A stretch of DNA of 64,000 nt from Fischerella sp. JS2 (GTDB lineage Bacteria; Cyanobacteriota; Cyanobacteriia; Cyanobacteriales; Nostocaceae), in the NCBI RefSeq assembly GCF_032393985.1, contig NZ_CP135918.1, forward strand, positions 5,953,724 to 6,017,723. Direction: 5' to 3'. Numbering within the stretch: position 1 is the first letter of the stretch; the number at the start of each line of letters is the position of its first letter. Positions 1 through 64,000 of this stretch are shown here, piece after piece. The notes under the pieces were generated by a model that was not told where the DNA came from, made no database searches, and saw only the letters and a list, made by a program, of their open reading frames with translations. The position numbers were made by a program, and so were the translations under genes.

Positions 1-240
1 AACTATATTTTTAATTCCCAACTTGCCAATTATGGAATCTTGCTGCTTGACGAGAATATCTACCGCAGTACCAATCAACCACGGTGGTGCTAAGTCTAAA
101 ATTGTATTAATGATTGAAAAGGATGTTGCTTGCCAAATTTGTTGGTGATACCGTCTTGCATAATTGAGCAAGCGTTGTAAAGGATAAGTTGAATTTTTAG
201 GCTTGTTAGCTAATCTCAGAAATTTTGTTGTTATTGTCAT
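1..240 (-). CDS. ABC transporter ATP-binding/permease protein, N-terminal part (runs off left edge)
   Basis: Only the first 80 codons are visible, starting at the ATG at 240. The peptide begins MTITTKFLRLANKPKN and contains a segment ending LDLAPPWLIGTAVDILV. That segment is typical of the first transmembrane helix of cyanobacterial HlyB/MsbA-like half transporters, in which a membrane domain is fused to an ATPase. No ATPase motif can be seen because the gene continues outside the window, so the family call rests on the N-terminal pattern only. It lies on the same strand as the MFS transporter and TonB receptor, about 200 bp downstream of them, and may belong to the same siderophore-type transport group. 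Substrate unknown. Confidence 0.6.
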   Translation of the reverse strand, partial: MTITTKFLRLANKPKNSTYPLQRLLNYARRYHQQIWQATSFSIINTILDLAPPWLIGTAVDILVKQQDSIIGKLGIKNIV

Positions 241-441
241 GATTGTTTGTTATGTATTGTGAGGTAATTGATGCAATATTTAGAACGAGAGTACCGCACC
301 AAAGCCTTTGGACGGTGTGTTATGCCTCTGGCTAACGCACCCTACGTATATTTCAAAAATCAAATATGAGTCCTATATTTGCAATAAATAAGGCATTTTA
401 TTAGCCTAGTTTAAAGACTATGGCTGTTATAAAAAACGACT

Positions 442-1758
442 TTAAACTCTTGGTTGCCTTGTGAAGTTAAAGACTTTGGAAATCATTAAAACGCTAATTA
501 TCGCGATCGCCAAACTGATCGCAAAGACTCCCCGATAACCAGTTGCTTGGGCAAGAACACCACTGAGCGCAGCTCCAGCAATACTACCAAAGACACCGAC
601 TGATGTTTGGATAGTATAATCAGTACCGGGCGATTCTGAGGTGGCTTTATCCATCATCATGGTGAATGTAGTTGTGCCAATCATTCCACCAGTAAACTCT
701 GTGCAGATTACCACAAGATAAAGAGCAAATAAACTAGTCATGCCAAATGCAGGAAGTAGATAAGCAGCCATACTCATTGCCCACAGTAAACTAAATATAG
801 TTAGCGATCGCTTTCGTCCCCAAGGGGCAATCAAAAAACCTGCGGTAATCCCGCCAAGTATCGCAGCAACAGTATTTACAATTCCCATCAGCCAACCAAT
901 ATCTGCTAGGGAAAGTCCAATATCTACTAGCAGAGGACGAAACATAGTAGCTGCCATACTGCTGCTTGCTGAATACAACAGTAACAGTAGCAACCAGTTT
1001 CCTATACCTGGGCTAGTGCAAAAGTTGATGAATGTCTTCAAGTAAGAAATAGGGAGTAGAAAGTTGGTACCACGGTTGGTAATAGACTTTGTAGCAGATG
1101 TAGATGAAGTAGATACCAGATCTATGAGATTCGTGTATCGCTCATTTGTGACACTATCTAATGCAACCTGTTTGTTCTTTACCTGCTCTTGATGCCAAAA
1201 AAGTGGTATCAGTGCGACAAACATCATCACTGCCAAAATTTGTAGACTGGCAGTCCACCCCCAATAATTCAACAAAATTAGCATTCCTCCTCCACCGATA
1301 GCTGCACCAAGAGATCCACCTGCACTTTGCACTGCATTCCCCAAACCTCGTTCCTGAGGCTCTAGTAACCCCACAGCAAGGGCATCGGTAGCAATATCTT
1401 GACTGGCACTAGATAGACATATGATTGTCATACAGACCAGCAATGCATTAAAGTTGCGTTCAACATCCAGCCAAGCACTAACGGCTGTGATACAAGCAAT
1501 CAGCAGTTGAAAACAAATAATCCAGAAGCGATAGTGTCCCCAGCGCGTAAATCCATAGCGGTCAATCAAGGGCGACCAAAGAAATTTCAACGTGATGGGA
1601 AGAGAAAGCAATGGCAGTAAACTAATCGCTTCCAGAGAAAGCCCCTTTTGACGCATGAACACAGGTAGAGCCTGGTACAAAAACCAAAATGGCATGAACT
1701 GTGATAGATACAAACTACCGAGCAACACAAGTTTGTTTAGACTTTTAATGCTAATCAC
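442..1758 (-). CDS. MFS transporter, siderophore-transporter (RhtX/FptX-like) type
   Basis: About 438 residues with roughly 12 hydrophobic segments. The N-terminus, LVLLGSLYLSQFMPFWFLYQALPVFMRQKGL, is followed by LPITLKFLWSPLIDRYG, and the protein matches the AmpG/RhtX-like MFS pattern of inner-membrane permeases that move siderophores or peptidoglycan fragments. The frame is open back to 1839, but that part overlaps the 3' end of the receptor gene and does not look like protein. I prefer the GTG at 1758, just before ISIKSLNKLVLL. The gene lies directly downstream of the TonB-dependent receptor on the same strand, so a role in siderophore import or export is the natural inference. The frame is intact although the receptor is broken. 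Direction of transport and substrate cannot be read from sequence. Confidence 0.75.
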   Translation of the reverse strand: MISIKSLNKLVLLGSLYLSQFMPFWFLYQALPVFMRQKGLSLEAISLLPLLSLPITLKFLWSPLIDRYGFTRWGHYRFWIICFQLLIACITAVSAWLDVERNFNALLVCMTIICLSSASQDIATDALAVGLLEPQERGLGNAVQSAGGSLGAAIGGGGMLILLNYWGWTASLQILAVMMFVALIPLFWHQEQVKNKQVALDSVTNERYTNLIDLVSTSSTSATKSITNRGTNFLLPISYLKTFINFCTSPGIGNWLLLLLLYSASSSMAATMFRPLLVDIGLSLADIGWLMGIVNTVAAILGGITAGFLIAPWGRKRSLTIFSLLWAMSMAAYLLPAFGMTSLFALYLVVICTEFTGGMIGTTTFTMMMDKATSESPGTDYTIQTSVGVFGSIAGAALSGVLAQATGYRGVFAISLAIAIISVLMISKVFNFTRQPRV

Positions 1759-1813
1759 AACAGACAAAGTCCTGTAATGTTGAGTGCAACTTTTTGTTGG
1801 GGGAAAGTTCTGG

Positions 1814-4648
1814 CTAAAACTGCACTGAAATTGAACCAATCACAGTAAAAGGCTCCCCTGGATAAATACCGCTGATTTTGCTGAAAGGCACACCAGTGAT
1901 GTGATTGACATCAAAAATATTCTTCAAGTTGAGAGCAAACCGCCAATTGTCTCGACGGTAAAAGATAGCTGCATTGGTGAGAAAGTAACTGTCTAGGTTA
2001 AAAGTGTTTTGCAAATCTCCTTTACGTTCGCCGACAAAATTAAATCCCACCCCAAAGCCTAAACCTTGCAAACTACCACTTTGTAACTCATAGGTCGTCC
2101 ACAAACTAGCGCTATTTCTGGGAACACCTGTAAGTGTATTGCCAACAATAGATTGATCGGTGTCATCTGTAACTTCAGCATCTGTGTATGCATAGGAGGC
2201 AATAATATTCCATCCTGGTAAAATTTGCCCGCTAATATCGAATTCAAATCCTCTACTTCGCTGTTCGCCTGTTGCCACTGAAAAACCTAACCCAGGAAAA
2301 TTCGGGTCTTCTGTAGCAACATTCGTTTTGGTAATGTCAAAATATGCCAAGCTGGCAAAAATTCTACCTTCTAGTAATTCAGTTTTAATTCCGATTTCAT
2401 AACCTCTACCTCGTTCCGGTTCGAGTAGCCCCCCATCAACACTGAAATTATCAACGTTAGGATTAAATGATTGGGAATAGCTAGCGTAAAGGGAAACTTC
2501 TTTAATCGGTTGATAAACAATTCCAATGCGCGGAGTCAAAGCATCATTGAATTGACTGGTGTCATCACCAGAATTAAAAAATGCTGGCTCATTTTGTACT
2601 TTTTGATTTACGGTTTCATAGCGCAAACCCGCTAGTAATTTGAAATTGTCGAAAAAGGCAATCTCATCTTGGAAATAAATGCCAAACCTATTTGTTGTAG
2701 ATTTACTATCGAAGAGTAAATCGTTTAGATCGGGTCTTGGAGAACTGTCGTAAACCGGATCGAAGACATTAATTGACACTGGGTTAGAGAAATTCGCTCT
2801 CGCATAACTAGTAGAGTTGTTTCGGTTTAAATCAACACCAAACAACAGAGTATGCTTCACCGAACCTGTAGTAAATTTACCAACTACATTTGTTTGTAGG
2901 GAATAGTCATCCGAATTAAAATCATCATAAGCGTAGACACGAGTGAGATCGCCAGTAGCCTCATCAAAGGCAATTGGAATCGTCAATCTCTCGCTAAAAA
3001 CACTACTTGTTGCATATCGAAATGCATTGCGTATTGTCCAGTTATCGTTAAAACGATGTTCTAAACTATATCCGGTATTGACGAAATTACGTTCAATATA
3101 ATCGTCTGGTTCATTGAGAACGCGATCGCGAGGCAGATCGATTACTTCGTCGCCAACGGCAACTAAACCAGTATCTTGTGGTCGTCTGCGGTATGAATAC
3201 TGCAAATCAACGGTTAGATTTGTGCGATCGCTGAACTTCCAAGTTAAAGCAGGTGCAAGAAAGAATTGCTCGAAATTCTGGTCAAAATCTCGAAAACCAT
3301 CACTATTTAGATACGCCAGATTCAGCCGATAAAACTCTTTTCCATTTGGACTCAACGGCCCAGAAATATCAATCCGGGGTCGAATCAAATTATAGTTGCC
3401 AAACTGTAACTCAGCCTCATAAAAAGGTTCTGACAACGGCTTTTTGGTAACAACATTGATTATCCCACCCGGCTGAATTTCTCCATACAGAACTGAAGCC
3501 GGGCCTTTGAGAACTTCAATACGCTCTATATTTGCTGTTTCTGGAACCTCTTGATAATTGTATTGCCTGAAGCCATCAATCAAGACAGGAGCATTATCAA
3601 AACCCCGGATAGTGTATCTTGCTTCCGAGCCAGTATCAAAACCGCCAGAAATAACATTGCTGACGTTGTTTAATGCCTCATCTCAACGAATCACTTGTTG
3701 ATCCTCAATCACCTTTTTAGGCACAACTTGAACTGATTGAGGAATATCGAAGATGCGAGTATCGGTTCTAGTACCAGTGGTAGCGTTGGGTGCGTTATAT
3801 CCATCTTCCTCGCCCGTCACCACTAGTTCAATTGGCTGATCTGTCTCAGCGGCTGGTTGTTCTGGTTGAGTTTCACCCTCTAGCGGTGGTGTTTCACCTT
3901 CTGATGGTTCTTGAGACGGAGGCGTTTGTGCTGTTTCTGGCTCTTGTTGTGGCTGTGCTTCAGGTGTTTGTGCTGTTCCTGGTTCCTGTGGAGAAGCAGT
4001 AGAAGCTGGTGCTGTTACAAAGCCAAAAATTAAACCCTCGTCACTGTCAAATAATTCGACTTGTGGCAAACCCACCTCACCTATTACCACCACCCGGATA
4101 GTATTCGCATCTTGGTTACTAACCGTGATTTCAGTAATTCCTGCAACTGGATTTTCCTGACGGAATGCATCACCCTTAGCTAACCTTAGTTGAGCATTGG
4201 GAATGTCAGCAATATATGTATTACCTTCGCTTTTCGGCGATACTTGTAACTTATCTCCTGAAGAAGTTTCTAAAGTTATCTCTACACCTTTATCAGTAGG
4301 ATTAACCCGGACACCAGTTATTTGTATAACTTCTGATGAACCTGCTTGACTAAGTGTAGACGGCTGCACCAACATTTGGGCATTGGTCAGAGGTTGGATT
4401 ATCTCACTCAGTTGCCGAATTTTTCTAATCGGTTCTACAGCCTGGTTTTTAGAAAGTAGCGGTAATGCTTGATTGGAACTCTCACCAGTTTCAGTATGTG
4501 AAAAAGAGGATTTTACATCTTTATCTTTATCTGTTATCTGCTCTCCTTGGGCAGGAGTTGCAATTAACATGACAACTGAGACTGTGAACAAAAAGCTGTG
4601 AACGAATTGCTCTGGTTTCATTTCTTTCCTCATACTCCATCGCATCAT
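1814..4648 (-). pseudogene. TonB-dependent siderophore receptor with AMIN domain, broken by in-frame TGA
   Basis: Outer-membrane ferric-siderophore receptor of cyanobacterial type, about 944 residues if the stop is ignored. Order: signal peptide (residues 12-35), AMIN domain (about 100-210, periplasmic), a Pro/Glu/Gln-rich linker (215-270), a TonB box-like IELVVTG, the plug (RIFDIPQSVQVVPKKVIEDQQ, later VLKGPASVLYGEIQPGG) and a C-terminal beta barrel ending in IGSISVQF. A TGA at 3683-3685 (codon 322) sits inside the plug between QQVIR and DEALNNVSNVISGG. Both halves are in the same frame and fit together without loss, so this is one nonsense substitution, not a frameshift. It could be a true pseudogene or a base-call error. 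The first half alone would be secreted without a barrel. It is followed by the MFS transporter. Confidence 0.85.
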
Positions 4649-5848
4649 TCGCGTTTGGTTAATGACACGACTTCAAATAATTGAAATTTATTAGCGTTAA
4701 CTTTGCAAGTTAAATAATTTTATTGCAAATAAGTTTTATAAACAAGCCAGATTTATTGAGAATACTTATTTATTTTCTGTCATAAGTTCATTGACAAGTA
4801 AGTATTTCAGTATTAATGTCTACAAAATAAGTTATTTTTAATACTTAAATAAATTAAAGTTAGTAAAAGATCCTTTAAATCAGTACTTTAAGAGTTTTGT
4901 ACTTAAATTTTTTGAACACTTTGCTTTTCTATTATGTCAGTCAAAGCAAATATTATAAAACGGTTATATTTTAGACACCAAATTTTATACTATAAGTAAA
5001 AAAATACACTAGAAATAATCTTATATTGATTTTTTATAAATACTCTATTGCTAAATACAACTATTTCCTATTAAAGTTAGGTGAAGGTTAATTGAAAATA
5101 ACTTGCAATATAAGTGTATAAATTTGTCTTTCTAAGCTTGTAATTGCTTGGTATCAGGCAATACTAAGACTTCTTTCAATTGAGGCATTAACAAATCATT
5201 GATACCTTATGAAGAGTCGAATGTATCACAGGCAGCCGCTATCGAAAGTTTATAGAGTGTCTTCCCAGAGTGTATCTTAAAGCTTGAGCCGTAATATGTG
5301 TCAACAAACAGAGAGCGCTCATAAAAAATCCCATAACTGTTCTTCTATCAAAACGCCAGTTGGGAATCAAGATGAAGCTAGAAACTCATCAGGATATATT
5401 GCTGATTCAAATCTGCAATGCAGTCAAGTTGACGATCGCCTATTAGATCGTAGAGTTTTGAGCGATCACAGCCACATCAAAATCAGAGAGTGCAACTATG
5501 TTATGTAAGTATAGAACTGCGAGGAAGAAGCTGGATTTGTTGAACGATGCGATCGCCAGAGCCTAAACTTGTAGTTCGCTTCTAGCTTTCGGTATTTGCA
5601 TAGTCAGCATTGGCTGAAAATAAATATTGGAACTATAGCCGTAGTCACATAGGTTAGGACATTTTGAAAGCGTGAATGTTAGGAATAGTAATACTTTTAC
5701 CTCCTGCCTCCTGCCTCCTGCTATAACTTCAGCAACTGGGTGAAGAATTCACTAATTTAAATAAATCGAAAGCGTGAAGAAAGCATTTTCACTGACAAGC
5801 AGTTGAAAGCAGCATTTCTCAAGCGTCTTTTGATTCTAAAGCTATAAA
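4649..5848. other. 1.2-kb intergenic region between divergent receptor and PKS genes
   Basis: No convincing gene. 4680-5150 is very AT-rich and should hold the promoters for the receptor (leftward) and possibly the PKS operon (rightward). I found no clear Fur box. At 5699-5722 there are three tandem CTCCTGC heptamers, a short tandem repeat type common in filamentous cyanobacteria. A 74-codon open frame at 5284-5508 has no recognisable protein character and is not called. Confidence 0.6.
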
Positions 5849-8800
5849 ATGATGTTTGAGAAAAGTGTACAATTCATTCAAGGTTGGTTAGTTTCGCAGC
5901 TGGCATCTCTACTGGAAACTACTCCCCAAAATATCGACCTTGAGAGTCGCTTTAGTGACTATGGACTTGATTCAGTTAGAGCAACTAATCTGATTGAAAA
6001 CTTAGCTACTAAGTTAGGGTGTCAGTTATCTCCTACTCTCATCTGGGAGTACCCCAATATTAGAACCTTGGCTAATTATCTTGCAGGAACTCCAAATCGC
6101 CAGCTAGTTAGCAATAACAATACCCGCAAATCTCAGAAATTAGCCACTGAACCAATTGCAATTATTGGTATTGCCTGCCGCTTTCCCCGCGTTCAAAACA
6201 CCGCCGCCTTTTGGCAATTGCTCAAAGATGAAGTAGATACCATCAGCAAGGTGCCTGCCGACCGTTGGCGCAAAGATGGTTTCTCCAATGACGAGAGTAC
6301 CCGTTGGGGTGGCTTTCTAGACGAAATCGACAAATTCGATCCCGATTTCTTTGGCATTTCTCCAAGAGAAGCTATTCAGATCGATCCTCAACAGCGTTTG
6401 ATGTTGAAACTATCTTGGGAAGCATTAGCAGATGCGGGCCTGCCAGTTGAAACCCACAGAGGAAGTCGTACCAGTGTTTTTGTAGGAGCAATGTGGGCTG
6501 ACTATGCAAATCTCATCAGACAAACAGGGTTAATTGCTCAACATACAACCACTGGTCAAGATTTAGGTATCATTGCCAATCGCATTTCTTATATTTTTGG
6601 TTTCCAAGGAGCAAGTCTAACGGTAAATACAGCTTGTTCATCCTCCTTAGTAGCTGTTCACTTAGCTTGTCAAAGTCTACGCTCAGGAGAATCTACCCTT
6701 GCACTGGGTGGGGGTGTCAACTTAACGATTGACCCTGATAGTACCGCAGTCATGTCCAAGTTTGGGGGTTTATCTGCTAAAGGTCGCTGTCAAACTTTTG
6801 ACGCTAATGCCGATGGTTACGTTAGAGGTGAAGGTGCAGGGATAGTTGTCTTAAAACCTCTTTCCTTGGCATTAACTGCGGGCGATCGCATTTATTGTGT
6901 GATTAGGGGTAGTGCAGTCAACAACGATGGTTTCAGTAATGGTTTGACTGCTCCCAATCCCAAAGCTCAAGAAGCTTTATTGCAAGATGCATACGAGCAA
7001 GCTGGTATTAACCCCAATCAGGTACATTATATTGAAGCCCACGGTACTGGGACAAAACTAGGAGATCCCATAGAAGCTAAAGCGCTGGGCGCAGTTTTGA
7101 GCAGCGATCGCCCCACAGATCGCCCGTTAAGTCTGGGTTCCGTCAAAACCAACATTGGACACCTCGAAGCCGCCGCCGGTATAGCTGGACTCATCAAAGT
7201 TGTTCTAGCCATTAAACACCGCCAAATTCCATCTAACCTTCATTTTCACCAACCCAATCCAGAAATTCCTTTTGACGAACTACATCTACAAGTACAAACC
7301 TCTTTAACTAGCTGGCCTTATCCTGAGGAGCCAGCTTTGGCAGGAGTAAGTTCCTTTGGTTTTGGCGGAACTAACTGCCATGTTGTAGTTCAAGAATTGC
7401 TCAATGTCTCATCGCCACATTCTCGTTTTCCCTTACTAGTTCCTCTAGCGGCAAATAGTGAAGAAAGACTTCAGTCTCTGTGCCAGGAATTAAAAGTTAA
7501 ATTACAAACTTCTGAATTGGGATTAAAGGAACTCATAGCTGGTCATCTACTTAATGAAAGTCACAAACTAGCTATGGTTGTTGATTCCCACATCACAGCC
7601 GCAGAATATCTAGAGAATTTTCTTCAAGGAAGAAATTGTACGGGATTGTACAAAAGTACTGAAATTCACGATCGCCCGATTGTGTTTGTGTTTTCGGGAC
7701 AAGGATCTCAATGGTTCGGCATGGGCAAGCAGTTACTAGAGAGCGAACCTGTATTTCGGGCGACTCTAGAACAGTGCGATCGCCTAATGCAGCAATATGT
7801 AGATTGGTCTTTGCTAGAAGAACTCACCGTCTGGTTTGAGGAAAAATCTCGGCTCAATGAAATTGATGTGATGTGGCCGATTCTGTTTGCCATTGAAGTT
7901 GCTTTAGCATCTTTATGGAAACACTGGGGTATTGAACCTGATGTTGTTGTCGGTCATAGTATAGGAGAAGTTGCAGCCGCTCATGTGGCTGGTATTCTCA
8001 ACTTGTCTGATGCAGTGCAGATTGTTTATCATCTCAGCCACAACGCCACCACTCAGAGCGGTTCTGGAGCAATGGCGCTTGTAGGACTTCCTTGGGAAAA
8101 AGCGAAAGCAGCCACCTTGGCTTACGAAGGCAGTGTTTACCCAGCTATTTACAACAGTCCTATTTCAACTGTAGTTTCAGGCAACCAAGCAGCACTAGAA
8201 ACATTATTAGCTCAACTGCGACGCGATAATATTTTTGGTCAGCTAGTCAAGACTAATATTGCCGTTCATACTCCACAAATGGAATCTCTGGAAGTTCCAT
8301 TGTTGGAAGTTCTTCAGGATATCAAACCTCAGCCAGCTGCTATTTTAATGATTTCAACATTGACTGGTGCGCCATTGGATGGACAGCAATTTGATGCATC
8401 TTACTGGTCAGGTTTGCTAAAAAAACCAGTACTGTTTTCTCAAGCCATAGCTTATTTGTTAGCAAAAGGCTTTAATACTTTTTTAGAGGTAACTCCGCAT
8501 CCGATTCTAGCGCCAGCAATTAAACAAACCTTGCAACATTACAGTCAAGAAGGCACGGTGCTGGAGTCTTTACGCAGGTCAAAAGACGACCGACACGTAA
8601 TATTACAGTCTCTAGGCCAGTTATATACTCTAGGAAAATCTATTCGTTGGCATAATGTTTACAATCAACATTTTGAGACACAGATAAGAGGTTTTCACAA
8701 TTCTGTACTCACAAGCCAGCCTCAAGTTCAACTTTTTCCCCTCTCAGCTCAAACTCCAGCAGCACTTAAAGAATTAAGTAAAAAGCTATATATTCAATTA

Positions 8801-8920
8801 ACTGAACATCAGATATCTCTTAACGACCTTTGTTACAGTACCAGCCGCCGTTGGAGCCATCTTAACTACAGATTAGCTATAGGCATTGAGTCAATCGAGG
8901 AGTTAAAACGGCGTTGCTGA
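5849..8920 (+). pseudogene. PKS1, N-terminal fragment: ACP-KS-AT plus start of a second AT linker (split by IS1)
   Basis: First gene of the assembly line. An N-terminal ACP (Ser42 in DYGLDSV) is followed by a ketosynthase (about 100-525, Cys263 in NTACSSS, then EAHGTGT and KTNIGHL) and an acyltransferase (about 610-900, GQGSQW, Ser704 in GHSIGE, His in IAVHTPQME). The usual HRSRLM motif of the AT reads HLSHNA, so the arginine that normally holds the extender carboxylate is His. After this AT comes a second KS-AT-type linker (FPLSAQTPAALKEL). An IS1-family element enters at 8910, giving a false C-terminus RRC. Removing the IS and one target copy joins it in frame to 9674-11046, restoring about 1,477 residues. 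An ACP at the front suggests a starter loaded by an enzyme outside the window. It is a broken gene as it stands. Confidence 0.88.
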
Positions 8921-9665
8921 ATAAAGGTATGTTTTAGGCAGGTAAGGGAACAGAACGATATTTGAGGTAGTGCAATAACAATCGAACAGAGTATCTCAGC
9001 ATTTCCTCAGTTTTGGAATAACATAAAGTTTTACGATGAAGACGAGCCAAATAATGTCTAAGCCTTGTGTTTTCATTTTCGACTCGTGTCATGTAGGTCT
9101 TACTCACAATTTGGTCACCATCAGGAACAAAACAAGGGTAAACAGGGTATCCATCTGTGACGTAAAAATAACTCTGCCAACACTGGACAATGTTCCATAA
9201 CTGTTGGAAAGTAGTCGAACTACGATCACCTAAAACCCAAGCAAGAATACCTTGAGTAAAGTGATTTACCGCCGTCCACAACCAGATTTTATTTTTTTTG
9301 AACCAATAAATGTTTCTAATTCATCTAGTTCTCCCACCTGCGGAATTTCCTTTGAATTTGGTGTATCCGCCAATTGTGTACCCACTCGTTTAACCCAATG
9401 AATAATGGTAGTATGATGAACGTTTTTCACCCTTTCAATTCCACGAAATCCCATACCATTGACGTACATTTTTAGGCATTCTTGTTTGATTTCATCCGAG
9501 TAGCCCCTGGGTGGTTTATAGACATCAATGAATTGACGACCACAATCACAGCAAATGTGATTCTGTTTACCTCTTTTCTTTCCATTCTTACGGTTATGAC
9601 AAGATCCACAGCGTGGACATTCCATGATTAATTGACCTCAATTCATACCGCTATTATGCAACGCC
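8910..9665 (-). mobile_element. IS1-family insertion sequence, copy A, in PKS1
   Basis: 756 bp. The ends are imperfect inverted repeats, GGCGTTGCTGAATA and, from the other end, GGCGTTGCATAATA. It is flanked by the exact 8-bp duplication GTTAAAAC at 8902-8909 and 9666-9673. The length, 8-bp duplication and two overlapping transposase frames are the standard IS1-family arrangement. It differs from copy B (35818-36573) at one base I could find (A at 9010 against G at the matching site), a silent change. Confidence 0.95.
8934..9625 (-). CDS. IS1-family transposase, two frames joined by -1 frameshift (copy A)
   Basis: The upstream frame (9266-9625, 119 residues) has a zinc-finger-like start (CPRCGSCHNRKNG, then CCDCGRQF) and a helix-turn-helix region (GIERVKNVHHTTIIHWVKRVG), like InsA. 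The downstream frame (8934-9281) supplies the catalytic half, like InsB: WVLGDRSS, YFYVTDGYPVY and VENENTRLRHYLARLHRKT, which carry the DDE-type acidic residues. The frames overlap at a run of eight A, where a -1 slip gives the continuous reading GSKKNKIWLWTAVNHF. The second frame has no ATG of its own, so the active transposase is expected as a frameshift fusion, as known for IS1. Both frames are undamaged, so the element may still be active. Confidence 0.9.
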
Positions 9666-9673
9666 GTTAAAAC

Positions 9674-11046
9674 AATACCTGAATTTGTTTGCACAAGAAA
9701 ATTTAGATGAGACTAGTGACTTTATTTGGGAAAATCATCGGCGGCAAGATGCATCTGTAGTTTTTGTGTTTTCCGGTCAAGGTTCTCAATGGCCGACTAT
9801 GGGACGGGAGTTGCTTGCTGAAAGTGTGTTCCAAGCTGCCTGTCAAGAATGCGATCGCGAGTTCCGTCGCTATTTCAATTGGTCTGTATTGGAGGAGATA
9901 CAAAAACCAGAGGCTGAGTCTCGTTTAGGCGAAACGGCATATGCACAACCAGCAATTTTTACCATTCAAGTGGCTTTAGCCGCCCTATGGCGTTCTTGGG
10001 GAATTATTCCCAAAGCAGTCGTAGGTTATAGTTTGGGAGAAGTAGCCGCAGCTTATGTCGCTGATATTCTTTCTCTTGCAGATGCCGTGCAGATAGTTTT
10101 TCATCGCAGCCAACTGATGCAAGAAGCAATAGTTCGGGGGAAAACAGCCCCTCAAGAGGAACTAATCTTTGTTCTCCAAGGAATTAAACCACAAGAGCCA
10201 TCAATTCCCATCTTTTCAACAGTAACAGGAAGTGCATACAAGATTGGCGACTTTGATGCCAGCTACTGGAGTATGAATATCAAAGAGCCAGTGCTTTTTG
10301 CACAAGCAATCGGCGCGATCACCAACGAGGGTTATGACATCTTTGTTGAGATTGCACCTCATCCAGTTCTTTCTCAATCTATTATTCAGTGCGTCCCAGA
10401 GAAAAAAGCGATCGCGCTTCCCTCCCTGCGTTCTAACCGAAGCGATCGCAAAGTAATGCTGAAATCTCTCGGACAACTTTACACACTAGGACTACCAGTT
10501 AACTGGTTCCAACTCTATCCAACTCCAGGACGGTATATTCGTCCACCCTCATACCCTTGGCAAGAACAACGATACTGGTTTGAGGAAACACATCCTCTGC
10601 CCACAGTACAAGAAATCGTTCCCCAACAGCAACAAAATTCTGAACTACAACAATTGCAGCTAATTTCAAAAAGCGATCGCTTGAATTTTTTAATTGCCCA
10701 TATTCAAACAGAAGTCGCTAAAATTTTGGGTTTAAGTTCTGGACAGCTACCAGATACAAAAATCGGCTTTTTTGCAATGGGTATGGATTCTTTAATGGTT
10801 GTGCAATTAAGAGATCAATTAAAAACCAGCTTTGGACATTCTCTTTCTGCCACTGTGACTTTTAATTATCCAAATATTGAGGCTCTGGCTGGTTATTTAG
10901 CCAAAGAAATATTTTCTGTTTCAGAAGAAGCTGATAACTTTTTAATTCTCAACAATAATAATTTAGACGTAACTGCGACCATGCTAGAAAACTTTTCCGA
11001 AGCCGAAATGGAAGCATTATTACTTCAAAAATTGCAGTCTATTTAA
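9674..11046 (+). pseudogene. PKS1, C-terminal fragment: degenerate second AT and ACP
   Basis: This continues PKS1 after the IS1 element: the joined reading is IEELK-QYLNLFAQENLDE. It holds a second acyltransferase (FVFSGQGSQWPTMG) that looks dead. GHSxGE reads GYSLGE, the HRSRLM motif reads HRSQLM, and about 80 residues are missing between IVRGKTAP and QEELIFVLQGIKPQ. The gap removes the part that carries the catalytic His. Then come the usual post-AT motif (PPSYPWQEQRYWF) and an ACP (Ser in FFAMGMDSLMVVQL). The ACP is intact and could serve the module. No ketoreductase is present, so the module would leave a beta-keto group. The fragment alone has no ATG start and follows 15 bp before the O-methyltransferase. 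Confidence 0.85.
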
Positions 11047-11060
11047 AAGTAGAAAATTTT

Positions 11061-12107
11061 ATGAATCAAGATATTTCTCTAAAGATTAAAAAACCCAGAA
11101 CAGATGATAAGCAACTTTGGGATATTTATAGTGGAAAATTTGCATATAAAACATTACTCGTTGCCCATAACCTCAAACTTTTTACTCTTTTAGCTAAAAA
11201 AGCTCTAACGCTAGCTGAAGTTTCTCAATTACTTCAAATTAACTCCCGTGGTGCTGAAACTCTCTTAATGATGCTAGTGTGTGTGAGGCTTTTACAAGTT
11301 GAAGATGGGTTTTATTCACTGACTTCAATCGCTGAAGATTATCTGCTCAAAAGCAGCCCAACTTATTTTGGCGGTTTCTTAGATGTAGCGATCGCAGCTG
11401 AACAAGAGTTCTCGCTTCAGAATCTCAAAAAAGCTTTACTTACCAAACCTTCATCGGTATACGCTGGCGAAAAAATGTTTCAGTCCCATGCATTGCACCC
11501 TACCCTTGCACGTGCTTTTACCCATGCAATGCATGGTCATAGCATGGCAGCCGCAATGGTTTGGCCAGAACTCATTGACTTATCAAGAAATAAACTCTTG
11601 CTTGACATTGGTGGCGGATCGGGCGCTCACGCTATTAGTGCAACATTAAAATGGTCAAACTTACAGGCACTTGTGATCGATTTAGCAAGTGTATGTGACA
11701 TAGCACGAGAGTATATTGCTCAGTACGGTTTGCAGAATCGAATCGAGACAGACGCGAGAAATATGTTTAGCGAACCTTTACCACTTGCGGATATCCACTT
11801 TTACAGCAATATTTATCATGATTGGCCACCACAGACAGGCCGTTTCCTAACTCAAAAAAGCTTTGAAAGTTTAGAGCCGGGAGGGCGGATCGTTATCCAT
11901 GAAATGCTCTACAACGACCAAAAAACGGGACCTGTAGGTGTCGCAGCCAACAACATGGTTATGTACTATTGGCAAGAGGGTCAGCAGTCTTCTGGTCATG
12001 AGTTGTCAACGATGCTGATCTCGACTGGTTTTACCGATGTTGAGGTGAAACCAACCGTTGGTTACTGGAGTATTGTCACTGGTCTTAAGCCTTCAGAAAC
12101 TAATTGA
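11061..12107 (+). CDS. SAM-dependent O-methyltransferase (dimerisation domain plus methyltransferase)
   Basis: 348 residues. The N-terminal half (about 20-110) is a winged-helix dimerisation domain (FTLLAKKALTLAEVSQLLQINSRGAETLLMML). The C-terminal half is a class I methyltransferase with the SAM motif LLLDIGGGSG near residue 180, and the family signatures FYSNIYHDWPP and GGRIVIHEML. This is the family of acetylserotonin and hydroxyindole O-methyltransferases and of several stand-alone polyketide O-methyltransferases. It begins 14 bp after PKS1. PKS1 has no ketoreductase, so I infer that it methylates the enol of the beta-keto intermediate, giving a beta-methoxy enoyl unit; acting on another hydroxyl is equally possible in principle. 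The His next to Asp in YHDW is the usual general base. Gene intact. Confidence 0.85.
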   Translation: MNQDISLKIKKPRTDDKQLWDIYSGKFAYKTLLVAHNLKLFTLLAKKALTLAEVSQLLQINSRGAETLLMMLVCVRLLQVEDGFYSLTSIAEDYLLKSSPTYFGGFLDVAIAAEQEFSLQNLKKALLTKPSSVYAGEKMFQSHALHPTLARAFTHAMHGHSMAAAMVWPELIDLSRNKLLLDIGGGSGAHAISATLKWSNLQALVIDLASVCDIAREYIAQYGLQNRIETDARNMFSEPLPLADIHFYSNIYHDWPPQTGRFLTQKSFESLEPGGRIVIHEMLYNDQKTGPVGVAANNMVMYYWQEGQQSSGHELSTMLISTGFTDVEVKPTVGYWSIVTGLKPSETN

Positions 12108-12159
12108 TTAGTAGTGAAAAATACTCCAGTGGCAATTGGTATTAATGAAGAATTCTCCA

Positions 12160-12315
12160 AGTCAGAATCAATTAGTGGGGGATTCAAACCACAGAAACAA
12201 TTGTGGACCGCTAAATAGAAAATAAGCGCGGCGGTCTTAAACCCTTGCTTTGTGTGGTTGCAGCAGAGAACTCCAGAGCAGTATTCCTTCTGCCTCCTGC
12301 CTCTGCCTTTCTGGA
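12160..12315. repeat. Folded intergenic repeat ending in CTGCCTCCTGCCTCTGCC heptamers
   Basis: The intergenic region between the O-methyltransferase and PKS2 holds a core GGGGATTCAAACC at 12178-12190, then an inner stem (CCACA ... TTGTGG), then CGGTCTTAAACCC at 12231-12243, ending in a CCTTCTGCCTCCTGCC heptamer run near 12287. The same order of pieces occurs at 40510-40697 and, reversed, at 61023-61189. Confidence 0.6.
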
Positions 12316-12339
12316 TAATTAATTAGAAGCAAACTTAAG

Positions 12340-15300
12340 ATGAATCAGATTTCAGAACGCTTCCCAAATTTATCTCCACTCAAACAAGCATTTCTCAAAT
12401 TAGAAGAAATGCAATCTAAGCTTGAGGCGATGGAGCAAAAGCAAACTGAGCCAATTGCCATCATCGGCATGGCGTGCCGATTTCCTGGAGGAGCTAATTT
12501 AGAATCTTTCTGGCAACTATGCAAAGAAGGAGTAGATGCTGTTAAAGAAGTACCATCAAACAGGTGGGATTTAAATATCCATTACGATCCAAATCCTGAA
12601 ACTGCGGGTAAGATTTATACCCGTCGAGGTGGATTTTTGGAACAGGTAGATGAGTTCGATGCTTCCTTTTTTGGAATTGCCCCCCGTGAAGTTGTCAGTT
12701 TAGATCCTCAGCAACGGCTGTTACTAGAGGTGAGTTGGGAAGCTCTGGAGAATGCAGCTCAAGCACCAGACAAACTACATAACAGCAGTAGTGGTGTGTT
12801 TGTAGGGATAAATAGCGATGACTACAAACAACTTCAGCTGATGTCTGGCGATGCTATGAACTTGAACGCTTATACTTTTACAGGCAACACTGCCAGCGTC
12901 GCAGCGGGTCGCTTATCTTACTTTCTGGGTTTGCAGGGGCCTACCTTGGCTATAGATACAGCTTGTTCGTCATCCTTAGTAGCAGTCCACCTAGCCTGTC
13001 AAAGCTTGCGTACAGGAGAGTGCCGCCTTGCCTTAGCTGGTGGGGTAAACCTGATACTATCAGAGCATTTAAATATTGTTCTATGTAGAATGCAAGCTTT
13101 GTCCCCTGATGGTTACTGTAAAACTTTTGATGCTGAAGCCAATGGTTATGGACGGGGAGAAGGTTGTGGGGTAGTAGTCCTTAAACGTCTTACCGATGCC
13201 ATAGCAGATAATGACAAAATCCTAGCTGTAATTCGCGGAACGGCAATTAACCATGATGGCAAGAGTAGCGGACTGACAGTTCCCAATGGATTAGCTCAGC
13301 AAAAACTGATTAACGCTGCCCTTGCTAATGGTCGGGTAGAACCTGCACAAGTCAGTTATGTAGAAGTCCACGGCACAGGCACAGCATTGGGAGATCCCAT
13401 AGAAGTTGAAGCTTTAGCAAATGTCTTAGGCAAAAAGCGATCGCCAAATCACCCCCTAATATTAGGTTCTGTAAAGACTAACATTGGTCATTTAGAAGCA
13501 GCAGCCGGGGTAGCCGGTCTAATCAAAGTCGTACTAGCAATGCAACATCAGGAAATCCCCCCTCATTTGCATTTGAAAAAGCTGAATCCTGCCATCGCCT
13601 GGGAAGAACTTCCCATTGTGATTCCAACCGAGTTAACCCCCTGGTCTTCAGTAGATGGACAACGGCGCTTTGCGGGAGTGAGTTCATTCGGGATGAGTGG
13701 AACCAACGCCCATGTGGTGTTAGAAGAAGCAGGAGAACTGGAGAATCAGCATCGTATGGCGACTGAGCCTTTTGAGCGTCCGTTGCATATTCTTACCTTG
13801 TCTGCTAAGAATGAAATCGCTTTGCAGGAATTAGCTAAACGCTACTTCCATCACTTAACAGCTAATCCCTCAGAGTTAGTAGCAGATATCTGTTTTACAG
13901 CAAATACAGGGCGATCGCATTTTGACCATCGTTTAGCCTTTGTGAGTGATTCGCTGTCATCTTTACGCCAACACTTAGAAGTGTCAACTGTTGATCAATC
14001 CTCAATAAACAGCGATAATCCACGCAACACAAAAATAGCTTTTCTATTCACAGGACAAGGTTCCCAGTACACCAACATGGGACGGGAACTGTATGAGACT
14101 CAACCAACATTCCGCGCTTGTATAGATAAGTGCGACCAAATTCTGTGCCCTTACTTAGAAACATCATTATTAGAAGTTCTTTACCCCAAATCGGAAACTG
14201 CAAATTCCCAATTAGATCAGACAGCTTACACTCAGCCTGCATTGTTTGCTTTAGAGTATGCCCTGGCTAGGTTGTGGCAATCTTGGGGAATACAGCCAAC
14301 AATAGTCATGGGTCATAGTGTCGGAGAGTATGTTGCTGCTTGTATTGCTGGAGTATTTAGTTTAGAAGATGGGCTAAAGCTGATTGCCGAACGCGGACGG
14401 TTGATGCCAGCCTTGCCGTCGGGGGGTGAAATGGTGGCTGTGTTTGCCAGTGAAGAGCAAGTAACAGCAGCAGTAGCACCTTATGGTACAAAAATCTCCA
14501 TCGCTGCGATTAATGGCCCGGAGAACATTGTAATTTCGGGTAGGTGTGAGGTAGTCCAAGCAGTACTGTCTGAACTAAAAGCAAAAGGAATCGAAACCCG
14601 ACGGTTAAAAGTATCGCACGCTTTTCACTCTCCCTTGATGGAGCCAATACTAAATACTTTTGAGCAAATTGCAGCCCAAGTTAAATATTCGTCTCCAAAG
14701 ATTGCTCTGATTTCCAACCTCACCGGCAAGCTGATGACCAAAGAGATGGCTGAACCTGAATATTGGAGTCGGCATATCCGAGAGACGGTGAAATTTTCAG
14801 CCAGTATCCAGACTTTGTACGAGCAAGGCTATGAGATATTTGTCGAAATTGGCCCCAGTCCCATACTGCTGGGTATGGGTCGCCAGTGTTTATCAGAGAA
14901 TAACAGAGTTTGGCTACCTTCGTTACGCAAAGGACATTCCGATTGGCAGACTGTACTCAGTAGTGTGAGAGCCTTGTATTTGCATGGCGTTGAACTGGAC
15001 TGGTGGGGATTTGATAAAGACTATCGCCGCCATCGCCTGCAATTACCAACCTATCCATTCCAGCGATCGCGCTATTGGATTGAATCGGCTAAGTCTGCAC
15101 GGACAGCAACACTTGCTCCCTATAAAGATTGGCTGTACGAAGTACAGTGGCAGGCAAAAACTCGCGTGGCATTAGGGTCAGCTTGGCAGAGAATTCAGCC
15201 AGAACAACCAGGCAGTTGGCTAATTTTCGCCGACCGGGGTGGTGTAGGTTTCGCTCTAGCATCTTTGTTGGAGAAGCAAGGGGAAACCTGTTTCATTGTC

Positions 15301-17070
15301 TTTGCTAGCGAAGCCGATAAAACTTCCCAGCCAGGACACAGGCAGATTGAACCAAGGCAGCCGGATGATTTTCAGCGGTTGTTGCAGGAAGTACTAGCAA
15401 GCGATCGCCCATCCTGCCGGGGAGTAGTGCATCTGTGGAGCCTAGATAGTACAGCAACCGAAGCAACGACAATAGATTCCTTAGAGACAGACCAAGACCG
15501 CAACTGTGGCAGCATTCTTCATCTAGTGCAAGCTCTTTCCTCAGTGAAGGTTCCCCAGTTGCCTCGTCTATGGTTAGTAACTCAAAATACTCAACCTATA
15601 GAGATAGACTCATTAGCAGTAGCGCAAGCGCCAATTTGGGGACTCGGTAGAGTTATAGCCTTAGAACATCCCGAAATGTTCGCAGGGCTAGTAGATTTAG
15701 GAAATAGTTCTTCCCTAGAAGCAGCTCAGATGCTATTCGAGGAACTGGTGAACCCAGAGGTCGAGATACAAGTAGCACTCCGCAATACACAGCGGTTTGT
15801 GGCTCGTCTAGTCCCCAGCCAAGGTAAGAAAGTGCAAACAAAGCCTTTAAGCATCGAGAGCGATCGCACTTACTTAATTACTGGTGGTCTTGGCGGATTA
15901 GGGTTGAAAGTAGCTCAGTGGTTGGTAGACCAAGGCGCTCGTTACTTGGTATTAGTAGGACGTAGTGCTGCTTCTGCCAACATCCAAACGCAGTTGCACT
16001 CACTCCAAAAGCTTGGAGCTCAAGTCCTAGTAGCTCAAGCAGATATCTCTAAAAAGGTTGAGGTAGAAAGAGTTTTTGCAGACATTAGCAAATTACCCTC
16101 TCTAGCAGGCATTATTCACATGGCAGGGGTTCTTGACGATGGCGTACTGCTAAAGCAAGATTGGAACCGTTTTATGAAAGTCATGGCTCCAAAGGTAGCA
16201 GGAGCGTGGAACCTGCATACCCAAACCCAAGATATGCCTTTAGACTTTTTGATTAATTTTTCTTCAGCAGCTTCATTACACGGTTCGCTGGGTCAAGGTT
16301 CTTACGCCGCAGCTAACGCTTTTTTAGATACTCTGGCTCACTACCGACAATTACAAGGATTACCAGCCTTAAGCATCAACTGGAGTTCCTGGGATGAAGT
16401 CGGAATGGCAGCAACGATGGCTAGTCGCGACCAACAGCGATGGACAGCAGCAGGTGTGAGTTTTATTGCCGTACAGCAAGGTTTGCAAGCGCTAGGACAA
16501 CTAGTTAGACAAAAACTTCCTCAAATTGGCGTACTGGCGGTAGATTGGTCGAAATACTTAAAGCTATTTCCTAGTAATTTTGAATCTTCATTCCTGTCTG
16601 AGATAGCTGGCGAAACTCAATTAACAACACACTCTCAACAGCCAGAAATTTTACAAAGCTTACACAAGACTCCTCCAAACCAACAGAAAAATGTTTTAAT
16701 TTCTTATATTCAAAATAAAGTTGCTGCTGTTTTAGGACTTGAGTCTGTCCAGTTAATTAAGCCGCATATTGGATTTTTTGAAATGGGTATGGATTCTTTG
16801 ATGTCCATTGATTTAAAGAATATTCTGCAAAAGAATTTAGGGCAAAATTTAGGATCGACCTTGACTTTTGAATACCCAAATATTGAGGCTTTAGCTGACT
16901 ATTTACTCAAAGAAATTATTTTGGTTGAATCGCTTCCTGATTCTCAGCAAAAATCTGATAAAGACACCGAAGAACAGGCAAAAATCTTGGCACAAATCCA
17001 AGAATTATCTGAAGAAGAATTAGCAGCATTAGTTGATAAAGAATTAGAAACATTAGTTATAGGAAATTAA
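12340..17070 (+). CDS. PKS2: type I polyketide synthase module KS-AT-KR-ACP
   Basis: 1,576 residues, intact. Order: a short N-terminal helix for docking ([23 protein letters not shown], 10-35), KS (about 38-460, Cys209 in DTACSSS), AT (about 560-860, Ser660 in GHSVGEY and the malonyl-type HAFHS), structural KR part (900-1120), KR (1170-1390, [12 protein letters not shown]; the LDD in AGVLDDG suggests a B-type reductase; Tyr in GSYAAANAF) and ACP (Ser near 1486 in [10 protein letters not shown]). It adds a malonyl unit and reduces the keto group to a hydroxyl. PKS3 starts 1 bp after its stop, so the two are surely co-transcribed. The AT region is almost identical at DNA level to that of PKS3 over about 600 bp. 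Confidence 0.93.
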
Positions 17071-17071
17071 C

Positions 17072-20000
17072 GTGAGCAGTACTTCAGAAAGTATTAACCA
17101 ACTATCTCCACTGCAACGTGCGGCTTTCGCTCTCAAGGAAATGCGCTCTAAACTTGATGCCATCGAACAATCGCAGAGTGAGCTGATCGCAATTGTGGGT
17201 ATGAGTTGCCGATTCCCTGGTGCTAATGACTTAGAGTCGTTTTGGCAACTGTTACGCGATGGAGTAGATGCCACAACAGAAGTGCCGTCCTCAAGGTGGG
17301 ATGCAGATGCTTACTACGACCCAAATCGTGAAACTCCAGGCAAGATGTATGTACGACGGGGCGGCTTTGTTGATCGCGTGGAAGAGTTCGATGCTCAGTT
17401 TTTCGGCATCTCCCCTAGAGAAGCAATGAGCCTAGATCCCCAGCAACGATTACTGCTAGAAGTCAGTTGGGAAGCACTCGAAAACGCGGCTCAAGCACCA
17501 GAAAAGCTCAACGGTAGCTCGACTGGGGTCTTTGTGGGGATGTGTAATAATGATTACCTGCAACTAGATGCCCTCTACGACCCGAATAACATTGATGTTT
17601 ACACCGCCACAGGCAGCATTGTTCTTAGTATTGGGGCGGGGCGCTTGTCGTATATTCTAGGGTTACACGGGCCAACCTTAACTATCGATACATCTTGCTC
17701 GTCATCCCTTGTGACTGTTCATTTAGCCTGTCAAAGTCTGCGTTCGGGAGAGTGTCATTTAGCTTTGGCTGGGGGAGTGAACTTGATGCTGTCACCTATA
17801 GCCACCATTGCCATGTCTAAGGTCAATGCTTTAGCTGTCGATGGTCGTTGCAAGACTTTTGATGCCGCCGCCGACGGTTACGGGCGAGGAGAGGGATGTG
17901 GGATGATAGTTCTCAAACGCCTTAGCGATGCAGTCGCAGATGGCGATCGCATCCTTGCCCTGATTCCAGGAACCGCTATCAACCATGATGGCAAAAGCAG
18001 TGGATTGACGGTTCCCAATGGACTCTCTCAGCAAAAAGTCATTCGTGCCGCTCTCAAAAACGCAAAAATAGAGCCGACTGAAATTAGCTATCTAGAAGTC
18101 CACGGTACAGGCACAGCTTTGGGCGATCCGATTGAGATTCAGACGTTAAAAGCTGTGTTTGGTAAGGGACGCACAGAAGCACAACCTCTGATGATCGGTT
18201 CGGTAAAGACGAACATTGGTCATCTAGAACCAGCAGCCGGGATAGCTGGTTTAATTAAAGTTGTGTTGGCAATGCAGCATCAAGAAATTCCAGCACATCT
18301 GCATTTCAAAAAGCTGAATCCTCACATTTCTCTAGAAGGGACTTGTTTAAAAATTCCTACCAAACAAACTCCTTGGTCTGTAGCAGCAGGACAACGTCGC
18401 CTAGCTGGGGTGAGTGCCTTTGGCATGAGTGGAACTAATGCCCATGTAATAGTTGAGGAAGCACCAGTAAGACAGTTAGAACGATCGCTAGTTGAACGAC
18501 CAATCCATCTATTAGCGCTATCAGCTAAGAGTGAAACAGCATTAAAAGAACTAACAACTCGCATAACAAATTACTTAACAGCCAATCCCTCAGAGTCAGT
18601 AGCAGATATCTGTTTTACAGCAAATACAGGGCGATCGCATTTTGACCATCGTTTAGCTATAGTTGCTGATTCTCTATTGTCTTTACGCCAACACTTAGAA
18701 GTATCAACTGTTGATCAATCCTCAATAAACAGCGATAATCCACGCAACACAAAAATAGCTTTTCTCTTCACAGGACAAGGTTCCCAGTACACCAACATGG
18801 GACGGGAACTGTATGAGACTCAACCAACATTCCGCGCTTGTATAGATAAGTGCGACCAAATTCTGTGCCCTTACTTAGAAACATCATTACTTGAAGTTCT
18901 TTATTCCAGTGAAACTACAAATTCTAAACTTGATGAAACAGCTTACACTCAGCCTGCATTGTTTGCTTTAGAGTATGCCCTGGCTAGGTTGTGGCAATCT
19001 TGGGGAATACAGCCAACAATAGTCATGGGTCATAGTGTCGGAGAGTATGTTGCTGCTTGTATTGCTGGAGTATTTAGTTTAGAAGATGGGCTAAAGCTGA
19101 TTGCCGAACGCGGACGGTTGATGCAAGCCTTGCCGTCGGGGGGTGAAATGGTGGCTGTGTTTGCCAGTGAAGAGCAAGTAACAGCAGCAGTAGAACCCGG
19201 CCAACAGATTGCCATTGCTGCTGTTAACGCTCCTGGGAATGTAGTAATTTCAGGGGAGAGTGCAGCTGTTCGAGCCGTAGTCTCTAAACTCGAAGCTTCA
19301 GGGGTTGAGACTCGTCAGTTAAAGGTATCTCACGCTTTTCACTCTTGTTTAATGGAGCCGATGCTGGATGATTTTGAACGGATAGCAGCTGAGATTACAT
19401 ACTCACACCCAAAGATTGGTTTAATTTCCAATGTCACTGGACAACTAGCTGAAGGAGAAATTGTTGCTGGCGCTGACTACTGGTGTCGTCATATCCGCCA
19501 ATCTGTTAAGTTTTCAGCCAGTGTGCAGACTCTACACGAACAGGACTGCGAAATATTTGTAGAGATTGGGCCAAACCCCACACTAATCGGTATGGGTAAG
19601 CAGTGTCTACCCCAAGGTGTCGGCATTTGGTTGCCTTCTTTAAAGAAAGGACAACAAGACTGGCAAGTGTTATTGCAAAGCTTAGGGACGCTGTACGCCC
19701 AAGGTCAAGAGGTTGACTGGGTGGGATTTGATCGCGACTATCAACGTTATCGGCTGTCGCTCCCTACCTATCCCTTTGAGCGACAACGATACTGGACTAA
19801 AGCTGTTAAACGCCAGCCTCAAGAATTGATCGCATTTTTTCCAGAAATAGCTCATCCTTTTTTGGGCAAACGCTTGCACTCTCCACTCCAGCAAATTCAG
19901 TTTGAGTCTCAGTTCAGTATTAATTCGCTGCCTCTTGTACGCGATCATCAAGTCTATGGGATACCACTGGTTAATTTTGCAATTTATCTGGAGATGGTTT

Positions 20001-21112
20001 TTGCTGGGGTAATGGAAGCCTTTGGTACGACTGGCGTTTTGGAAGATATATTTATTTTTCAGGCTCTGCTGTTACCTGAAAAACAAGCTCGTACCGTACA
20101 GTTGATTTTATCCGAAGATTCTGGCATTTCCTTCCAAATTTTTAGCCTCGCGCCTAGTGAAGCAAACGAACAGACAGCCTGGACACTACACGCTGCCGGA
20201 AAAGTTGCGATCGCTAAAACAGAGATTGCCACCTCTGGTCGAACTCACGTTTCTTTAGAAAAAGTTCAGGCTCAATACGAAAGAGAAATTCCTACAGCCG
20301 AGTTCTATCAAATGATGGCACAACAGGGAGTCTTTTTAGGCCCCAGTTGCCAAACCTTGGAGCGAATCTGGGTGGGGAATGGACGGGCGCTGGCTCAAAT
20401 ACAACTTCCCGAAACAGCACGATTGAATAACTTGTACGAGCTGCCGCTAGCAAGTATTGATGCCTTATTTCAGATTGTCGCTCCTTGCTTTTTGACTGCC
20501 GACTCTCATAATTACCTGCTTTCAGGCTGTGAAGGCTTCCAATTCTATGGTTATTCTGGAAGTCGATTGTGGTGTGAAGCTATTGTTCGGCTTGGCGATC
20601 GCCAAACAGATTATAACGAAACAGTTGCCGCAGACCTTTACCTATTTGATGAAACTGGACAGCTAGTTGCAGAAGTTGTGAATGCACAATTAAAGCCTGT
20701 GAGTCATCAAACCCTACAACGTGCTGCTGAACTAGGTAAAGGCACACCTCGCCAAATGAAAAAGGGCAGTCTTTCTAGAGAAAAACTCCTTGCTGCTGAA
20801 CTAGAGAAACGCCAACAGATGCTGGAGATGTATCTTCTAGAAGGGCTGGCCAGTTCGCTACAACTGCCGTTAGCTAAACTCAATCCGCAACAGCCACTCG
20901 CCTCACTGGTTGATTCTCTAATAATTTTTGAACTTAAAAGGCGAATCGAGTCCGATTTACAGGTGCGAGTGCCAATAGAAAAGTTCTTTGGAGAAAACAC
21001 GATCGCTCATCTAGCTGGATTATTACTTGAGCAAATAACACTGGCGAACCTCATCCTATCAAACCCCTCATCCACCGATAGCAGTGCCAATATGGAGGAA
21101 ATCTCACTATGA
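17072..21112 (+). CDS. PKS3: type I polyketide synthase module KS-AT-DH-ACP
   Basis: 1,346 residues from a GTG start. Order: docking helix ([23 protein letters not shown]), KS (about 36-455, Cys209 in DTSCSSS), AT (about 550-850, Ser655 in GHSVGEY, malonyl-type HAFHS), DH (about 918-1180, His in [11 protein letters not shown] and a second-site Asp in SIDALFQ) and ACP (Ser in [10 protein letters not shown], about 1280). There is no ketoreductase between DH and ACP, so the DH cannot simply dehydrate its own product. It may act on the beta-hydroxyl set by PKS2, or do a shift or cyclisation. The stop overlaps the ATG of NRPS1 (ATGA at 21109), so the next gene is translationally coupled. Gene intact. 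Confidence 0.92.
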
Positions 21113-24100
21113 CTTTATATAAACTTTTATCCGAACTCTCTGAGCGAGGGGTGAATTTGTGGGCTGAGGGCGACCAACTACGCATTCGCGCTCCTCAGCA
21201 AGCACTGACACCAGAACTGCGTAACTCACTGGCTGAGTCTAAAGCTGAACTTCTATTGTTATTGCAACAGACCAATATAGTAGCTGATAATACCGATTTA
21301 CCAGTAGTTGTACCATGTCTAGAACAGCGCCACGAACCTTTTCCTCTCACCGATATGCAATATGCCTTTTGGGTGGGTCGTAGCGGCATCTTAGAGTTAG
21401 GCAATGTCGCCAATCATGGTTATTACGAAATTGAATGTGTTGATTTAGACTTGGAACGATTGAATCAAGCTTTGCAAGCATTAATTGAGCGTCACGATAT
21501 GTTGCGGGCCATAGTGTTACCCAGCGGCCAGCAAGTGATTCTCGAACAAGTGCCTTTTTATCAAATTGAAGTTTTAGACTTGAGAGAACAAGACGATGAA
21601 GTTGTCACCTCTGTAATTGAGAATATTCGTCAGCGCATGTCTCATCAGGTGCTGAGTGCTGACCAATGGCCAGTATTTGAGTTTCGAGCCACACGTTTAG
21701 ATGGGCAGCGCATCCGTCTGCATTTCAGCTACGATTTGCAGACATTTGATGCCTGGAGTATGTTTCGTTTTTTTGACGAGTGGTATCAAATTTACCAAAA
21801 TCCTCATGTGGTATTGCCACCTTTAGAACTTTCATTTCGGGATTATGTCTTAGCAGAGCAAAAACTGCAAGATACAGAATTATACAAGCGATCGCAAGAG
21901 TATTGGTTCAATCGTTTAGACGAATTACCTCCAGCCCCAGACTTACCTCTGGCTAAAAACCCGAAAGAAATCAAAGAACACCAAAATCAGCGTTATGAAG
22001 GACGATTAGAGCTAGCTGATTGGCAACAATTAAAGCAGCGAGCTGCTAATGCTGGTTTAACTCCCTCTGGAGTTTTGCTGGCTGCTTTTGCCGAAATCTT
22101 GACTGTTTGGAGTAGTCCGCGATTTACGATTAATCTTGCCTTGTTTAATCGTCTGCCATTGCACCCCCAGGTTAACGATATTCTAGGAGACTTTACCTCC
22201 GTAACCTTATTAGCTGTAGACAATTGTACTCCAGAGTCATTTAGCGATCGCTCTCGCCGCCTGCAACAACAACTGTGGCAAGATTTAGAACATCGTTATA
22301 TCAGTGGAGTGCGCGTCACGCGGGAGTTGGCTCGCAGGCGGGGTAAAGCTCCCAGCGCCATGCCAGTTGTATTCACTAGCACTCTGGGCTTTAGCTCTCT
22401 TGGACAAGAAACGTTGACCTTCAGTCGTTTTGGCGAGTTAGTCTATGGTATCAGTCAAGCTTCCCAAGCTTGGATGGATATTCAGGTTTGGGAAGATAAA
22501 GGAGCGTTGACGTTCAATTGGGATGTGGTTGAAGAACTTTTCCCGGAAGGATTGATTGTCGATATGTTTGAGGCTTATTGTCGTTTCCTCAAACAACTAG
22601 CCACTTCTGAATTAGCTTGGACTGAGAAGAATCGACGATTAATTCCTCCTGCCCAATTAGCGCAACGGCAAGTTATTAATGCAACTACCGCACCAACTCC
22701 CGACGAACTGCTGCATACTTTGTTTGCAACACAAGTCCAAAAGCAAGGAGGAGAACCCGCCGTTATTTCATCCGAGCGTACCCTGACTTATCAAGAGCTA
22801 TACACACTTGCAAATCAAGTCGGTCATAGATTGCGGCAACTAGGGGTTGTTCCTAACCAACTAATAGCCGTGGTTATGGAGAAAGGATGGGAGCAAATTG
22901 TGGCTGTCATGGGAATTTTGGCTGCTGGTGCTGCTTATGTTCCCATCGATCCCGGATTGCCACAACAACGCAGGGAATATCTTCTAGAAAATAGTCAGGT
23001 CAAAATTGTTCTAACTCAATCATGTTTGCATAAAAAGTTGCAATGGCCGTTGGGGATACAGCTTTTGTGCATAGATACAGAAACATTCGCTAACGAAAAC
23101 AGCGAACCACTCCAACCAGTACAAACGCATGATGATTTAGCTTATGTAATTTACACCTCTGGTTCCACTGGTTTACCCAAAGGAGTGATGATTACTCATC
23201 GCAACGTCGTTAACGTGGTTGTCCACACGAACCAGCGGTTTAATATTACTTCTCAAGACCGCATCTTGGCTGTAACGGCTCTCAATCATGATTTGTCTGT
23301 TTATGACATATTCGGTTTGCTGAGTGCTGGTGGTGCGATTGTGATACCCGATGCTTGTGCTGTCAAAGATCCAGCTTCCTGGGCTGAGTTGATGGTGCGG
23401 GAAAAAGTGACGCTGTGGAACTCAGTACCCGCAATGATGAAGATGTTGGTGGAATACGCAGAAAACCAATCTGTAACATTACCAACAAGCTTGCGTTTGG
23501 CAATTCTAGGCGGAGATTGGCTTCCGGTTTCCTTACCTACCCGTCTCCAAACTTTAATACCAGGTGTAGAAATACTCAGTATTGGCGGCCCAACAGAAAC
23601 AACTATTTGGAATATTGGTTATTTGATTACAGAGGTTAACCCAGATTGGAAGAGTATTCCTTATGGAAAACCGATGGCAAATACAAAATATTATATTTTG
23701 AATGAAGCCTTGGAAGATTGCCCTGTTTGGGTTCCCGGTCAAATGTACTGTGCTGGTGTCCAAGTTGCTAAGGGTTATTGGCAGGATGAAGAAAAAACTG
23801 CTGCTAATTTCATTATTCATCCCCGCACAAAAGAACGCATTTACCGTACAGGCGACCTCGGTCGTTATTTACCCGATGGCAATATTGAATTTTTGGGACG
23901 TGTAGATTTTCAAATCAAACTCCGGGGATATCGCATTGAAACAGGAGAAATTGAGGCAGCTTTAAAACAGCACCCAGATATCAAAGATGCAATAGTCACT
24001 GCTGTAGGTGAGTCACAGCAAAATCAGCATTTGGTAGCTTATGTGGTTCCCAAGCAAGATAAAGCATTAAGCTTCTTGGAAACGGAAAGTGCAGACTCTT

Positions 24101-25719
24101 ACATATCTCAGCTAATTTGGCGATCGCTGGTACAAGCAGGACTGCAACAAGCCCAAAATAGTTTTTGGGATGCAGATGTTCCCACTTTCGCTGAAATATG
24201 GGAACACCAAAATTATCTATACACTATTTCAGTGTGTCGGGCACTAAGAAAGCTTGGTGTTTATAACTCACCAAAAGAGAAGTATGACATAGATACTTTA
24301 ATCTCTCGATGTCAAATTGCTCCCCGCTACAAAAAATGGTTAAATCGAGCGTTGCAAGTGCTGGTTAAAGAAGGCTGGTTGCAGCAGCAGGGAGAAGTTT
24401 TTACCAGTGTTGTTGAATTACCAATTGTTGTATCTCAAAAGCTTTCAAAATATATTCAGATAAATCATAGGTTTACTAAAACCTGGATGGATTTGATTCC
24501 TGATGCTCCTTTTGAGGACTTAGCAGACATTATTACCGAAAGAATCCATTCAGCAGAAATTTATGTCTCCGAAAAAACTCAGGAGATATATAAAATTATG
24601 TTTGCTGATTGCAATGCGATCGCAAGCGTAATCATTGCCACAATAGTACAAAATCTAGAGCCAGGAAAACAACTGCGAATTCTAGAAGTCGGAGGTGGTT
24701 ATGGTTCGACTACAGAACATTTGCTGCCACTATTACTATCACAAACTACCTACGTTTTTACCGATATTTCTCAATTCTTTCTTCAGCAAGTTCAAGAAAA
24801 ATTTGCCAACTATCCTTTTGTGAATTATGATATTTTAGACCTGGAGAAAAATCCTGTCGAGCAAGGTTTTGAGCTACATTCCTTCGATTTAGTTATTGCT
24901 GCAACTGTTATTCATAACACTCAATATGTAGAACAAACACTGAAAAATATTCGCTCCTTGTTAGCTCCAAATGGTTTACTTTTGGGAATTGAAAAAACTC
25001 AATTTCATCCCTAGTTTGATTTGAACATGGTTCTACAGCAAGGGTTTGAACGCTTTGAGGATCGAGAACTCCGATCAGAACATCCAGTGCTATCAAAAGA
25101 ACAATGGCGGAAAATATTAGCTTCTTTGGAATTTACAGACAGCGTTTTTATGAATCAGCCTGGTTCGGTTGCCGATTTAATTGGGTTTGATGTTTTCGTT
25201 GCTCAAGCACCAGCAACCGTGCAACGTTTTAAACCTAAACAGTTACGCGATTTCCTTGGGGAAAAACTGCCTGAGTATATGCTGCCTGCTGAATTTGTCC
25301 TTTTAGATGCTTTACCACTAACAGCTAATGGCAAAGTAGATCGTCGTGCTTTACCTGGGTTACAAGGTTTGCGATGTCTGACGACAAGCCGCTATGCGTC
25401 TACGCAAGTGAAAGCAGCTTATGTAATGCCTCAAACAGAAACAGAAAAAATCATTGCTAATATTTGGCAAGAAGTTTTGCAAATAGAGAAAGTCGGTATT
25501 AACGATAATTTTTTTGAACTGGGGGGAGATTCTCTACAAGTTACCCAAGTTGTCTCGCGGGTACATGAAAAATTCCAACTCAACGTACCCATGCAAAGTT
25601 TGCTGCAAACACCAACTCTCGCTAGTTTGGCAAAGTCCATTGACGAGATTAATATAACAGCTCAAATCCAAGCTCCCATCGACAAAGCATTAACTAATCG
25701 AGTGGAAATTGAGTTATGA
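21109..25719 (+). pseudogene. NRPS1: docking-Cy-A(embedded methyltransferase)-PCP, Cys-type, broken by in-frame TAG
   Basis: 1,536 residues if the stop is read through. Order: TubC-type N-terminal docking domain (1-52), heterocyclisation domain (75-480) with DLQTFD in place of HHxxxDG, adenylation domain (540-955: YTSGSTGLPKG, GGPTETTIW), a class I methyltransferase-like domain embedded after core A8 (about 985-1340, ILEVGGGYGSTT near 1192), the end of the A domain (NGKVDRRALP) and a PCP (FFELGGDSLQ, Ser near 1475). Pocket residues read D-L-Y-N with I-W near the end, the cysteine pattern. The predicted product is a thiazoline. The embedded domain could methylate, or epimerise as in PchE. A TAG at 25012-25014 (codon 1302, same frame on both sides) cuts off the catalytic Lys region and the PCP. 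Confidence 0.88.
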
Positions 25720-28700
25720 AATCTATTCAAGAGTTTTTATCTTATATTAGTAATCTAGACATCAGACTTTGGTTAGATGGCGATCGCTTGCGGTGTAACG
25801 CCCCTCAAGAAGTACTGACACCCGTCCTGCAAGCACAAATAGCCGAACGCAAAGCTGAAATTATCCAGTTTCTCAAGCAAGTTAATTCTGCTGCTAGTTC
25901 AACTGTAGAAGCGATTCAAACAGTTCCACGGGACACAAATCTACCCTTGTCTTTTGGGCAACAAGGACTCTGGTTTATCGACCAATTGGAAGGCGGTAGT
26001 GCTGCTTACAATCAAATATTTGCTATACAAATTAAAGGATTGCTGAATGTAACTGTTTTGGAGCAAGCCCTAAACGAAATAGTACAGCGTCACGAAATTC
26101 TCCGCACTAGATTTAATAGTGTAGATGGGCAAGCCTTCTGTGCGATCGCTCCTCAACTGAATTTACAACTATCAGTAGTAGATTGGCAGCACTTGACTAA
26201 AACCAAGCAATGGCAAGAAGCCCAGGAGTTATCTGTAGCCGAATCTCAGCAGCCTTTCAACTTAGCACAGGGAATATTACTGCGAGTCACGTTGCTTAAA
26301 TTCGCTTTAGAAGATAACTTATTGCTATTTACAATCCATCACGCGATCGCAGATGCTTGGTCGAGTGCGATCGTTATGCGAGAACTTGCCGCACTCTACG
26401 AAGCCTTTTGTGCAGGTCGGCCGTCGCCTTTGCCAGAGTTACCTATTTAGTATGCTGACTTCGCTAATTGGCAGCAACAAAAGTTGCACAAGTCAGGTTT
26501 TCAAACACAACTGAACTATTGGCAGCAAAAACTAAGTGGTACTCTCCCCATCTTACAATTACCAAGCGATCGCCCACGCCCAACCGTTCAATCTTTTCGA
26601 GGAGCCACTACTACCATCAAAATTGGGGTAGATGTCACTCAAAAGTTGAAAAAGCTCAGTCAGCAGGAAAAAGCCACTTTATTCATGACCCTGCTAGCGG
26701 CTTTTAAAACACTTCTTTACCGCTACACTAACCAAGAAGACATTTGTGTTGGTACTACCATTGCCAATCGCCATAACCGCGATTTGGAATCACTTATTGG
26801 TTGTTTTCTCAACACTCTTGTCATGCGTACCGACTTATCGGGTAATCCGTCTTTTCGAGAGTTGTTAGGACGAGTGCGAGATGTCGCTTGGGAAGCATTT
26901 AATCATCAAGATTTGCCTTTTGAACTTTTAGTAGCACAATTACAGCCAAAGCGGGATTTATGTCATACACCTCTGTTCCAGTCGATGTTTGTATTAGAAA
27001 ATGCACCAGCAGAAGAAGTAAAAATTCCAGGAATAACTCTTAGCTTTTTAGAAATGCCAACAGCAACAGCTAAGTTTGATTTAACCTTATCAATGAGAGA
27101 AACTGAGCAAGGATTGTTGGCAAAATTTGAATACAATACTGATTTATTTGATGCTGCTACTATTAGTCGTATGGCAGCACATTTTGAGAATTTGCTGTTT
27201 GCGATCGCCACAAATCAAGAGCAACGTTTGGGAGAATTACCCCTGCTAAGTGCGGCTGAACGGCATCAATTATTGGTGGAATGGAATAACACAGAAGTAG
27301 AGTACCCAAAAAGCTGCATTCATCAGTTATTTTCAGCCCAGGTAGAACGCACACCCGATGCAGTAGCTGTGGTGTTTGCAGACCAAAAGTTGACCTATGC
27401 ACAGTTGAATCAGCGTGCCAATCAACTAGCCCACTACTTGCAAAAACAAGGAGTCAAACCACAAACACTAATAGGCATCTGTGCAGAACGCTCGCTTTTA
27501 ATGATAGTTGGAATATTGGGCATCCTCAAAGCCGGATGCGCTTACGTACCACTCGACCCAGACTACCCCCAACAACGACTGGCTTTGATGATAGAGGAAA
27601 TCGATTCCCCAATCTTGTTAACACAACAGCATCTAGTCGAAAAACTCAGCCAACATCAAACACAAATCATTTGCCTAGACAGCGACTCCCAGCAAATAAA
27701 ACTAGAAAGCCCACAAAACCCCAACATCAACGTTACCCCAGATGATTTAGTTTATGTCATTTACACCTCCGGCTCCACAGGCAAACCCAAAGGAGCAATC
27801 AACACTCATCAAGCCGTATGCAATCGCTTGTTGTGGATGCAAGATGCTTTGCAACTGACATCAAAAGACCGAGTTTTGCAAAAAACACCCTTTAGCTTTG
27901 ATGTCTCAGTTTGGGAATTTTTCTGGCCGTTACTGACAGGAGCAAGTTTAGTTTTCGCCAAACCCAACGGTCATCGCGATAGTGCCTACTTGGTAGAACT
28001 GATAGCTGCTGAGCAAATTACCACAGTTCACTTTGTACCTTCAATGCTGCAAGTGTTTTTGAGCGAACCGAAATTAGAAAACTGTCACAGCCTCAAGCGA
28101 GTGATTTGTAGTGGTGAAGCTTTATCGTTTGAACTTCAGCAAAGATTTTTTGCTCGTGTTGATGCACAGTTATACAATCTTTACGGACCGACGGAAGCAG
28201 CGATTGATGTGACTTGGTGGCATTGTCAGCCAAATAGTAAGCAACGGATTGTGCCGATTGGTAGAGCGATCGCCAATACGCAAATCCATATCTTAGATAA
28301 AGATCTCCAACCAGTGCCAATTGGCGTGCCGGGTGAGTTGCACATTGGTGGAGTGGGACTGGCAAAGGGTTATTTGCATCGAGAAGATTTGACTGCCGAG
28401 AAGTTTATTGTTAATCCTTTTAAAGATGAGATTGCAACTAGTAGCGATCGCCTTTACAAAACTGGGGATAGAGCGCGCTATGCTGCTGATGGGACGATTG
28501 AGTATTTGGGGCGAATTGATTTTCAGGTGAAGATTCGGGGTTTGCGTATTGAGTTGGGAGAAGTTGAGGCGGTTTTAGCTCAATATCCACATGTGCGGGA
28601 AGTTGTAGTTGTCGCCAGTGAGGATGAGGTTGGTTGGTCGCGTTTGGTTGCTTATGTTGTTCCACACAAAAATAAGACACCAACAATTGCTCAACTGCGC

Positions 28701-29180
28701 CAGTTCTTAGAGTCGAAGCTACCTAACTACATGGTGCCAGCAGTTTTTGTGATGCTGGAGGCGTTGCCGTTGATGCCTAACGGTAAGCTGAACAGGCAAG
28801 CTTTGCCAGCACCGAATTTGGAACAATCCAAATTAGAAGGAACTTTTGTAGCACCTCAGACTGCGGCAGAGGAAGTGATTGCACGAATTTGGGGACAGGT
28901 TCTTGGTTTAAATGAGATAGGTATCCACGATAACTTCTTTGAGTTAAGTGGGCATTCGCTGATGGTAACTCAAGTAACTTCGCGATTGCGTCAAGTCTTC
29001 CAAGTAGAGTTACCTATACGTAACTTATTTGAATCACCTACAGTAGCAGGTTTGATTGATGCGATCGCAAAAATTTGGGGCGATCGTCAAGTTGTTGAAG
29101 AAATTGCACAAACTTGGCAGGAAGTGGAAAAAATCTCTATGGAGGAGGTAGAAACAATACTTTCAACACAAATCAACTAA
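25716..29180 (+). pseudogene. NRPS2: docking-C-A-PCP, Ser-type, broken by in-frame TAG
   Basis: 1,154 residues if the stop is read through, starting in an ATGA overlap with NRPS1. Order: TubC-type docking domain (1-55, closely like that of NRPS1), condensation domain (70-480, HHAIADAW), adenylation domain (about 530-1010, YTSGSTGKPKG, NLYGPTEAAID, NGKLNRQALP) and PCP (FFELSGHSLM). The pocket residues read D-V-W-H-I-S-L-I-D, the serine code. A TAG at 26448-26450 (codon 245) falls in LPELPI-stop-YADFANW. NRPS3 and NRPS4 have CAG (Gln) at the same place (LPIQYADFA), so a C-to-T change from CAG explains it. The frame is the same on both sides. The upstream piece is half a condensation domain; the downstream piece lacks the HHxxxDG site. 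Confidence 0.9.
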
Positions 29181-29231
29181 GTATAAAAACTGAACTCACC
29201 TCAATCTAAGAACTGTCAGTAACTTTCAAAA

Positions 29232-32200
29232 ATGAGTATGTCTACAGATGCAGGTAATTTTTCATCCGAGAAACAAGAGTTTTTTAAACTGCTACTCAAT
29301 AAAAAGGGTATAAACTCTCAAAAAACCCAAGTAATTCCTAGAAAAAAAGTAGATACCTGTCAACTCTCTTTTGCCCAACATCGGCTATGGTTCATAGCTC
29401 AGTTAGAACCAGGCAATCCCTTCTACAACATACCTGCCGCAATTCGTTTGCAGGGTGAACTTAACCACCAGGCACTACACGAAAGCCTCAACGAAATACT
29501 GCGTCGTCACGAAGTCTTGCGAACAAATTTTAAGACAGTTGCAGGACAACCAATACAAGTCATCTCATCAGTCACAACTGTATCATTTCCGGTCGTTGAC
29601 CTGAGTCAATTAGCTGGCGAACAACAACAAGCTCAAGTTAGACAACTAGCACAAACAGAAGCCCAACAGCCATTTAATCTGGAAACTGAGTTGATGATTC
29701 GGGCAAAGTTACTACGCCTGAACCAACACCAACATGTACTGTTGATCACATTCCACCACATAGCCTGTGATGGTTGGTCAATCGGTGTATTTGTATCTGA
29801 ATTGTCTGCACTTTATCAAGCCTTTTGCAATCGGCAAGTTTCACCTTTGGCTGAACTACCAATTCAGTATGCAGACTTTGCAGCTTGGCAAAGACAGTGG
29901 CTGACAGCAGATGTACTCAATTCTCAGCTTGCTTACTGGCAAAAACAGCTAGCTGGAGCACCAGCAGTCCTAGAGTTAGCCACCGACTACCCAAGACTGG
30001 CAGTCCAAACTTTCCGGGGTGCTAACTATAGTTTCCAGATATCTCCACAACTGAGTGTTGCACTGCAAAACTTCAGTCAGCAACGAGACTGCACCTTGTT
30101 CATGACTTTGCTTGCAGCTTTTAAAACCCTGCTTCATCGCTACAGTGGCAGTGAAGATATTGTTGTTGGTTCGCCAATTGCTAACCGCAACCATGCACAA
30201 ATAGAAGAGTTAATTGGCTTTTTTGTCAATACCTTAGTACTGCGAACCAAGCTCGAAAGCAATTTGACTTTTGAGGAGTTCTTAACTCAAGTACGTGAGG
30301 TTGCTTTAGAAGCATACGCACACCAAGATTTACCTTTTGAGTTGCTGGTGGAAAAATTGCAGCTAGAGCGCTCTTTAAGTCACACACCTCTATTTCAGGT
30401 GATGTTTGTGCTGCAAAATGCACCACACTCACAGCTAGAATTACCAGGTTTGAACTGGAGCGTTCTAGAAAGCGACAGCAGTACAGCTAAGTTTGATTTG
30501 ACTTTGTTTGTCGAAGAGGTAAATTGTGGACTCAAAGCGACTTTTGAGTACAACACTGACTTGTTTGAGGTGGATACTATTGAGCGGATGGCAGGGCATT
30601 TGCAGACACTGTTGTCTGGAATAGTTGCTAATCCCCAGCAGCAGCTTTGGCAGTTACCACTGCTCACTGAGGCTGAGAAGGTGCAGTTCTTGGAATGGAA
30701 TAACACAGAAGTAGAGTATCCAAACAGTTGCATTCATCAGTTATTTTCAGCCCAGGTAGAACGCACACCCGATGCAGTAGCTGTGGTGTTTGCAGACCAA
30801 AAGTTGACCTATGCACAGTTGAATCAGCGTGCCAATCAACTGGCGCATTATTTGCAAAAGCTGGATGTGAAGCCAGAAATGCCTATAGGTATCTATGTGG
30901 AGCCTTTCTTTGAGATGATAGTGGGGCTGTTAGGAATTCTCAAGGCTGGTGCTGCATATTTGCCACTTGACCCTGCTTATCCACAGCAACGGTTAGCTTT
31001 CATGTTATCTGATGCAGCTGTTCCAGTGGTATTAACTCGGCAGCAGTTAATCAAAAGACTTCCCGAACATCAAGCACGGGTAGTTTGCCTAGATACTGAC
31101 TGGGATACTATTGCCCAAGAAAGCATAGAGAATCCCTTTAGTAATATAACAGCCGACAATCTCGCTTATGTCATCTACACCTCTGGTTCTACTGGCAAAC
31201 CTAAAGGAGTTCTCGGACTTCATCGAGGCGCTGTCAATCGTTTTTATTGGATGTGGCAGACTTATCCGTTTACACAGGAAGAAGTTTGTTGTCAGAAAAC
31301 ATCCTTAAACTTTGTGGACTCAGTTTGGGAAATTTTTGGCCCTCTACTGCAAGGAGTGCAAACGGTAATTGTATCCGATGATGTTGTTAAGAATCCACAA
31401 CAGTTTGTGGAAGCACTTGCCAGTAATCATGTTACAAGGTTGGTACTTGTTCCTTCATTGCTGCGCGTACTGTTAGATATTGACAGCGACTTGCAAAAGC
31501 GACTACCCAAATTGAAGTTTTGGGTAACTAGTGGAGAAGCTCTTTCTTTAGAACTTTCGCAGAAGTTTCGGCAGATTATGCCTAACAGTATCCTGTTAAA
31601 TCTTTATGGTTCTTCAGAAGTATCTGCTGACGTTACTTGCTATGAGATGGGTACTGAAGATGAGACTTTGCGTGTTGCGATCGGTCGTCCTATTAACAAT
31701 ATGCAAGTCTACGTAATGGATAGAAACCTACAGCTTGTTCCTGTTGGCGTACTTGGCGATCTGTATGTTAGCGGTGCAGGATTGGCAAGAGGCTATCTCA
31801 ATCAACCTGATTTGACAGCACAGCGATTTATCTCAAGTCTGTTTGAGAAGGCAGAAGGCAGGAGGCAGGAGGCAGAAGGATCGGGGGAAGCAGGGGGAGA
31901 ATTATTAACTTCTAACTCCTTAGTCAGCACTCTTCCAATTCTGGAGGATAAAATAAAGCGTTTGTACAAAACAGGAGACTTAGTACGCTATCGAGCTGAT
32001 GGTAACTTAGAATTCTTGGGGCGAGTTGACCATCAAGTTAAGCTACGTGGGTTCCGCATTGAATTGGGAGAGATTGAAGCGGTGTTAAGTCAACACCAAG
32101 GAGTGCAGGAAACTGTAGTCGTGGCTAAAACAGATGAACACAGTCAACAACAATTAGTGGCTTATGTTGTTCCTCAAGCAGAGCAGATAATAACTATTAC

Positions 32201-32711
32201 TGAATTGCATCGCCTGCTAAAAGAGAAGCTTCCCGAATACATGATGCCAACAGCTTTTGTAATGTTAAAAGCTTTGCCATTACTGCCTAACGGCAAGGTA
32301 AACTATCATGCACTTCCCATACTAGAGGGTGTACGTCCCGAACTAGACCAAGAATTACAGCTTCCTCAAACTGAGATAGAACAAGCCATTGCTGAGATTT
32401 GGCGTGAGGTGCTTCATATTCAAGAAATAGGTATACATGATAATTTCTTTGAACTTGGTGGTCACTCACTACTATTGATTCAAGTTCATCACAAGTTACA
32501 ACAAAGATTTCAACAAGATTTTTCTTTAGTTGAAATGTTTCGATATCCAACTATTAGTCACTTAAGAAAAGTTTTCAATCCAGAAGCAAACCCACAAATA
32601 TCTTTGGGACAAAATCTTCGCCAATTTGAAACCAGAACTGTATCAATGCAGCGCCGTAAAGAAGTTAGACAAAAGCACAGAACAGCTAAACAAAAAGGGG
32701 AGAGTATTTAA
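29232..32711 (+). CDS. NRPS3: C-A-PCP module, beta-alanine-type adenylation code
   Basis: 1,159 residues, intact. Condensation domain about 50-450 (HHIACDGW near 176), adenylation domain about 490-1000 (YTSGSTGKPKG, NLYGSSEVSAD, YKTGDLVRY, NGKVNYHALP), PCP about 1040-1110 (FFELGGHSLLLIQV). Reading the pocket against NRPS2 gives V-D-W-V-V-S-L-A-D. It lacks the Asp235 that holds an alpha-amino group, and it resembles the VDWVISLADK pattern I associate with beta-alanine. The next gene is an aspartate decarboxylase that would supply beta-alanine, which supports this. Between RFISSLFEK and DKIKRLYKTGDL there is an unusual stretch of about 30 residues encoded by a GGCAGGAGGCAGAAGG intergenic-type repeat. 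It may lie in a surface loop. A conserved basic C-terminal tail (RRKEVRQKHRTAKQK) follows the PCP. Confidence 0.92.
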   Translation: MSMSTDAGNFSSEKQEFFKLLLNKKGINSQKTQVIPRKKVDTCQLSFAQHRLWFIAQLEPGNPFYNIPAAIRLQGELNHQALHESLNEILRRHEVLRTNFKTVAGQPIQVISSVTTVSFPVVDLSQLAGEQQQAQVRQLAQTEAQQPFNLETELMIRAKLLRLNQHQHVLLITFHHIACDGWSIGVFVSELSALYQAFCNRQVSPLAELPIQYADFAAWQRQWLTADVLNSQLAYWQKQLAGAPAVLELATDYPRLAVQTFRGANYSFQISPQLSVALQNFSQQRDCTLFMTLLAAFKTLLHRYSGSEDIVVGSPIANRNHAQIEELIGFFVNTLVLRTKLESNLTFEEFLTQVREVALEAYAHQDLPFELLVEKLQLERSLSHTPLFQVMFVLQNAPHSQLELPGLNWSVLESDSSTAKFDLTLFVEEVNCGLKATFEYNTDLFEVDTIERMAGHLQTLLSGIVANPQQQLWQLPLLTEAEKVQFLEWNNTEVEYPNSCIHQLFSAQVERTPDAVAVVFADQKLTYAQLNQRANQLAHYLQKLDVKPEMPIGIYVEPFFEMIVGLLGILKAGAAYLPLDPAYPQQRLAFMLSDAAVPVVLTRQQLIKRLPEHQARVVCLDTDWDTIAQESIENPFSNITADNLAYVIYTSGSTGKPKGVLGLHRGAVNRFYWMWQTYPFTQEEVCCQKTSLNFVDSVWEIFGPLLQGVQTVIVSDDVVKNPQQFVEALASNHVTRLVLVPSLLRVLLDIDSDLQKRLPKLKFWVTSGEALSLELSQKFRQIMPNSILLNLYGSSEVSADVTCYEMGTEDETLRVAIGRPINNMQVYVMDRNLQLVPVGVLGDLYVSGAGLARGYLNQPDLTAQRFISSLFEKAEGRRQEAEGSGEAGGELLTSNSLVSTLPILEDKIKRLYKTGDLVRYRADGNLEFLGRVDHQVKLRGFRIELGEIEAVLSQHQGVQETVVVAKTDEHSQQQLVAYVVPQAEQIITITELHRLLKEKLPEYMMPTAFVMLKALPLLPNGKVNYHALPILEGVRPELDQELQLPQTEIEQAIAEIWREVLHIQEIGIHDNFFELGGHSLLLIQVHHKLQQRFQQDFSLVEMFRYPTISHLRKVFNPEANPQISLGQNLRQFETRTVSMQRRKEVRQKHRTAKQKGESI
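31847..31890 (+). repeat. GGCAGGAGG-type heptamer repeat inside the NRPS3 adenylation domain
   Basis: Tandem GAAGGCAGGAGGCAGGAGGC units, normally found between genes in this window (49936, 34436, 5699), lie in frame inside NRPS3 and encode the Glu/Arg/Gly-rich segment EGRRQEAEGSGEAGGE. The remainder of the insert, up to about 31950, looks like degraded intergenic sequence. Confidence 0.75.
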
Positions 32712-32790
32712 TATAGAAATTTTATTTAATAACTAAAAGTGAATTTTTAAGACCACAGAAGAAAGCAAAAATATTTTGGATGAAAATAAC

Positions 32791-34434
32791 ATGACATTAA
32801 GCCAACAAGAAATTTCCCAGCCAAATTACTTTGTTGAGAGCGAGCAAATATTGCATTATGGTATTGAGCAAAAGATAATGCAATTATTTAATACACCTAG
32901 TCAATCAACATCTGTAGAAAAAAATATGAATGAGTTGGTTGATAATTTATGTGATTATTTTTTAAGTGAAAATAATGCTAATACTGATATTGATTTAAAC
33001 TCATTAAAAAATCAGTTTTATGATAGTGAAATACCTGAAAAACCAGCTGATTTTGAAAAATATCTTGAATATTTAAGTAATAATGTTATCGATCATTCAA
33101 TACATACATCTTCGCCAAGATTTATTGGTCACATGACCTCGGCGCTCCCCTATTTTGTTAGACCTATTGCCAAACTTATGACGGCGATGAATCAAAACGC
33201 CGTTAAAATCGAGACTGCTAAAGCTCTCAGCTTTTATGAACGTCAGGCTCTAGCGATGATGCATCGTCAAATTTACAATTTTTCCGATCGCTTTTACGAG
33301 CAACATATTCAAAACAGTCAAAGTACGCTGGGAATATTGGTATCTGGTGGTACTACAGCAAATATTGCAGTGCTTTGGTGCGCTCGCAATGCAGCTTTGG
33401 GAGCTAAGGATGGTTTTTCTGGTGTAGAAAAGGAAGGTTTAACAGCAGCGCTCAATTTTTACGGCTACAAAGGAGCCGTAATCATTGGCTCAGAATTGAT
33501 GCATTACTCTTTTGATAAAGCCGCAGACTTATTAGGTATAGGTCTTCGTAGTTTAATTAAAGTTCCGACTGACAGTAACAATCGAGTCAATTTGCGATCG
33601 CTACGTCAGGCTGTTGCAGAGTGTCAAGACCAGAATTTGTGTATTATTGCGATCGCTGGCATTGCTGGCACCACAGATTCTGGTGGGGTAGATTCGCTCT
33701 TAGATATTGCAGAAATAGCACATGAAGCTAATGTTCATTTTCATGTAGATGCTGCTTGGGGTGGGCCGTTGGTTTTTTCCAAACAACATCGCCATAAGCT
33801 TGCAGGTATCGAACTGGCTGATTCAGTCACCATTGACGGACACAAACAACTTTATCTGCCAATGGGTATTGGTATGGTTTTTATGCGCGAACCGCATACA
33901 GCAAAGGCAATTGAAAAACAAGCTAGCTATACCATGCGTAAGGGATCGTTCGATTTGGGCAAACGTGCTTTGGAAGGTTCTCGGCCAGGTATGGCTTTAT
34001 TCTTACATGCGGGACTAAATCTAATAGGAACTAAGGGATATGAATTTTTGATTGATGAAGGAATTAGAAAAACTCAGTATCTGGCTAATCGTATTTGTGC
34101 AATGCCTGAGTTTGAATTGCTAGCAGAACCTGATACTAACCTAGTTATATATCGCTATATACCGGAGCAATTTCGAGAAATCGTTTCTCAAAAAAAGTTG
34201 ACAGAAATTGATAATTTATTGATTAGTGAATTTAACCAAACTCTGCAAAAATTACAGCGTCAAGCTGGTCGTACTTTTATTTCCCGAACAACAAAAACAA
34301 CCAACTGCATGAGTAAAGAAATTCCGATTATTGCTTTGCGTGCAGTTCTCGCTAACCCGTTGACAACTGAAAATGATATTGATGCAGTTTTGAACGACCA
34401 AATACAGATTGCATCAGAAATTTCTATATCTTGA
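32791..34434 (+). CDS. PLP-dependent aspartate 1-decarboxylase (PanP-like), beta-alanine supply
   Basis: 547 residues from the ATG at 32791. Fold type I group II decarboxylase with strong similarity to the PanP family, which makes beta-alanine from aspartate: PRFIGHMTSALPYF, MNQNAVKIETAKA, LVSGGTTANIAVLW, HVDAAWGGPL (Asp binding the PLP nitrogen) and SVTIDGHKQLYLPMG (Lys near 352 forming the Schiff base), then RKGSFDLGKRALEGSRPGM. Glutamate and diaminobutyrate decarboxylases are related alternatives, but the stretch around HMTSALPYF fits PanP best. It sits between NRPS3 and PKS4, 80 bp after NRPS3, on the same strand, and two adenylation domains in the cluster have beta-Ala-like codes. I infer that it feeds them. 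Cytosolic, intact. Confidence 0.85.
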   Translation: MTLSQQEISQPNYFVESEQILHYGIEQKIMQLFNTPSQSTSVEKNMNELVDNLCDYFLSENNANTDIDLNSLKNQFYDSEIPEKPADFEKYLEYLSNNVIDHSIHTSSPRFIGHMTSALPYFVRPIAKLMTAMNQNAVKIETAKALSFYERQALAMMHRQIYNFSDRFYEQHIQNSQSTLGILVSGGTTANIAVLWCARNAALGAKDGFSGVEKEGLTAALNFYGYKGAVIIGSELMHYSFDKAADLLGIGLRSLIKVPTDSNNRVNLRSLRQAVAECQDQNLCIIAIAGIAGTTDSGGVDSLLDIAEIAHEANVHFHVDAAWGGPLVFSKQHRHKLAGIELADSVTIDGHKQLYLPMGIGMVFMREPHTAKAIEKQASYTMRKGSFDLGKRALEGSRPGMALFLHAGLNLIGTKGYEFLIDEGIRKTQYLANRICAMPEFELLAEPDTNLVIYRYIPEQFREIVSQKKLTEIDNLLISEFNQTLQKLQRQAGRTFISRTTKTTNCMSKEIPIIALRAVLANPLTTENDIDAVLNDQIQIASEISIS

Positions 34435-34637
34435 AGAAGGCAGGAGGCAGGAGGCAGAGGGCACAAGTTATTGTTTTTAACTCTCTTAGCCTTTCCTGAT
34501 TGAAGACTACCCTTACAGGTGGGAACTTATATCAATTGGTAATTCGTAATCGTAATTCGTAATTAAGAAAGTTTCGGCGTTTGACAGATAAAATACTTTC
34601 TTTCCTTCTGCCCTCTGCCCTCTGCCTCCTGCCTTCT
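34435..34637. repeat. Intergenic repeat with inverted GGCAGGAGG / CCTCCTGCC ends
   Basis: About 200 bp between the decarboxylase and PKS4. The left end runs GAAGGCAGGAGGCAGGAGGC and the right end (34603-34637) is its approximate inverse complement (TGCCCTCTGCCTCCTGCC). The middle holds tandem GTAATTC heptamers at about 34539-34564. The element could fold in RNA between the two genes. It starts right after the decarboxylase stop. Confidence 0.7.
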
Positions 34638-34666
34638 AATAAATTTGCAAGTTAAGGTATAGGTTT

Positions 34667-35818
34667 ATGAATTTGCATGACTTAAATAGCTCGTCTGGAC
34701 AGGATGAAATAGCTGTCATTGGCATGGCCTGCCATTTTCCTGGTGCAAAAGATGTTGATAGTTTTTGGCACAATCTGCAAAATGGGGTAGAGTCAATTTC
34801 TTTTTTTACTGATGAAGAATTGGTGGCAGCAGGAATAAATCCGACTGTATTAAACGACCCTAGTTATGTTAAATCTGGCGGTGTATTGAAAGATATAGAA
34901 TTATTTGATGCTGCTTTTTTTGGTTTTACTCCTCAAGAAGCGGAAATCACAGATCCCCAGCATCGCCTTTTTCTAGAGTGCGTTTGGGAAGCCTTAGAAA
35001 ATGCCGGGTATAATTCCGAGATTTATCCCGGTCAAATAGGTCTTTTTGCTGGTGTTGCTCTTAGTTCTTACTTACTGACAAATATATTTTCTAATTTCTA
35101 TGCTCATCGGGATTTATTGAAACCAGCAGAAACATTCAAAATTTTTATTGGCAATGATAAAGACCACTTGCCAACTCAAATTTCTTATAAATTAAACTTG
35201 AGAGGGCCAAGTGTTAATGTCCAAACAACTTGTTCTACATCTTTAGTTGCTGTTCATTTTGCATGTCAGAGTTTACTGAGTGGCGAAAGTGATATTGCTT
35301 TGGCAGGTGGTGTTTCAATTACAGTGCCACAAATAACTGGTTATTACTATGAACAAGGGGGAATTGTTTCACCAGATGGGCACTGTCGAGCCTTTGATGC
35401 AAACGCTGGGGGAACTGTTTTCGGCAATGGTTTGGGTGTGGTAGTACTGAAGCGATTAGAGGATGCTATCAGCGATCGCGATTATATTCATGCAGTTATT
35501 AAAGGTTCGGCAATTAATAATGATGGCTCTTTGAAAGTTGGTTATACAGCTCCAAGTATAGATGGACAAACAGCAGTGATTTCGGAAGCAATGGCTTTAG
35601 CTGGTGTCGATCCCGAAACTATTTCTTATGTCGAAACTCATGGTACTGGCACTTCCTTAGGAGATCCAATTGAAATTGCGGCTCTGACACAAGCTTTTGG
35701 TTCCAGCACCGATAAAAAGAATTTCTGTGCAATTGGTTCTGTAAAAACTAATGTTGGTCACTTAAATACAGCAGCAGGTGTGACTGGCTTAATCAAAACT
35801 GTTCAAGCTCTGAAATAG
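34667..35818 (+). pseudogene. PKS4, N-terminal fragment: most of a ketosynthase (split by IS1)
   Basis: 383 residues. KS of the kind found after NRPS modules: IAVIGMACHFPGAKDVDSFW, Cys189 in VQTTCSTSLVAVH, ETHGTGTSLGDP and KTNVGHLNTAAGV. The fragment stops at QALK because an IS1-family element enters at 35818 and supplies the stop. Joining across the 8-bp duplication CTGAAATA gives QALKYKQIPPSLNFDRPN, the expected continuation of a KS, so the whole gene (about 1,035 residues, KS-AT-ACP) can be restored. Without the last part of the KS, the fragment cannot be active. The start follows a heptamer-rich leader; no other in-frame start fits better. Confidence 0.9.
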
Positions 35819-36573
35819 GCGTTGCTGAATAAAGGTATGTTTTAGGCAGGTAAGGGAACAGAACGATATTTGAGGTAGTGCAATAACAATCGAACAGAGT
35901 ATCTCAGCATTTCCTCGGTTTTGGAATAACATAAAGTTTTACGATGAAGACGAGCCAAATAATGTCTAAGCCTTGTGTTTTCATTTTCGACTCGTGTCAT
36001 GTAGGTCTTACTCACAATTTGGTCACCATCAGGAACAAAACAAGGGTAAACAGGGTATCCATCTGTGACGTAAAAATAACTCTGCCAACACTGGACAATG
36101 TTCCATAACTGTTGGAAAGTAGTCGAACTACGATCACCTAAAACCCAAGCAAGAATACCTTGAGTAAAGTGATTTACCGCCGTCCACAACCAGATTTTAT
36201 TTTTTTTGAACCAATAAATGTTTCTAATTCATCTAGTTCTCCCACCTGCGGAATTTCCTTTGAATTTGGTGTATCCGCCAATTGTGTACCCACTCGTTTA
36301 ACCCAATGAATAATGGTAGTATGATGAACGTTTTTCACCCTTTCAATTCCACGAAATCCCATACCATTGACGTACATTTTTAGGCATTCTTGTTTGATTT
36401 CATCCGAGTAGCCCCTGGGTGGTTTATAGACATCAATGAATTGACGACCACAATCACAGCAAATGTGATTCTGTTTACCTCTTTTCTTTCCATTCTTACG
36501 GTTATGACAAGATCCACAGCGTGGACATTCCATGATTAATTGACCTCAATTCATACCGCTATTATGCAACGCC
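35818..36573 (-). mobile_element. IS1-family insertion sequence, copy B, in PKS4
   Basis: 756 bp, same ends (GGCGTTGCTGAATA and inverted GGCGTTGCATAATA) and same orientation as copy A. It is flanked by the exact 8-bp duplication CTGAAATA at 35810-35817 and 36574-36581. Apart from one silent base it matches copy A wherever I compared them, which argues for recent transposition within this genome. Confidence 0.95.
35842..36533 (-). CDS. IS1-family transposase, two frames joined by -1 frameshift (copy B)
   Basis: The protein sequence is identical to that of copy A. The upstream InsA-like frame (36174-36533) has the CPRCGSC and CCDCGRQF cysteines and a helix-turn-helix. The downstream InsB-like frame (35842-36189) has YVTDGYPVY and VENENTRLRHY. 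The slip site is a run of eight A near 36206, where a -1 shift yields the full transposase. Both frames are open, so this copy could move itself and copy A. It runs opposite to the host PKS gene. Confidence 0.9.
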
Positions 36574-36581
36574 CTGAAATA

Positions 36582-38538
36582 CAAACAAATACCCCCCAGC
36601 TTAAACTTTGATCGCCCCAATGCCCAAATAGATTTTGCCAACAGTCCGTTTTACGTGAATACCACGCTATCAGAATGGAAGACTCACGGTATCCCTCGCC
36701 GCGCAGGAGTCAGTTCCTTTGGTATAGGAGGAACTAACGCCCATGTGATTCTGCAAGAAGCACCATTTGTAAGAGAGCAGAGGATCGTGGGTGCAGAGGT
36801 ACAGGAGAGAGGATATCAGTTGTTGTGTATATCGGCTAAGACTGAGAATGCTCTTGAGCAGGTAACAGCTAATCTTGTAAACCATTTAAAAGAGCATCGC
36901 GAACTTAACTTGGCTGATGTTGCGTATACGCTCAATGTTGGTCGTCGGACTTTTGAGTATCGCCGGATGGTGGTTTGCCGTGACGTTGATGATGCGTTAA
37001 AGGCTTTGATTAGCTTAGATCCGCAACGAGTTTTTAATTACTACCAAAAATCTAGCAAGCGTCCAGTTATCTTTATGTTTTCTGGACAAGGCGCGCAATA
37101 TGTAAATATGGCGCGGGAAATCTATGAGGTTGAACCAATATTTCGCCAACAGGTGGATATATGTGCAGATATTCTTAAACCTCACTTGGGGCTTGATTTA
37201 CGTCAGCTAATTTATCCTAGCGAACAACAAATAGCAACAGCTTCAATGCAACTGCAACAAACAGCGATCGCTCAACCTGCACTATTTGTTATTGAGTATG
37301 CGATCGCCAAGTTATGCATGCAATGGGGAGTACGCCCCACTGCCATGATCGGTCACAGCATTGGTGAATATGTAGCTGCAACTTTAGCGGGCGTTTTCTC
37401 TTTGGAAGATGCTTTAGCTTTAGTCACAGCCAGGGGTGAAATGATGCAATTACTGCCCCTTGGAAGTATGCTTGCCGTGCCACTACCTGAAAAAGATGTA
37501 CAACCCTTTTTGGACAAGGAACTCTCCGTTGCTGCAATTAACAGTCCATCCACCTGCGTAGTGTCGGGAAGAACAGAGGCTATAGAAGCGTTACAAACCT
37601 ACTTAGGCTCTAAAGGTATAGATTCTCGCCTTTTGCATACATCTCATGCCTTTCATTCTCAGATGATGGAACCTGTCTTAGCATCGTTCCAAGAGCAAGT
37701 CAAAAAAGTTCGCTTAAAATCGCCTCAAATTCCTTTTATCTCTAACCTTACTGGCACTTGGATTAGAAATGATGAAGCTACAAATCCAAATTATTGGAGT
37801 CAGCATCTACGTTCTTGTGTCAGATTTTCCGATGGGATATTTGAGTTATTGAAACAGCCACAAGGAATTTTTTTAGAAATTGGGCCGGGACGAACATTAA
37901 GTACATTAACTAAACAACATTTAGCGCCGGATACAAACCAATTAGTACTCACTTCCTTACGCCATCCTCAAGAACAACAATCAGATATTACTTTTTTGTT
38001 AAATACATTAGGTCGCCTTTGGCTCGCAGGCATAGAAATAGATTGGTCTGAATTTTATAGCGATGAACAGTGTTACCGTGTTCCTTTGCCTACTTATCCT
38101 TTTGAACGTCAGCGTTATTGGATTGAAGCTAAATCGCTATTATTATCAGATGAAATAAATCCAATTTTTGATTCCAAAGAAATAGAGATAAAAGACTTAT
38201 ACTCACAGTACTCCAGACCAATTCTCGGTAATTCTTATATTGCTGCAACTGACGAATTGGAACAGCAAATTGCTCAGATTTGGCAAGAAGTTTTAGGAAT
38301 TGAGCAAGTCGGTATTTATGACAATTTCTTTGACTTAGGAGGAGATTCTCTGATTGCTACTCAATTAGCTTCTCGCTTACAAGTAAATTTTCCTGTGGAA
38401 TTACCACTGCGCGATCTTTTACTACAAGCTTTGACTGTTGCCAAGCAAGCAGAAATGATTGAAGCATTTATGATTGAGAAAATTGCTGAGTTATCTGAGG
38501 AAGAAGTGGAAGCGTTTTTGAATACTGTTCACGGTTAA
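36582..38538 (+). pseudogene. PKS4, C-terminal fragment: end of KS, AT and ACP
   Basis: This continues PKS4 after the IS1 copy: YKQIPPSLNFDRPNAQIDF, then the KS end (RRAGVSSFGIGGTNAHVILQEA), an acyltransferase (GQGAQYVNM, GHSIGEYVAATLAG, malonyl-type HAFHSQMM), the post-AT motif [11 protein letters not shown] and an ACP or PCP-like carrier domain (FFDLGGDSLIATQL). No reductive domains, so the module adds a malonyl unit and leaves a keto group, extending the beta-Ala residue of NRPS3 before NRPS4. The carrier domain is intact; a GTG at 36655 could start a shorter protein, but without the KS active site it would not extend chains. It ends in an acidic tail (AELSEEEVEAFLNT) that may dock with the next enzyme. 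Confidence 0.88.
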
Positions 38539-38548
38539 TTGTTTTTAA

Positions 38549-38590
38549 ACGCAAAGGTTCGCGGAGGTTGGCGCAAAGGTACGCAGAGTT
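38549..38590. repeat. Short intergenic repeat with two CGCAAAGGT units
   Basis: Between PKS4 and NRPS4 the stretch holds two CGCAAAGGT copies separated by TCGCGGAGGTTGG and followed by ACGCAGAG and a T run. This looks like a small interspersed repeat of the kind found between cyanobacterial genes. I did not see a second copy in the window, so the assignment is tentative. Confidence 0.35.
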
Positions 38591-38681
38591 TTTTTGAGGA
38601 TAATTGGAGTTTCAAAACAAAAAAATATTGTTTGATACCTAAATTCTGACTCTTGATTTACTTACTAATACATTTTTAATT

Positions 38682-41600
38682 ATGGACACGCAATATTCTA
38701 ATTTATCACCTATGAAAAAAGCCCTTTTAGAAAAATTGAAGGGAGGAAAATTTAAAGCTGAGTCTATTCCTCAATGCCAAAACTCAGAACCTGTACCTTT
38801 GTCTTTTTCTCAGCAAAGACTTTGGTTTATTGACCAACTTTATCATGGTAGTTCTTTTTACAATATTTCTAGCGCTTTACATTTAAAAGGATTTTTAAAT
38901 GTCACAGCACTTCAGCAAAGTTTCAACGAAATTATTCGCCGTCACGAAGCTTGGCGAACAAACTTTATCGCAGTAGATGAACAACCACTACAGGTAATAT
39001 CGTCACTAGGTCATGGCAATTTAAATATTCTTAATATTGAACATTTATTTGGAACAGATTGGGAAGTAGAAGTTACAAAAATAGCGAATGAGGAAGCTAA
39101 AAAAACCTTTGATTTAGCTAAAGATTCGTTAGTAGGAGCAACTTTGCTACGCTTGAACGAAGAAGAACACGTCTTGCTTTTGACCATACATCACATTGTT
39201 TGTGATGGTTGGTCTATGGGTGTATTTGCACAAGAGTTGGCAAAGTTGTACGCTGCTTTCTATGCGGGTAAACCTTCCCCTCTATCCGAACTTCCCATCC
39301 AGTATGCAGACTTTGCTATTTGGCAGCGCGATCGCCTGCAAGGAAAACTACTCGAAACTCAACTTAATTACTGGAAGCAACAATTAGCAGGTAAGCTACC
39401 AGTATTACAGTTGCCTACGGATCGTCCGCGTCCTGCTGTTGCCACTTTTAAAGGTGCAAAACAATATTTTACGTTCTCCAAACAATTGACTCAAGCACTT
39501 AATGAGTTCAGCCAGCAAGAAGGATGCACCTTATTTATGACTCTGCTGGCAGCGTTTAATACATTACTTTACCGCTACACAGACCAAGAAGATATCCTGG
39601 TAGGTTCTTCAATTGCAAATCGTAATCGAGCTGAATTAGAAGGGTTACTTGGTTTGTTCGTCAATAATTTGGTACTGCGTAACAATCTTAGTGGTAATCC
39701 CAGCTTTCGAGAACTTTTAAGTCGAGTACGGGAGGTAACTCTTGATGCTTATGCACATCAAGATTTGCCCTTCGAGAAGTTAGTAGAAGCATTGCAACCG
39801 GAACGCGACTTAAGCCGTAATCCCTTGTTTCAGGTAATGTTTATTCTACAAAATGCACCAACGCCTGTTAAAGAAGTTTCCGGTTTAAACTTACGTGCCT
39901 TAGAAATGGATCATGGTACATCTGAGTTTGACATTTCTGTGTCGATTTCCGAAGTTCAACAGGAATTAACTGGATTTTGGGAATACAATACAGATTTGTT
40001 TGATTCATTAACAATTAAAAGATTTATTGATAACTTCCAGACTTTACTAGAAAGCATTGTTAATAATCCCAATCAAAGTATTTCTGAATTACCACTACTA
40101 ACCGCTCAAGAGCAAAAACAATTATTAAAAAAGTGGAATCATACCCGTGCGGCTTATCCTGATGATGCATCTTTGCACCAGTTATTTGAGCAGCAAGTCG
40201 AGCGATCGCCCAATGCTTTGGCATTAATTGATCAGTCAGAACAGCTAACTTATCAACAACTCAATCAAAAGGTAAATCAGCTTGCCCATTATTTAATAAA
40301 TTTAGGAATTACGACTGAAATTGTCGGTATTTGTCTAGAACGCTCGATTGAGATGGTAGTGGCGATTCTAGCTATTTTCAAAGCTGGCGGTGCTTACCTA
40401 CCTCTCGATCCTAATTATCCGTTTGAACGTCTTCAGTTCATGCTTGCTGATTCCCAAGTTTCATTGGTAATCAGTAATACATCATTAATTAATCGTTTAG
40501 AACAATTGAAGAAGGCAGAAGGCAGAGGGCAGAGGGCAGAAGAAACAAGTCAGAATGGGATTCAGACCCCTCCTGAATTGGAGCCACTGAACAAGAGTTC
40601 AGTGAGGGTCTTAAACCCAAGTTCGCTACGGTCATGGGCAGAGGAAAGGAACCAGAATTCCCTTCTGCCTTCTGCCTCCTGCCCTCTGCCTTTCCCGATA
40701 ACAGTGATCGCCCTTGATACTGAGTGGGATACTATTCACAAAGAGAGTCAAGAAAATCCCGTCAGCAAATCTTGTGGGAACGATATTGCTTATGTCATTT
40801 ACACCTCTGGTTCCACCGGAACTCCTAAAGGTGTTCTCGGTACGCATCGAGGTACAGTTAATGGCTTACATTGGTTGTGGAAAACCTATCCTTTTGCAAG
40901 CGACGAAATTTGTTGTCAAAAAACTGCTATTAGTTTTATAGACTCGGTATGGGAAATTTTTGCCCCTTTATTACAGGGGATTCCTACCTTTATTATTCCT
41001 GATGCGATCGCTAAAGATCCTCAACTTTTCTTAGAAACTCTCTATCGTCACAAAGTTTCGCGCTTGGTACTTGTTCCCTCGTTGCTGCGGATACTCTTAG
41101 ATTCTTATAGTCATCTCACTCAAAATTTGTCCCATCTCCGACTTTGGATTTCCAGTGGAGAAGCCCTTGCTGTTAATTTAGTGCAAAATTTTCAAAAGTT
41201 GCTACCAAATGCAAAACTAATTAACCTTTACGGTTCCTCTGAAGTTTCTGCTAACGTAACTTTTTACGATACAAATTTATTAACTGAACAATCTACAACC
41301 GTTCCCATTGGTTATCCCATAGATAATACACAAGTATATGTCTTAGATCGTTATTGGCAACTTGTTTCCATTGGCGTAGTTGGAGAATTGTATATTGGTG
41401 GAGATGGATTGGCAAAGGGTTATTTGCATCGTCCAGAACTAACTAGCAAACGGTTTATTGATAACCCTTTTGTTCCAGGAACTAAGCTTTACAAAACTGG
41501 CGACTTAGTGCGCTATCTCAATAATGGTCAGTTAGAATATTTAGGTCGCTACGATGACCAAATTAAAATTCGTGGTTTTCGAGTAGAGTTGGGAGAAATT

Positions 41601-42959
41601 ACACTGGCGATTACTCAACACCCATCTGTGCAAGATGCTGTTGTCATATCTCGTAAAGATGCTCAAGACGAGCAATATTTGGTTGCTTATATAGTCACTA
41701 AGCAAGAAAATGTAATTCCACAAATACTGCAAAACTTGCAACAAAAGTTGCCGATTTTTATGATTCCGTCTGCTTTTATGGTAATAGATGCAATACAGCT
41801 AACACCGAATGGAAAAGTAGACAAAAACTCGCTACCAACTGATGATATCATTCGTTCCAATTCTACTAAGTCCTTCATTGCTCCTCGGAATTTCACAGAA
41901 TTAGCCTTGGAGAAAATTTGGACAAATCTCCTCAATATTAGTCCCATAGGAGTAACCGATAACTTTTTTGATTTAGGCGGTCATTCTTTTTTAGCTGTGC
42001 GCTTAATGGCTAAAATTTATGAGCGTTTTGGACACAACCTACCCTTATCTACTCTTTTTGAAAATACAACAATTGAAAAATTAGCCAAGATTGTTAGTCA
42101 GCCAGTTAGTTTTGGTTCGGGTTCCCCTTTAGTAGCAATTCAGTCTTCTGGCTTTTTACGTCCTTTCTTCTGCGTCCATGCAGCCGGAGGAGATGTCAAT
42201 AATTACCCCATATTGGCAAAAAAACTGGGTAAAGAACAACCATTTTATGCTTTAGAACAGACTCCCGAACAACTGGATTTTGCAGTTATTTCAGTAGAAG
42301 CTACAGCAACTAACTACCTCAAAGAAATTCGTAATGTTCAGCCAGAAGGTCCGTATCTTTTAGGAGGTTGGTGTTACGGTGGTGTAATTGCCTTTGAAAT
42401 AGCACAACAACTACAAAAGCAAGGTGAAACTGTTGATTTGCTTGTGGTCATTGACGCTATATTACCAGAAATAGTTATTCAACCGACAAAAGACGATGAT
42501 GCTAAATTCTTACTTCGTCTTGCTGAGTCTGTGAAAAGCTGGTTTAATGTTGATTTTTCTGTTTCTTACGAAGAATTGAGAAATTTGCCAGTAGATGAGC
42601 AATTTCATCTGTTATTTAAAAAAGCAAATCTCGAATTGAGTGATACAGAAATGGAACAATATTTGCGTGGCTTTAAACTTTTTAAAGCTCACATTCAAGC
42701 TATGCGAAACTATATTCCGCAAGTTTATCCTCACGAGATTACTTTATTTAGAGCTAGCGAAATAATCACTCACGATTTTGAAAGTTCAGAATTTTCTACT
42801 AATGACCCACTATTAGGTTGGGGTAAATGTTCTAGCCAACCCATCAAAATAATTGAAGTTCCAGGCAATCATTTCTCTATGTTTGTCGATCCCCATGTCC
42901 AAGAGCTAGCAAATAAATTAAAGATTTGTCTTGCTCATGCTCAAAAAGTTTTAATGTAA
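38682..42959 (+). CDS. NRPS4: C-A-PCP-TE termination module, beta-Ala-like code
   Basis: 1,425 residues, intact. Order: N-terminal helix (LSPMKKALLEKLK), condensation domain (45-455, HHIVCDGW), adenylation domain (about 505-1065: YTSGSTGTPKG, NLYGSSEVSAN, YKTGDLVRY, NGKVDKNSLP), PCP (about 1095-1165, FFDLGGHSFLAVRL) and thioesterase (1180-1420). The pocket reads I-D-W-V-I-S-L-A-N, close to NRPS3 and again without Asp235, so a second beta-Ala or similar beta/omega-amino acid is likely. The thioesterase nucleophile motif is GGWCYGG, with Cys1231 where Ser is usual; VIDA and VPGNHFSMF supply the other triad members. About 63 residues (610-672) of the A domain come from a folded intergenic repeat. 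This is the last module, followed 29 bp later by the P450 genes. Confidence 0.92.
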   Translation: MDTQYSNLSPMKKALLEKLKGGKFKAESIPQCQNSEPVPLSFSQQRLWFIDQLYHGSSFYNISSALHLKGFLNVTALQQSFNEIIRRHEAWRTNFIAVDEQPLQVISSLGHGNLNILNIEHLFGTDWEVEVTKIANEEAKKTFDLAKDSLVGATLLRLNEEEHVLLLTIHHIVCDGWSMGVFAQELAKLYAAFYAGKPSPLSELPIQYADFAIWQRDRLQGKLLETQLNYWKQQLAGKLPVLQLPTDRPRPAVATFKGAKQYFTFSKQLTQALNEFSQQEGCTLFMTLLAAFNTLLYRYTDQEDILVGSSIANRNRAELEGLLGLFVNNLVLRNNLSGNPSFRELLSRVREVTLDAYAHQDLPFEKLVEALQPERDLSRNPLFQVMFILQNAPTPVKEVSGLNLRALEMDHGTSEFDISVSISEVQQELTGFWEYNTDLFDSLTIKRFIDNFQTLLESIVNNPNQSISELPLLTAQEQKQLLKKWNHTRAAYPDDASLHQLFEQQVERSPNALALIDQSEQLTYQQLNQKVNQLAHYLINLGITTEIVGICLERSIEMVVAILAIFKAGGAYLPLDPNYPFERLQFMLADSQVSLVISNTSLINRLEQLKKAEGRGQRAEETSQNGIQTPPELEPLNKSSVRVLNPSSLRSWAEERNQNSLLPSASCPLPFPITVIALDTEWDTIHKESQENPVSKSCGNDIAYVIYTSGSTGTPKGVLGTHRGTVNGLHWLWKTYPFASDEICCQKTAISFIDSVWEIFAPLLQGIPTFIIPDAIAKDPQLFLETLYRHKVSRLVLVPSLLRILLDSYSHLTQNLSHLRLWISSGEALAVNLVQNFQKLLPNAKLINLYGSSEVSANVTFYDTNLLTEQSTTVPIGYPIDNTQVYVLDRYWQLVSIGVVGELYIGGDGLAKGYLHRPELTSKRFIDNPFVPGTKLYKTGDLVRYLNNGQLEYLGRYDDQIKIRGFRVELGEITLAITQHPSVQDAVVISRKDAQDEQYLVAYIVTKQENVIPQILQNLQQKLPIFMIPSAFMVIDAIQLTPNGKVDKNSLPTDDIIRSNSTKSFIAPRNFTELALEKIWTNLLNISPIGVTDNFFDLGGHSFLAVRLMAKIYERFGHNLPLSTLFENTTIEKLAKIVSQPVSFGSGSPLVAIQSSGFLRPFFCVHAAGGDVNNYPILAKKLGKEQPFYALEQTPEQLDFAVISVEATATNYLKEIRNVQPEGPYLLGGWCYGGVIAFEIAQQLQKQGETVDLLVVIDAILPEIVIQPTKDDDAKFLLRLAESVKSWFNVDFSVSYEELRNLPVDEQFHLLFKKANLELSDTEMEQYLRGFKLFKAHIQAMRNYIPQVYPHEITLFRASEIITHDFESSEFSTNDPLLGWGKCSSQPIKIIEVPGNHFSMFVDPHVQELANKLKICLAHAQKVLM
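40510..40697 (+). repeat. Folded intergenic repeat inserted in frame in the NRPS4 adenylation domain
   Basis: About 188 bp that start with GAAGGCAGAAGGCAGAGGGC units and end with CCTTCTGCCTTCTGCCTCCT units in inverse orientation. The core contains GGGATTCAGACCC, an inner stem ACTGAA/TTCAGT and GGGTCTTAAACCC. The core matches the intergenic copies at 12160 and 61023. It keeps the reading frame and adds the segment from about KKAEGRGQRAEE to CPLPFP between LINRLEQL and ITVIALDTEWD. Confidence 0.85.
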
Positions 42960-42988
42960 ATAAATTCTTAATTAGGTTAGTACAAATA

Positions 42989-43423
42989 ATGAAAATACCT
43001 GAACTCAAGAAAATTCCTCTTTGGTCTGACTATAAAATCACAAAAGATCCTCTTAATTATCTTGATAAAATAGCTAAAAACTATGGGGACATTTTTACCA
43101 TATTTTTTGGTTCTACACCTATTGTCTTCGTTAGCAACCCACAGGGAATTAAGCAGATTTTTAGCAATACAAAAGATATTACAGCTCCTGGCGAACTGAA
43201 CCAAGATATGGCTTTGATCACCGGAAAGCAAGGATTACTTCAACTTGATGGAGCGCGCCACAAACATCGACGCAAGCTGATCGTGCCAGCTTTTCACGGT
43301 GCTAGGATGCAAGCATACGGACAGCAGATTTGTGAGATGACTGAGAAAGTCATGAATCAGCTTGCTATTGGTCAACCCTTCTTATACCAATTCAAAAAAT
43401 GTTTGCGACAGATAAGGCATTGA
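42989..43423 (+). pseudogene. Cytochrome P450 (CYP110-like) no. 1, N-terminal fragment
   Basis: 132 authentic residues from the ATG at 42989 (MKIPELKKIPLWSDYKITKDP), followed by 13 false codons read into an IS630-type element. The fragment covers the membrane-proximal and substrate-entry part (NYGDIFTIFFGSTPIVFVSNPQG) and the C-helix motif HKHRRKLIVPAFHG. It lacks the heme-binding Cys. Removing the element and one TTA copy restores GQPFLAYPTIEAITL and a protein of about 458 residues. The gene is a tandem paralogue of the intact P450 at 45576. It follows the last NRPS by 29 bp, so it would act as a tailoring oxidase of the pathway product or an intermediate. Confidence 0.87.
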
Positions 43424-44529
43424 GGATGAAGTCATAACCAGTCAAAGAAGCAGCAATTTGAGGAGTGAGGAGAGCTAGGAGTTGAGCAACCTTGGTTTGC
43501 AGATGCTCCAGGTGATCAAATAGCTCCCATTTCAAGTCTTGCTTGAGATATTCCCAAACGCGCTCTATGGGATTCAGTTCAGGAGAATGAGCAGGCTGGA
43601 ACAAAAGAACAATATTCTCTGGAATTTGTAAACGTTTAGCTTTATGAAATAAGCCGTTATCAACTTGGAGAATGTTAAGTGATTTGGGATAACAGGCAGC
43701 GAACTCGTTCAAAAATTGTTGGTAGCATTCGGTATCAACATGAGAAAACTGCCAAAATAAACTTTCCCCAGTAAGTGGTTCAACTGCTCCATATAGCCAG
43801 AACGCTTTAAATTGCCACTGCCAATCACCAATAGGCTTAACTCCGGGAAGAGTAATTTTACGTCCTTCAATGGTTTTGAGTCCAAATCGACTCTCATCTT
43901 GTACAAAATAACGAATATTTTCGTACTGGGGCAAGATAATGGCACTGTATTGAGCAATTAATTGCAAGTCATCACCGAGTTTTTTTTAAAAGACTCTAGT
44001 TTTTCTTCGTCCTGTTTTCGGTTACGCGGACGTGGGACTTTCAGCTTGGCTTTGAGCCTGTAACGTGCCAGATGATGTACAGTTGCGTACTCAGCTTGCA
44101 CACCCAAGGTTTTTTCTAACCAATGTTGTATTTGTGTGTACCGTTGAAACCCACCTTCTGGTTGTTCGAGTTGTTTTTTCAAACTCGATACAGCCCAATC
44201 TGGTATTGCTCTTTTTCGACCTGAACTCGTTCCAAATTCAACAACCGCCTCAATTCCTCCTTCTCGATAATCTGCCAACCATCGATGTACTGTAGCTCGA
44301 TGTTTTCCCAAGATTTTAGCAATCTCACTTACACTCATTTCTTGCCCTTTAATCAGATATAGGGCTTGTATACGTTCTTTGCTCCGAGACTGTTTTTGAT
44401 GTCTGAGCAACTTCTCTAGTTCCTCGACACTATCAACTATCTCGATCTGTGTTACCCCTACCATCACATACCCTGAATGCTACTTCTGTCTATTTTTACC
44501 ATCTGTCGCATTCTTTTTTCAAATTGGTA
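43385..44529 (-). mobile_element. IS630-family insertion sequence in P450 no. 1
   Basis: 1,145 bp with terminal inverted repeats beginning TACCAATT. The left end continues CAAAAAATGTTTGCGACAG; the right end, read inward, continues TGAAAAAAGAATGCGACAG. It is flanked by TTA on both sides (43382-43384, 44530-44532), which contains the TA target expected for IS630/Tc1-type elements; whether the duplication is TA or TTA cannot be told here. A 126-bp relative with the same ends lies at 54022-54147. Confidence 0.9.
43392..44467 (-). CDS. IS630-family transposase, two overlapping frames
   Basis: The first frame (43958-44467) is a helix-turn-helix DNA-binding half (SVSEIAKILGKHRATVHRWLADYREGG, then a second winged helix with YTQIQHWLEKTLG). 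The second (43392-43967) is the DDE catalytic half (FVQDESRFGL, ILQVDNGLFHKA, HSPELNPIERVWEYLK). The acidic residues of the IS630 pattern are visible; DNG stands where DNA is more usual. The frames overlap at a run of eight A (TTTTAAAAAAAACTC), where a -1 slip gives KKLGDDLQLIAQY and joins the two halves. The second frame has only a TTG at its start. Either programmed frameshifting or a one-base mutation is possible; the slippery run favours frameshifting. Confidence 0.85.
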
Positions 44530-44532
44530 TTA

Positions 44533-45513
44533 GCTTATCCAACGATCGAAGCTATTACATTGCAGATAAGCATAGAAGTTGTGTTGGGTTTACGCGAGGG
44601 AGAGCGTTACGAACGACTCAAGCAATTACTTCCTGCCATATTTCAGCATATGCGATCGCCAATGATGCAAGTTGGCTTTGCTGTTCCGTTTGTGTTACGA
44701 GACTTAGGGCTTTGGAGTCCGTGGGGATACCTTCTACAGCTAAAACAGGAAATTTACCAACTGCTTTACGCCGAAGTTCAAGAACGCCGCGAACAAGCAG
44801 ACTCTTCTCGCACTGATATTCTATCCGAACTCATATTTGCCCGCGATGAAACAGGCGAACTCATGGCAGATGAAGAAGTGCGCGATTTGTTGCTTTCCCC
44901 ACTGTTAGCTGCTCAGGATGCTTCAGCTGTGGCGATCGCTTGGTTGTTGTACTGGACTCATAGTTTACCAGAAGTCTGCGAACAATTGCTAAGAGAACTT
45001 GACAGTCTTGGTGAGTCCCCCAATCCGACGAACGTAGTTCAACTCCCCTACCTCAATGCTGTTTGTAATGAAGCTTTGCGGATTTATCCAACTCAATTAT
45101 TCACATTTCCCCGGAGAGTAGAATCATCAACTGAGGTAATGGGCTATGAGTTGAGTCCGGGGACAATACTCATGGGCTGTATTTATCTACTCCACCAAAA
45201 CAAGGATTTATACGTACAACCACAGCAATTTAAACCAGAGCGTTTTCTGGAGCGGCAATACTCTGCCTATGAATTTATGCCCTTTGGTGGTGGCACTCGT
45301 AGCTGTATCGGAGCGGCGTTGGCTGTATTTGAAATGAAACTAGTATTGACAACTATTCTTTCACGCTATCAGTTAGCGCTAGTCAACAGACGATCAGAGC
45401 AAGCAAATTTTGACGGTCTAATGTGCTACCCAGCCAGTAGCATCAAGATGGTGATGCGTGAAATAAATCAACGCCAAAGTCAGCCGCAACATTTTGTTTC
45501 TGGCTCTGTTTAG
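44533..45513 (+). pseudogene. Cytochrome P450 (CYP110-like) no. 1, C-terminal fragment
   Basis: This continues the P450 after the IS630-type element, from AYPTIEAITLQISIEVVLGL. It has the I-helix (LLAAQDASAVAIAWLLYW), the ExxR motif (NEALRIYP), the PERF motif (FKPERFLERQY) and the heme-binding loop FMPFGGGTRSCIGAALA. The I-helix reads AAQDAS where CYP110-type P450s usually have AGHETT; the oxygen-activating Thr is missing, as in the neighbour. It could not fold into an active P450 by itself. About 70-80% similar by eye to the intact P450 that follows 62 bp later, so one gene probably arose by duplication of the other. Confidence 0.87.
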
Positions 45514-45575
45514 GAAAATCATACAACGGCTCTCAAATCAAAAATTAGTATAAAGAACTACTCAATATAAATACG

Positions 45576-46949
45576 ATGAAACTACCCCAAAGCCCAAAGA
45601 TTCCTAGCTGGTTGCTGAGAATGCAATTTGCAGCCGATCCCCTTGGTTGTATGGATAATTTTCACAAGCGCTATGGTGACATTTTCACGATTATGGCGGA
45701 TTCTACACTGATAGTATATGTTAGCAGTCCGCAGGGAATGAAGCAGATTTTTACCAGTACAACGGAGATTATAGCCTCTGGAGAATTGAACCAAGATGCG
45801 GCTCCATTGGTGGGAAACAACGGATTACTTCTGTTGGATGGTTTACGCCACAGACATCGGCGCAAACTACTGATGCCTGCTTTTCACGGTACTCAGATAC
45901 GAACCTACGGAGAGCGAATTTGTGAGCTAACAGAAAAAGTCATGGGGCAGTTGCCAGTTGGCAAACCTTTCTTGGCTTACCCAACTATGCAAAAGATTAC
46001 TCTAGAGGTAATCTTAGACACTTTATTTGGCTTACGTGAGGGAGAGCGTTACGAAAAACTCAGACAAGTACTTTCTACTTTAATGAATTATGCCAGGTCT
46101 GCTTTTGTTGGCATATCCTTATCTTTTCCATTTTTGCAAAAAGATTTAGGTAGATGGAGTCCGTGGGGTTACTTTCTTTACCTCTGGCAACAATTTGACG
46201 AGCTGCTTTACGCCGAAATTAGCGATCGCCGCCAACAACCAAATTCGTCTGGTATCGATGTTCTCTCCGAGTTAATATTTGCCCGTAATGAAACAGGCGA
46301 GTTGATGACAAATGAAGAAATACGAGATTTGTTTCCTTCATTATTATTTGGTGGTAGAGATGCTTCAGCTACTGCAATTACTTGGTCATTGTATTGGATT
46401 CATCGTCTTCCAGCAGTTCGCGATCACTTGCTAGAAGAAATCGCCAGCCTTGGTGGCTCAACAAATCCAATGAGGATTGTCGAACTCCCTTACCTCAATG
46501 CTCTTTGTAATGAAGTTTTACGGATTTATCCAACTCAAGTGGTAACCTTTCCCAGGATGGTAGAATCACCCGTAGAGGTGATGGGCTATGAATTAAGTCC
46601 AGGAACAATCATCATTGGCTGTATTTATTTAGCGCATCAGCATAAAGATTTATATCCGCAACCACAGCAATTTTTGCCAGAGCGTTTTTTGAAACGACAA
46701 TACTCTCCCTATGAATTTCTACCCTTTGGTGGTGGTGCTCGTCGTTGCCCTGGCGAAGCTTTAGCTCTATTTGAAATGAAACTAGTATTGACAACTATCC
46801 TTTCACGATATCAGTTAGCACTTAGCAAGAAACAACCAGAGCGGCCTCAGGCGCGAGGTGCTAATTTTCCTCCCGCTAGTGGTTTGAAGATGATGATGAT
46901 GGGGACTATTCAACATCAGGGACAGCAACAACAAACAGTTAATTGCTAA
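45576..46949 (+). CDS. Cytochrome P450 (CYP110-like) no. 2, intact
   Basis: 457 residues. Visible motifs: C-helix HRHRRKLLMPAFHG, I-helix LLFGGRDASATAITWSLYW, ExxR in NEVLRIYP, FLPERFLKRQYSPYEFLPFGGGARRCPGEALALFEMK with the heme-ligand Cys near residue 392. It is soluble or only weakly membrane-bound by appearance and needs an external ferredoxin-type electron donor. Position at the end of the PKS-NRPS operon suggests hydroxylation or epoxidation of the product. The I-helix acid/alcohol pair is changed (RDAS instead of HETT), so oxygen activation may rely on the following Ser or on substrate. CYP110 is the common cyanobacterial family; exact family assignment needs alignment. It is the last gene of the cluster before the integrase. 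Confidence 0.9.
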   Translation: MKLPQSPKIPSWLLRMQFAADPLGCMDNFHKRYGDIFTIMADSTLIVYVSSPQGMKQIFTSTTEIIASGELNQDAAPLVGNNGLLLLDGLRHRHRRKLLMPAFHGTQIRTYGERICELTEKVMGQLPVGKPFLAYPTMQKITLEVILDTLFGLREGERYEKLRQVLSTLMNYARSAFVGISLSFPFLQKDLGRWSPWGYFLYLWQQFDELLYAEISDRRQQPNSSGIDVLSELIFARNETGELMTNEEIRDLFPSLLFGGRDASATAITWSLYWIHRLPAVRDHLLEEIASLGGSTNPMRIVELPYLNALCNEVLRIYPTQVVTFPRMVESPVEVMGYELSPGTIIIGCIYLAHQHKDLYPQPQQFLPERFLKRQYSPYEFLPFGGGARRCPGEALALFEMKLVLTTILSRYQLALSKKQPERPQARGANFPPASGLKMMMMGTIQHQGQQQQTVNC

Positions 46950-47121
46950 CTCAATTGAACGTGGTTTCGACGTTTTTGTGCTTTGATTTCAAAATTTTCT
47001 TATTTTAAAGATGTAAGCCGATAGGGAATGTGAAGAATAAAGGCGATCGCTCATCTATTGGCAATTCATGTATTTATACCAGCTTAATGAGCAATCAGAA
47101 ACTTCTAATCAAACAGCTTTC

Positions 47122-48302
47122 TCAAAAATCTGGCACAACAATCTCTCTACTTTGTCCTGCATAGTGTCGATAAATAACTTCCGACGAATTACCCACTAAC
47201 TTAGCTACGTCTTTCACATCCATCTTATTGTCCAACGCCAGCGTAATAAAGGTATGTCGCGTTTGATAAAGCTTGCAATATTCAATCCCATTAAGCTTTG
47301 CTAGAATCGATTTCCAACCTCGGTTAGTCAAATTGTGAATATCAATCCATCCTCCTTCGGGTGAAGGAAATATCTTTGCATCAACACAGACAGTATTGGC
47401 TTTGATCGATTTTAGTAGTGTAGCCAGACGAATATTGATGGGAAAGGTTCGTTTCTTCTGAGTTTTCAAGCCTTTCTTGCAGGTTAGTCCAGATTCAGAA
47501 ATCACTACAGCTTGTTCAAACCGGATAGAACTGAAGTCTTTAGAAATGTGTTTCCATTGCAAACCAACAGCTTCAGATGGTCTACAGCCTGTCATGAAAA
47601 GAAATTCAATGAATGGGGCATAGTGTCTGTAGTAGCGGTTATTTTTGAATGCTTCAATTATTCTGTCACGTTCATCCTGGCTGAAGGGATTTATATCACT
47701 GTCTTCCTTATCTCCCTTGGGAATTTTTATGTCAGTTGCCATATTCTCATATGGATTTTCTTTAATTAACTGAGATTTACCGCCCAATCACAACAAGCTG
47801 AAAGTTGTGTCAGAATTCGTTTGGCTGTATTCGGGGTTTTATTTGCAATTAACCAGTCTCGAATTGCTACTGCACTATCCAAGGTTTTGATTGGCAGATG
47901 AAAATTGATGCAGCGAAAGACTTTTGTAAAATCTTTCGCTAGAGTACTGGGCGATAAACCAGGGCGCTTAAAGTCGGTGTACTTCTCCCACAACTCCACC
48001 AGAGATGGTTCGGCTTCAACAACTGGTGTAATTTTTGGGGTAAAAGTTGGGGTAACGGTACTCAGCAACAACTCTGGTTTATACTTGGCTAGAGTTGTGT
48101 CAAAATTACCAGAGAGAATATCCAACTCAATTTGCCTAGCCTTCATTTCCGCCAACTTGCGATTAGCTGGCGTATCTGTAAAACCTGTCGAAAGATAATG
48201 ACGTTTTCCGGTATAGCTAAAAACGAGTTGCAGGCGTTCGTTCGAGTTTTTAATCTGAACAGTACCTTTAGAAGATTTACCTCCAGAGGGTTGAGAGTTC
48301 AT
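47122..48302 (-). pseudogene. Tyrosine-type site-specific integrase, frameshifted
   Basis: Start ATG at 48302, preceded by a good ribosome site (AGGAG). The first frame (to 47766) holds the N-terminal arm-binding part and the SAM-like core-binding domain (SLVELWEKYTDFKRPGLSPSTLAKDF). The second (47122-47787) holds the catalytic domain: Arg in TGCRPSEAVGLQW, LYQTRHTFITLALD, and the Tyr nucleophile in SEVIYRHYAG. The junction reads CDWAV then KSQLIKENPYENM; one missing A in a run of A at about 47781 explains it. The total length is one base short of a multiple of three. The gene reads away from the 3' end of tRNA-Phe, the usual place for an island integrase. A single base error in the assembly is the alternative. 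Confidence 0.85.
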
Positions 48303-48460
48303 AGGCAACTCCTGAAATTAGGTCAATCAGCGCGCCTTGATTTACCCCCAATTTACCCCCAAAATTTAACTAACCCCGTCCAAAAATGTCCAGCGTGGCA
48401 TAAAATTAGACCAGATTTATACCACCAAAAACGGCTGAAATGGGGTTTCTTATAAACTTT

Positions 48461-48493
48461 AAACCCCCGTAAACGCTTGGTTTACAGGGGTTT
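48461..48493. terminator. Strong hairpin between integrase and tRNA-Phe
   Basis: 14-bp stem with one mismatch: AAACCCCCGTAAAC at 48461-48474 pairs with GTTTACAGGGGTTT at 48480-48493; loop GCTTG. It lies just past the 3' end of tRNA-Phe (leftward) and is followed by a T-rich run on the plus strand (TTTATTTTA), so it may end transcripts from either side. Confidence 0.6.
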
Positions 48494-48502
48494 TATTTTA
48501 AA

Positions 48503-48575
<73 letters not shown>

Positions 48576-48647
48576 GAAACCTTTGTTTTCAACGATTAAC
48601 CAATGTAGCAAACTTTTTATGAAATTGCAATAGGTCAATCAAAAAAA

Positions 48648-49517
48648 CTATGCGCCTTTGCTCATAAACTTGACCCAGCCGAAAACAGCCACAAACACCA
48701 AGAATTGTACAAGTACAATACTTGGGCCAGAAGCAAGATTAAAAAGACCTGATACGATGATGCCAGCTATGCTGGTGGTAGAACCAACTATCACTGACAG
48801 CAGCAAAAAACGGCTAAAGTGATGGCTGATCAATTTAGCTGTGGAGGCGGGAATAACAAGAAAAGCATTCACCAGTAAAACGCCGACAGCCTTAATTGCG
48901 ACAGCAACAGCTAATGACAGCAAAACTACAAATCCATATCGATAAATTTGTACCGGAATCCCTTGGACTTTTGCCACACTAAGATTAAGGGTTAACAAAA
49001 TTTGCTGGCGCAGGGTTGATAATAGAAATATGCTCCCACCCACAAGCACCAGCATGGTTAAAATCAGGTCTGTAAGATTGATCGCCAGAATATCGCCAAA
49101 CAGGACTCCCATCAAGTTGCCGCGATATCCTTGGATGAGGCTACTTAAAATTATGCCAATCGCTAATGCTCCTGATAAGACTATACTAAGTACGCTATCG
49201 CTAGCTAAATCGGTTTTGTCGATAAAGTAAATTACCACTACTCCAAATACTAATGTGAAAGGTAGCAACATCCAAGTAGGATTTAACTGTAGCAATACGC
49301 CCAATGCTACGCCTACTAATGCCGCATGACCGACAGCATGGCTGAAAAAAGATAACTGGCGCAGGGTGACAAAACAGCCAAGTAAACCACCAAGTATTCC
49401 CATTAAGACAGCACCAACCATAGCTCGCTGCATAAAGGGAAACTGTAACAAAGTTAATAGATCACTAACTGTGATGATCGCTAACAAATTGAAATGATTA
49501 TCATTTAAAAAATTCAT
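48648..49517 (-). CDS. znuB: Zinc/manganese ABC transporter permease, ZnuB-like
   Basis: 289 residues, about eight to nine hydrophobic helices, with the ABC-3 family signatures GGLLGCFVTLRQLSFFSHAVGHAALVGVALG and AVGVLLVNAFLVIPASTAKLISHHF. It is the inner-membrane channel partner of the ZnuC and ZnuA proteins encoded nearby. The ATG at 49517 is the first start, but codons 4-9 overlap a perfect palindrome that looks like a metal operator, and typical family members begin close to LLQFPFMQRA. The true start may therefore be further in (TTG codons at residues 11 and 23, or the ATG at 29). It is separated from znuC by the oppositely oriented ArsR-type regulator, which begins 86 bp upstream and is divergently transcribed. 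Manganese cannot be excluded as substrate. Confidence 0.88.
   Translation of the reverse strand: MNFLNDNHFNLLAIITVSDLLTLLQFPFMQRAMVGAVLMGILGGLLGCFVTLRQLSFFSHAVGHAALVGVALGVLLQLNPTWMLLPFTLVFGVVVIYFIDKTDLASDSVLSIVLSGALAIGIILSSLIQGYRGNLMGVLFGDILAINLTDLILTMLVLVGGSIFLLSTLRQQILLTLNLSVAKVQGIPVQIYRYGFVVLLSLAVAVAIKAVGVLLVNAFLVIPASTAKLISHHFSRFLLLSVIVGSTTSIAGIIVSGLFNLASGPSIVLVQFLVFVAVFGWVKFMSKGA
49492..49506. promoter_or_regulatory. Palindromic Zur/Fur-type operator at the znuB start
   Basis: AAATGATTATCATTT is a perfect 7-1-7 palindrome. It resembles the TGATAATNATTATCA Zur box described for Anabaena, and Fur boxes. It overlaps the first codons of the longest znuB frame and lies about 100 bp upstream of the divergent regulator. 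Inferred from sequence only. Confidence 0.55.
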
Positions 49518-49603
49518 GCAACATTAATTTACACAAAATCCATTGAATGTCTTAAGTATATAAGTTCAGTTTTCATTCACTAATTAAATACCAGAAAAGC
49601 GAG

Positions 49604-49936
49604 ATGTTTACAAAAGAGTTGCAACCCCTATCAATTCAAGTTCTTAGCAGTGAAAAAGCCCAAAGAATGGCAGAATTTTTTAGTTTCTTAGGGGATGCTA
49701 ATCGTCTGCGAATTCTATCTCTTTTAGCTGAAAAAGAATTTTGTGTAAGTGATTTAGCAGCGACATTAGACATGAGTGAATCTGCTGTATCTCATCAGTT
49801 ACGAAATTTACGAGTCGTGCGCTTAGTTAATTATCGTAAGCAAGGTCGTCGCGTATTTTATCGCCTCCACGATAACCATGTTTTGCATCTTTATCAGGCT
49901 GTTGCCGAACACCTAGATGAAAAAGATGAAGGATGA
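49604..49936 (+). CDS. ArsR/SmtB-family zinc-responsive repressor
   Basis: 110 residues. Winged helix-turn-helix: FFSFLGDANRLRILSLLAEKEFCVSDLAATLDMSESAVSHQLRNLRVVRLVNYRKQGRRVFYRL. The C-terminal helix reads DNHVLHLYQAVAEHLDE, with Asp, His at +2, His at +13 and Glu at +16. That is exactly the spacing of the alpha-5 zinc site of SmtB (D-x-H...H-x-x-E), so it probably senses zinc. One Cys (EFCVSDL) is in the alpha-3 position where relatives have CVC. The gene lies between znuC and znuB on the opposite strand. SmtB-type repressors normally control efflux or metallothionein genes, so its place inside an uptake locus is notable. A possible role is self-regulation or control of znuB through the shared intergenic region. 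Confidence 0.88.
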   Translation: MFTKELQPLSIQVLSSEKAQRMAEFFSFLGDANRLRILSLLAEKEFCVSDLAATLDMSESAVSHQLRNLRVVRLVNYRKQGRRVFYRLHDNHVLHLYQAVAEHLDEKDEG

Positions 49937-50014
49937 AGGCAGAAGGCAGAAGGCAGAAGGCAGAAGGAGTAATAGTAAAATTTATACTTCACCCTTAACA
50001 CTTCATCCTTCATC
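49925..50014. repeat. Inverted repeat with AGAAGGC tandem repeats between convergent genes
   Basis: GATGAAGGATGAAG at 49925-49938 is the exact inverse of CTTCATCCTTCATC at 50001-50014, so the region can fold. About five tandem GAAGGCA heptamers fill 49936-49969. The element covers the 3' end of the ArsR-type gene and the space before znuC, which converge here; it may act as a two-way terminator. Confidence 0.7.
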
Positions 50015-50025
50015 CTTTACCCTTT

Positions 50026-50802
50026 TTAATGTTGGTGTTGGTAGTGGCTGAATCCTGGACCGTAGGTTGCTAACAGATTTTGTGGTGAAAGTGCAATTTC
50101 TGGTACTCCGGTGCAAACGATGGTTTGATTGAGACAAATCACGCGATCGCAATAACGACTAACCATATCAATATCGTGGGAAACTTGTAAAACTGTCCAA
50201 CCTTCTTCTCGTTTCAGTTCATTTAGCAAGATATAAAAATCTGCCGCACCTTGCATATCCACCCCCGCAAAAGCTTCATCTAGTACTAATAATCTTCTAG
50301 GCATTACCAAGCAATAAGCAAGTAATACTCGCTTTAGTTGACCACCACTGAGAGTACCAATTGCTTGGTTTCGCAGATGATAAGCATCTGTTCGCCGTAA
50401 AGCCGAAGTTACAGCTGCTGCTTTTTCCTGGTTTCCTTGCCATAGGGTTTGAAAAAGCGAATTTTCCCTTTTCCCTTCCTTAACCCATCCCAAGCTTACC
50501 AACTCACTTACAGAAATTGGAAAACTGCGGTCAAAAATAAAATGCTGTGGCACATACCCCAACTGATGACACAAATATCCTAATCTTGTTACTGGATGAC
50601 CAAATATTTCTATCTTGCCAGCAGTGCGAGGAATTAAATCTAAAACTGCTTGTACTAAAGTACTTTTACCTGCACCATTAGGGCCAAATATAGCAGTATT
50701 TGTCCCGGGTAACAAATCAAAAGAAACGTCCCGAATAGCTAAATAATTACCCTTATTTACACTTAATCTTTCTACTTTCAGGATAGGAATTTCAATCGTC
50801 AT
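50026..50802 (-). CDS. znuC: Zinc/manganese ABC transporter ATPase, ZnuC-like
   Basis: 258 residues. All ABC ATPase motifs are visible: Walker A GPNGAGKST, Q-loop GYVPQHFIF, signature LSGGQLKRVLLAYCL, Walker B LLVLDEAFAGVD and the switch His in VSHDID. It energises uptake through the ZnuB-like permease. The C-terminal His-rich end (FSHYQHQH) is common in zinc importer ATPases. The ATG at 50802 is preceded by a run of TCATTGGTCATGGGT-type tandem repeats (50803-50850), so its promoter or link to znuA, 92 bp upstream, is through repeat DNA. Same strand as znuA. Gene intact. Confidence 0.9.
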   Translation of the reverse strand: MTIEIPILKVERLSVNKGNYLAIRDVSFDLLPGTNTAIFGPNGAGKSTLVQAVLDLIPRTAGKIEIFGHPVTRLGYLCHQLGYVPQHFIFDRSFPISVSELVSLGWVKEGKRENSLFQTLWQGNQEKAAAVTSALRRTDAYHLRNQAIGTLSGGQLKRVLLAYCLVMPRRLLVLDEAFAGVDMQGAADFYILLNELKREEGWTVLQVSHDIDMVSRYCDRVICLNQTIVCTGVPEIALSPQNLLATYGPGFSHYQHQH

Positions 50803-50893
50803 TGGTCATTGGTCATGGGTTATTAGTCATTAGTCATGGGTCATCTGTTATTGGCACTTATACAAATGACAAGAAACAAATGACAAATGATAT

Positions 50894-51934
50894 TTATTTA
50901 CAAGCTGTTTCTAAAGTTTTTAAATTATTTTTCATTGCTTGAAAATAATGTTGTGAGTCTGTTGGGCCTGTTTCCAAAGAATCGAGTTCATATAAAGTTA
51001 AATTCAAGTCTTTAGAAAGACTTGTCAATAATTTGTTATCTATTCCTGGTTCACCAAATAAAGCCTTGACTTTGTACTGTTTCACTGCATTGACTGCTTT
51101 TTGTACATCAGTTGGTGTTAATTGATCTTCAGGAATTTCTACTACTGCTACTTGCTTGAGGTTGTAACGTTTTGCTAGGTATGGATAGGCATCATGGAAT
51201 GTGATAAATGTGCAGTTAGGATTCTTTTGTAGAGTCTGCTGATATTGATTATTTAAATCTTCTAATTGTTTTATATAAGCTGTTGCATTTGCTTCGTATG
51301 TGGCTTTATTTGTAGGATCAGCCGCAATTAATCCATTCCGGATATTGATAACTTGTTGTTTTGCCAAAACAGGATCTAACCATACATGCGGATTTCCTCC
51401 AGCATGTTCATGATCGTGTTCTTCTTTATTTCCTGCTTCTACAACGGGTGATATTTTTTCTATGGGTTGAATGTCTTTACTGGCATCTATTTGTGTTAAC
51501 TTCGGATTTTGAGCATTTTTGACTGTTGCTTCTAAAAATTCTTCTAAACCCAAGCCATTTTTTACTAATAGATTTGCTGTAGCGATCGCTTTCACATTTT
51601 CTGGTGTAGCTTGATACTCATGTACTTCTGTTCCTGGAGGTACTAAAATTGCTACGTCTGCTGCATCTCCTGTTACTGCTTGAGTAAACCAATACATTGG
51701 TAAAAAGGTCGCCACTACTTTAATTTTTTTGGATTCTGCTGTTGGTGTGGATGCTGCTTCCTGTGCTTGGGGAGATTTTTCTGCATTGATTGATCGTTTT
51801 GTATCTGCTTGATTACAAGCAGTTGTCAGTAGAAACAAGGTTATAAAAAATACGATATTATTTAGAAATTTCTTTGTTTTACTTACTCTGTCAGTCACTT
51901 TCTTGTCACTTCCCCAAAGATTAAGTCTTGACAA
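50894..51934 (-). CDS. znuA: Zinc ABC transporter substrate-binding lipoprotein, ZnuA-like
   Basis: Up to 346 residues. It starts with a lipoprotein signal (FFITLFLLTTAC, Cys as lipid anchor), then a cluster A-I solute-binding fold: VATFLPMYWFTQAVTGD, LVPPGTEVHEYQATPENVKAI (first His ligand), a His/Asp/Glu-rich loop (EEHDHEHAGGNPHVWLDP) typical of zinc-binding members, FITFHDAYPYLAKRY and LFGEPGIDNKLL. Acts in the periplasm and hands metal to ZnuB/ZnuC. The longest frame begins with TTG at 51934; a GTG at 51898, after GGGGAAGTGACAAGAAA, is as likely a start and gives a better-sized signal peptide. A 14-bp palindrome lies about 42 bp upstream and probably controls it. Confidence 0.88.
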   Translation of the reverse strand: MSRLNLWGSDKKVTDRVSKTKKFLNNIVFFITLFLLTTACNQADTKRSINAEKSPQAQEAASTPTAESKKIKVVATFLPMYWFTQAVTGDAADVAILVPPGTEVHEYQATPENVKAIATANLLVKNGLGLEEFLEATVKNAQNPKLTQIDASKDIQPIEKISPVVEAGNKEEHDHEHAGGNPHVWLDPVLAKQQVINIRNGLIAADPTNKATYEANATAYIKQLEDLNNQYQQTLQKNPNCTFITFHDAYPYLAKRYNLKQVAVVEIPEDQLTPTDVQKAVNAVKQYKVKALFGEPGIDNKLLTSLSKDLNLTLYELDSLETGPTDSQHYFQAMKNNLKTLETACK

Positions 51935-52281
51935 TGAGTCTTATTCTACCTCTAATCTCAAGAAAAATAATTTTCATTCTCATGAGAATTTGTTTAAAAA
52001 TGTAAACTTAACGATAGGTTTTGCCAACAATCTCTATCGTTAATCTGTTGCCAAAATAGCCATATAGTTATGATTCCTAAACTTTTTGTGAAAAAATTTG
52101 CTAACAACTGATAAATTATTTGAGAATACTTTTTAATAAATCTGCTGTCAGCAAGCGGATATGTAACCTGTCAAAAAAATACCAATGGTTTGTAATTAGC
52201 GCTTTAGCGCTGATGAGTATTCTGGCTAGGGTGCTAGTAGTTTCTTTTCTGCATGGCTTTTTAAGTTTAGTGTGAGGAAAA
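51935..52281. promoter_or_regulatory. Divergent promoter region of znuA and the porin, with a 14-bp palindrome
   Basis: About 350 bp without a gene. ATTCTCATGAGAAT at 51976-51989 is a perfect palindrome just upstream of znuA and is a likely metal-regulator site (Zur or SmtB type); it differs from the AAATGATTATCATTT palindrome at znuB. The porin side has a good ribosome site (GAGGAA before 52282). A short partial palindrome, TTAGCGCTTTAGCGCTGA, is at about 52197-52214. Confidence 0.5.
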
Positions 52282-53937
52282 ATGCAAAAATTCTGGAAAT
52301 CTTTGCTGGTTAGTCCAGCGATTCTCGGTGCAATCCTACTTGTTGATGCGACTGCATTAGCTGGAGAAACGATCAATACTTCAGAAAACACCCAACCACA
52401 GTTGGTAGTCACTCCTAAGCAAAAAGTTGAAAACAACAATATTCAATCTCAAGTAACTTCGGTTTCTCAATTGTCCGATGTACAACCAACAGACTGGGCA
52501 TTTCAAGCTTTACAATCACTAGTAGAACGCTACGGTTGTATAGCTGGATATCCAAACGGTACTTATCGCGGTAATCGGCCGATGACGCGTTATGAATTTG
52601 CCGCAGGTTTAAATGCATGTTTAGACCGCGTCAACGAAATCATCGCTACCGCCACATCAGAGTTGGTAACAAAAGAAGATTTAGCCACATTACAAAGATT
52701 GCAAGAAGAATTTTCCGCAGAGTTGGCGACTTTGCGGGGTCGTGTAGATACACTAGAAGCACACACCGCAGAATTGGAAGCAAATCAATTTTCTACCACC
52801 ACCAAATTAACTGGACAAGTGGTAATGGCAATTACCGATGTTCTGGGAGGAGATAATGTCAATGGTGTGGATGCTAAAGATAACAATACAACCCTTGGGG
52901 CGCGGGCGCGTGTAGAATTTAATACTAGCTTTACAGGGTCAGATACTCTATTTGCCAGAATTCAAGCAAATAACATTCTCAACCCAGATATTGGCACATC
53001 AGAAGGTAGTCTGTTTTTTGCTGGTGAGGATGGGACAACTGATGCTTTTATAGATGCATTGTTTTACAAATTTTCACTAAGTGATAGTACTGAGGTAATT
53101 GCTATTGCCAATGCAGGTGCAGCCGACGACGTCACAAATACAGTTAACCTGTTTGATGGAGACGGTGCTTTTGGTGCTTTATCAACCTTTGGTACACGTA
53201 ACCCAATTTATTACCAAATGGATGGTGCGGGTTTGGGTATTACTCAAAACTTCGGTGATGCATTAGCACTCAGCTTAGCGTATTTGGGGAGTTCGCCCAA
53301 TGATCCGTCTGCTGGTAACGGTATATTCAACGGACCTTACGGCGCACTAGCACAGCTAACCTTTCAGCCGAGCGATCGCCTTACTGTTGGCTTAACCTAC
53401 ATCAATGCCTATAATCAGGAACTAGGTGCTGGTAGCACACGTGCCAATCCTATCTCTTTCCTTGAATCTCAGCTGACTCCTCCCCCTGATGTTCCTGGAG
53501 AACCAGAACCGGTGAGTGTACCTTTTTCCAGTAACTCCTACGGTCTACAAGCATCCTATAAACTTAGTGATAATTTTGTTTTGGGTGGTTGGGTTGGTTA
53601 CACCAACGCTCGAAACTTATCTACAGAAGGAGGAACAATTGATCGTGGTAAGCTCGATATTTGGAACTGGGCAGTAACTCTAGGATTTCCTGACCTTGGT
53701 AGCCAAGGCAGCTTAGCGGGTATCATTGTCGGCATGGAACCGAAAGTTACAAGTTCTAGCATCAATCAAATCGACGAGGACGAAGATACCTCATATCACT
53801 TCGAGGCTTTCTACCAATATCAGGTGAGCGAAAATATTAGCATAACCCCAGGTGTGATTTGGCTAACTGCGCCGGACCATAATAGTGACAATGATGATGT
53901 GATCATTGGCGCACTCAGAACTACCTTTAGTTTCTAA
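52282..53937 (+). CDS. Outer-membrane porin with SLH domain (iron/metal uptake porin, SomA-like)
   Basis: 551 residues. Signal peptide (1-28), SLH domain (about 60-125: SDVQPTDWAFQALQSLVERYGCIAGYPNGTYRGNRPMTRYEFAAGLNACL) that holds the porin to the cell wall, a coiled-coil segment (about 130-170: VTKEDLATLQRLQEEFSAELATLRGRVDTLEAHTAELE) and a carbohydrate-selective OprB-type beta barrel to the end (IIGALRTTFSF, terminal Phe as expected for outer-membrane proteins). Such porins are the main outer-membrane channels of cyanobacteria; some relatives take up inorganic iron. Divergent from znuA across a region with a metal-type palindrome, so metal regulation is plausible. A hairpin terminator follows at 53968. 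Confidence 0.9.
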   Translation: MQKFWKSLLVSPAILGAILLVDATALAGETINTSENTQPQLVVTPKQKVENNNIQSQVTSVSQLSDVQPTDWAFQALQSLVERYGCIAGYPNGTYRGNRPMTRYEFAAGLNACLDRVNEIIATATSELVTKEDLATLQRLQEEFSAELATLRGRVDTLEAHTAELEANQFSTTTKLTGQVVMAITDVLGGDNVNGVDAKDNNTTLGARARVEFNTSFTGSDTLFARIQANNILNPDIGTSEGSLFFAGEDGTTDAFIDALFYKFSLSDSTEVIAIANAGAADDVTNTVNLFDGDGAFGALSTFGTRNPIYYQMDGAGLGITQNFGDALALSLAYLGSSPNDPSAGNGIFNGPYGALAQLTFQPSDRLTVGLTYINAYNQELGAGSTRANPISFLESQLTPPPDVPGEPEPVSVPFSSNSYGLQASYKLSDNFVLGGWVGYTNARNLSTEGGTIDRGKLDIWNWAVTLGFPDLGSQGSLAGIIVGMEPKVTSSSINQIDEDEDTSYHFEAFYQYQVSENISITPGVIWLTAPDHNSDNDDVIIGALRTTFSF

Positions 53938-53967
53938 CTTTTTTAGACAGGTAAAATATCTAGATAA

Positions 53968-53999
53968 TCGTTCTAAGGCGGTTGCTTTAGAGCGATTTT
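53968..53999 (+). terminator. Rho-independent terminator of the porin gene
   Basis: TCGTTCTAAGGC at 53968-53979 pairs with GCTTTAGAGCGA at 53984-53995 (10 of 12 pairs plus G-T), followed by TTTTT. It lies 30 bp after the porin stop. Confidence 0.8.
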
Positions 54000-54021
54000 T
54001 ATGATTTTTCGGCAATTGTAA

Positions 54022-54147
54022 TACCAATTCAAATAATGTTTGCGAGAGATAACCCCACCCGCCTAACGGCACTCTCCCCTTGCTAAGGGGAGGGTTGGGG
54101 TGGGGTCTTATATAATCCATGTGTTGTATTCTTTTTTCAAATTGGTA
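54022..54147. mobile_element. MITE related to the IS630-type element
   Basis: 126 bp without coding capacity. Its left 31 bases match the left end of the 43385-44529 element except for two (TACCAATTCAAATAATG...), and its right 22 bases match the right end except for one (...TTTTTTCAAATTGGTA). Flanked by TAA on both sides. The centre is a G/C-rich fold (CCCCACCC ... GGGGTGGGG with CTCCCCTT...AAGGGGAG). It could be moved in trans by that transposase. Confidence 0.85.
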
Positions 54148-54156
54148 TAATTAAAA

Positions 54157-54190
54157 AATTAAAACTCAATATTTATACTGAGTTTTAATT
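54157..54190 (-). terminator. Terminator of the first PEP-CTERM gene
   Basis: AATTAAAACTCA at 54157-54168 pairs perfectly with TGAGTTTTAATT at 54179-54190. Read leftward the stem ends in a T-rich run (AATTTTTTAA), 49 bp after the stop codon of the gene at 54239. Confidence 0.75.
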
Positions 54191-54238
54191 TCCTAAAGAT
54201 TTATATGAAATTTTTTCAAGTGTTTCAAGATATCAGTA

Positions 54239-54958
54239 TTAAGCTATCTTAGATTTCCGTCTCACCAATGACCCTACACTCACAGCACCAACTGCTACTA
54301 AACCAAGTGTAGAACCTGATTCAGGTACAGCTGCAGCTGCAATAGGCGCATATTTAGTTCTAAAAATTGTGTAATGCTGACTACCAGGATTGGAAACGTT
54401 CAAGAAACTGGCATTAGAAGAAATTCCAGCAATTGTTCCCCAAGGACCACTACCATTTAGCCCTACTGCTTGAGCGCCTATCCACTGAGCATTAGCTATT
54501 TCTGTATTTAGTTCTGAGTTAGATGGAACATCACCCCAATCACCTGGGTTACTACCATGAGCAACAATATATTCCCAACTGCTGGGGTCGGAAAGCAATT
54601 TTGTTCCATCTGGTAGCGTAAATTCACCAATCCAAGATTCTGCAACAGCTGCATCATCCCAAATGACAGTGTAAATATACTCCCCAGGATTAATATCAAA
54701 TGTCCAAGTTTCAGCTTGCGACCAGTTGTATGTCCCAGGACTACCACCTGGACCCTTTTCATTGCGACCAACAAAATTTAATACACTACCATCTCCATTA
54801 CCAGTAAAGAGTCCGTAATGGTTGTCTGCTGTGAGAGTTGCTGACATTGTAGTAGCAGAAGATTGAACTACAGCAGCCGAAGCTTGAACTGCATCGGCTA
54901 TTGCCAATCCAACTGTGAGTAATGTTCCTGCTAAAAAGCTTTTAATAAATTTAGACAT
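54239..54958 (-). CDS. PEP-CTERM sorted exported protein
   Basis: 239 residues from the ATG at 54958, which follows AAGGAGAAATCT (strong ribosome site); the frame is open further upstream but this start gives a proper signal peptide (MSKFIKSFLAGTLLTVGLAIADAVQASAA). The middle is rich in Ser/Thr/Asn/Gly without a family I recognise; it contains WTFDINPGEYIYTVIWDD and IGEFTLPDGTKLL, suggesting a beta-sandwich. The C-terminus has the sorting signal: VPESGSTLGL, a hydrophobic helix and RRKSK. Such proteins are exported, handled by exosortase and often end up in extracellular polymer or on the surface. No exosortase is visible in the window. Specific function unknown. Confidence 0.85.
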   Translation of the reverse strand: MSKFIKSFLAGTLLTVGLAIADAVQASAAVVQSSATTMSATLTADNHYGLFTGNGDGSVLNFVGRNEKGPGGSPGTYNWSQAETWTFDINPGEYIYTVIWDDAAVAESWIGEFTLPDGTKLLSDPSSWEYIVAHGSNPGDWGDVPSNSELNTEIANAQWIGAQAVGLNGSGPWGTIAGISSNASFLNVSNPGSQHYTIFRTKYAPIAAAAVPESGSTLGLVAVGAVSVGSLVRRKSKIA

Positions 54959-55745
54959 AGATTTCTCCTTCTGTTGTTTTTCATCATCCATACCCTGGCA
55001 TATAGACACAAAGAATGCGTAGCTTTTTTAGCTAAGTTTTTTGAAAAAATATATTTTCAGAATCTTCTTTAAAGAGCCAATAAAACTATCTATTTCAAAG
55101 GATTTTATGAAACTAAATTCATTGTTTTTTAAGAAAAAATACTTAAATAAATTTATAAACATTGTATGATTTAATAAAAGCTTTAGAGAAAATATACTTA
55201 AAAACCAAAATTTTAAAGCCTTGTCACAACTAATAGTAAGAAAATATATAGTGAATATAACGGAGTGGTCAGAAAGTGAATGTAGGAGTTACTGAAAAAC
55301 TTTTGACTCGTCATTTTCATTAAATTAAGTTTGTCAAGCTTAACAGCTGCATATAAAAAAACCAGCCGTATGAGGCTGGTCTGTTAACAAGGCTATCCTT
55401 TATTTTCTCTTCTCATGTAGAGCAAAACCCAAACATCGCGTTTCCAAAATGCAACGGGCAAACTTTGATAACAAGATTGTAACAGTCAGTACAGATTTTT
55501 AGTTAATTTTTGTCAAAAAAAGAATTTAGATAAATTGTATAGGGATCGGGGATGGGGAGGTGAGGAGTGTGTAGACGAGGCAGTGCGGTGGACTTTTCTC
55601 CCGGCATAAAGAAAGAGGCGTCATCTGCCGTGCGCTTTGCGCGGCTTAAGGCAGGGTGGAGTGTGGGGAGTGTGTAGACGCGCAAGCGGCTTAAGGTAAG
55701 GGTGGGGTAGTAAGCCATTAACTATTAACTACTAACCACTAACTA
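54959..55745. other. Intergenic region with repeats and a terminator
   Basis: About 790 bp. 55020-55260 is very AT-rich (promoter side of the PEP-CTERM gene). 55540-55700 is GC-rich repeat DNA: GAGTGTGTAGACG occurs at 55565-55577 and 55668-55680, and GCGGCTTAAGG at 55641-55651 and 55686-55696. 55719-55760 is a run of ACTAACTACTAACC-type units. I see no real gene here. Confidence 0.6.
55361..55380 (-). terminator. Hairpin terminator downstream of the NFACT gene
   Basis: ACCAGCC at 55361-55367 pairs with GGCTGGT at 55374-55380; read leftward it is followed by TTTTTTT. It probably ends leftward transcripts from the gene at 55746. A second hairpin with the same stem sequence is at 62812. Confidence 0.75.
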
Positions 55746-57464
55746 CTAACCACTAACTAATTGTGGTTGTCCCCAAATAACTTGTTCTTGCTTGTAAATA
55801 GCAATTCCCGGTTTCGCTCCTTTGGGTTTATAGACATACTTTGGTTGAGTGTAAACTACTGGTACTTGGTCACTTTGACGAGCGCGACTGTAATAAGCAC
55901 TCAGATTAGCAGTAAATTGTAAATCTGCTTCGTCTGGAACAGCACCGGGTTCTAGTCTTAGTAATACATGGCTACCTGGAATTTCTTGAGTGTGGAACCA
56001 CAGGTCATAATCGTTAGCGATACGGAAAGTTAATTGGTCATTCTGCCGATTATTACGACCAATCAAGACTTCAAAACCGCTAGGGGTACGGTAATGATGA
56101 AAATTATCAGTAGTCTCGCTATGACTACGACTGCGGTATTCTTGATCTTCTAAATACTGCTGTTGAATTAACTCTTCACGAATTTCTTCCAAGGCTTGCA
56201 AATCTGTTGTTGTGTAATTCTCTATTTGAGCGATCGCTGCTTCGACTTGTTCTAAATATTCGATTTCAGCATTTACTTCTGCCAATAGTGGTTCTACAGC
56301 AGCGCGAGCGCGTTTGAGTTTTTGGTGCTGTTTATAGAGATATTGAGCGTTTTGTACAGCAGTTTTATCTGGTTCTAAGGCAATTTTTACTGGTTTACCA
56401 GTTTCAAAGTCAGGAAGGGTAATTTCCTTCATACCCGGTTTCCACTTTTGCAGGTATGTCATCAACAAATCAGCCTGAGTGCGGTATTCATCGGCTTGAT
56501 CAGATTGGTGCAAGCGTTGCTCAAAAGTTTGTGCCTTCAACCACAATTTTTCTAAAAGATTACTGACTTTCTGAGTCAGTTGATGCCGTAATTGAGAGAA
56601 AGTTTGTTGATTGAGTTGATCTGTGTAGTAGCGGTTGAGTAGTTCTTGAATATCTGTTGTTGGTTCAATTCCACCCCAGCCAAGAACTGTGTATCCTTCA
56701 GTTGTCCAAGCTGGTTGAAATTTTTCCTCTGCTAAAGCTTGCAACCATTCTTGCCAACGTGCAAAAAGTCTCTGCCAATCTTGGGGTGTTAGGGTATCAG
56801 TGTTTGTTTCTGGATCTATATTTGCTGCCAAAAGCATTGACTGTACTAATGCTGGAGAAACACCACGATAGTTTTTTAACAACTGCCGCTTGATTGCTGT
56901 TGGTATCAAACTAATTCGTTCTTGCCAGCGTTGTTGAGATTCGCTCAAACTAGGTGTAGCATTAGTTAGACTGGGTGGTGTTTCATAAGGCTGTCCAGTG
57001 AGGATAGGACGAACGCTTGATTTTTGTTGGTTAACTTGGTGAGCCGCAGTGATGATCATGTTATTCGCATCAGTGAGAATAACGTTACTGTATTTACCCA
57101 TAATTTCTACATACAGGTGATACAAAGGTTCTTCTCCTGGACGACGAGCAAATTGCAAATCAATAACGCGTTCCCAGGGTGCGATCGCCTCAACTGCCAC
57201 TAATGCTAAATTACCCAACTGATGAACTAGTTGCTGACTAAAGGTAAATGTATCTGGTAAGCGCGGTGGTGGATCACCTATGTGCAGACGCGCTGCTTGA
57301 GGATGCCAGGAAATCTCTAGCCAACCGCGCTGTTTGAGAGTACGTAGCGCTATAGAAATAGTATAGCGATCGCGCTGATAAACTTGTTCCAAGCGCGATG
57401 GCAACCAGTGAGCACGGATGTCGCTACAAACAGCAGTGAGAGTGGTAAAGTCGAATGTTTGCAC
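55746..57464 (-). CDS. rqcH: NFACT-family protein (RqcH / fibronectin-binding A-like)
   Basis: 572 residues from a GTG at 57464 (VQTFDFTTLTAV), the start seen in relatives; the frame continues upstream but that part is not conserved-looking. N-terminal NFACT-N domain (1-about 220: RLEQVYQRDRYTISIALRT, WHPQAARLHIGDPPPRLPDTFTF, ERVIDLQFARRPGE), a long coiled-coil middle (about 290-430) and the C-terminal NFACT-R domain (about 440-560: HHYRTPSGFEVLIGRNNRQNDQLTFRIANDYDLWFHTQEIPGSHVLLR). RqcH proteins bind stalled 50S subunits and recruit tRNA-Ala to add alanine tails that mark unfinished chains for breakdown. The older name, fibronectin-binding protein, is misleading for a cyanobacterium. Stand-alone gene. 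Confidence 0.88.
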   Translation of the reverse strand: MQTFDFTTLTAVCSDIRAHWLPSRLEQVYQRDRYTISIALRTLKQRGWLEISWHPQAARLHIGDPPPRLPDTFTFSQQLVHQLGNLALVAVEAIAPWERVIDLQFARRPGEEPLYHLYVEIMGKYSNVILTDANNMIITAAHQVNQQKSSVRPILTGQPYETPPSLTNATPSLSESQQRWQERISLIPTAIKRQLLKNYRGVSPALVQSMLLAANIDPETNTDTLTPQDWQRLFARWQEWLQALAEEKFQPAWTTEGYTVLGWGGIEPTTDIQELLNRYYTDQLNQQTFSQLRHQLTQKVSNLLEKLWLKAQTFEQRLHQSDQADEYRTQADLLMTYLQKWKPGMKEITLPDFETGKPVKIALEPDKTAVQNAQYLYKQHQKLKRARAAVEPLLAEVNAEIEYLEQVEAAIAQIENYTTTDLQALEEIREELIQQQYLEDQEYRSRSHSETTDNFHHYRTPSGFEVLIGRNNRQNDQLTFRIANDYDLWFHTQEIPGSHVLLRLEPGAVPDEADLQFTANLSAYYSRARQSDQVPVVYTQPKYVYKPKGAKPGIAIYKQEQVIWGQPQLVSG

Positions 57465-57518
57465 AACAATTTTTCGCTCAAGTAACTTCGATGGTTTACA
57501 TAGCTCTTGAAAACAAGA

Positions 57519-57557
57519 GATGCACACCGAATAAATATATCTCTATCGGTATGCATC
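57519..57557. other. Hairpin in the leader of the NFACT gene
   Basis: GATGCACACCGA at 57519-57530 pairs with TCGGTATGCATC at 57546-57557 (one mismatch). It lies about 55 bp upstream of the chosen GTG start and would sit in the 5' leader RNA. Followed on the plus strand by TTTTAT, so it might instead end plus-strand transcripts. Role unknown. Confidence 0.45.
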
Positions 57558-57616
57558 TTTTATGTTAACGGCAATTGAGTTTTAGGAAAACGTTAATTTA
57601 ACATCATAATCCTCTT

Positions 57617-57710
57617 AATACCATTTCACAAAATGCTGGATATCAATCTTCCCCCTTGTCTTTCTTGTCTGCTGGTTGTCGAATGTATCAGCTTAAAGTA
57701 AAACGGTATT
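57617..57710. mobile_element. Possible 94-bp MITE with AATACC...GGTATT ends
   Basis: The left end AATACCATTTCACAAAATGC and the inverted right end AATACCGTTTTACTTTAAGC share about 15 of 20 bases. There is no coding capacity. Its right tip contributes the TAA stop of the PEP-CTERM gene at 57709. The ends resemble those of IS630/Tc1-type MITEs but differ from the 54022 element. Confidence 0.5.
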
Positions 57711-58518
57711 AAACCTGTTGAGTCTGTTTGTTTCTTTTACTGCACCCCACACCTGCAATCCCAGCTAAGAAAATAGCACCAACTGTGGCAGGTTCTGGTA
57801 CCCTCTTGGGAGAAGTGCCAACTTTGATTTGATATGCCAAATTAGAACGACTAGGTGCTGCACCAGTCCAACTCATTGAGACTTTACCAGTGAGTCGGAA
57901 AGGAGTAGATATATTGCTGAGTTGCAAATAGTCTATATCACTACTACCTTGACCAATAGAAGATAAACTCCCAATATTAAATATATTTCCTAGCAGATTT
58001 CCATTCTGATCTAAGCTTTGGATGGCGAAGTTGCTTAGGGTCATAGTGCTGTTATTAGCAGCACGAGTACGGAAGAAAATATCTGTTACAGAACCACTAA
58101 AAGCTGTGCTAGTGAGAGTTTTACCTCCAACAATGTAATTAACACGAGAACCTGTATACTCCAGAACTAAATCGTACAGCGTACCATTTCCCCAGACAAA
58201 CTGATCTTGAGCCACAGGTTTACCAGCTAAATTAGGGTCAGGATCTCTTACATCTCTATTAATACCTAATTCACGCTCTGCGGTGTTTGTACTGTTGTTA
58301 CCAATTCGTCCTTCAGCAACAAAAAGTTCTTTAAACTGGTTGCTGTCAAGCATGGCATTAAAATCGTAATCATCAAAATCTGTATCTGCATCTTGAGATA
58401 CCAAAGAAGTAAGTGTAAAAGCTTTGGCTGGGTTAGCTGCAACCAGTAAGCCCAAGGTTGCTATTCCCAAAACGAATACAGATTTGCTGTGATTTATATA
58501 TTTATTTAAATAGCGCAT
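57709..58518 (-). CDS. PEP-CTERM sorted exported protein, second
   Basis: 269 residues. The ATG at 58518 follows CAGGAGATAGT. Signal peptide MRYLNKYINHSKSVFVLGIATLGLLVAANPAKAF, then a domain with ELFVAEGRIGNNSTNTAERELGINRD, FVWGNGTLYDLVLEYTGSRVNYIVGG and LSWTG-like MSWTGAAPSRSNLAYQIKVG, close to the choice-of-anchor type domains of cyanobacterial surface proteins (I think type W, not certain). The C-terminal sorting signal is VPEPATVGAIFLAGIAGVG followed by KRNK. Exported and probably surface or matrix-linked through exosortase. The stop codon lies within the edge of a MITE-like repeat. Unrelated in the middle to the PEP-CTERM protein at 54239. Specific function unknown. Confidence 0.85.
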   Translation of the reverse strand: MRYLNKYINHSKSVFVLGIATLGLLVAANPAKAFTLTSLVSQDADTDFDDYDFNAMLDSNQFKELFVAEGRIGNNSTNTAERELGINRDVRDPDPNLAGKPVAQDQFVWGNGTLYDLVLEYTGSRVNYIVGGKTLTSTAFSGSVTDIFFRTRAANNSTMTLSNFAIQSLDQNGNLLGNIFNIGSLSSIGQGSSDIDYLQLSNISTPFRLTGKVSMSWTGAAPSRSNLAYQIKVGTSPKRVPEPATVGAIFLAGIAGVGCSKRNKQTQQV

Positions 58519-59200
58519 ACTATCTCCTGAAATTTACGATTTTTCTCTAGCTGTATATAGGTAGATTTACACTCTGATGTTGTTTATTGATATAGCTTAT
58601 GCCTAATCAAACAAGCAAAGAAAATTTTGTCTCAACACACACAAAAACAAGTAATGCAGATTTTTGTAGATTTCTGCATCTTTTGCTTTATGCAAAATAT
58701 TCTTTGTAGTTATTACAACTTATAATCTAGTTTTCTTAAATGTCGAGGAAAAGTATTTCAGTTTACAGAAACTTTGGAAATTAATAAAATCTTTTCGATA
58801 GTTGGTGAAAATACTGAAAATCTTCAAACTTTTAGATATTTCTCTTGCAATTATTTTTTTAGCTTTTATGTAAAAATACTTGATTTTACTTGATTACGAT
58901 AGATTTAGTTAGCGCAGTATCCCACTTTTACAGTTATCAGTTATTGTTCACTGTTTGCTGATTGACTTGCGAGCGATTCAATTTTATACTTCTGCACTCT
59001 GCTGTATTCTCTGTAATTCGTTAACTATAATTGAAGCAAACCGTAGTTTTCTCTAGCTTTCAATATTTAACAATATATCTTTCATCCCAATATTTTGCAT
59101 CGGGATGAAAGACAGCACAAGTTTATACTAATAGGTAAATAGAAAGAACAAAAAGTACTTCTTTGCCATTACTAATTACCCATTATTAATGACTAAAAAA
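58519..59200. other. AT-rich intergenic region with a hairpin
   Basis: About 680 bp, no gene seen. 58560-58930 is AT-rich and probably holds the promoter of the PEP-CTERM gene at its left. TCTTTCATCCC at 59078-59088 pairs perfectly with GGGATGAAAGA at 59102-59112 (13-base loop), about 90 bp after the glycosyltransferase stop; no T run follows on the minus strand, so terminator function is uncertain. Confidence 0.55.
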
Positions 59201-60475
59201 TTATGAACTCAGCAATACTGGTTCTTCTTCTTCAACTTTTGCTTGCAGTAACTGGGTGTATAATTCGCTAAGTTGAGTCGCCACACCTTTCCAACTAAAC
59301 TTGTTTTCAACTCTCTTTCTGGCAGCTTTACCTAAGTGATCTCGCCATTCGCTATTGGCAAGAATTCGGTCAATTGCCACAGCAAAAGCATCTTCATCTT
59401 GTGGTGGTGCTAGCAAACCAGTTTCTTCAGATACGACAGTAAACTGAAGTCCACCAACATCACTGGCTACTACTGGTGTATTGCTAGCCATTGCTTCTAT
59501 TGCTACTAGTCCAAATGGTTCATAGTGACTGGGGACAACGCAAACATCAGCAGCAGCATAGTAAGAAGGTAGAATTTCCTGACTCAGACGTCCAGTAAAA
59601 ATGGTAAAGTTGCTCATTCCCAATTCGTGAACAATACCTTCAATTCGTTCACGTTCCATTCCATCGCTTTGCCCTGGACGACTTCCACCGCCAATGATGA
59701 GCTTGAGATGCTTATCACCACGGAATTGAGACTTTCCAACAGCACGCACTAAGGTTTCTATACCTTTACGGGGGTCAAAACGCCCCACATACATAACAAC
59801 TTTGTCTTCGGGGTTAAGCCCTAACTGAACTCTTGCTGCTTGCCGACTAATACAACCAAACTGCTCAATATCAGTACCGCAGGGAATGATATCAATGTTA
59901 CCTTTTGTGGAAACAAGCGATCGCATATGTTCTTTCTCCTGTGGACTTGTTGCCACAATCCGTTCTGCTGTTTCCAATACCTCTTTTTCCACTGCTAACC
60001 TTGTACTGGCAATTAGAGGAACAGTCTTGACAGTGTTGTACTTGACTGCTCCTAATGAGTGGTATGTATGAACCTGCTTACTGCCTTGAATTTTCTTTAA
60101 CTGCATTCCTACCCAGCTAGAGAGCCAGTAGTTTGTGTGAATTAATGGATATGTAATTCCATTTTCTCTTTGGAATTTGAGAAAATTATCCACAAATTCT
60201 GGCAAATTTCCAAATAAATTGTCTCTAGGGACAAATTCCACAGCACCCGCTTCTAATCGTATTGTTCGACAATTATGACGATGTTGAACAATAGTGTCTT
60301 GCTCTGTGCTTATTTTGCGAGTAAACATATCAACTTGCCACCCTAGCTGGGCTAGTGCTTCACCCACCTGGCGCACATAAACATTTTGCCCTCCAGCTTC
60401 TTCTTTGCCTATTTCAATTGCTGGGTCGCCATGTACTGAAATTAAGGCAATGCGTTGTTCAGTTCTAGAGTTCAT
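59201..60475 (-). CDS. GT4-family glycosyltransferase (sucrose-phosphate synthase / MshA-like)
   Basis: 424 residues from the ATG at 60475 (MNSRTEQRIALISVHGDPAIEIGKEEAGGQNVYVRQVGEAL). GT-B fold: the N-terminal acceptor domain has GGQNVYV and HTNYWLSSWVG; the C-terminal donor domain has MYVGRFDPRKGIETLVRA, a nucleotide-sugar region with GRLSQEILPSYYAAADVCVVPSHYEPFGLVAIEAMASNTPVVASDVGG, including the EPFGLVAIE motif (EX7E) of GT4 enzymes. The first part resembles cyanobacterial sucrose-phosphate synthases, which lack the C-terminal phosphatase domain, but the same pattern occurs in other GT4 enzymes. I cannot choose the substrate. Cytosolic. Not linked to neighbouring genes. Confidence 0.8.
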   Translation of the reverse strand: MNSRTEQRIALISVHGDPAIEIGKEEAGGQNVYVRQVGEALAQLGWQVDMFTRKISTEQDTIVQHRHNCRTIRLEAGAVEFVPRDNLFGNLPEFVDNFLKFQRENGITYPLIHTNYWLSSWVGMQLKKIQGSKQVHTYHSLGAVKYNTVKTVPLIASTRLAVEKEVLETAERIVATSPQEKEHMRSLVSTKGNIDIIPCGTDIEQFGCISRQAARVQLGLNPEDKVVMYVGRFDPRKGIETLVRAVGKSQFRGDKHLKLIIGGGSRPGQSDGMERERIEGIVHELGMSNFTIFTGRLSQEILPSYYAAADVCVVPSHYEPFGLVAIEAMASNTPVVASDVGGLQFTVVSEETGLLAPPQDEDAFAVAIDRILANSEWRDHLGKAARKRVENKFSWKGVATQLSELYTQLLQAKVEEEEPVLLSS

Positions 60476-61407
60476 AGTTTGTTGGTTTTTGAATTGAACG
60501 AGGTGTGAGGCAAGTTTGAGATTTCGCCTGCCTTTGTACCTCAATCATGTGGAAAGTTTAAGTAATCTTTATTTTAATTTAATATGACTAAGATTTTTAT
60601 ACATCTTCTGCCAGAAGTAATCTGCTAAATTACATATTTTCATTCATTTTGTTTATACGTAATTGGTAATATTTTTATTTGATGGTATCTATAAGCAAAG
60701 TTAAGTTTTTTACTGAGCGTTGCTAAGATTGCATTGCATTTGTAGAAGATAATTAAGATAATTTTTAGTCTTTTTTATAAGAAATTAGAATAATCGTTAT
60801 TTAAAATATTAATAACTTAAGTATTTTTACTTAAGTTATATAATGCCAAAATATATACAAAACCCACCTCAGTGCGCTAAAAATCTTGACTTTGGTTTCT
60901 TACATAGCGGCAGACTTAGTTGAAATAGCCCCTATTTCAAACCATTAGGGCTAAACGCAAGAACTGAATTATGAAAATTGAGTAAATGATAAAAATTATT
61001 TATCTGCCCTTCGGGCAAGGCAGAAGGCAGGAGGCTCAGTTGGGAAGAAAAGTTTGAAGGTATGCCTTTTACCTTGACCAAATTGGGTTTAAGACCCCCA
61101 CCAAATCTGCGATTTGGTGGTCTACAATTACTGGGGGTCAGAATCCCCCAAGAACATTGAACCTTCTGCCAACTGAGCCTCCTGCCTTCTTCAAATATTA
61201 CGCAATCATTAATATACCTAATATATCTACCTGTAACTATAGATTCTTCCTATGCTCAATCAGAGAAATAAGTAGTCAGACACAATTAATTACACATATT
61301 ATTTTTCTATTACCTATTGTCATAGTCAATACTAACGAATAGTTGCTGTAGCAAAATTAAAAAGTAATCGTAAAAGATACAGACTACCCGTCTAGTAAAT
61401 TAACCTT
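60476..61407. other. Intergenic region, mostly AT-rich, with one folded repeat
   Basis: About 930 bp without a supported gene. 60545-60850 is AT-rich, probably the promoter of the glycosyltransferase. The folded repeat is at 61023-61189 (separate entry). A 61-codon frame at 61157-61342 starts inside that repeat and is not believable. Confidence 0.6.
61023..61189. repeat. Folded repeat with a perfect 21-bp terminal inverted repeat
   Basis: The 21 bases at 61023-61043 (GAAGGCAGGAGGCTCAGTTG...) are exactly inverted at 61169-61189. Inside are GGGTTTAAGACCCCC and GGGGGTCAGAATCCCCC around a perfect 9-bp stem (CCACCAAAT 61098-61106 with ATTTGGTGG 61112-61120). This is the reverse-orientation version of the core at 40510-40697 and 12160-12315. 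Confidence 0.85.
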
Positions 61408-61797
61408 ATGGAATTAGAATTTATTCCCGTTGAAGAGTTTTACTTTGCTCTGACTCTAGCAGTTCGCACATTGGAAGAAATAGATAAACCTGGTTTGGTG
61501 GAACAAGTGCGATCGCGACTTTTGGCAGAATGTGGCCAACCCTCGACTGTTGCTCCTGGTAAACAAAACACATTTAATTACGTGTTCAGAGTTCAAGGCG
61601 CAGATAACACTCCTGCACCTAGTCTGATTGTCTCTATTTCGGATTGGCAGGATAAACTACGCTTGAGTAGCGATTATGGCTGGATGTTAGATCAACAACG
61701 CAAGCCAATTCGCACAGAAAAACACGAACAACGTTCACAATTCACCCAAAATTTGCGATCATACTTACAACGATGGCTGCATATTCCTCTTGAATAA
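61408..61797 (+). CDS. Conserved small cyanobacterial protein, function unknown
   Basis: 129 residues. The sequence looks like a real folded protein (mixed helix and strand, LEFIPVEEFYFALTLAVRTLEEID at the start, LIVSISDWQDKLRLSSDYGWMLDQQRKPI in the middle, SYLQRWLHIPLE at the end), with no signal peptide, membrane helix or motif that I recognise. It is convergent with the RRM gene to the right; a strong two-way hairpin separates them. The ATG at 61408 is the only good start. Start, length and codon use look normal for the region. I can offer no function. Confidence 0.7.
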   Translation: MELEFIPVEEFYFALTLAVRTLEEIDKPGLVEQVRSRLLAECGQPSTVAPGKQNTFNYVFRVQGADNTPAPSLIVSISDWQDKLRLSSDYGWMLDQQRKPIRTEKHEQRSQFTQNLRSYLQRWLHIPLE

Positions 61798-61860
61798 GTA
61801 AATGTCTCAAACAGCAACCAGCCCCTAGCTCCTATTTTTCAGATAGCTTAGGGGTAGATG

Positions 61861-61907
61861 ATTAAAAATTAAAAATTCAAAGCAAATTTGAATTTTTAAT
61901 TTTTAAT
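61861..61907. terminator. Two-way terminator, 21-bp perfect stem
   Basis: The 21 bases at 61861-61881 (ATTAAAAATTAAAAATTCAA...) are exactly inverted at 61887-61907; loop GCAAA. It lies between convergent genes (stops at 61797 and 61924) and has A/T runs on both sides, as expected for a shared terminator. Confidence 0.85.
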
Positions 61908-61923
61908 GACTTCTACTGGTAGA

Positions 61924-62409
61924 TTAAGTTGTAGTTTGTGCAGCCAACATTTGTTTGAGTTTTTCCAACTCAGAAGCCCAACGCGGATCTGGACGAATAG
62001 CTTCTGTATCGCCACCAGTTGGGGCGCTTTCTTTGGAACTACCACCACGGCGAGGCTTTTTAGATTTTTTGTTTTCTCTCGGTGTGCTAGCACTAGCGTT
62101 ACCACCAGCTTGATTAGCAGCTTTGGGAACTGATTGTTCTTCATTATCCTCTCCCTTAGTACGAGGTAATGCCTTTTCTAATTTAATGGGAGAGTCTTTG
62201 AACAATTGACCATTATATTTTTCAATAATCTGGTCTGCTTGTTCGTCATTATTTACCGTGAGAAAACCAAAGCCACGACATTTGCCTGTTTTGCGGTCTT
62301 TAATTAGTTTAGTAGTGACAGCATCACCTTCTTCTGCAAAAACTGCTTGCAGTTCTTGACGATCTATTTCTTCTTTAGGCAAATTGCCTATATATAGGCG
62401 AACGGACAT
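61924..62409 (-). CDS. RRM-type RNA-binding protein with long charged C-terminus
   Basis: 161 residues. One RNA-recognition motif (1-80) with RNP2 LYIGNL and RNP1 KCRGFGFLTV. After it comes a low-complexity tail (about 85-140, rich in Lys, Glu, Ser, Gly: PRENKKSKKPRRGGSSKESAP) and a short helix at the end (PRWASELEKLKQMLAAQTTT). Small RRM proteins are common in cyanobacteria, where several respond to cold or bind mRNAs at membranes; most have a short Gly-rich tail, so the long basic tail and end helix set this one apart. Good ribosome site (GGAGG) before the ATG at 62409. Cytosolic. Convergent with the gene at 61408. Confidence 0.9.
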   Translation of the reverse strand: MSVRLYIGNLPKEEIDRQELQAVFAEEGDAVTTKLIKDRKTGKCRGFGFLTVNNDEQADQIIEKYNGQLFKDSPIKLEKALPRTKGEDNEEQSVPKAANQAGGNASASTPRENKKSKKPRRGGSSKESAPTGGDTEAIRPDPRWASELEKLKQMLAAQTTT

Positions 62410-63086
62410 GGACTAACCTCCAGAGTTAATTGAAAAACTACTAGGCAAAAAACAGTAATTTGGTTTCGGCTTTTGATAGATGCTATTGAATAACAATGCC
62501 ACAAACCTACTTTCTTACTCCAAACTATTAACCTATTACAATACTGTTTTTTCCCAAAATTAAGCCTATTGAATACAAAAGCGTACACTGCGCTAACAAT
62601 ACCTTTATTCTAAGAATTTATGAATCTTACAACTTACTGCTGACGACAGGAAATGACTTCAACGCCCTTGTTCCAAAGAATTAAACACCATTTCTTACAT
62701 TATCACGGTATTTTCTACGTAGCTAGCTTAGGACGGACATTTCCGACTATTGCATGAGAGCATCGTAGCATAAAATACATTTTTTTTTAAGTTTGACTTT
62801 TTGGAAACAAAAACCAGCCATAGGCTGGTTAATTTGCTGCTGTGTTAGAAGGAGAAAAGGGGATGGATTAGGGTTCGCAGGCAAGTTTCATTACCAGGCT
62901 TGCTAATAAAACTTGGCTGCTCTAGTTTATGTAAATAAATGTAACAGAATCGGATTTTTTTTGCAATGTTTGTTTACATTTCTGGTTATTAGTTGTTGGT
63001 TGTTGGTGGTTAGTGGTTGATTATTTCCAATGTCCGATTACTCATTACCGATTACCAGTTACCCATTACCTACCAACTACTAACTA
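62410..63086. other. Intergenic region with promoter side of the RRM gene and a repeat run
   Basis: About 680 bp, no supported gene. 62410-62760 is the likely 5' region of the RRM gene; the AT content is high and I see no clear operator. 62985-63095 holds GGTTATTAGTTGTTGG- and ATTACCGATTACC-type tandem units common between genes of filamentous cyanobacteria. Confidence 0.55.
62812..62830 (-). terminator. Hairpin terminator on the minus strand
   Basis: AACCAGCC at 62812-62819 pairs with GGCTGGTT at 62823-62830 (loop ATA); read leftward it is followed by TTTTGTTT. It probably ends transcripts from the peptidase gene at 63087. Same stem sequence as the hairpin at 55361. Confidence 0.75.
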
Positions 63087-64000
63087 CTAACCTCTTAAAA
63101 GAATATATGCCCCCCAAACCTCTGCCGCCACTGCCAAGACAATAGACCAGATGGGGTGAGGACTATTGACGACTTTTCCGCTTTGAGTTTGTAGAGTTTG
63201 AACATCAATCCAAGGTATTGCCCCTCGTCGAAACCAGCCAGTGACAGTAATTTGACGACCGATCAATTCCTGTGGGTTGACATGCTGCCCCAACCAAGAA
63301 ATATGATGTAGTCTCACTAAACCTGTGCGAGATTGCAAGACTAGATCTTGTGCCAAACAGTTGTTAGTACCCCGACGGCCTAATAACTTACCGACGACAC
63401 GTACACCGATGCTATCAATAGGAAGAGCAGCTGGGTTAGTTAACAACTCAGGCAGTTGGTCATCCGTTTGGACAGTGGCAAGCTTAATATTAGGAAAGAA
63501 AGAATTTATTCGTAACAAGATGCCGATACTAAAGCCAATAAGCATACAGCCCTTGATGAAATTCCAGTTGTCGTAAATCCATTTCAAATTTAAAAGTTTA
63601 AGCGCGAATAGAGTTTGCCAAATTAACCAGATTAGACCCCCAAAGGCAATACCTAAGGGAATTCCCAACCAAGGGGCAATTTGTAATAAAAAAGATTGAC
63701 GTTTAATTCTTAAAGGCTGTGGGCTTTCAAGATATAATTCTGGTTCTACATGCCAAAGACGAGCGAATTTACACAAGCGTTTGACGCGATCGCCAATCAA
63801 AGGATGAGTACTATTAATTACAAACCACCAACGGTAAGGATTGAGACAATCCCACATCAAAAAAGATTCAAAAGTAGTGTGACCTGCAATACTGCCCAAA
63901 CACAGACTTTGTTTATAGCCTACAGGTATAACTATATTTAAGCTTTCTAACTGCCAACTGGTATGTTCCTGTTTTTGGACATCACCAGCAATACCAATAG
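63087..64000 (-). CDS. M48-family zinc metallopeptidase, C-terminal part (runs off right edge)
   Basis: The visible frame is open to the window edge, so the start and the HExxH zinc site are outside. Visible: SLCLGSIAGHTTFESFLMWDCLNPYRWWFVINSTHPLIGDRVKRL, which carries the NSTHPLIGDRV motif seen after the catalytic core of M48 (HtpX-like) peptidases. Then two hydrophobic segments (IAPWLGIPLGIAFGGLIWLIWQTL and GCMLIGFSIGILLRINSFF), a soluble domain of OB-like character (LPIDSIGVRVVGKLLGRRGTNNCLAQDLVLQSRTGLVRLHHISWLG, RQITVTGWFRRGAIPWIDVQTL) and a final hydrophobic helix. It is an inner-membrane quality-control or processing protease by family; substrate unknown. The C-terminal extension seems to be a cyanobacterial feature. 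Confidence 0.75.
   Translation of the reverse strand, partial: IGIAGDVQKQEHTSWQLESLNIVIPVGYKQSLCLGSIAGHTTFESFLMWDCLNPYRWWFVINSTHPLIGDRVKRLCKFARLWHVEPELYLESPQPLRIKRQSFLLQIAPWLGIPLGIAFGGLIWLIWQTLFALKLLNLKWIYDNWNFIKGCMLIGFSIGILLRINSFFPNIKLATVQTDDQLPELLTNPAALPIDSIGVRVVGKLLGRRGTNNCLAQDLVLQSRTGLVRLHHISWLGQHVNPQELIGRQITVTGWFRRGAIPWIDVQTLQTQSGKVVNSPHPIWSIVLAVAAEVWGAYILLRG

What the first reader, a model, noticed from the sequence alone, without database searches (positions are those of the whole stretch)
1814..48302. A 40-kb PKS-NRPS locus with seven independent lesions, all on one side of tRNA-Phe
Seen: TGA in the receptor (3683), IS1 in PKS1 (8910), TAG in NRPS1 (25012), TAG in NRPS2 (26448), IS1 in PKS4 (35818), IS630-type element in a P450 (43385), and a one-base loss in the integrase (about 47781). 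To the right of tRNA-Phe (48.6-64 kb) no gene is broken. Inference: the island and its product are no longer under selection in this strain, and the damage is recent, since every gene can be rebuilt in frame.
Basis: partly seen in the sequence, partly recalled or inferred. Interest (0 to 1): 0.75.

Follow-up and report, generated by a model that had tools for sequence, protein, structure and literature searches.

The report
Recently broken PKS-NRPS metallophore-like locus
In this filamentous cyanobacterium a large gene cluster that probably made a metal-scavenging compound has been broken in several places, receptor gene included, apparently quite recently; a related second cluster elsewhere in the same genome may have made it dispensable.

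Summary
Open homologues exist for six of the seven broken genes (five in Nostoc sp. CHAB 5844, the integrase in a same-genus genome); PKS1 has no close homologue. An eighth defect was missed: the second AT domain of PKS1 lacks about 87 residues.

The broken pieces that could be measured have dN/dS 0.12-0.17 (one receptor piece 0.27) against 0.13-0.18 in unbroken genes, and no excess changes where an outgroup existed, so the damage is recent. Both IS families recently spread genome-wide, but the locus exceeds background (IS 3 vs 0.46 expected; with stops 6 vs 1.44; post hoc).

'All on one side of tRNA-Phe' is no separate clue: tRNA-Phe is a junction between core DNA (91-92% identical in two same-genus genomes) and an integration hotspot. 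No far att repeat was found, so the 'island' has no shown left edge. A second related cluster, syntenic in both relatives, suggests redundancy. Amber read-through was tested and is not supported. Ordinary biology, well documented.

The parts
442..1839 (-). MFS transporter (AmpG / RhtX-FptX-like), open frame
   Evidence: Pfam MFS_1; NCBIfam AmpG and RhtX/FptX below their cut-offs; homologue 62% beside the cluster in Nostoc sp. CHAB 5844
1814..4648 (-). TonB-dependent siderophore-type receptor with AMIN domain, split by an in-frame TGA at 3683-3685
   Evidence: TIGR01783 above cut-off; open 891-aa homologue
5849..11046 (+). PKS1: ACP-KS-AT, then linker, a shortened second AT and ACP; interrupted by the IS1-type element
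8910..9665 (-). IS1-type element, 756 bp, 8-bp target duplication
   Evidence: 40 near-identical copies scored in the genome
11061..12107 (+). O-methyltransferase, open frame
12340..17070 (+). PKS2: KS-AT-KR-ACP, open frame
17072..21112 (+). PKS3: KS-AT-DH-ACP, open frame
21109..25719 (+). NRPS1: docking-C-A(N-MT)-PCP, split by TAG at 25012-25014
   Evidence: open 1533-aa homologue, 77/72%
25716..29180 (+). NRPS2: docking-C-A-PCP, split by TAG at 26448-26450
   Evidence: open 1598-aa homologue, 64/56%
29232..32711 (+). NRPS3: C-A-PCP, open frame
32776..34434 (+). PanP-type pyridoxal-dependent aspartate 1-decarboxylase (beta-alanine supply), open frame
   Evidence: TIGR03799 615.9 bits, cut-off 606.1
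34667..38538 (+). PKS4: KS-AT-carrier domain, interrupted by the IS1-type element
   Evidence: open 1025-aa homologue, 81/75%
35818..36573 (-). IS1-type element, 756 bp, 8-bp target duplication
38682..42959 (+). NRPS4: C-A-PCP-TE, open frame
42926..45513 (+). Cytochrome P450 interrupted by the IS630-type element
   Evidence: open 459-aa homologue, 69%
43387..44527 (-). IS630-type element, two overlapping transposase frames, flanked by TA
   Evidence: 18 full-length copies in the genome, this one included
45576..46949 (+). Second cytochrome P450, open frame
47122..48308 (-). Tyrosine integrase with Arm-DNA-bind_2 domain, in two frames overlapping at 47766-47787
   Evidence: open 384-aa homologue at the same tRNA in a same-genus genome
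48503..48575 (-). tRNA-Phe(GAA), junction between core and variable DNA

Best explanation
This is a hybrid PKS-NRPS biosynthetic cluster, most likely for a metallophore with a beta-alanine-derived unit, lying in the variable region next to a tRNA-Phe integration site of a Nostocaceae cyanobacterium. It was functional until recently and is now being lost: two recently spread IS families, nonsense changes and a frameshift have broken seven genes, and nothing has removed these hits. Why selection lapsed is inferred: the genome keeps a larger, related cluster with its own receptor and decarboxylase that is conserved in the genus, so this one was probably redundant. Shown: the lesions, their excess over background, low dN/dS, open homologues, the second cluster. 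Inferred: metallophore function, redundancy as the cause, absence of product.
For: Lesions exact. Homologues open across the break for six of seven broken genes. dN/dS against CHAB 5844: seven broken pieces 0.12-0.17 with the receptor N-part at 0.27, five unbroken genes 0.13-0.18. Relative-rate counts, window-only/CHAB-only, six outgroups each: PKS4 5' piece 20-28/20-24, PKS4 3' piece 24-29/30-45, NRPS1 3' piece 2-4/4-10. KS Cys/His/His in four KS domains, AT serines and carrier serines kept. IS copies identical or nearly so genome-wide. 2 of 7 gene-interrupting IS1 copies among 30 examined lie in this 0.7% of the genome. Receptor and MFS homologues also flank the CHAB 5844 cluster. Second cluster at 2.249-2.319 Mb: decarboxylase 75%, PKS4-like 76%, NRPS4-like 71% (over about half), receptor 45%, syntenic at 92-97% nt in the parts of both same-genus genomes that were fetched.
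Against: No gene for a known chelating group was seen in the locus, so metallophore function rests mainly on the receptor. No outgroup was available for the receptor or the NRPS1 main piece; NRPS2, PKS1, the 5' P450 piece and the integrase were not measured for dN/dS. The second cluster itself shows about seven frame breaks in three tandem PKS genes, its PKS4-like gene among them; they lie within 99%-identical repeats, so assembly error is likely, but if they are real the redundancy argument weakens. The excess of in-frame stops alone is not significant (P 0.076). For the four point lesions, sequencing errors would look the same.
Confidence: 0.78

Rival explanations
1. Some lesions are sequence or assembly errors and the locus is less damaged than it looks.
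For: The same genome sequence has about seven frame breaks in three tandem PKS genes at 2.284-2.298 Mb, within 99%-identical repeats; the G002 draft breaks on both sides of that stretch and a G001 contig ends at its right side. Four of the seven lesions here are small changes.
Against: 600-bp stretches round the four point lesions are unique in the 1.7 Mb of this genome compared (other matches at most 79% identical over 91 bp, or 66% over 447 bp); the three insertions have proper target duplications; two IS1 hits in different unique contexts are hard to make by misassembly.
Confidence: 0.12
2. Culture-line decay: the wild population has an intact locus and the lesions arose in long laboratory maintenance during an IS burst. 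(Not exclusive with the best explanation.)
For: IS copies nearly identical genome-wide; no excess substitutions in the broken pieces that could be tested.
Against: Nothing here dates the hits that finely; one IS630 copy is itself split by an IS1 copy, so the two movements were successive at that place.
Confidence: 0.2
3. A social-cheater loss: synthesis lost while uptake of the neighbours' siderophore continues.
For: MFS gene open; another receptor gene, 45% identical, is elsewhere in the genome.
Against: The cluster's own receptor is broken too, which the cheater model does not predict.
Confidence: 0.08
4. The stops are read through, at least under translational stress, by an amber-reading tRNA or through the tRNA array, so NRPS1 and NRPS2 are still made.
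For: Both NRPS stops are TAG; ARAGORN finds a tRNA-like gene with anticodon CTA and a 21-gene tRNA array; in Anabaena 7120, deleting the repressor of such an operon raised activity from lacZ with start, frameshift and nonsense changes (PMC10272220, passages and section 11 read).
Against: The CTA gene resembles one sequence in one genome that has CTG there, and by eye has lost pairs in its stems; TAG is not enriched among in-frame stop candidates, 7 of 37 against 215 of 770 terminal stops; read-through cannot pass the three insertions.
Confidence: 0.02

Closest known systems
Hybrid NRPS-PKS metallophore clusters of cyanobacteria (lusichelin, fatuamide A, anachelin, the unnamed Anabaena 7120 siderophore cluster)
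   Same: Hybrid PKS-NRPS line with, in lusichelin, an MFS and a TonB-dependent receptor in the cluster (PMC12210259, passages; PMC6562677, passages; PMC11877528, passages)
   Different: Here a PanP-type decarboxylase and two P450s; neither word occurs in the fatuamide or lusichelin main text; no salicylate synthase or other chelator gene was seen here; the cluster is broken. No sequence comparison with these clusters was made.
Cluster of Nostoc sp. CHAB 5844 (NZ_JAIVFW010000003.1)
   Same: Receptor, MFS, NRPS1, NRPS2, NRPS3, decarboxylase, PKS4, NRPS4 and two P450s, 55-81% identical
   Different: The broken genes among these are open there; nothing closer than 40% to PKS1 in its genome; the upstream half of the assembly line differs
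Inactive cyanobactin cluster of Microcystis aeruginosa NIES-843
   Same: A silent cluster whose active counterparts live in other strains (PMC3428304, abstract start in search listing)
   Different: Peptides cut from precursor proteins, not PKS-NRPS; what broke it was not read
IS-driven pseudogenes in an obligate cyanobacterial plant symbiont
   Same: IS spread with pseudogene formation (PMC4369082, title and abstract start in search listing)
   Different: Obligate symbiont with reductive evolution; here one locus of a 7.0-Mb genome

Membership tests
Decaying (pseudogenised) biosynthetic gene cluster | Several genes disrupted whose homologues are open elsewhere | tested here: met
   six of seven broken genes; PKS1 has no close homologue
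Decaying (pseudogenised) biosynthetic gene cluster | Damage above genome background | tested here: met
   IS plus stops 6 against 1.44 expected, P 0.0036, post hoc; stops alone P 0.076
Decaying (pseudogenised) biosynthetic gene cluster | No product | not testable with these tools
   needs LC-MS and proteomics
Siderophore/metallophore cluster | Cognate TonB-dependent receptor in the cluster | tested here: met
   TIGR01783 393.6 bits, cut-off 223.5; also beside the CHAB 5844 cluster
Siderophore/metallophore cluster | Genes for a known chelating group | tested here: not met
   none seen in the Pfam and NCBIfam scans of locus genes (NCBIfam was given 9 proteins only); A-domain substrates were not predicted. 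Hence called metallophore-like only
tRNA-linked integrative island | Integrase next to the tRNA 3' end | tested here: met
   frameshifted
tRNA-linked integrative island | Direct repeat of the tRNA 3' end at the far edge | tested here: not met
   none found in the genome at E 10; apart from a 75% match at another tRNA the best was 18 nt, 3.4 Mb away. A repeat shorter than that would be missed
tRNA-linked integrative island | Site used by other elements in relatives | tested here: met
   G001 has a full tRNA-Phe and a 39-nt copy of the tRNA end about 12 kb away that is no full tRNA; G002 has an open integrase beside tRNA-Phe
IS1 family | Terminal inverted repeats, 8-9-bp target duplication, two overlapping frames | tested here: met
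   (25 of 30 copies with an exact duplication); family definition and name recalled, no IS database searched
IS630 family | DDE transposase, TA target | tested here: met
   PF13358 DDE_3, TA flanks; family definition and name recalled

The most novel reading that the evidence does not exclude
The locus is not simply dead: in translational stress the tRNA array and a CTA-anticodon tRNA lower fidelity enough to read through the TAG/TGA stops, so broken secondary-metabolism genes act as a conditional reserve.
Probability: 0.02. Interest if true: 0.8.

Novelty: new member of a known kind. Interest (0 to 1): 0.3.

Why it matters
Broken clusters are usually written off as silent. This one seems caught early, with its own receptor lost too and with a related cluster conserved in the genus, so it offers a natural test of whether redundancy rather than cheating drives loss of metallophore pathways. 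It also warns that genome mining could score this 40-kb locus as a promising cluster although six of its genes and the neighbouring integrase are broken.

Tried and rejected
Amber suppression: a CTA-anticodon tRNA-like gene was found but looks decayed, and TAG is not enriched; most of the matches to it in 43 of 217 family genomes are 83% matches over the same 59 bases as this genome's own tRNA at 6122283, and three relatives checked there carry tRNA-Asn(GTT). A programmed frameshift in the integrase was considered; by eye no slippery run is seen at the break, and the G002 homologue is in one frame. An empty-site comparison on the left failed: the G001 sequence beyond its repeat maps to two other places of this genome, and 120 kb to the left shares no stretch over 150 bp with the G001 and G002 contigs fetched. 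O-methyltransferase relatives in G139, G164 and G114 are not beside this cluster. dN/dS of the 3' P450 piece (0.98) came from a frame slip of mine; the corrected value is 0.167, and its outgroup row is void. In the relative-rate test one row for the unbroken NRPS3 (L004, 195/46) was out of line, probably because L004 is no outgroup; at most six outgroups per piece were printed. The candidate stop TGA at 2261006 looks like an ordinary gene boundary, so the background of 34 is an upper bound. Two of the 16 background IS ends (684688, 3297209) are not among the full-length copies; keeping them is conservative. NRPS1 lacks the usual C-domain HHxxxDG motif, but so does its CHAB 5844 homologue, and the TE has GWCYG in both, so neither counts as damage. 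The organism was not identified; a guess from memory (Calothrix PCC 7507) was not confirmed and nothing rests on it.
Full report
What the window is. The window lies in a 7.02-Mb single-contig genome whose relatives and gene content are those of Nostocaceae cyanobacteria (the name is an inference). From 442 to 48575 it holds an MFS transporter, a TonB-dependent receptor, four PKS genes, an O-methyltransferase, four NRPS genes, a PanP-type aspartate decarboxylase, two P450s, an integrase and tRNA-Phe. To the right lie a zinc-type ABC uptake set, an ArsR-type regulator, a porin and other genes.

The lesions. Each of the seven was found at the stated place. Three are in-frame stops at 3683 (receptor, minus strand), 25012 (NRPS1) and 26448 (NRPS2). 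Two are 756-bp IS1-type elements of one kind at 8910-9665 and 35818-36573, each with its own 8-bp duplication. One is an IS630-type element at 43387-44527 between two TA. The integrase is in two frames overlapping at 47766-47787. One more defect was missed: the second AT domain of PKS1 lacks about 87 residues compared with the other ATs of the locus, and with them the stretch that should carry the catalytic histidine (the place of that histidine is recalled). Its age is unknown, because no close homologue of PKS1 was found in 388 sampled genomes of the order (best 52%).

Are these really breaks? In Nostoc sp. CHAB 5844 the receptor (891 aa), NRPS1 (1533), NRPS2 (1598), PKS4 (1025) and the P450 (459) are single open frames to which the two pieces here align side by side. 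The integrase is one 384-aa frame beside tRNA-Phe in the same-genus genome G002. The pieces were searched apart.

How special is the locus? The IS1 element has 40 near-identical copies scored (70 candidates, 40 scored) and the IS630 element 18 full-length copies plus one split by an IS1 copy, so both families spread recently genome-wide. Of 30 IS1 copies examined (of the 40), 7 interrupt a coding frame by a coding-score test, and 2 of these 7 are here. In 80 stretches of 20 kb plus the window (1.664 Mb), IS ends found by exact pattern number 16 outside and 3 inside the 46.5-kb locus (expected 0.46, P 0.012); in-frame stop candidates number 34 outside and 3 inside (expected at most 0.98, P 0.076; an upper bound, since adjacent genes in one frame are counted); together P 0.0036. 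The comparison is post hoc, and 240 kb of the sample flank the window while 80 kb hold the second cluster.

How old is the damage? Against CHAB 5844 the broken pieces have dN/dS 0.122 (NRPS1 5'), 0.136 (NRPS1 3'), 0.129 and 0.155 (PKS4), 0.167 (P450 3'), 0.132 and 0.270 (receptor C and N parts); the five unbroken genes measured have 0.133-0.177. Synonymous distances are near 1, so this only says that most of the history was under purifying selection. Counts of changes unique to the window against those unique to CHAB 5844 show no excess in PKS4 or the NRPS1 3' piece; the receptor and the NRPS1 main piece had no outgroup. The active-site residues of four KS domains, the AT and carrier serines, the C-domain motif of NRPS2-4, the P450 cysteines and the decarboxylase lysine are present; the two odd motifs seen, in NRPS1's C domain and in the TE, are shared by CHAB 5844. 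The damage is therefore probably recent.

The tRNA-Phe side. From 48449 (G002) or 48178 (G001) to about 53960 the window matches both same-genus genomes at 91-92%, and the match ends close to the tRNA. G001 has its full tRNA-Phe and, about 12 kb away, a 39-nt exact copy of the tRNA 3' end that is no full tRNA; G002 has an open integrase beside its tRNA-Phe and a further remnant more similar to this one. tRNA-Phe is thus an integration hotspot and the right edge of a variable region. In the window's genome no far copy of the tRNA end was found, 120 kb to the left shares nothing over 150 bp with the relatives' contigs fetched, and the G001 sequence beyond its repeat maps to two distant places; the left edge stays open. 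That no broken gene was seen on the right is what core DNA would show.

Why it could be lost. At 2.249-2.319 Mb the genome has a larger related cluster with its own decarboxylase (75%), PKS4-like gene (76%), NRPS4-like gene (71% over 748 residues), P450 (61-65%) and receptor (45%, one open frame of 899 aa), syntenic at 92-97% nucleotide identity in the parts of both same-genus genomes that were fetched. The locus here looks like a second pathway of similar kind in a variable region. Redundancy is an inference. A complication: three tandem PKS genes of that cluster, the PKS4-like one among them, show about seven frame breaks at 2.284-2.298 Mb, all within 99%-identical repeats; the G002 draft breaks on both sides of that stretch and a G001 contig ends at its right side. 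Assembly error is the simpler reading. The four point lesions of the window lie in DNA unique in the 1.7 Mb compared.

What it made. The receptor (TIGR01783 above cut-off) and the same receptor and MFS beside the CHAB 5844 cluster point to a metallophore; the decarboxylase to beta-alanine. No chelating-group gene was recognised. In 34 loci with a relative of the decarboxylase, 32 have NRPS or PKS matches within the flanks held and only CHAB 5844 has the whole NRPS3-decarboxylase-PKS4-NRPS4-P450-P450 order at high identity; L030 has a looser version.

Read-through. Because both NRPS stops are TAG, the genome was checked for suppressor tRNAs: 73 tRNA matches were listed and the odd or weak ones looked at in four stretches, not every tRNA. 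A CTA-anticodon tRNA-like gene exists at 3691623-3691694 and a tRNA array at 5769.7-5773.3 kb. The former aligns at 90% to a sequence of genome G221 with CTG in that place, which ARAGORN does not call a tRNA; by eye it has lost stem pairs and the GG of the D loop. TAG is not enriched among in-frame stops, and three genes hold insertions that no tRNA can pass. The idea is kept only as the most novel reading.

Literature. Ten paper searches were answered (one search failed). Papers seen: passages of PMC10272220 with its section 11, and passages of PMC11877528, PMC12210259 and PMC6562677; the others in listings only.

Noticed in passing
G000:C1:5769741-5773315 (L133:14845-18506): A chromosomal array of 21 ARAGORN tRNA genes, like the stress-induced trn operon of Anabaena 7120 (PMC10272220, passages).
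   Followed up: partly
G000:C1:3691623-3691694 (L135:1623-1694): A tRNA-like gene with amber-reading anticodon CTA, near a frame that looks by eye like a group II intron reverse transcriptase (recalled, not searched); a similar sequence in G221 has CTG.
   Followed up: partly
G000:C1:2284000-2298500 (within L161): Three tandem PKS genes with about seven frame breaks within 99%-identical repeats; assembly error or decay.
   Followed up: partly
G000:C1:1431296-1433190: An IS630-type copy split by an IS1-type copy, which orders the two transposition events there.
   Followed up: no
window 9685-11046: Second AT of PKS1 lacks about 87 residues in frame; two ATs in a row in one PKS is unusual.
   Followed up: partly
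G010:C1 (1964803, 1984451, 2001497, 2099893, 2276463): Genome G010 carries several short matches (81-91%) to the tRNA-Phe 3' end besides the tRNA region itself, perhaps stacked integrations.
   Followed up: no
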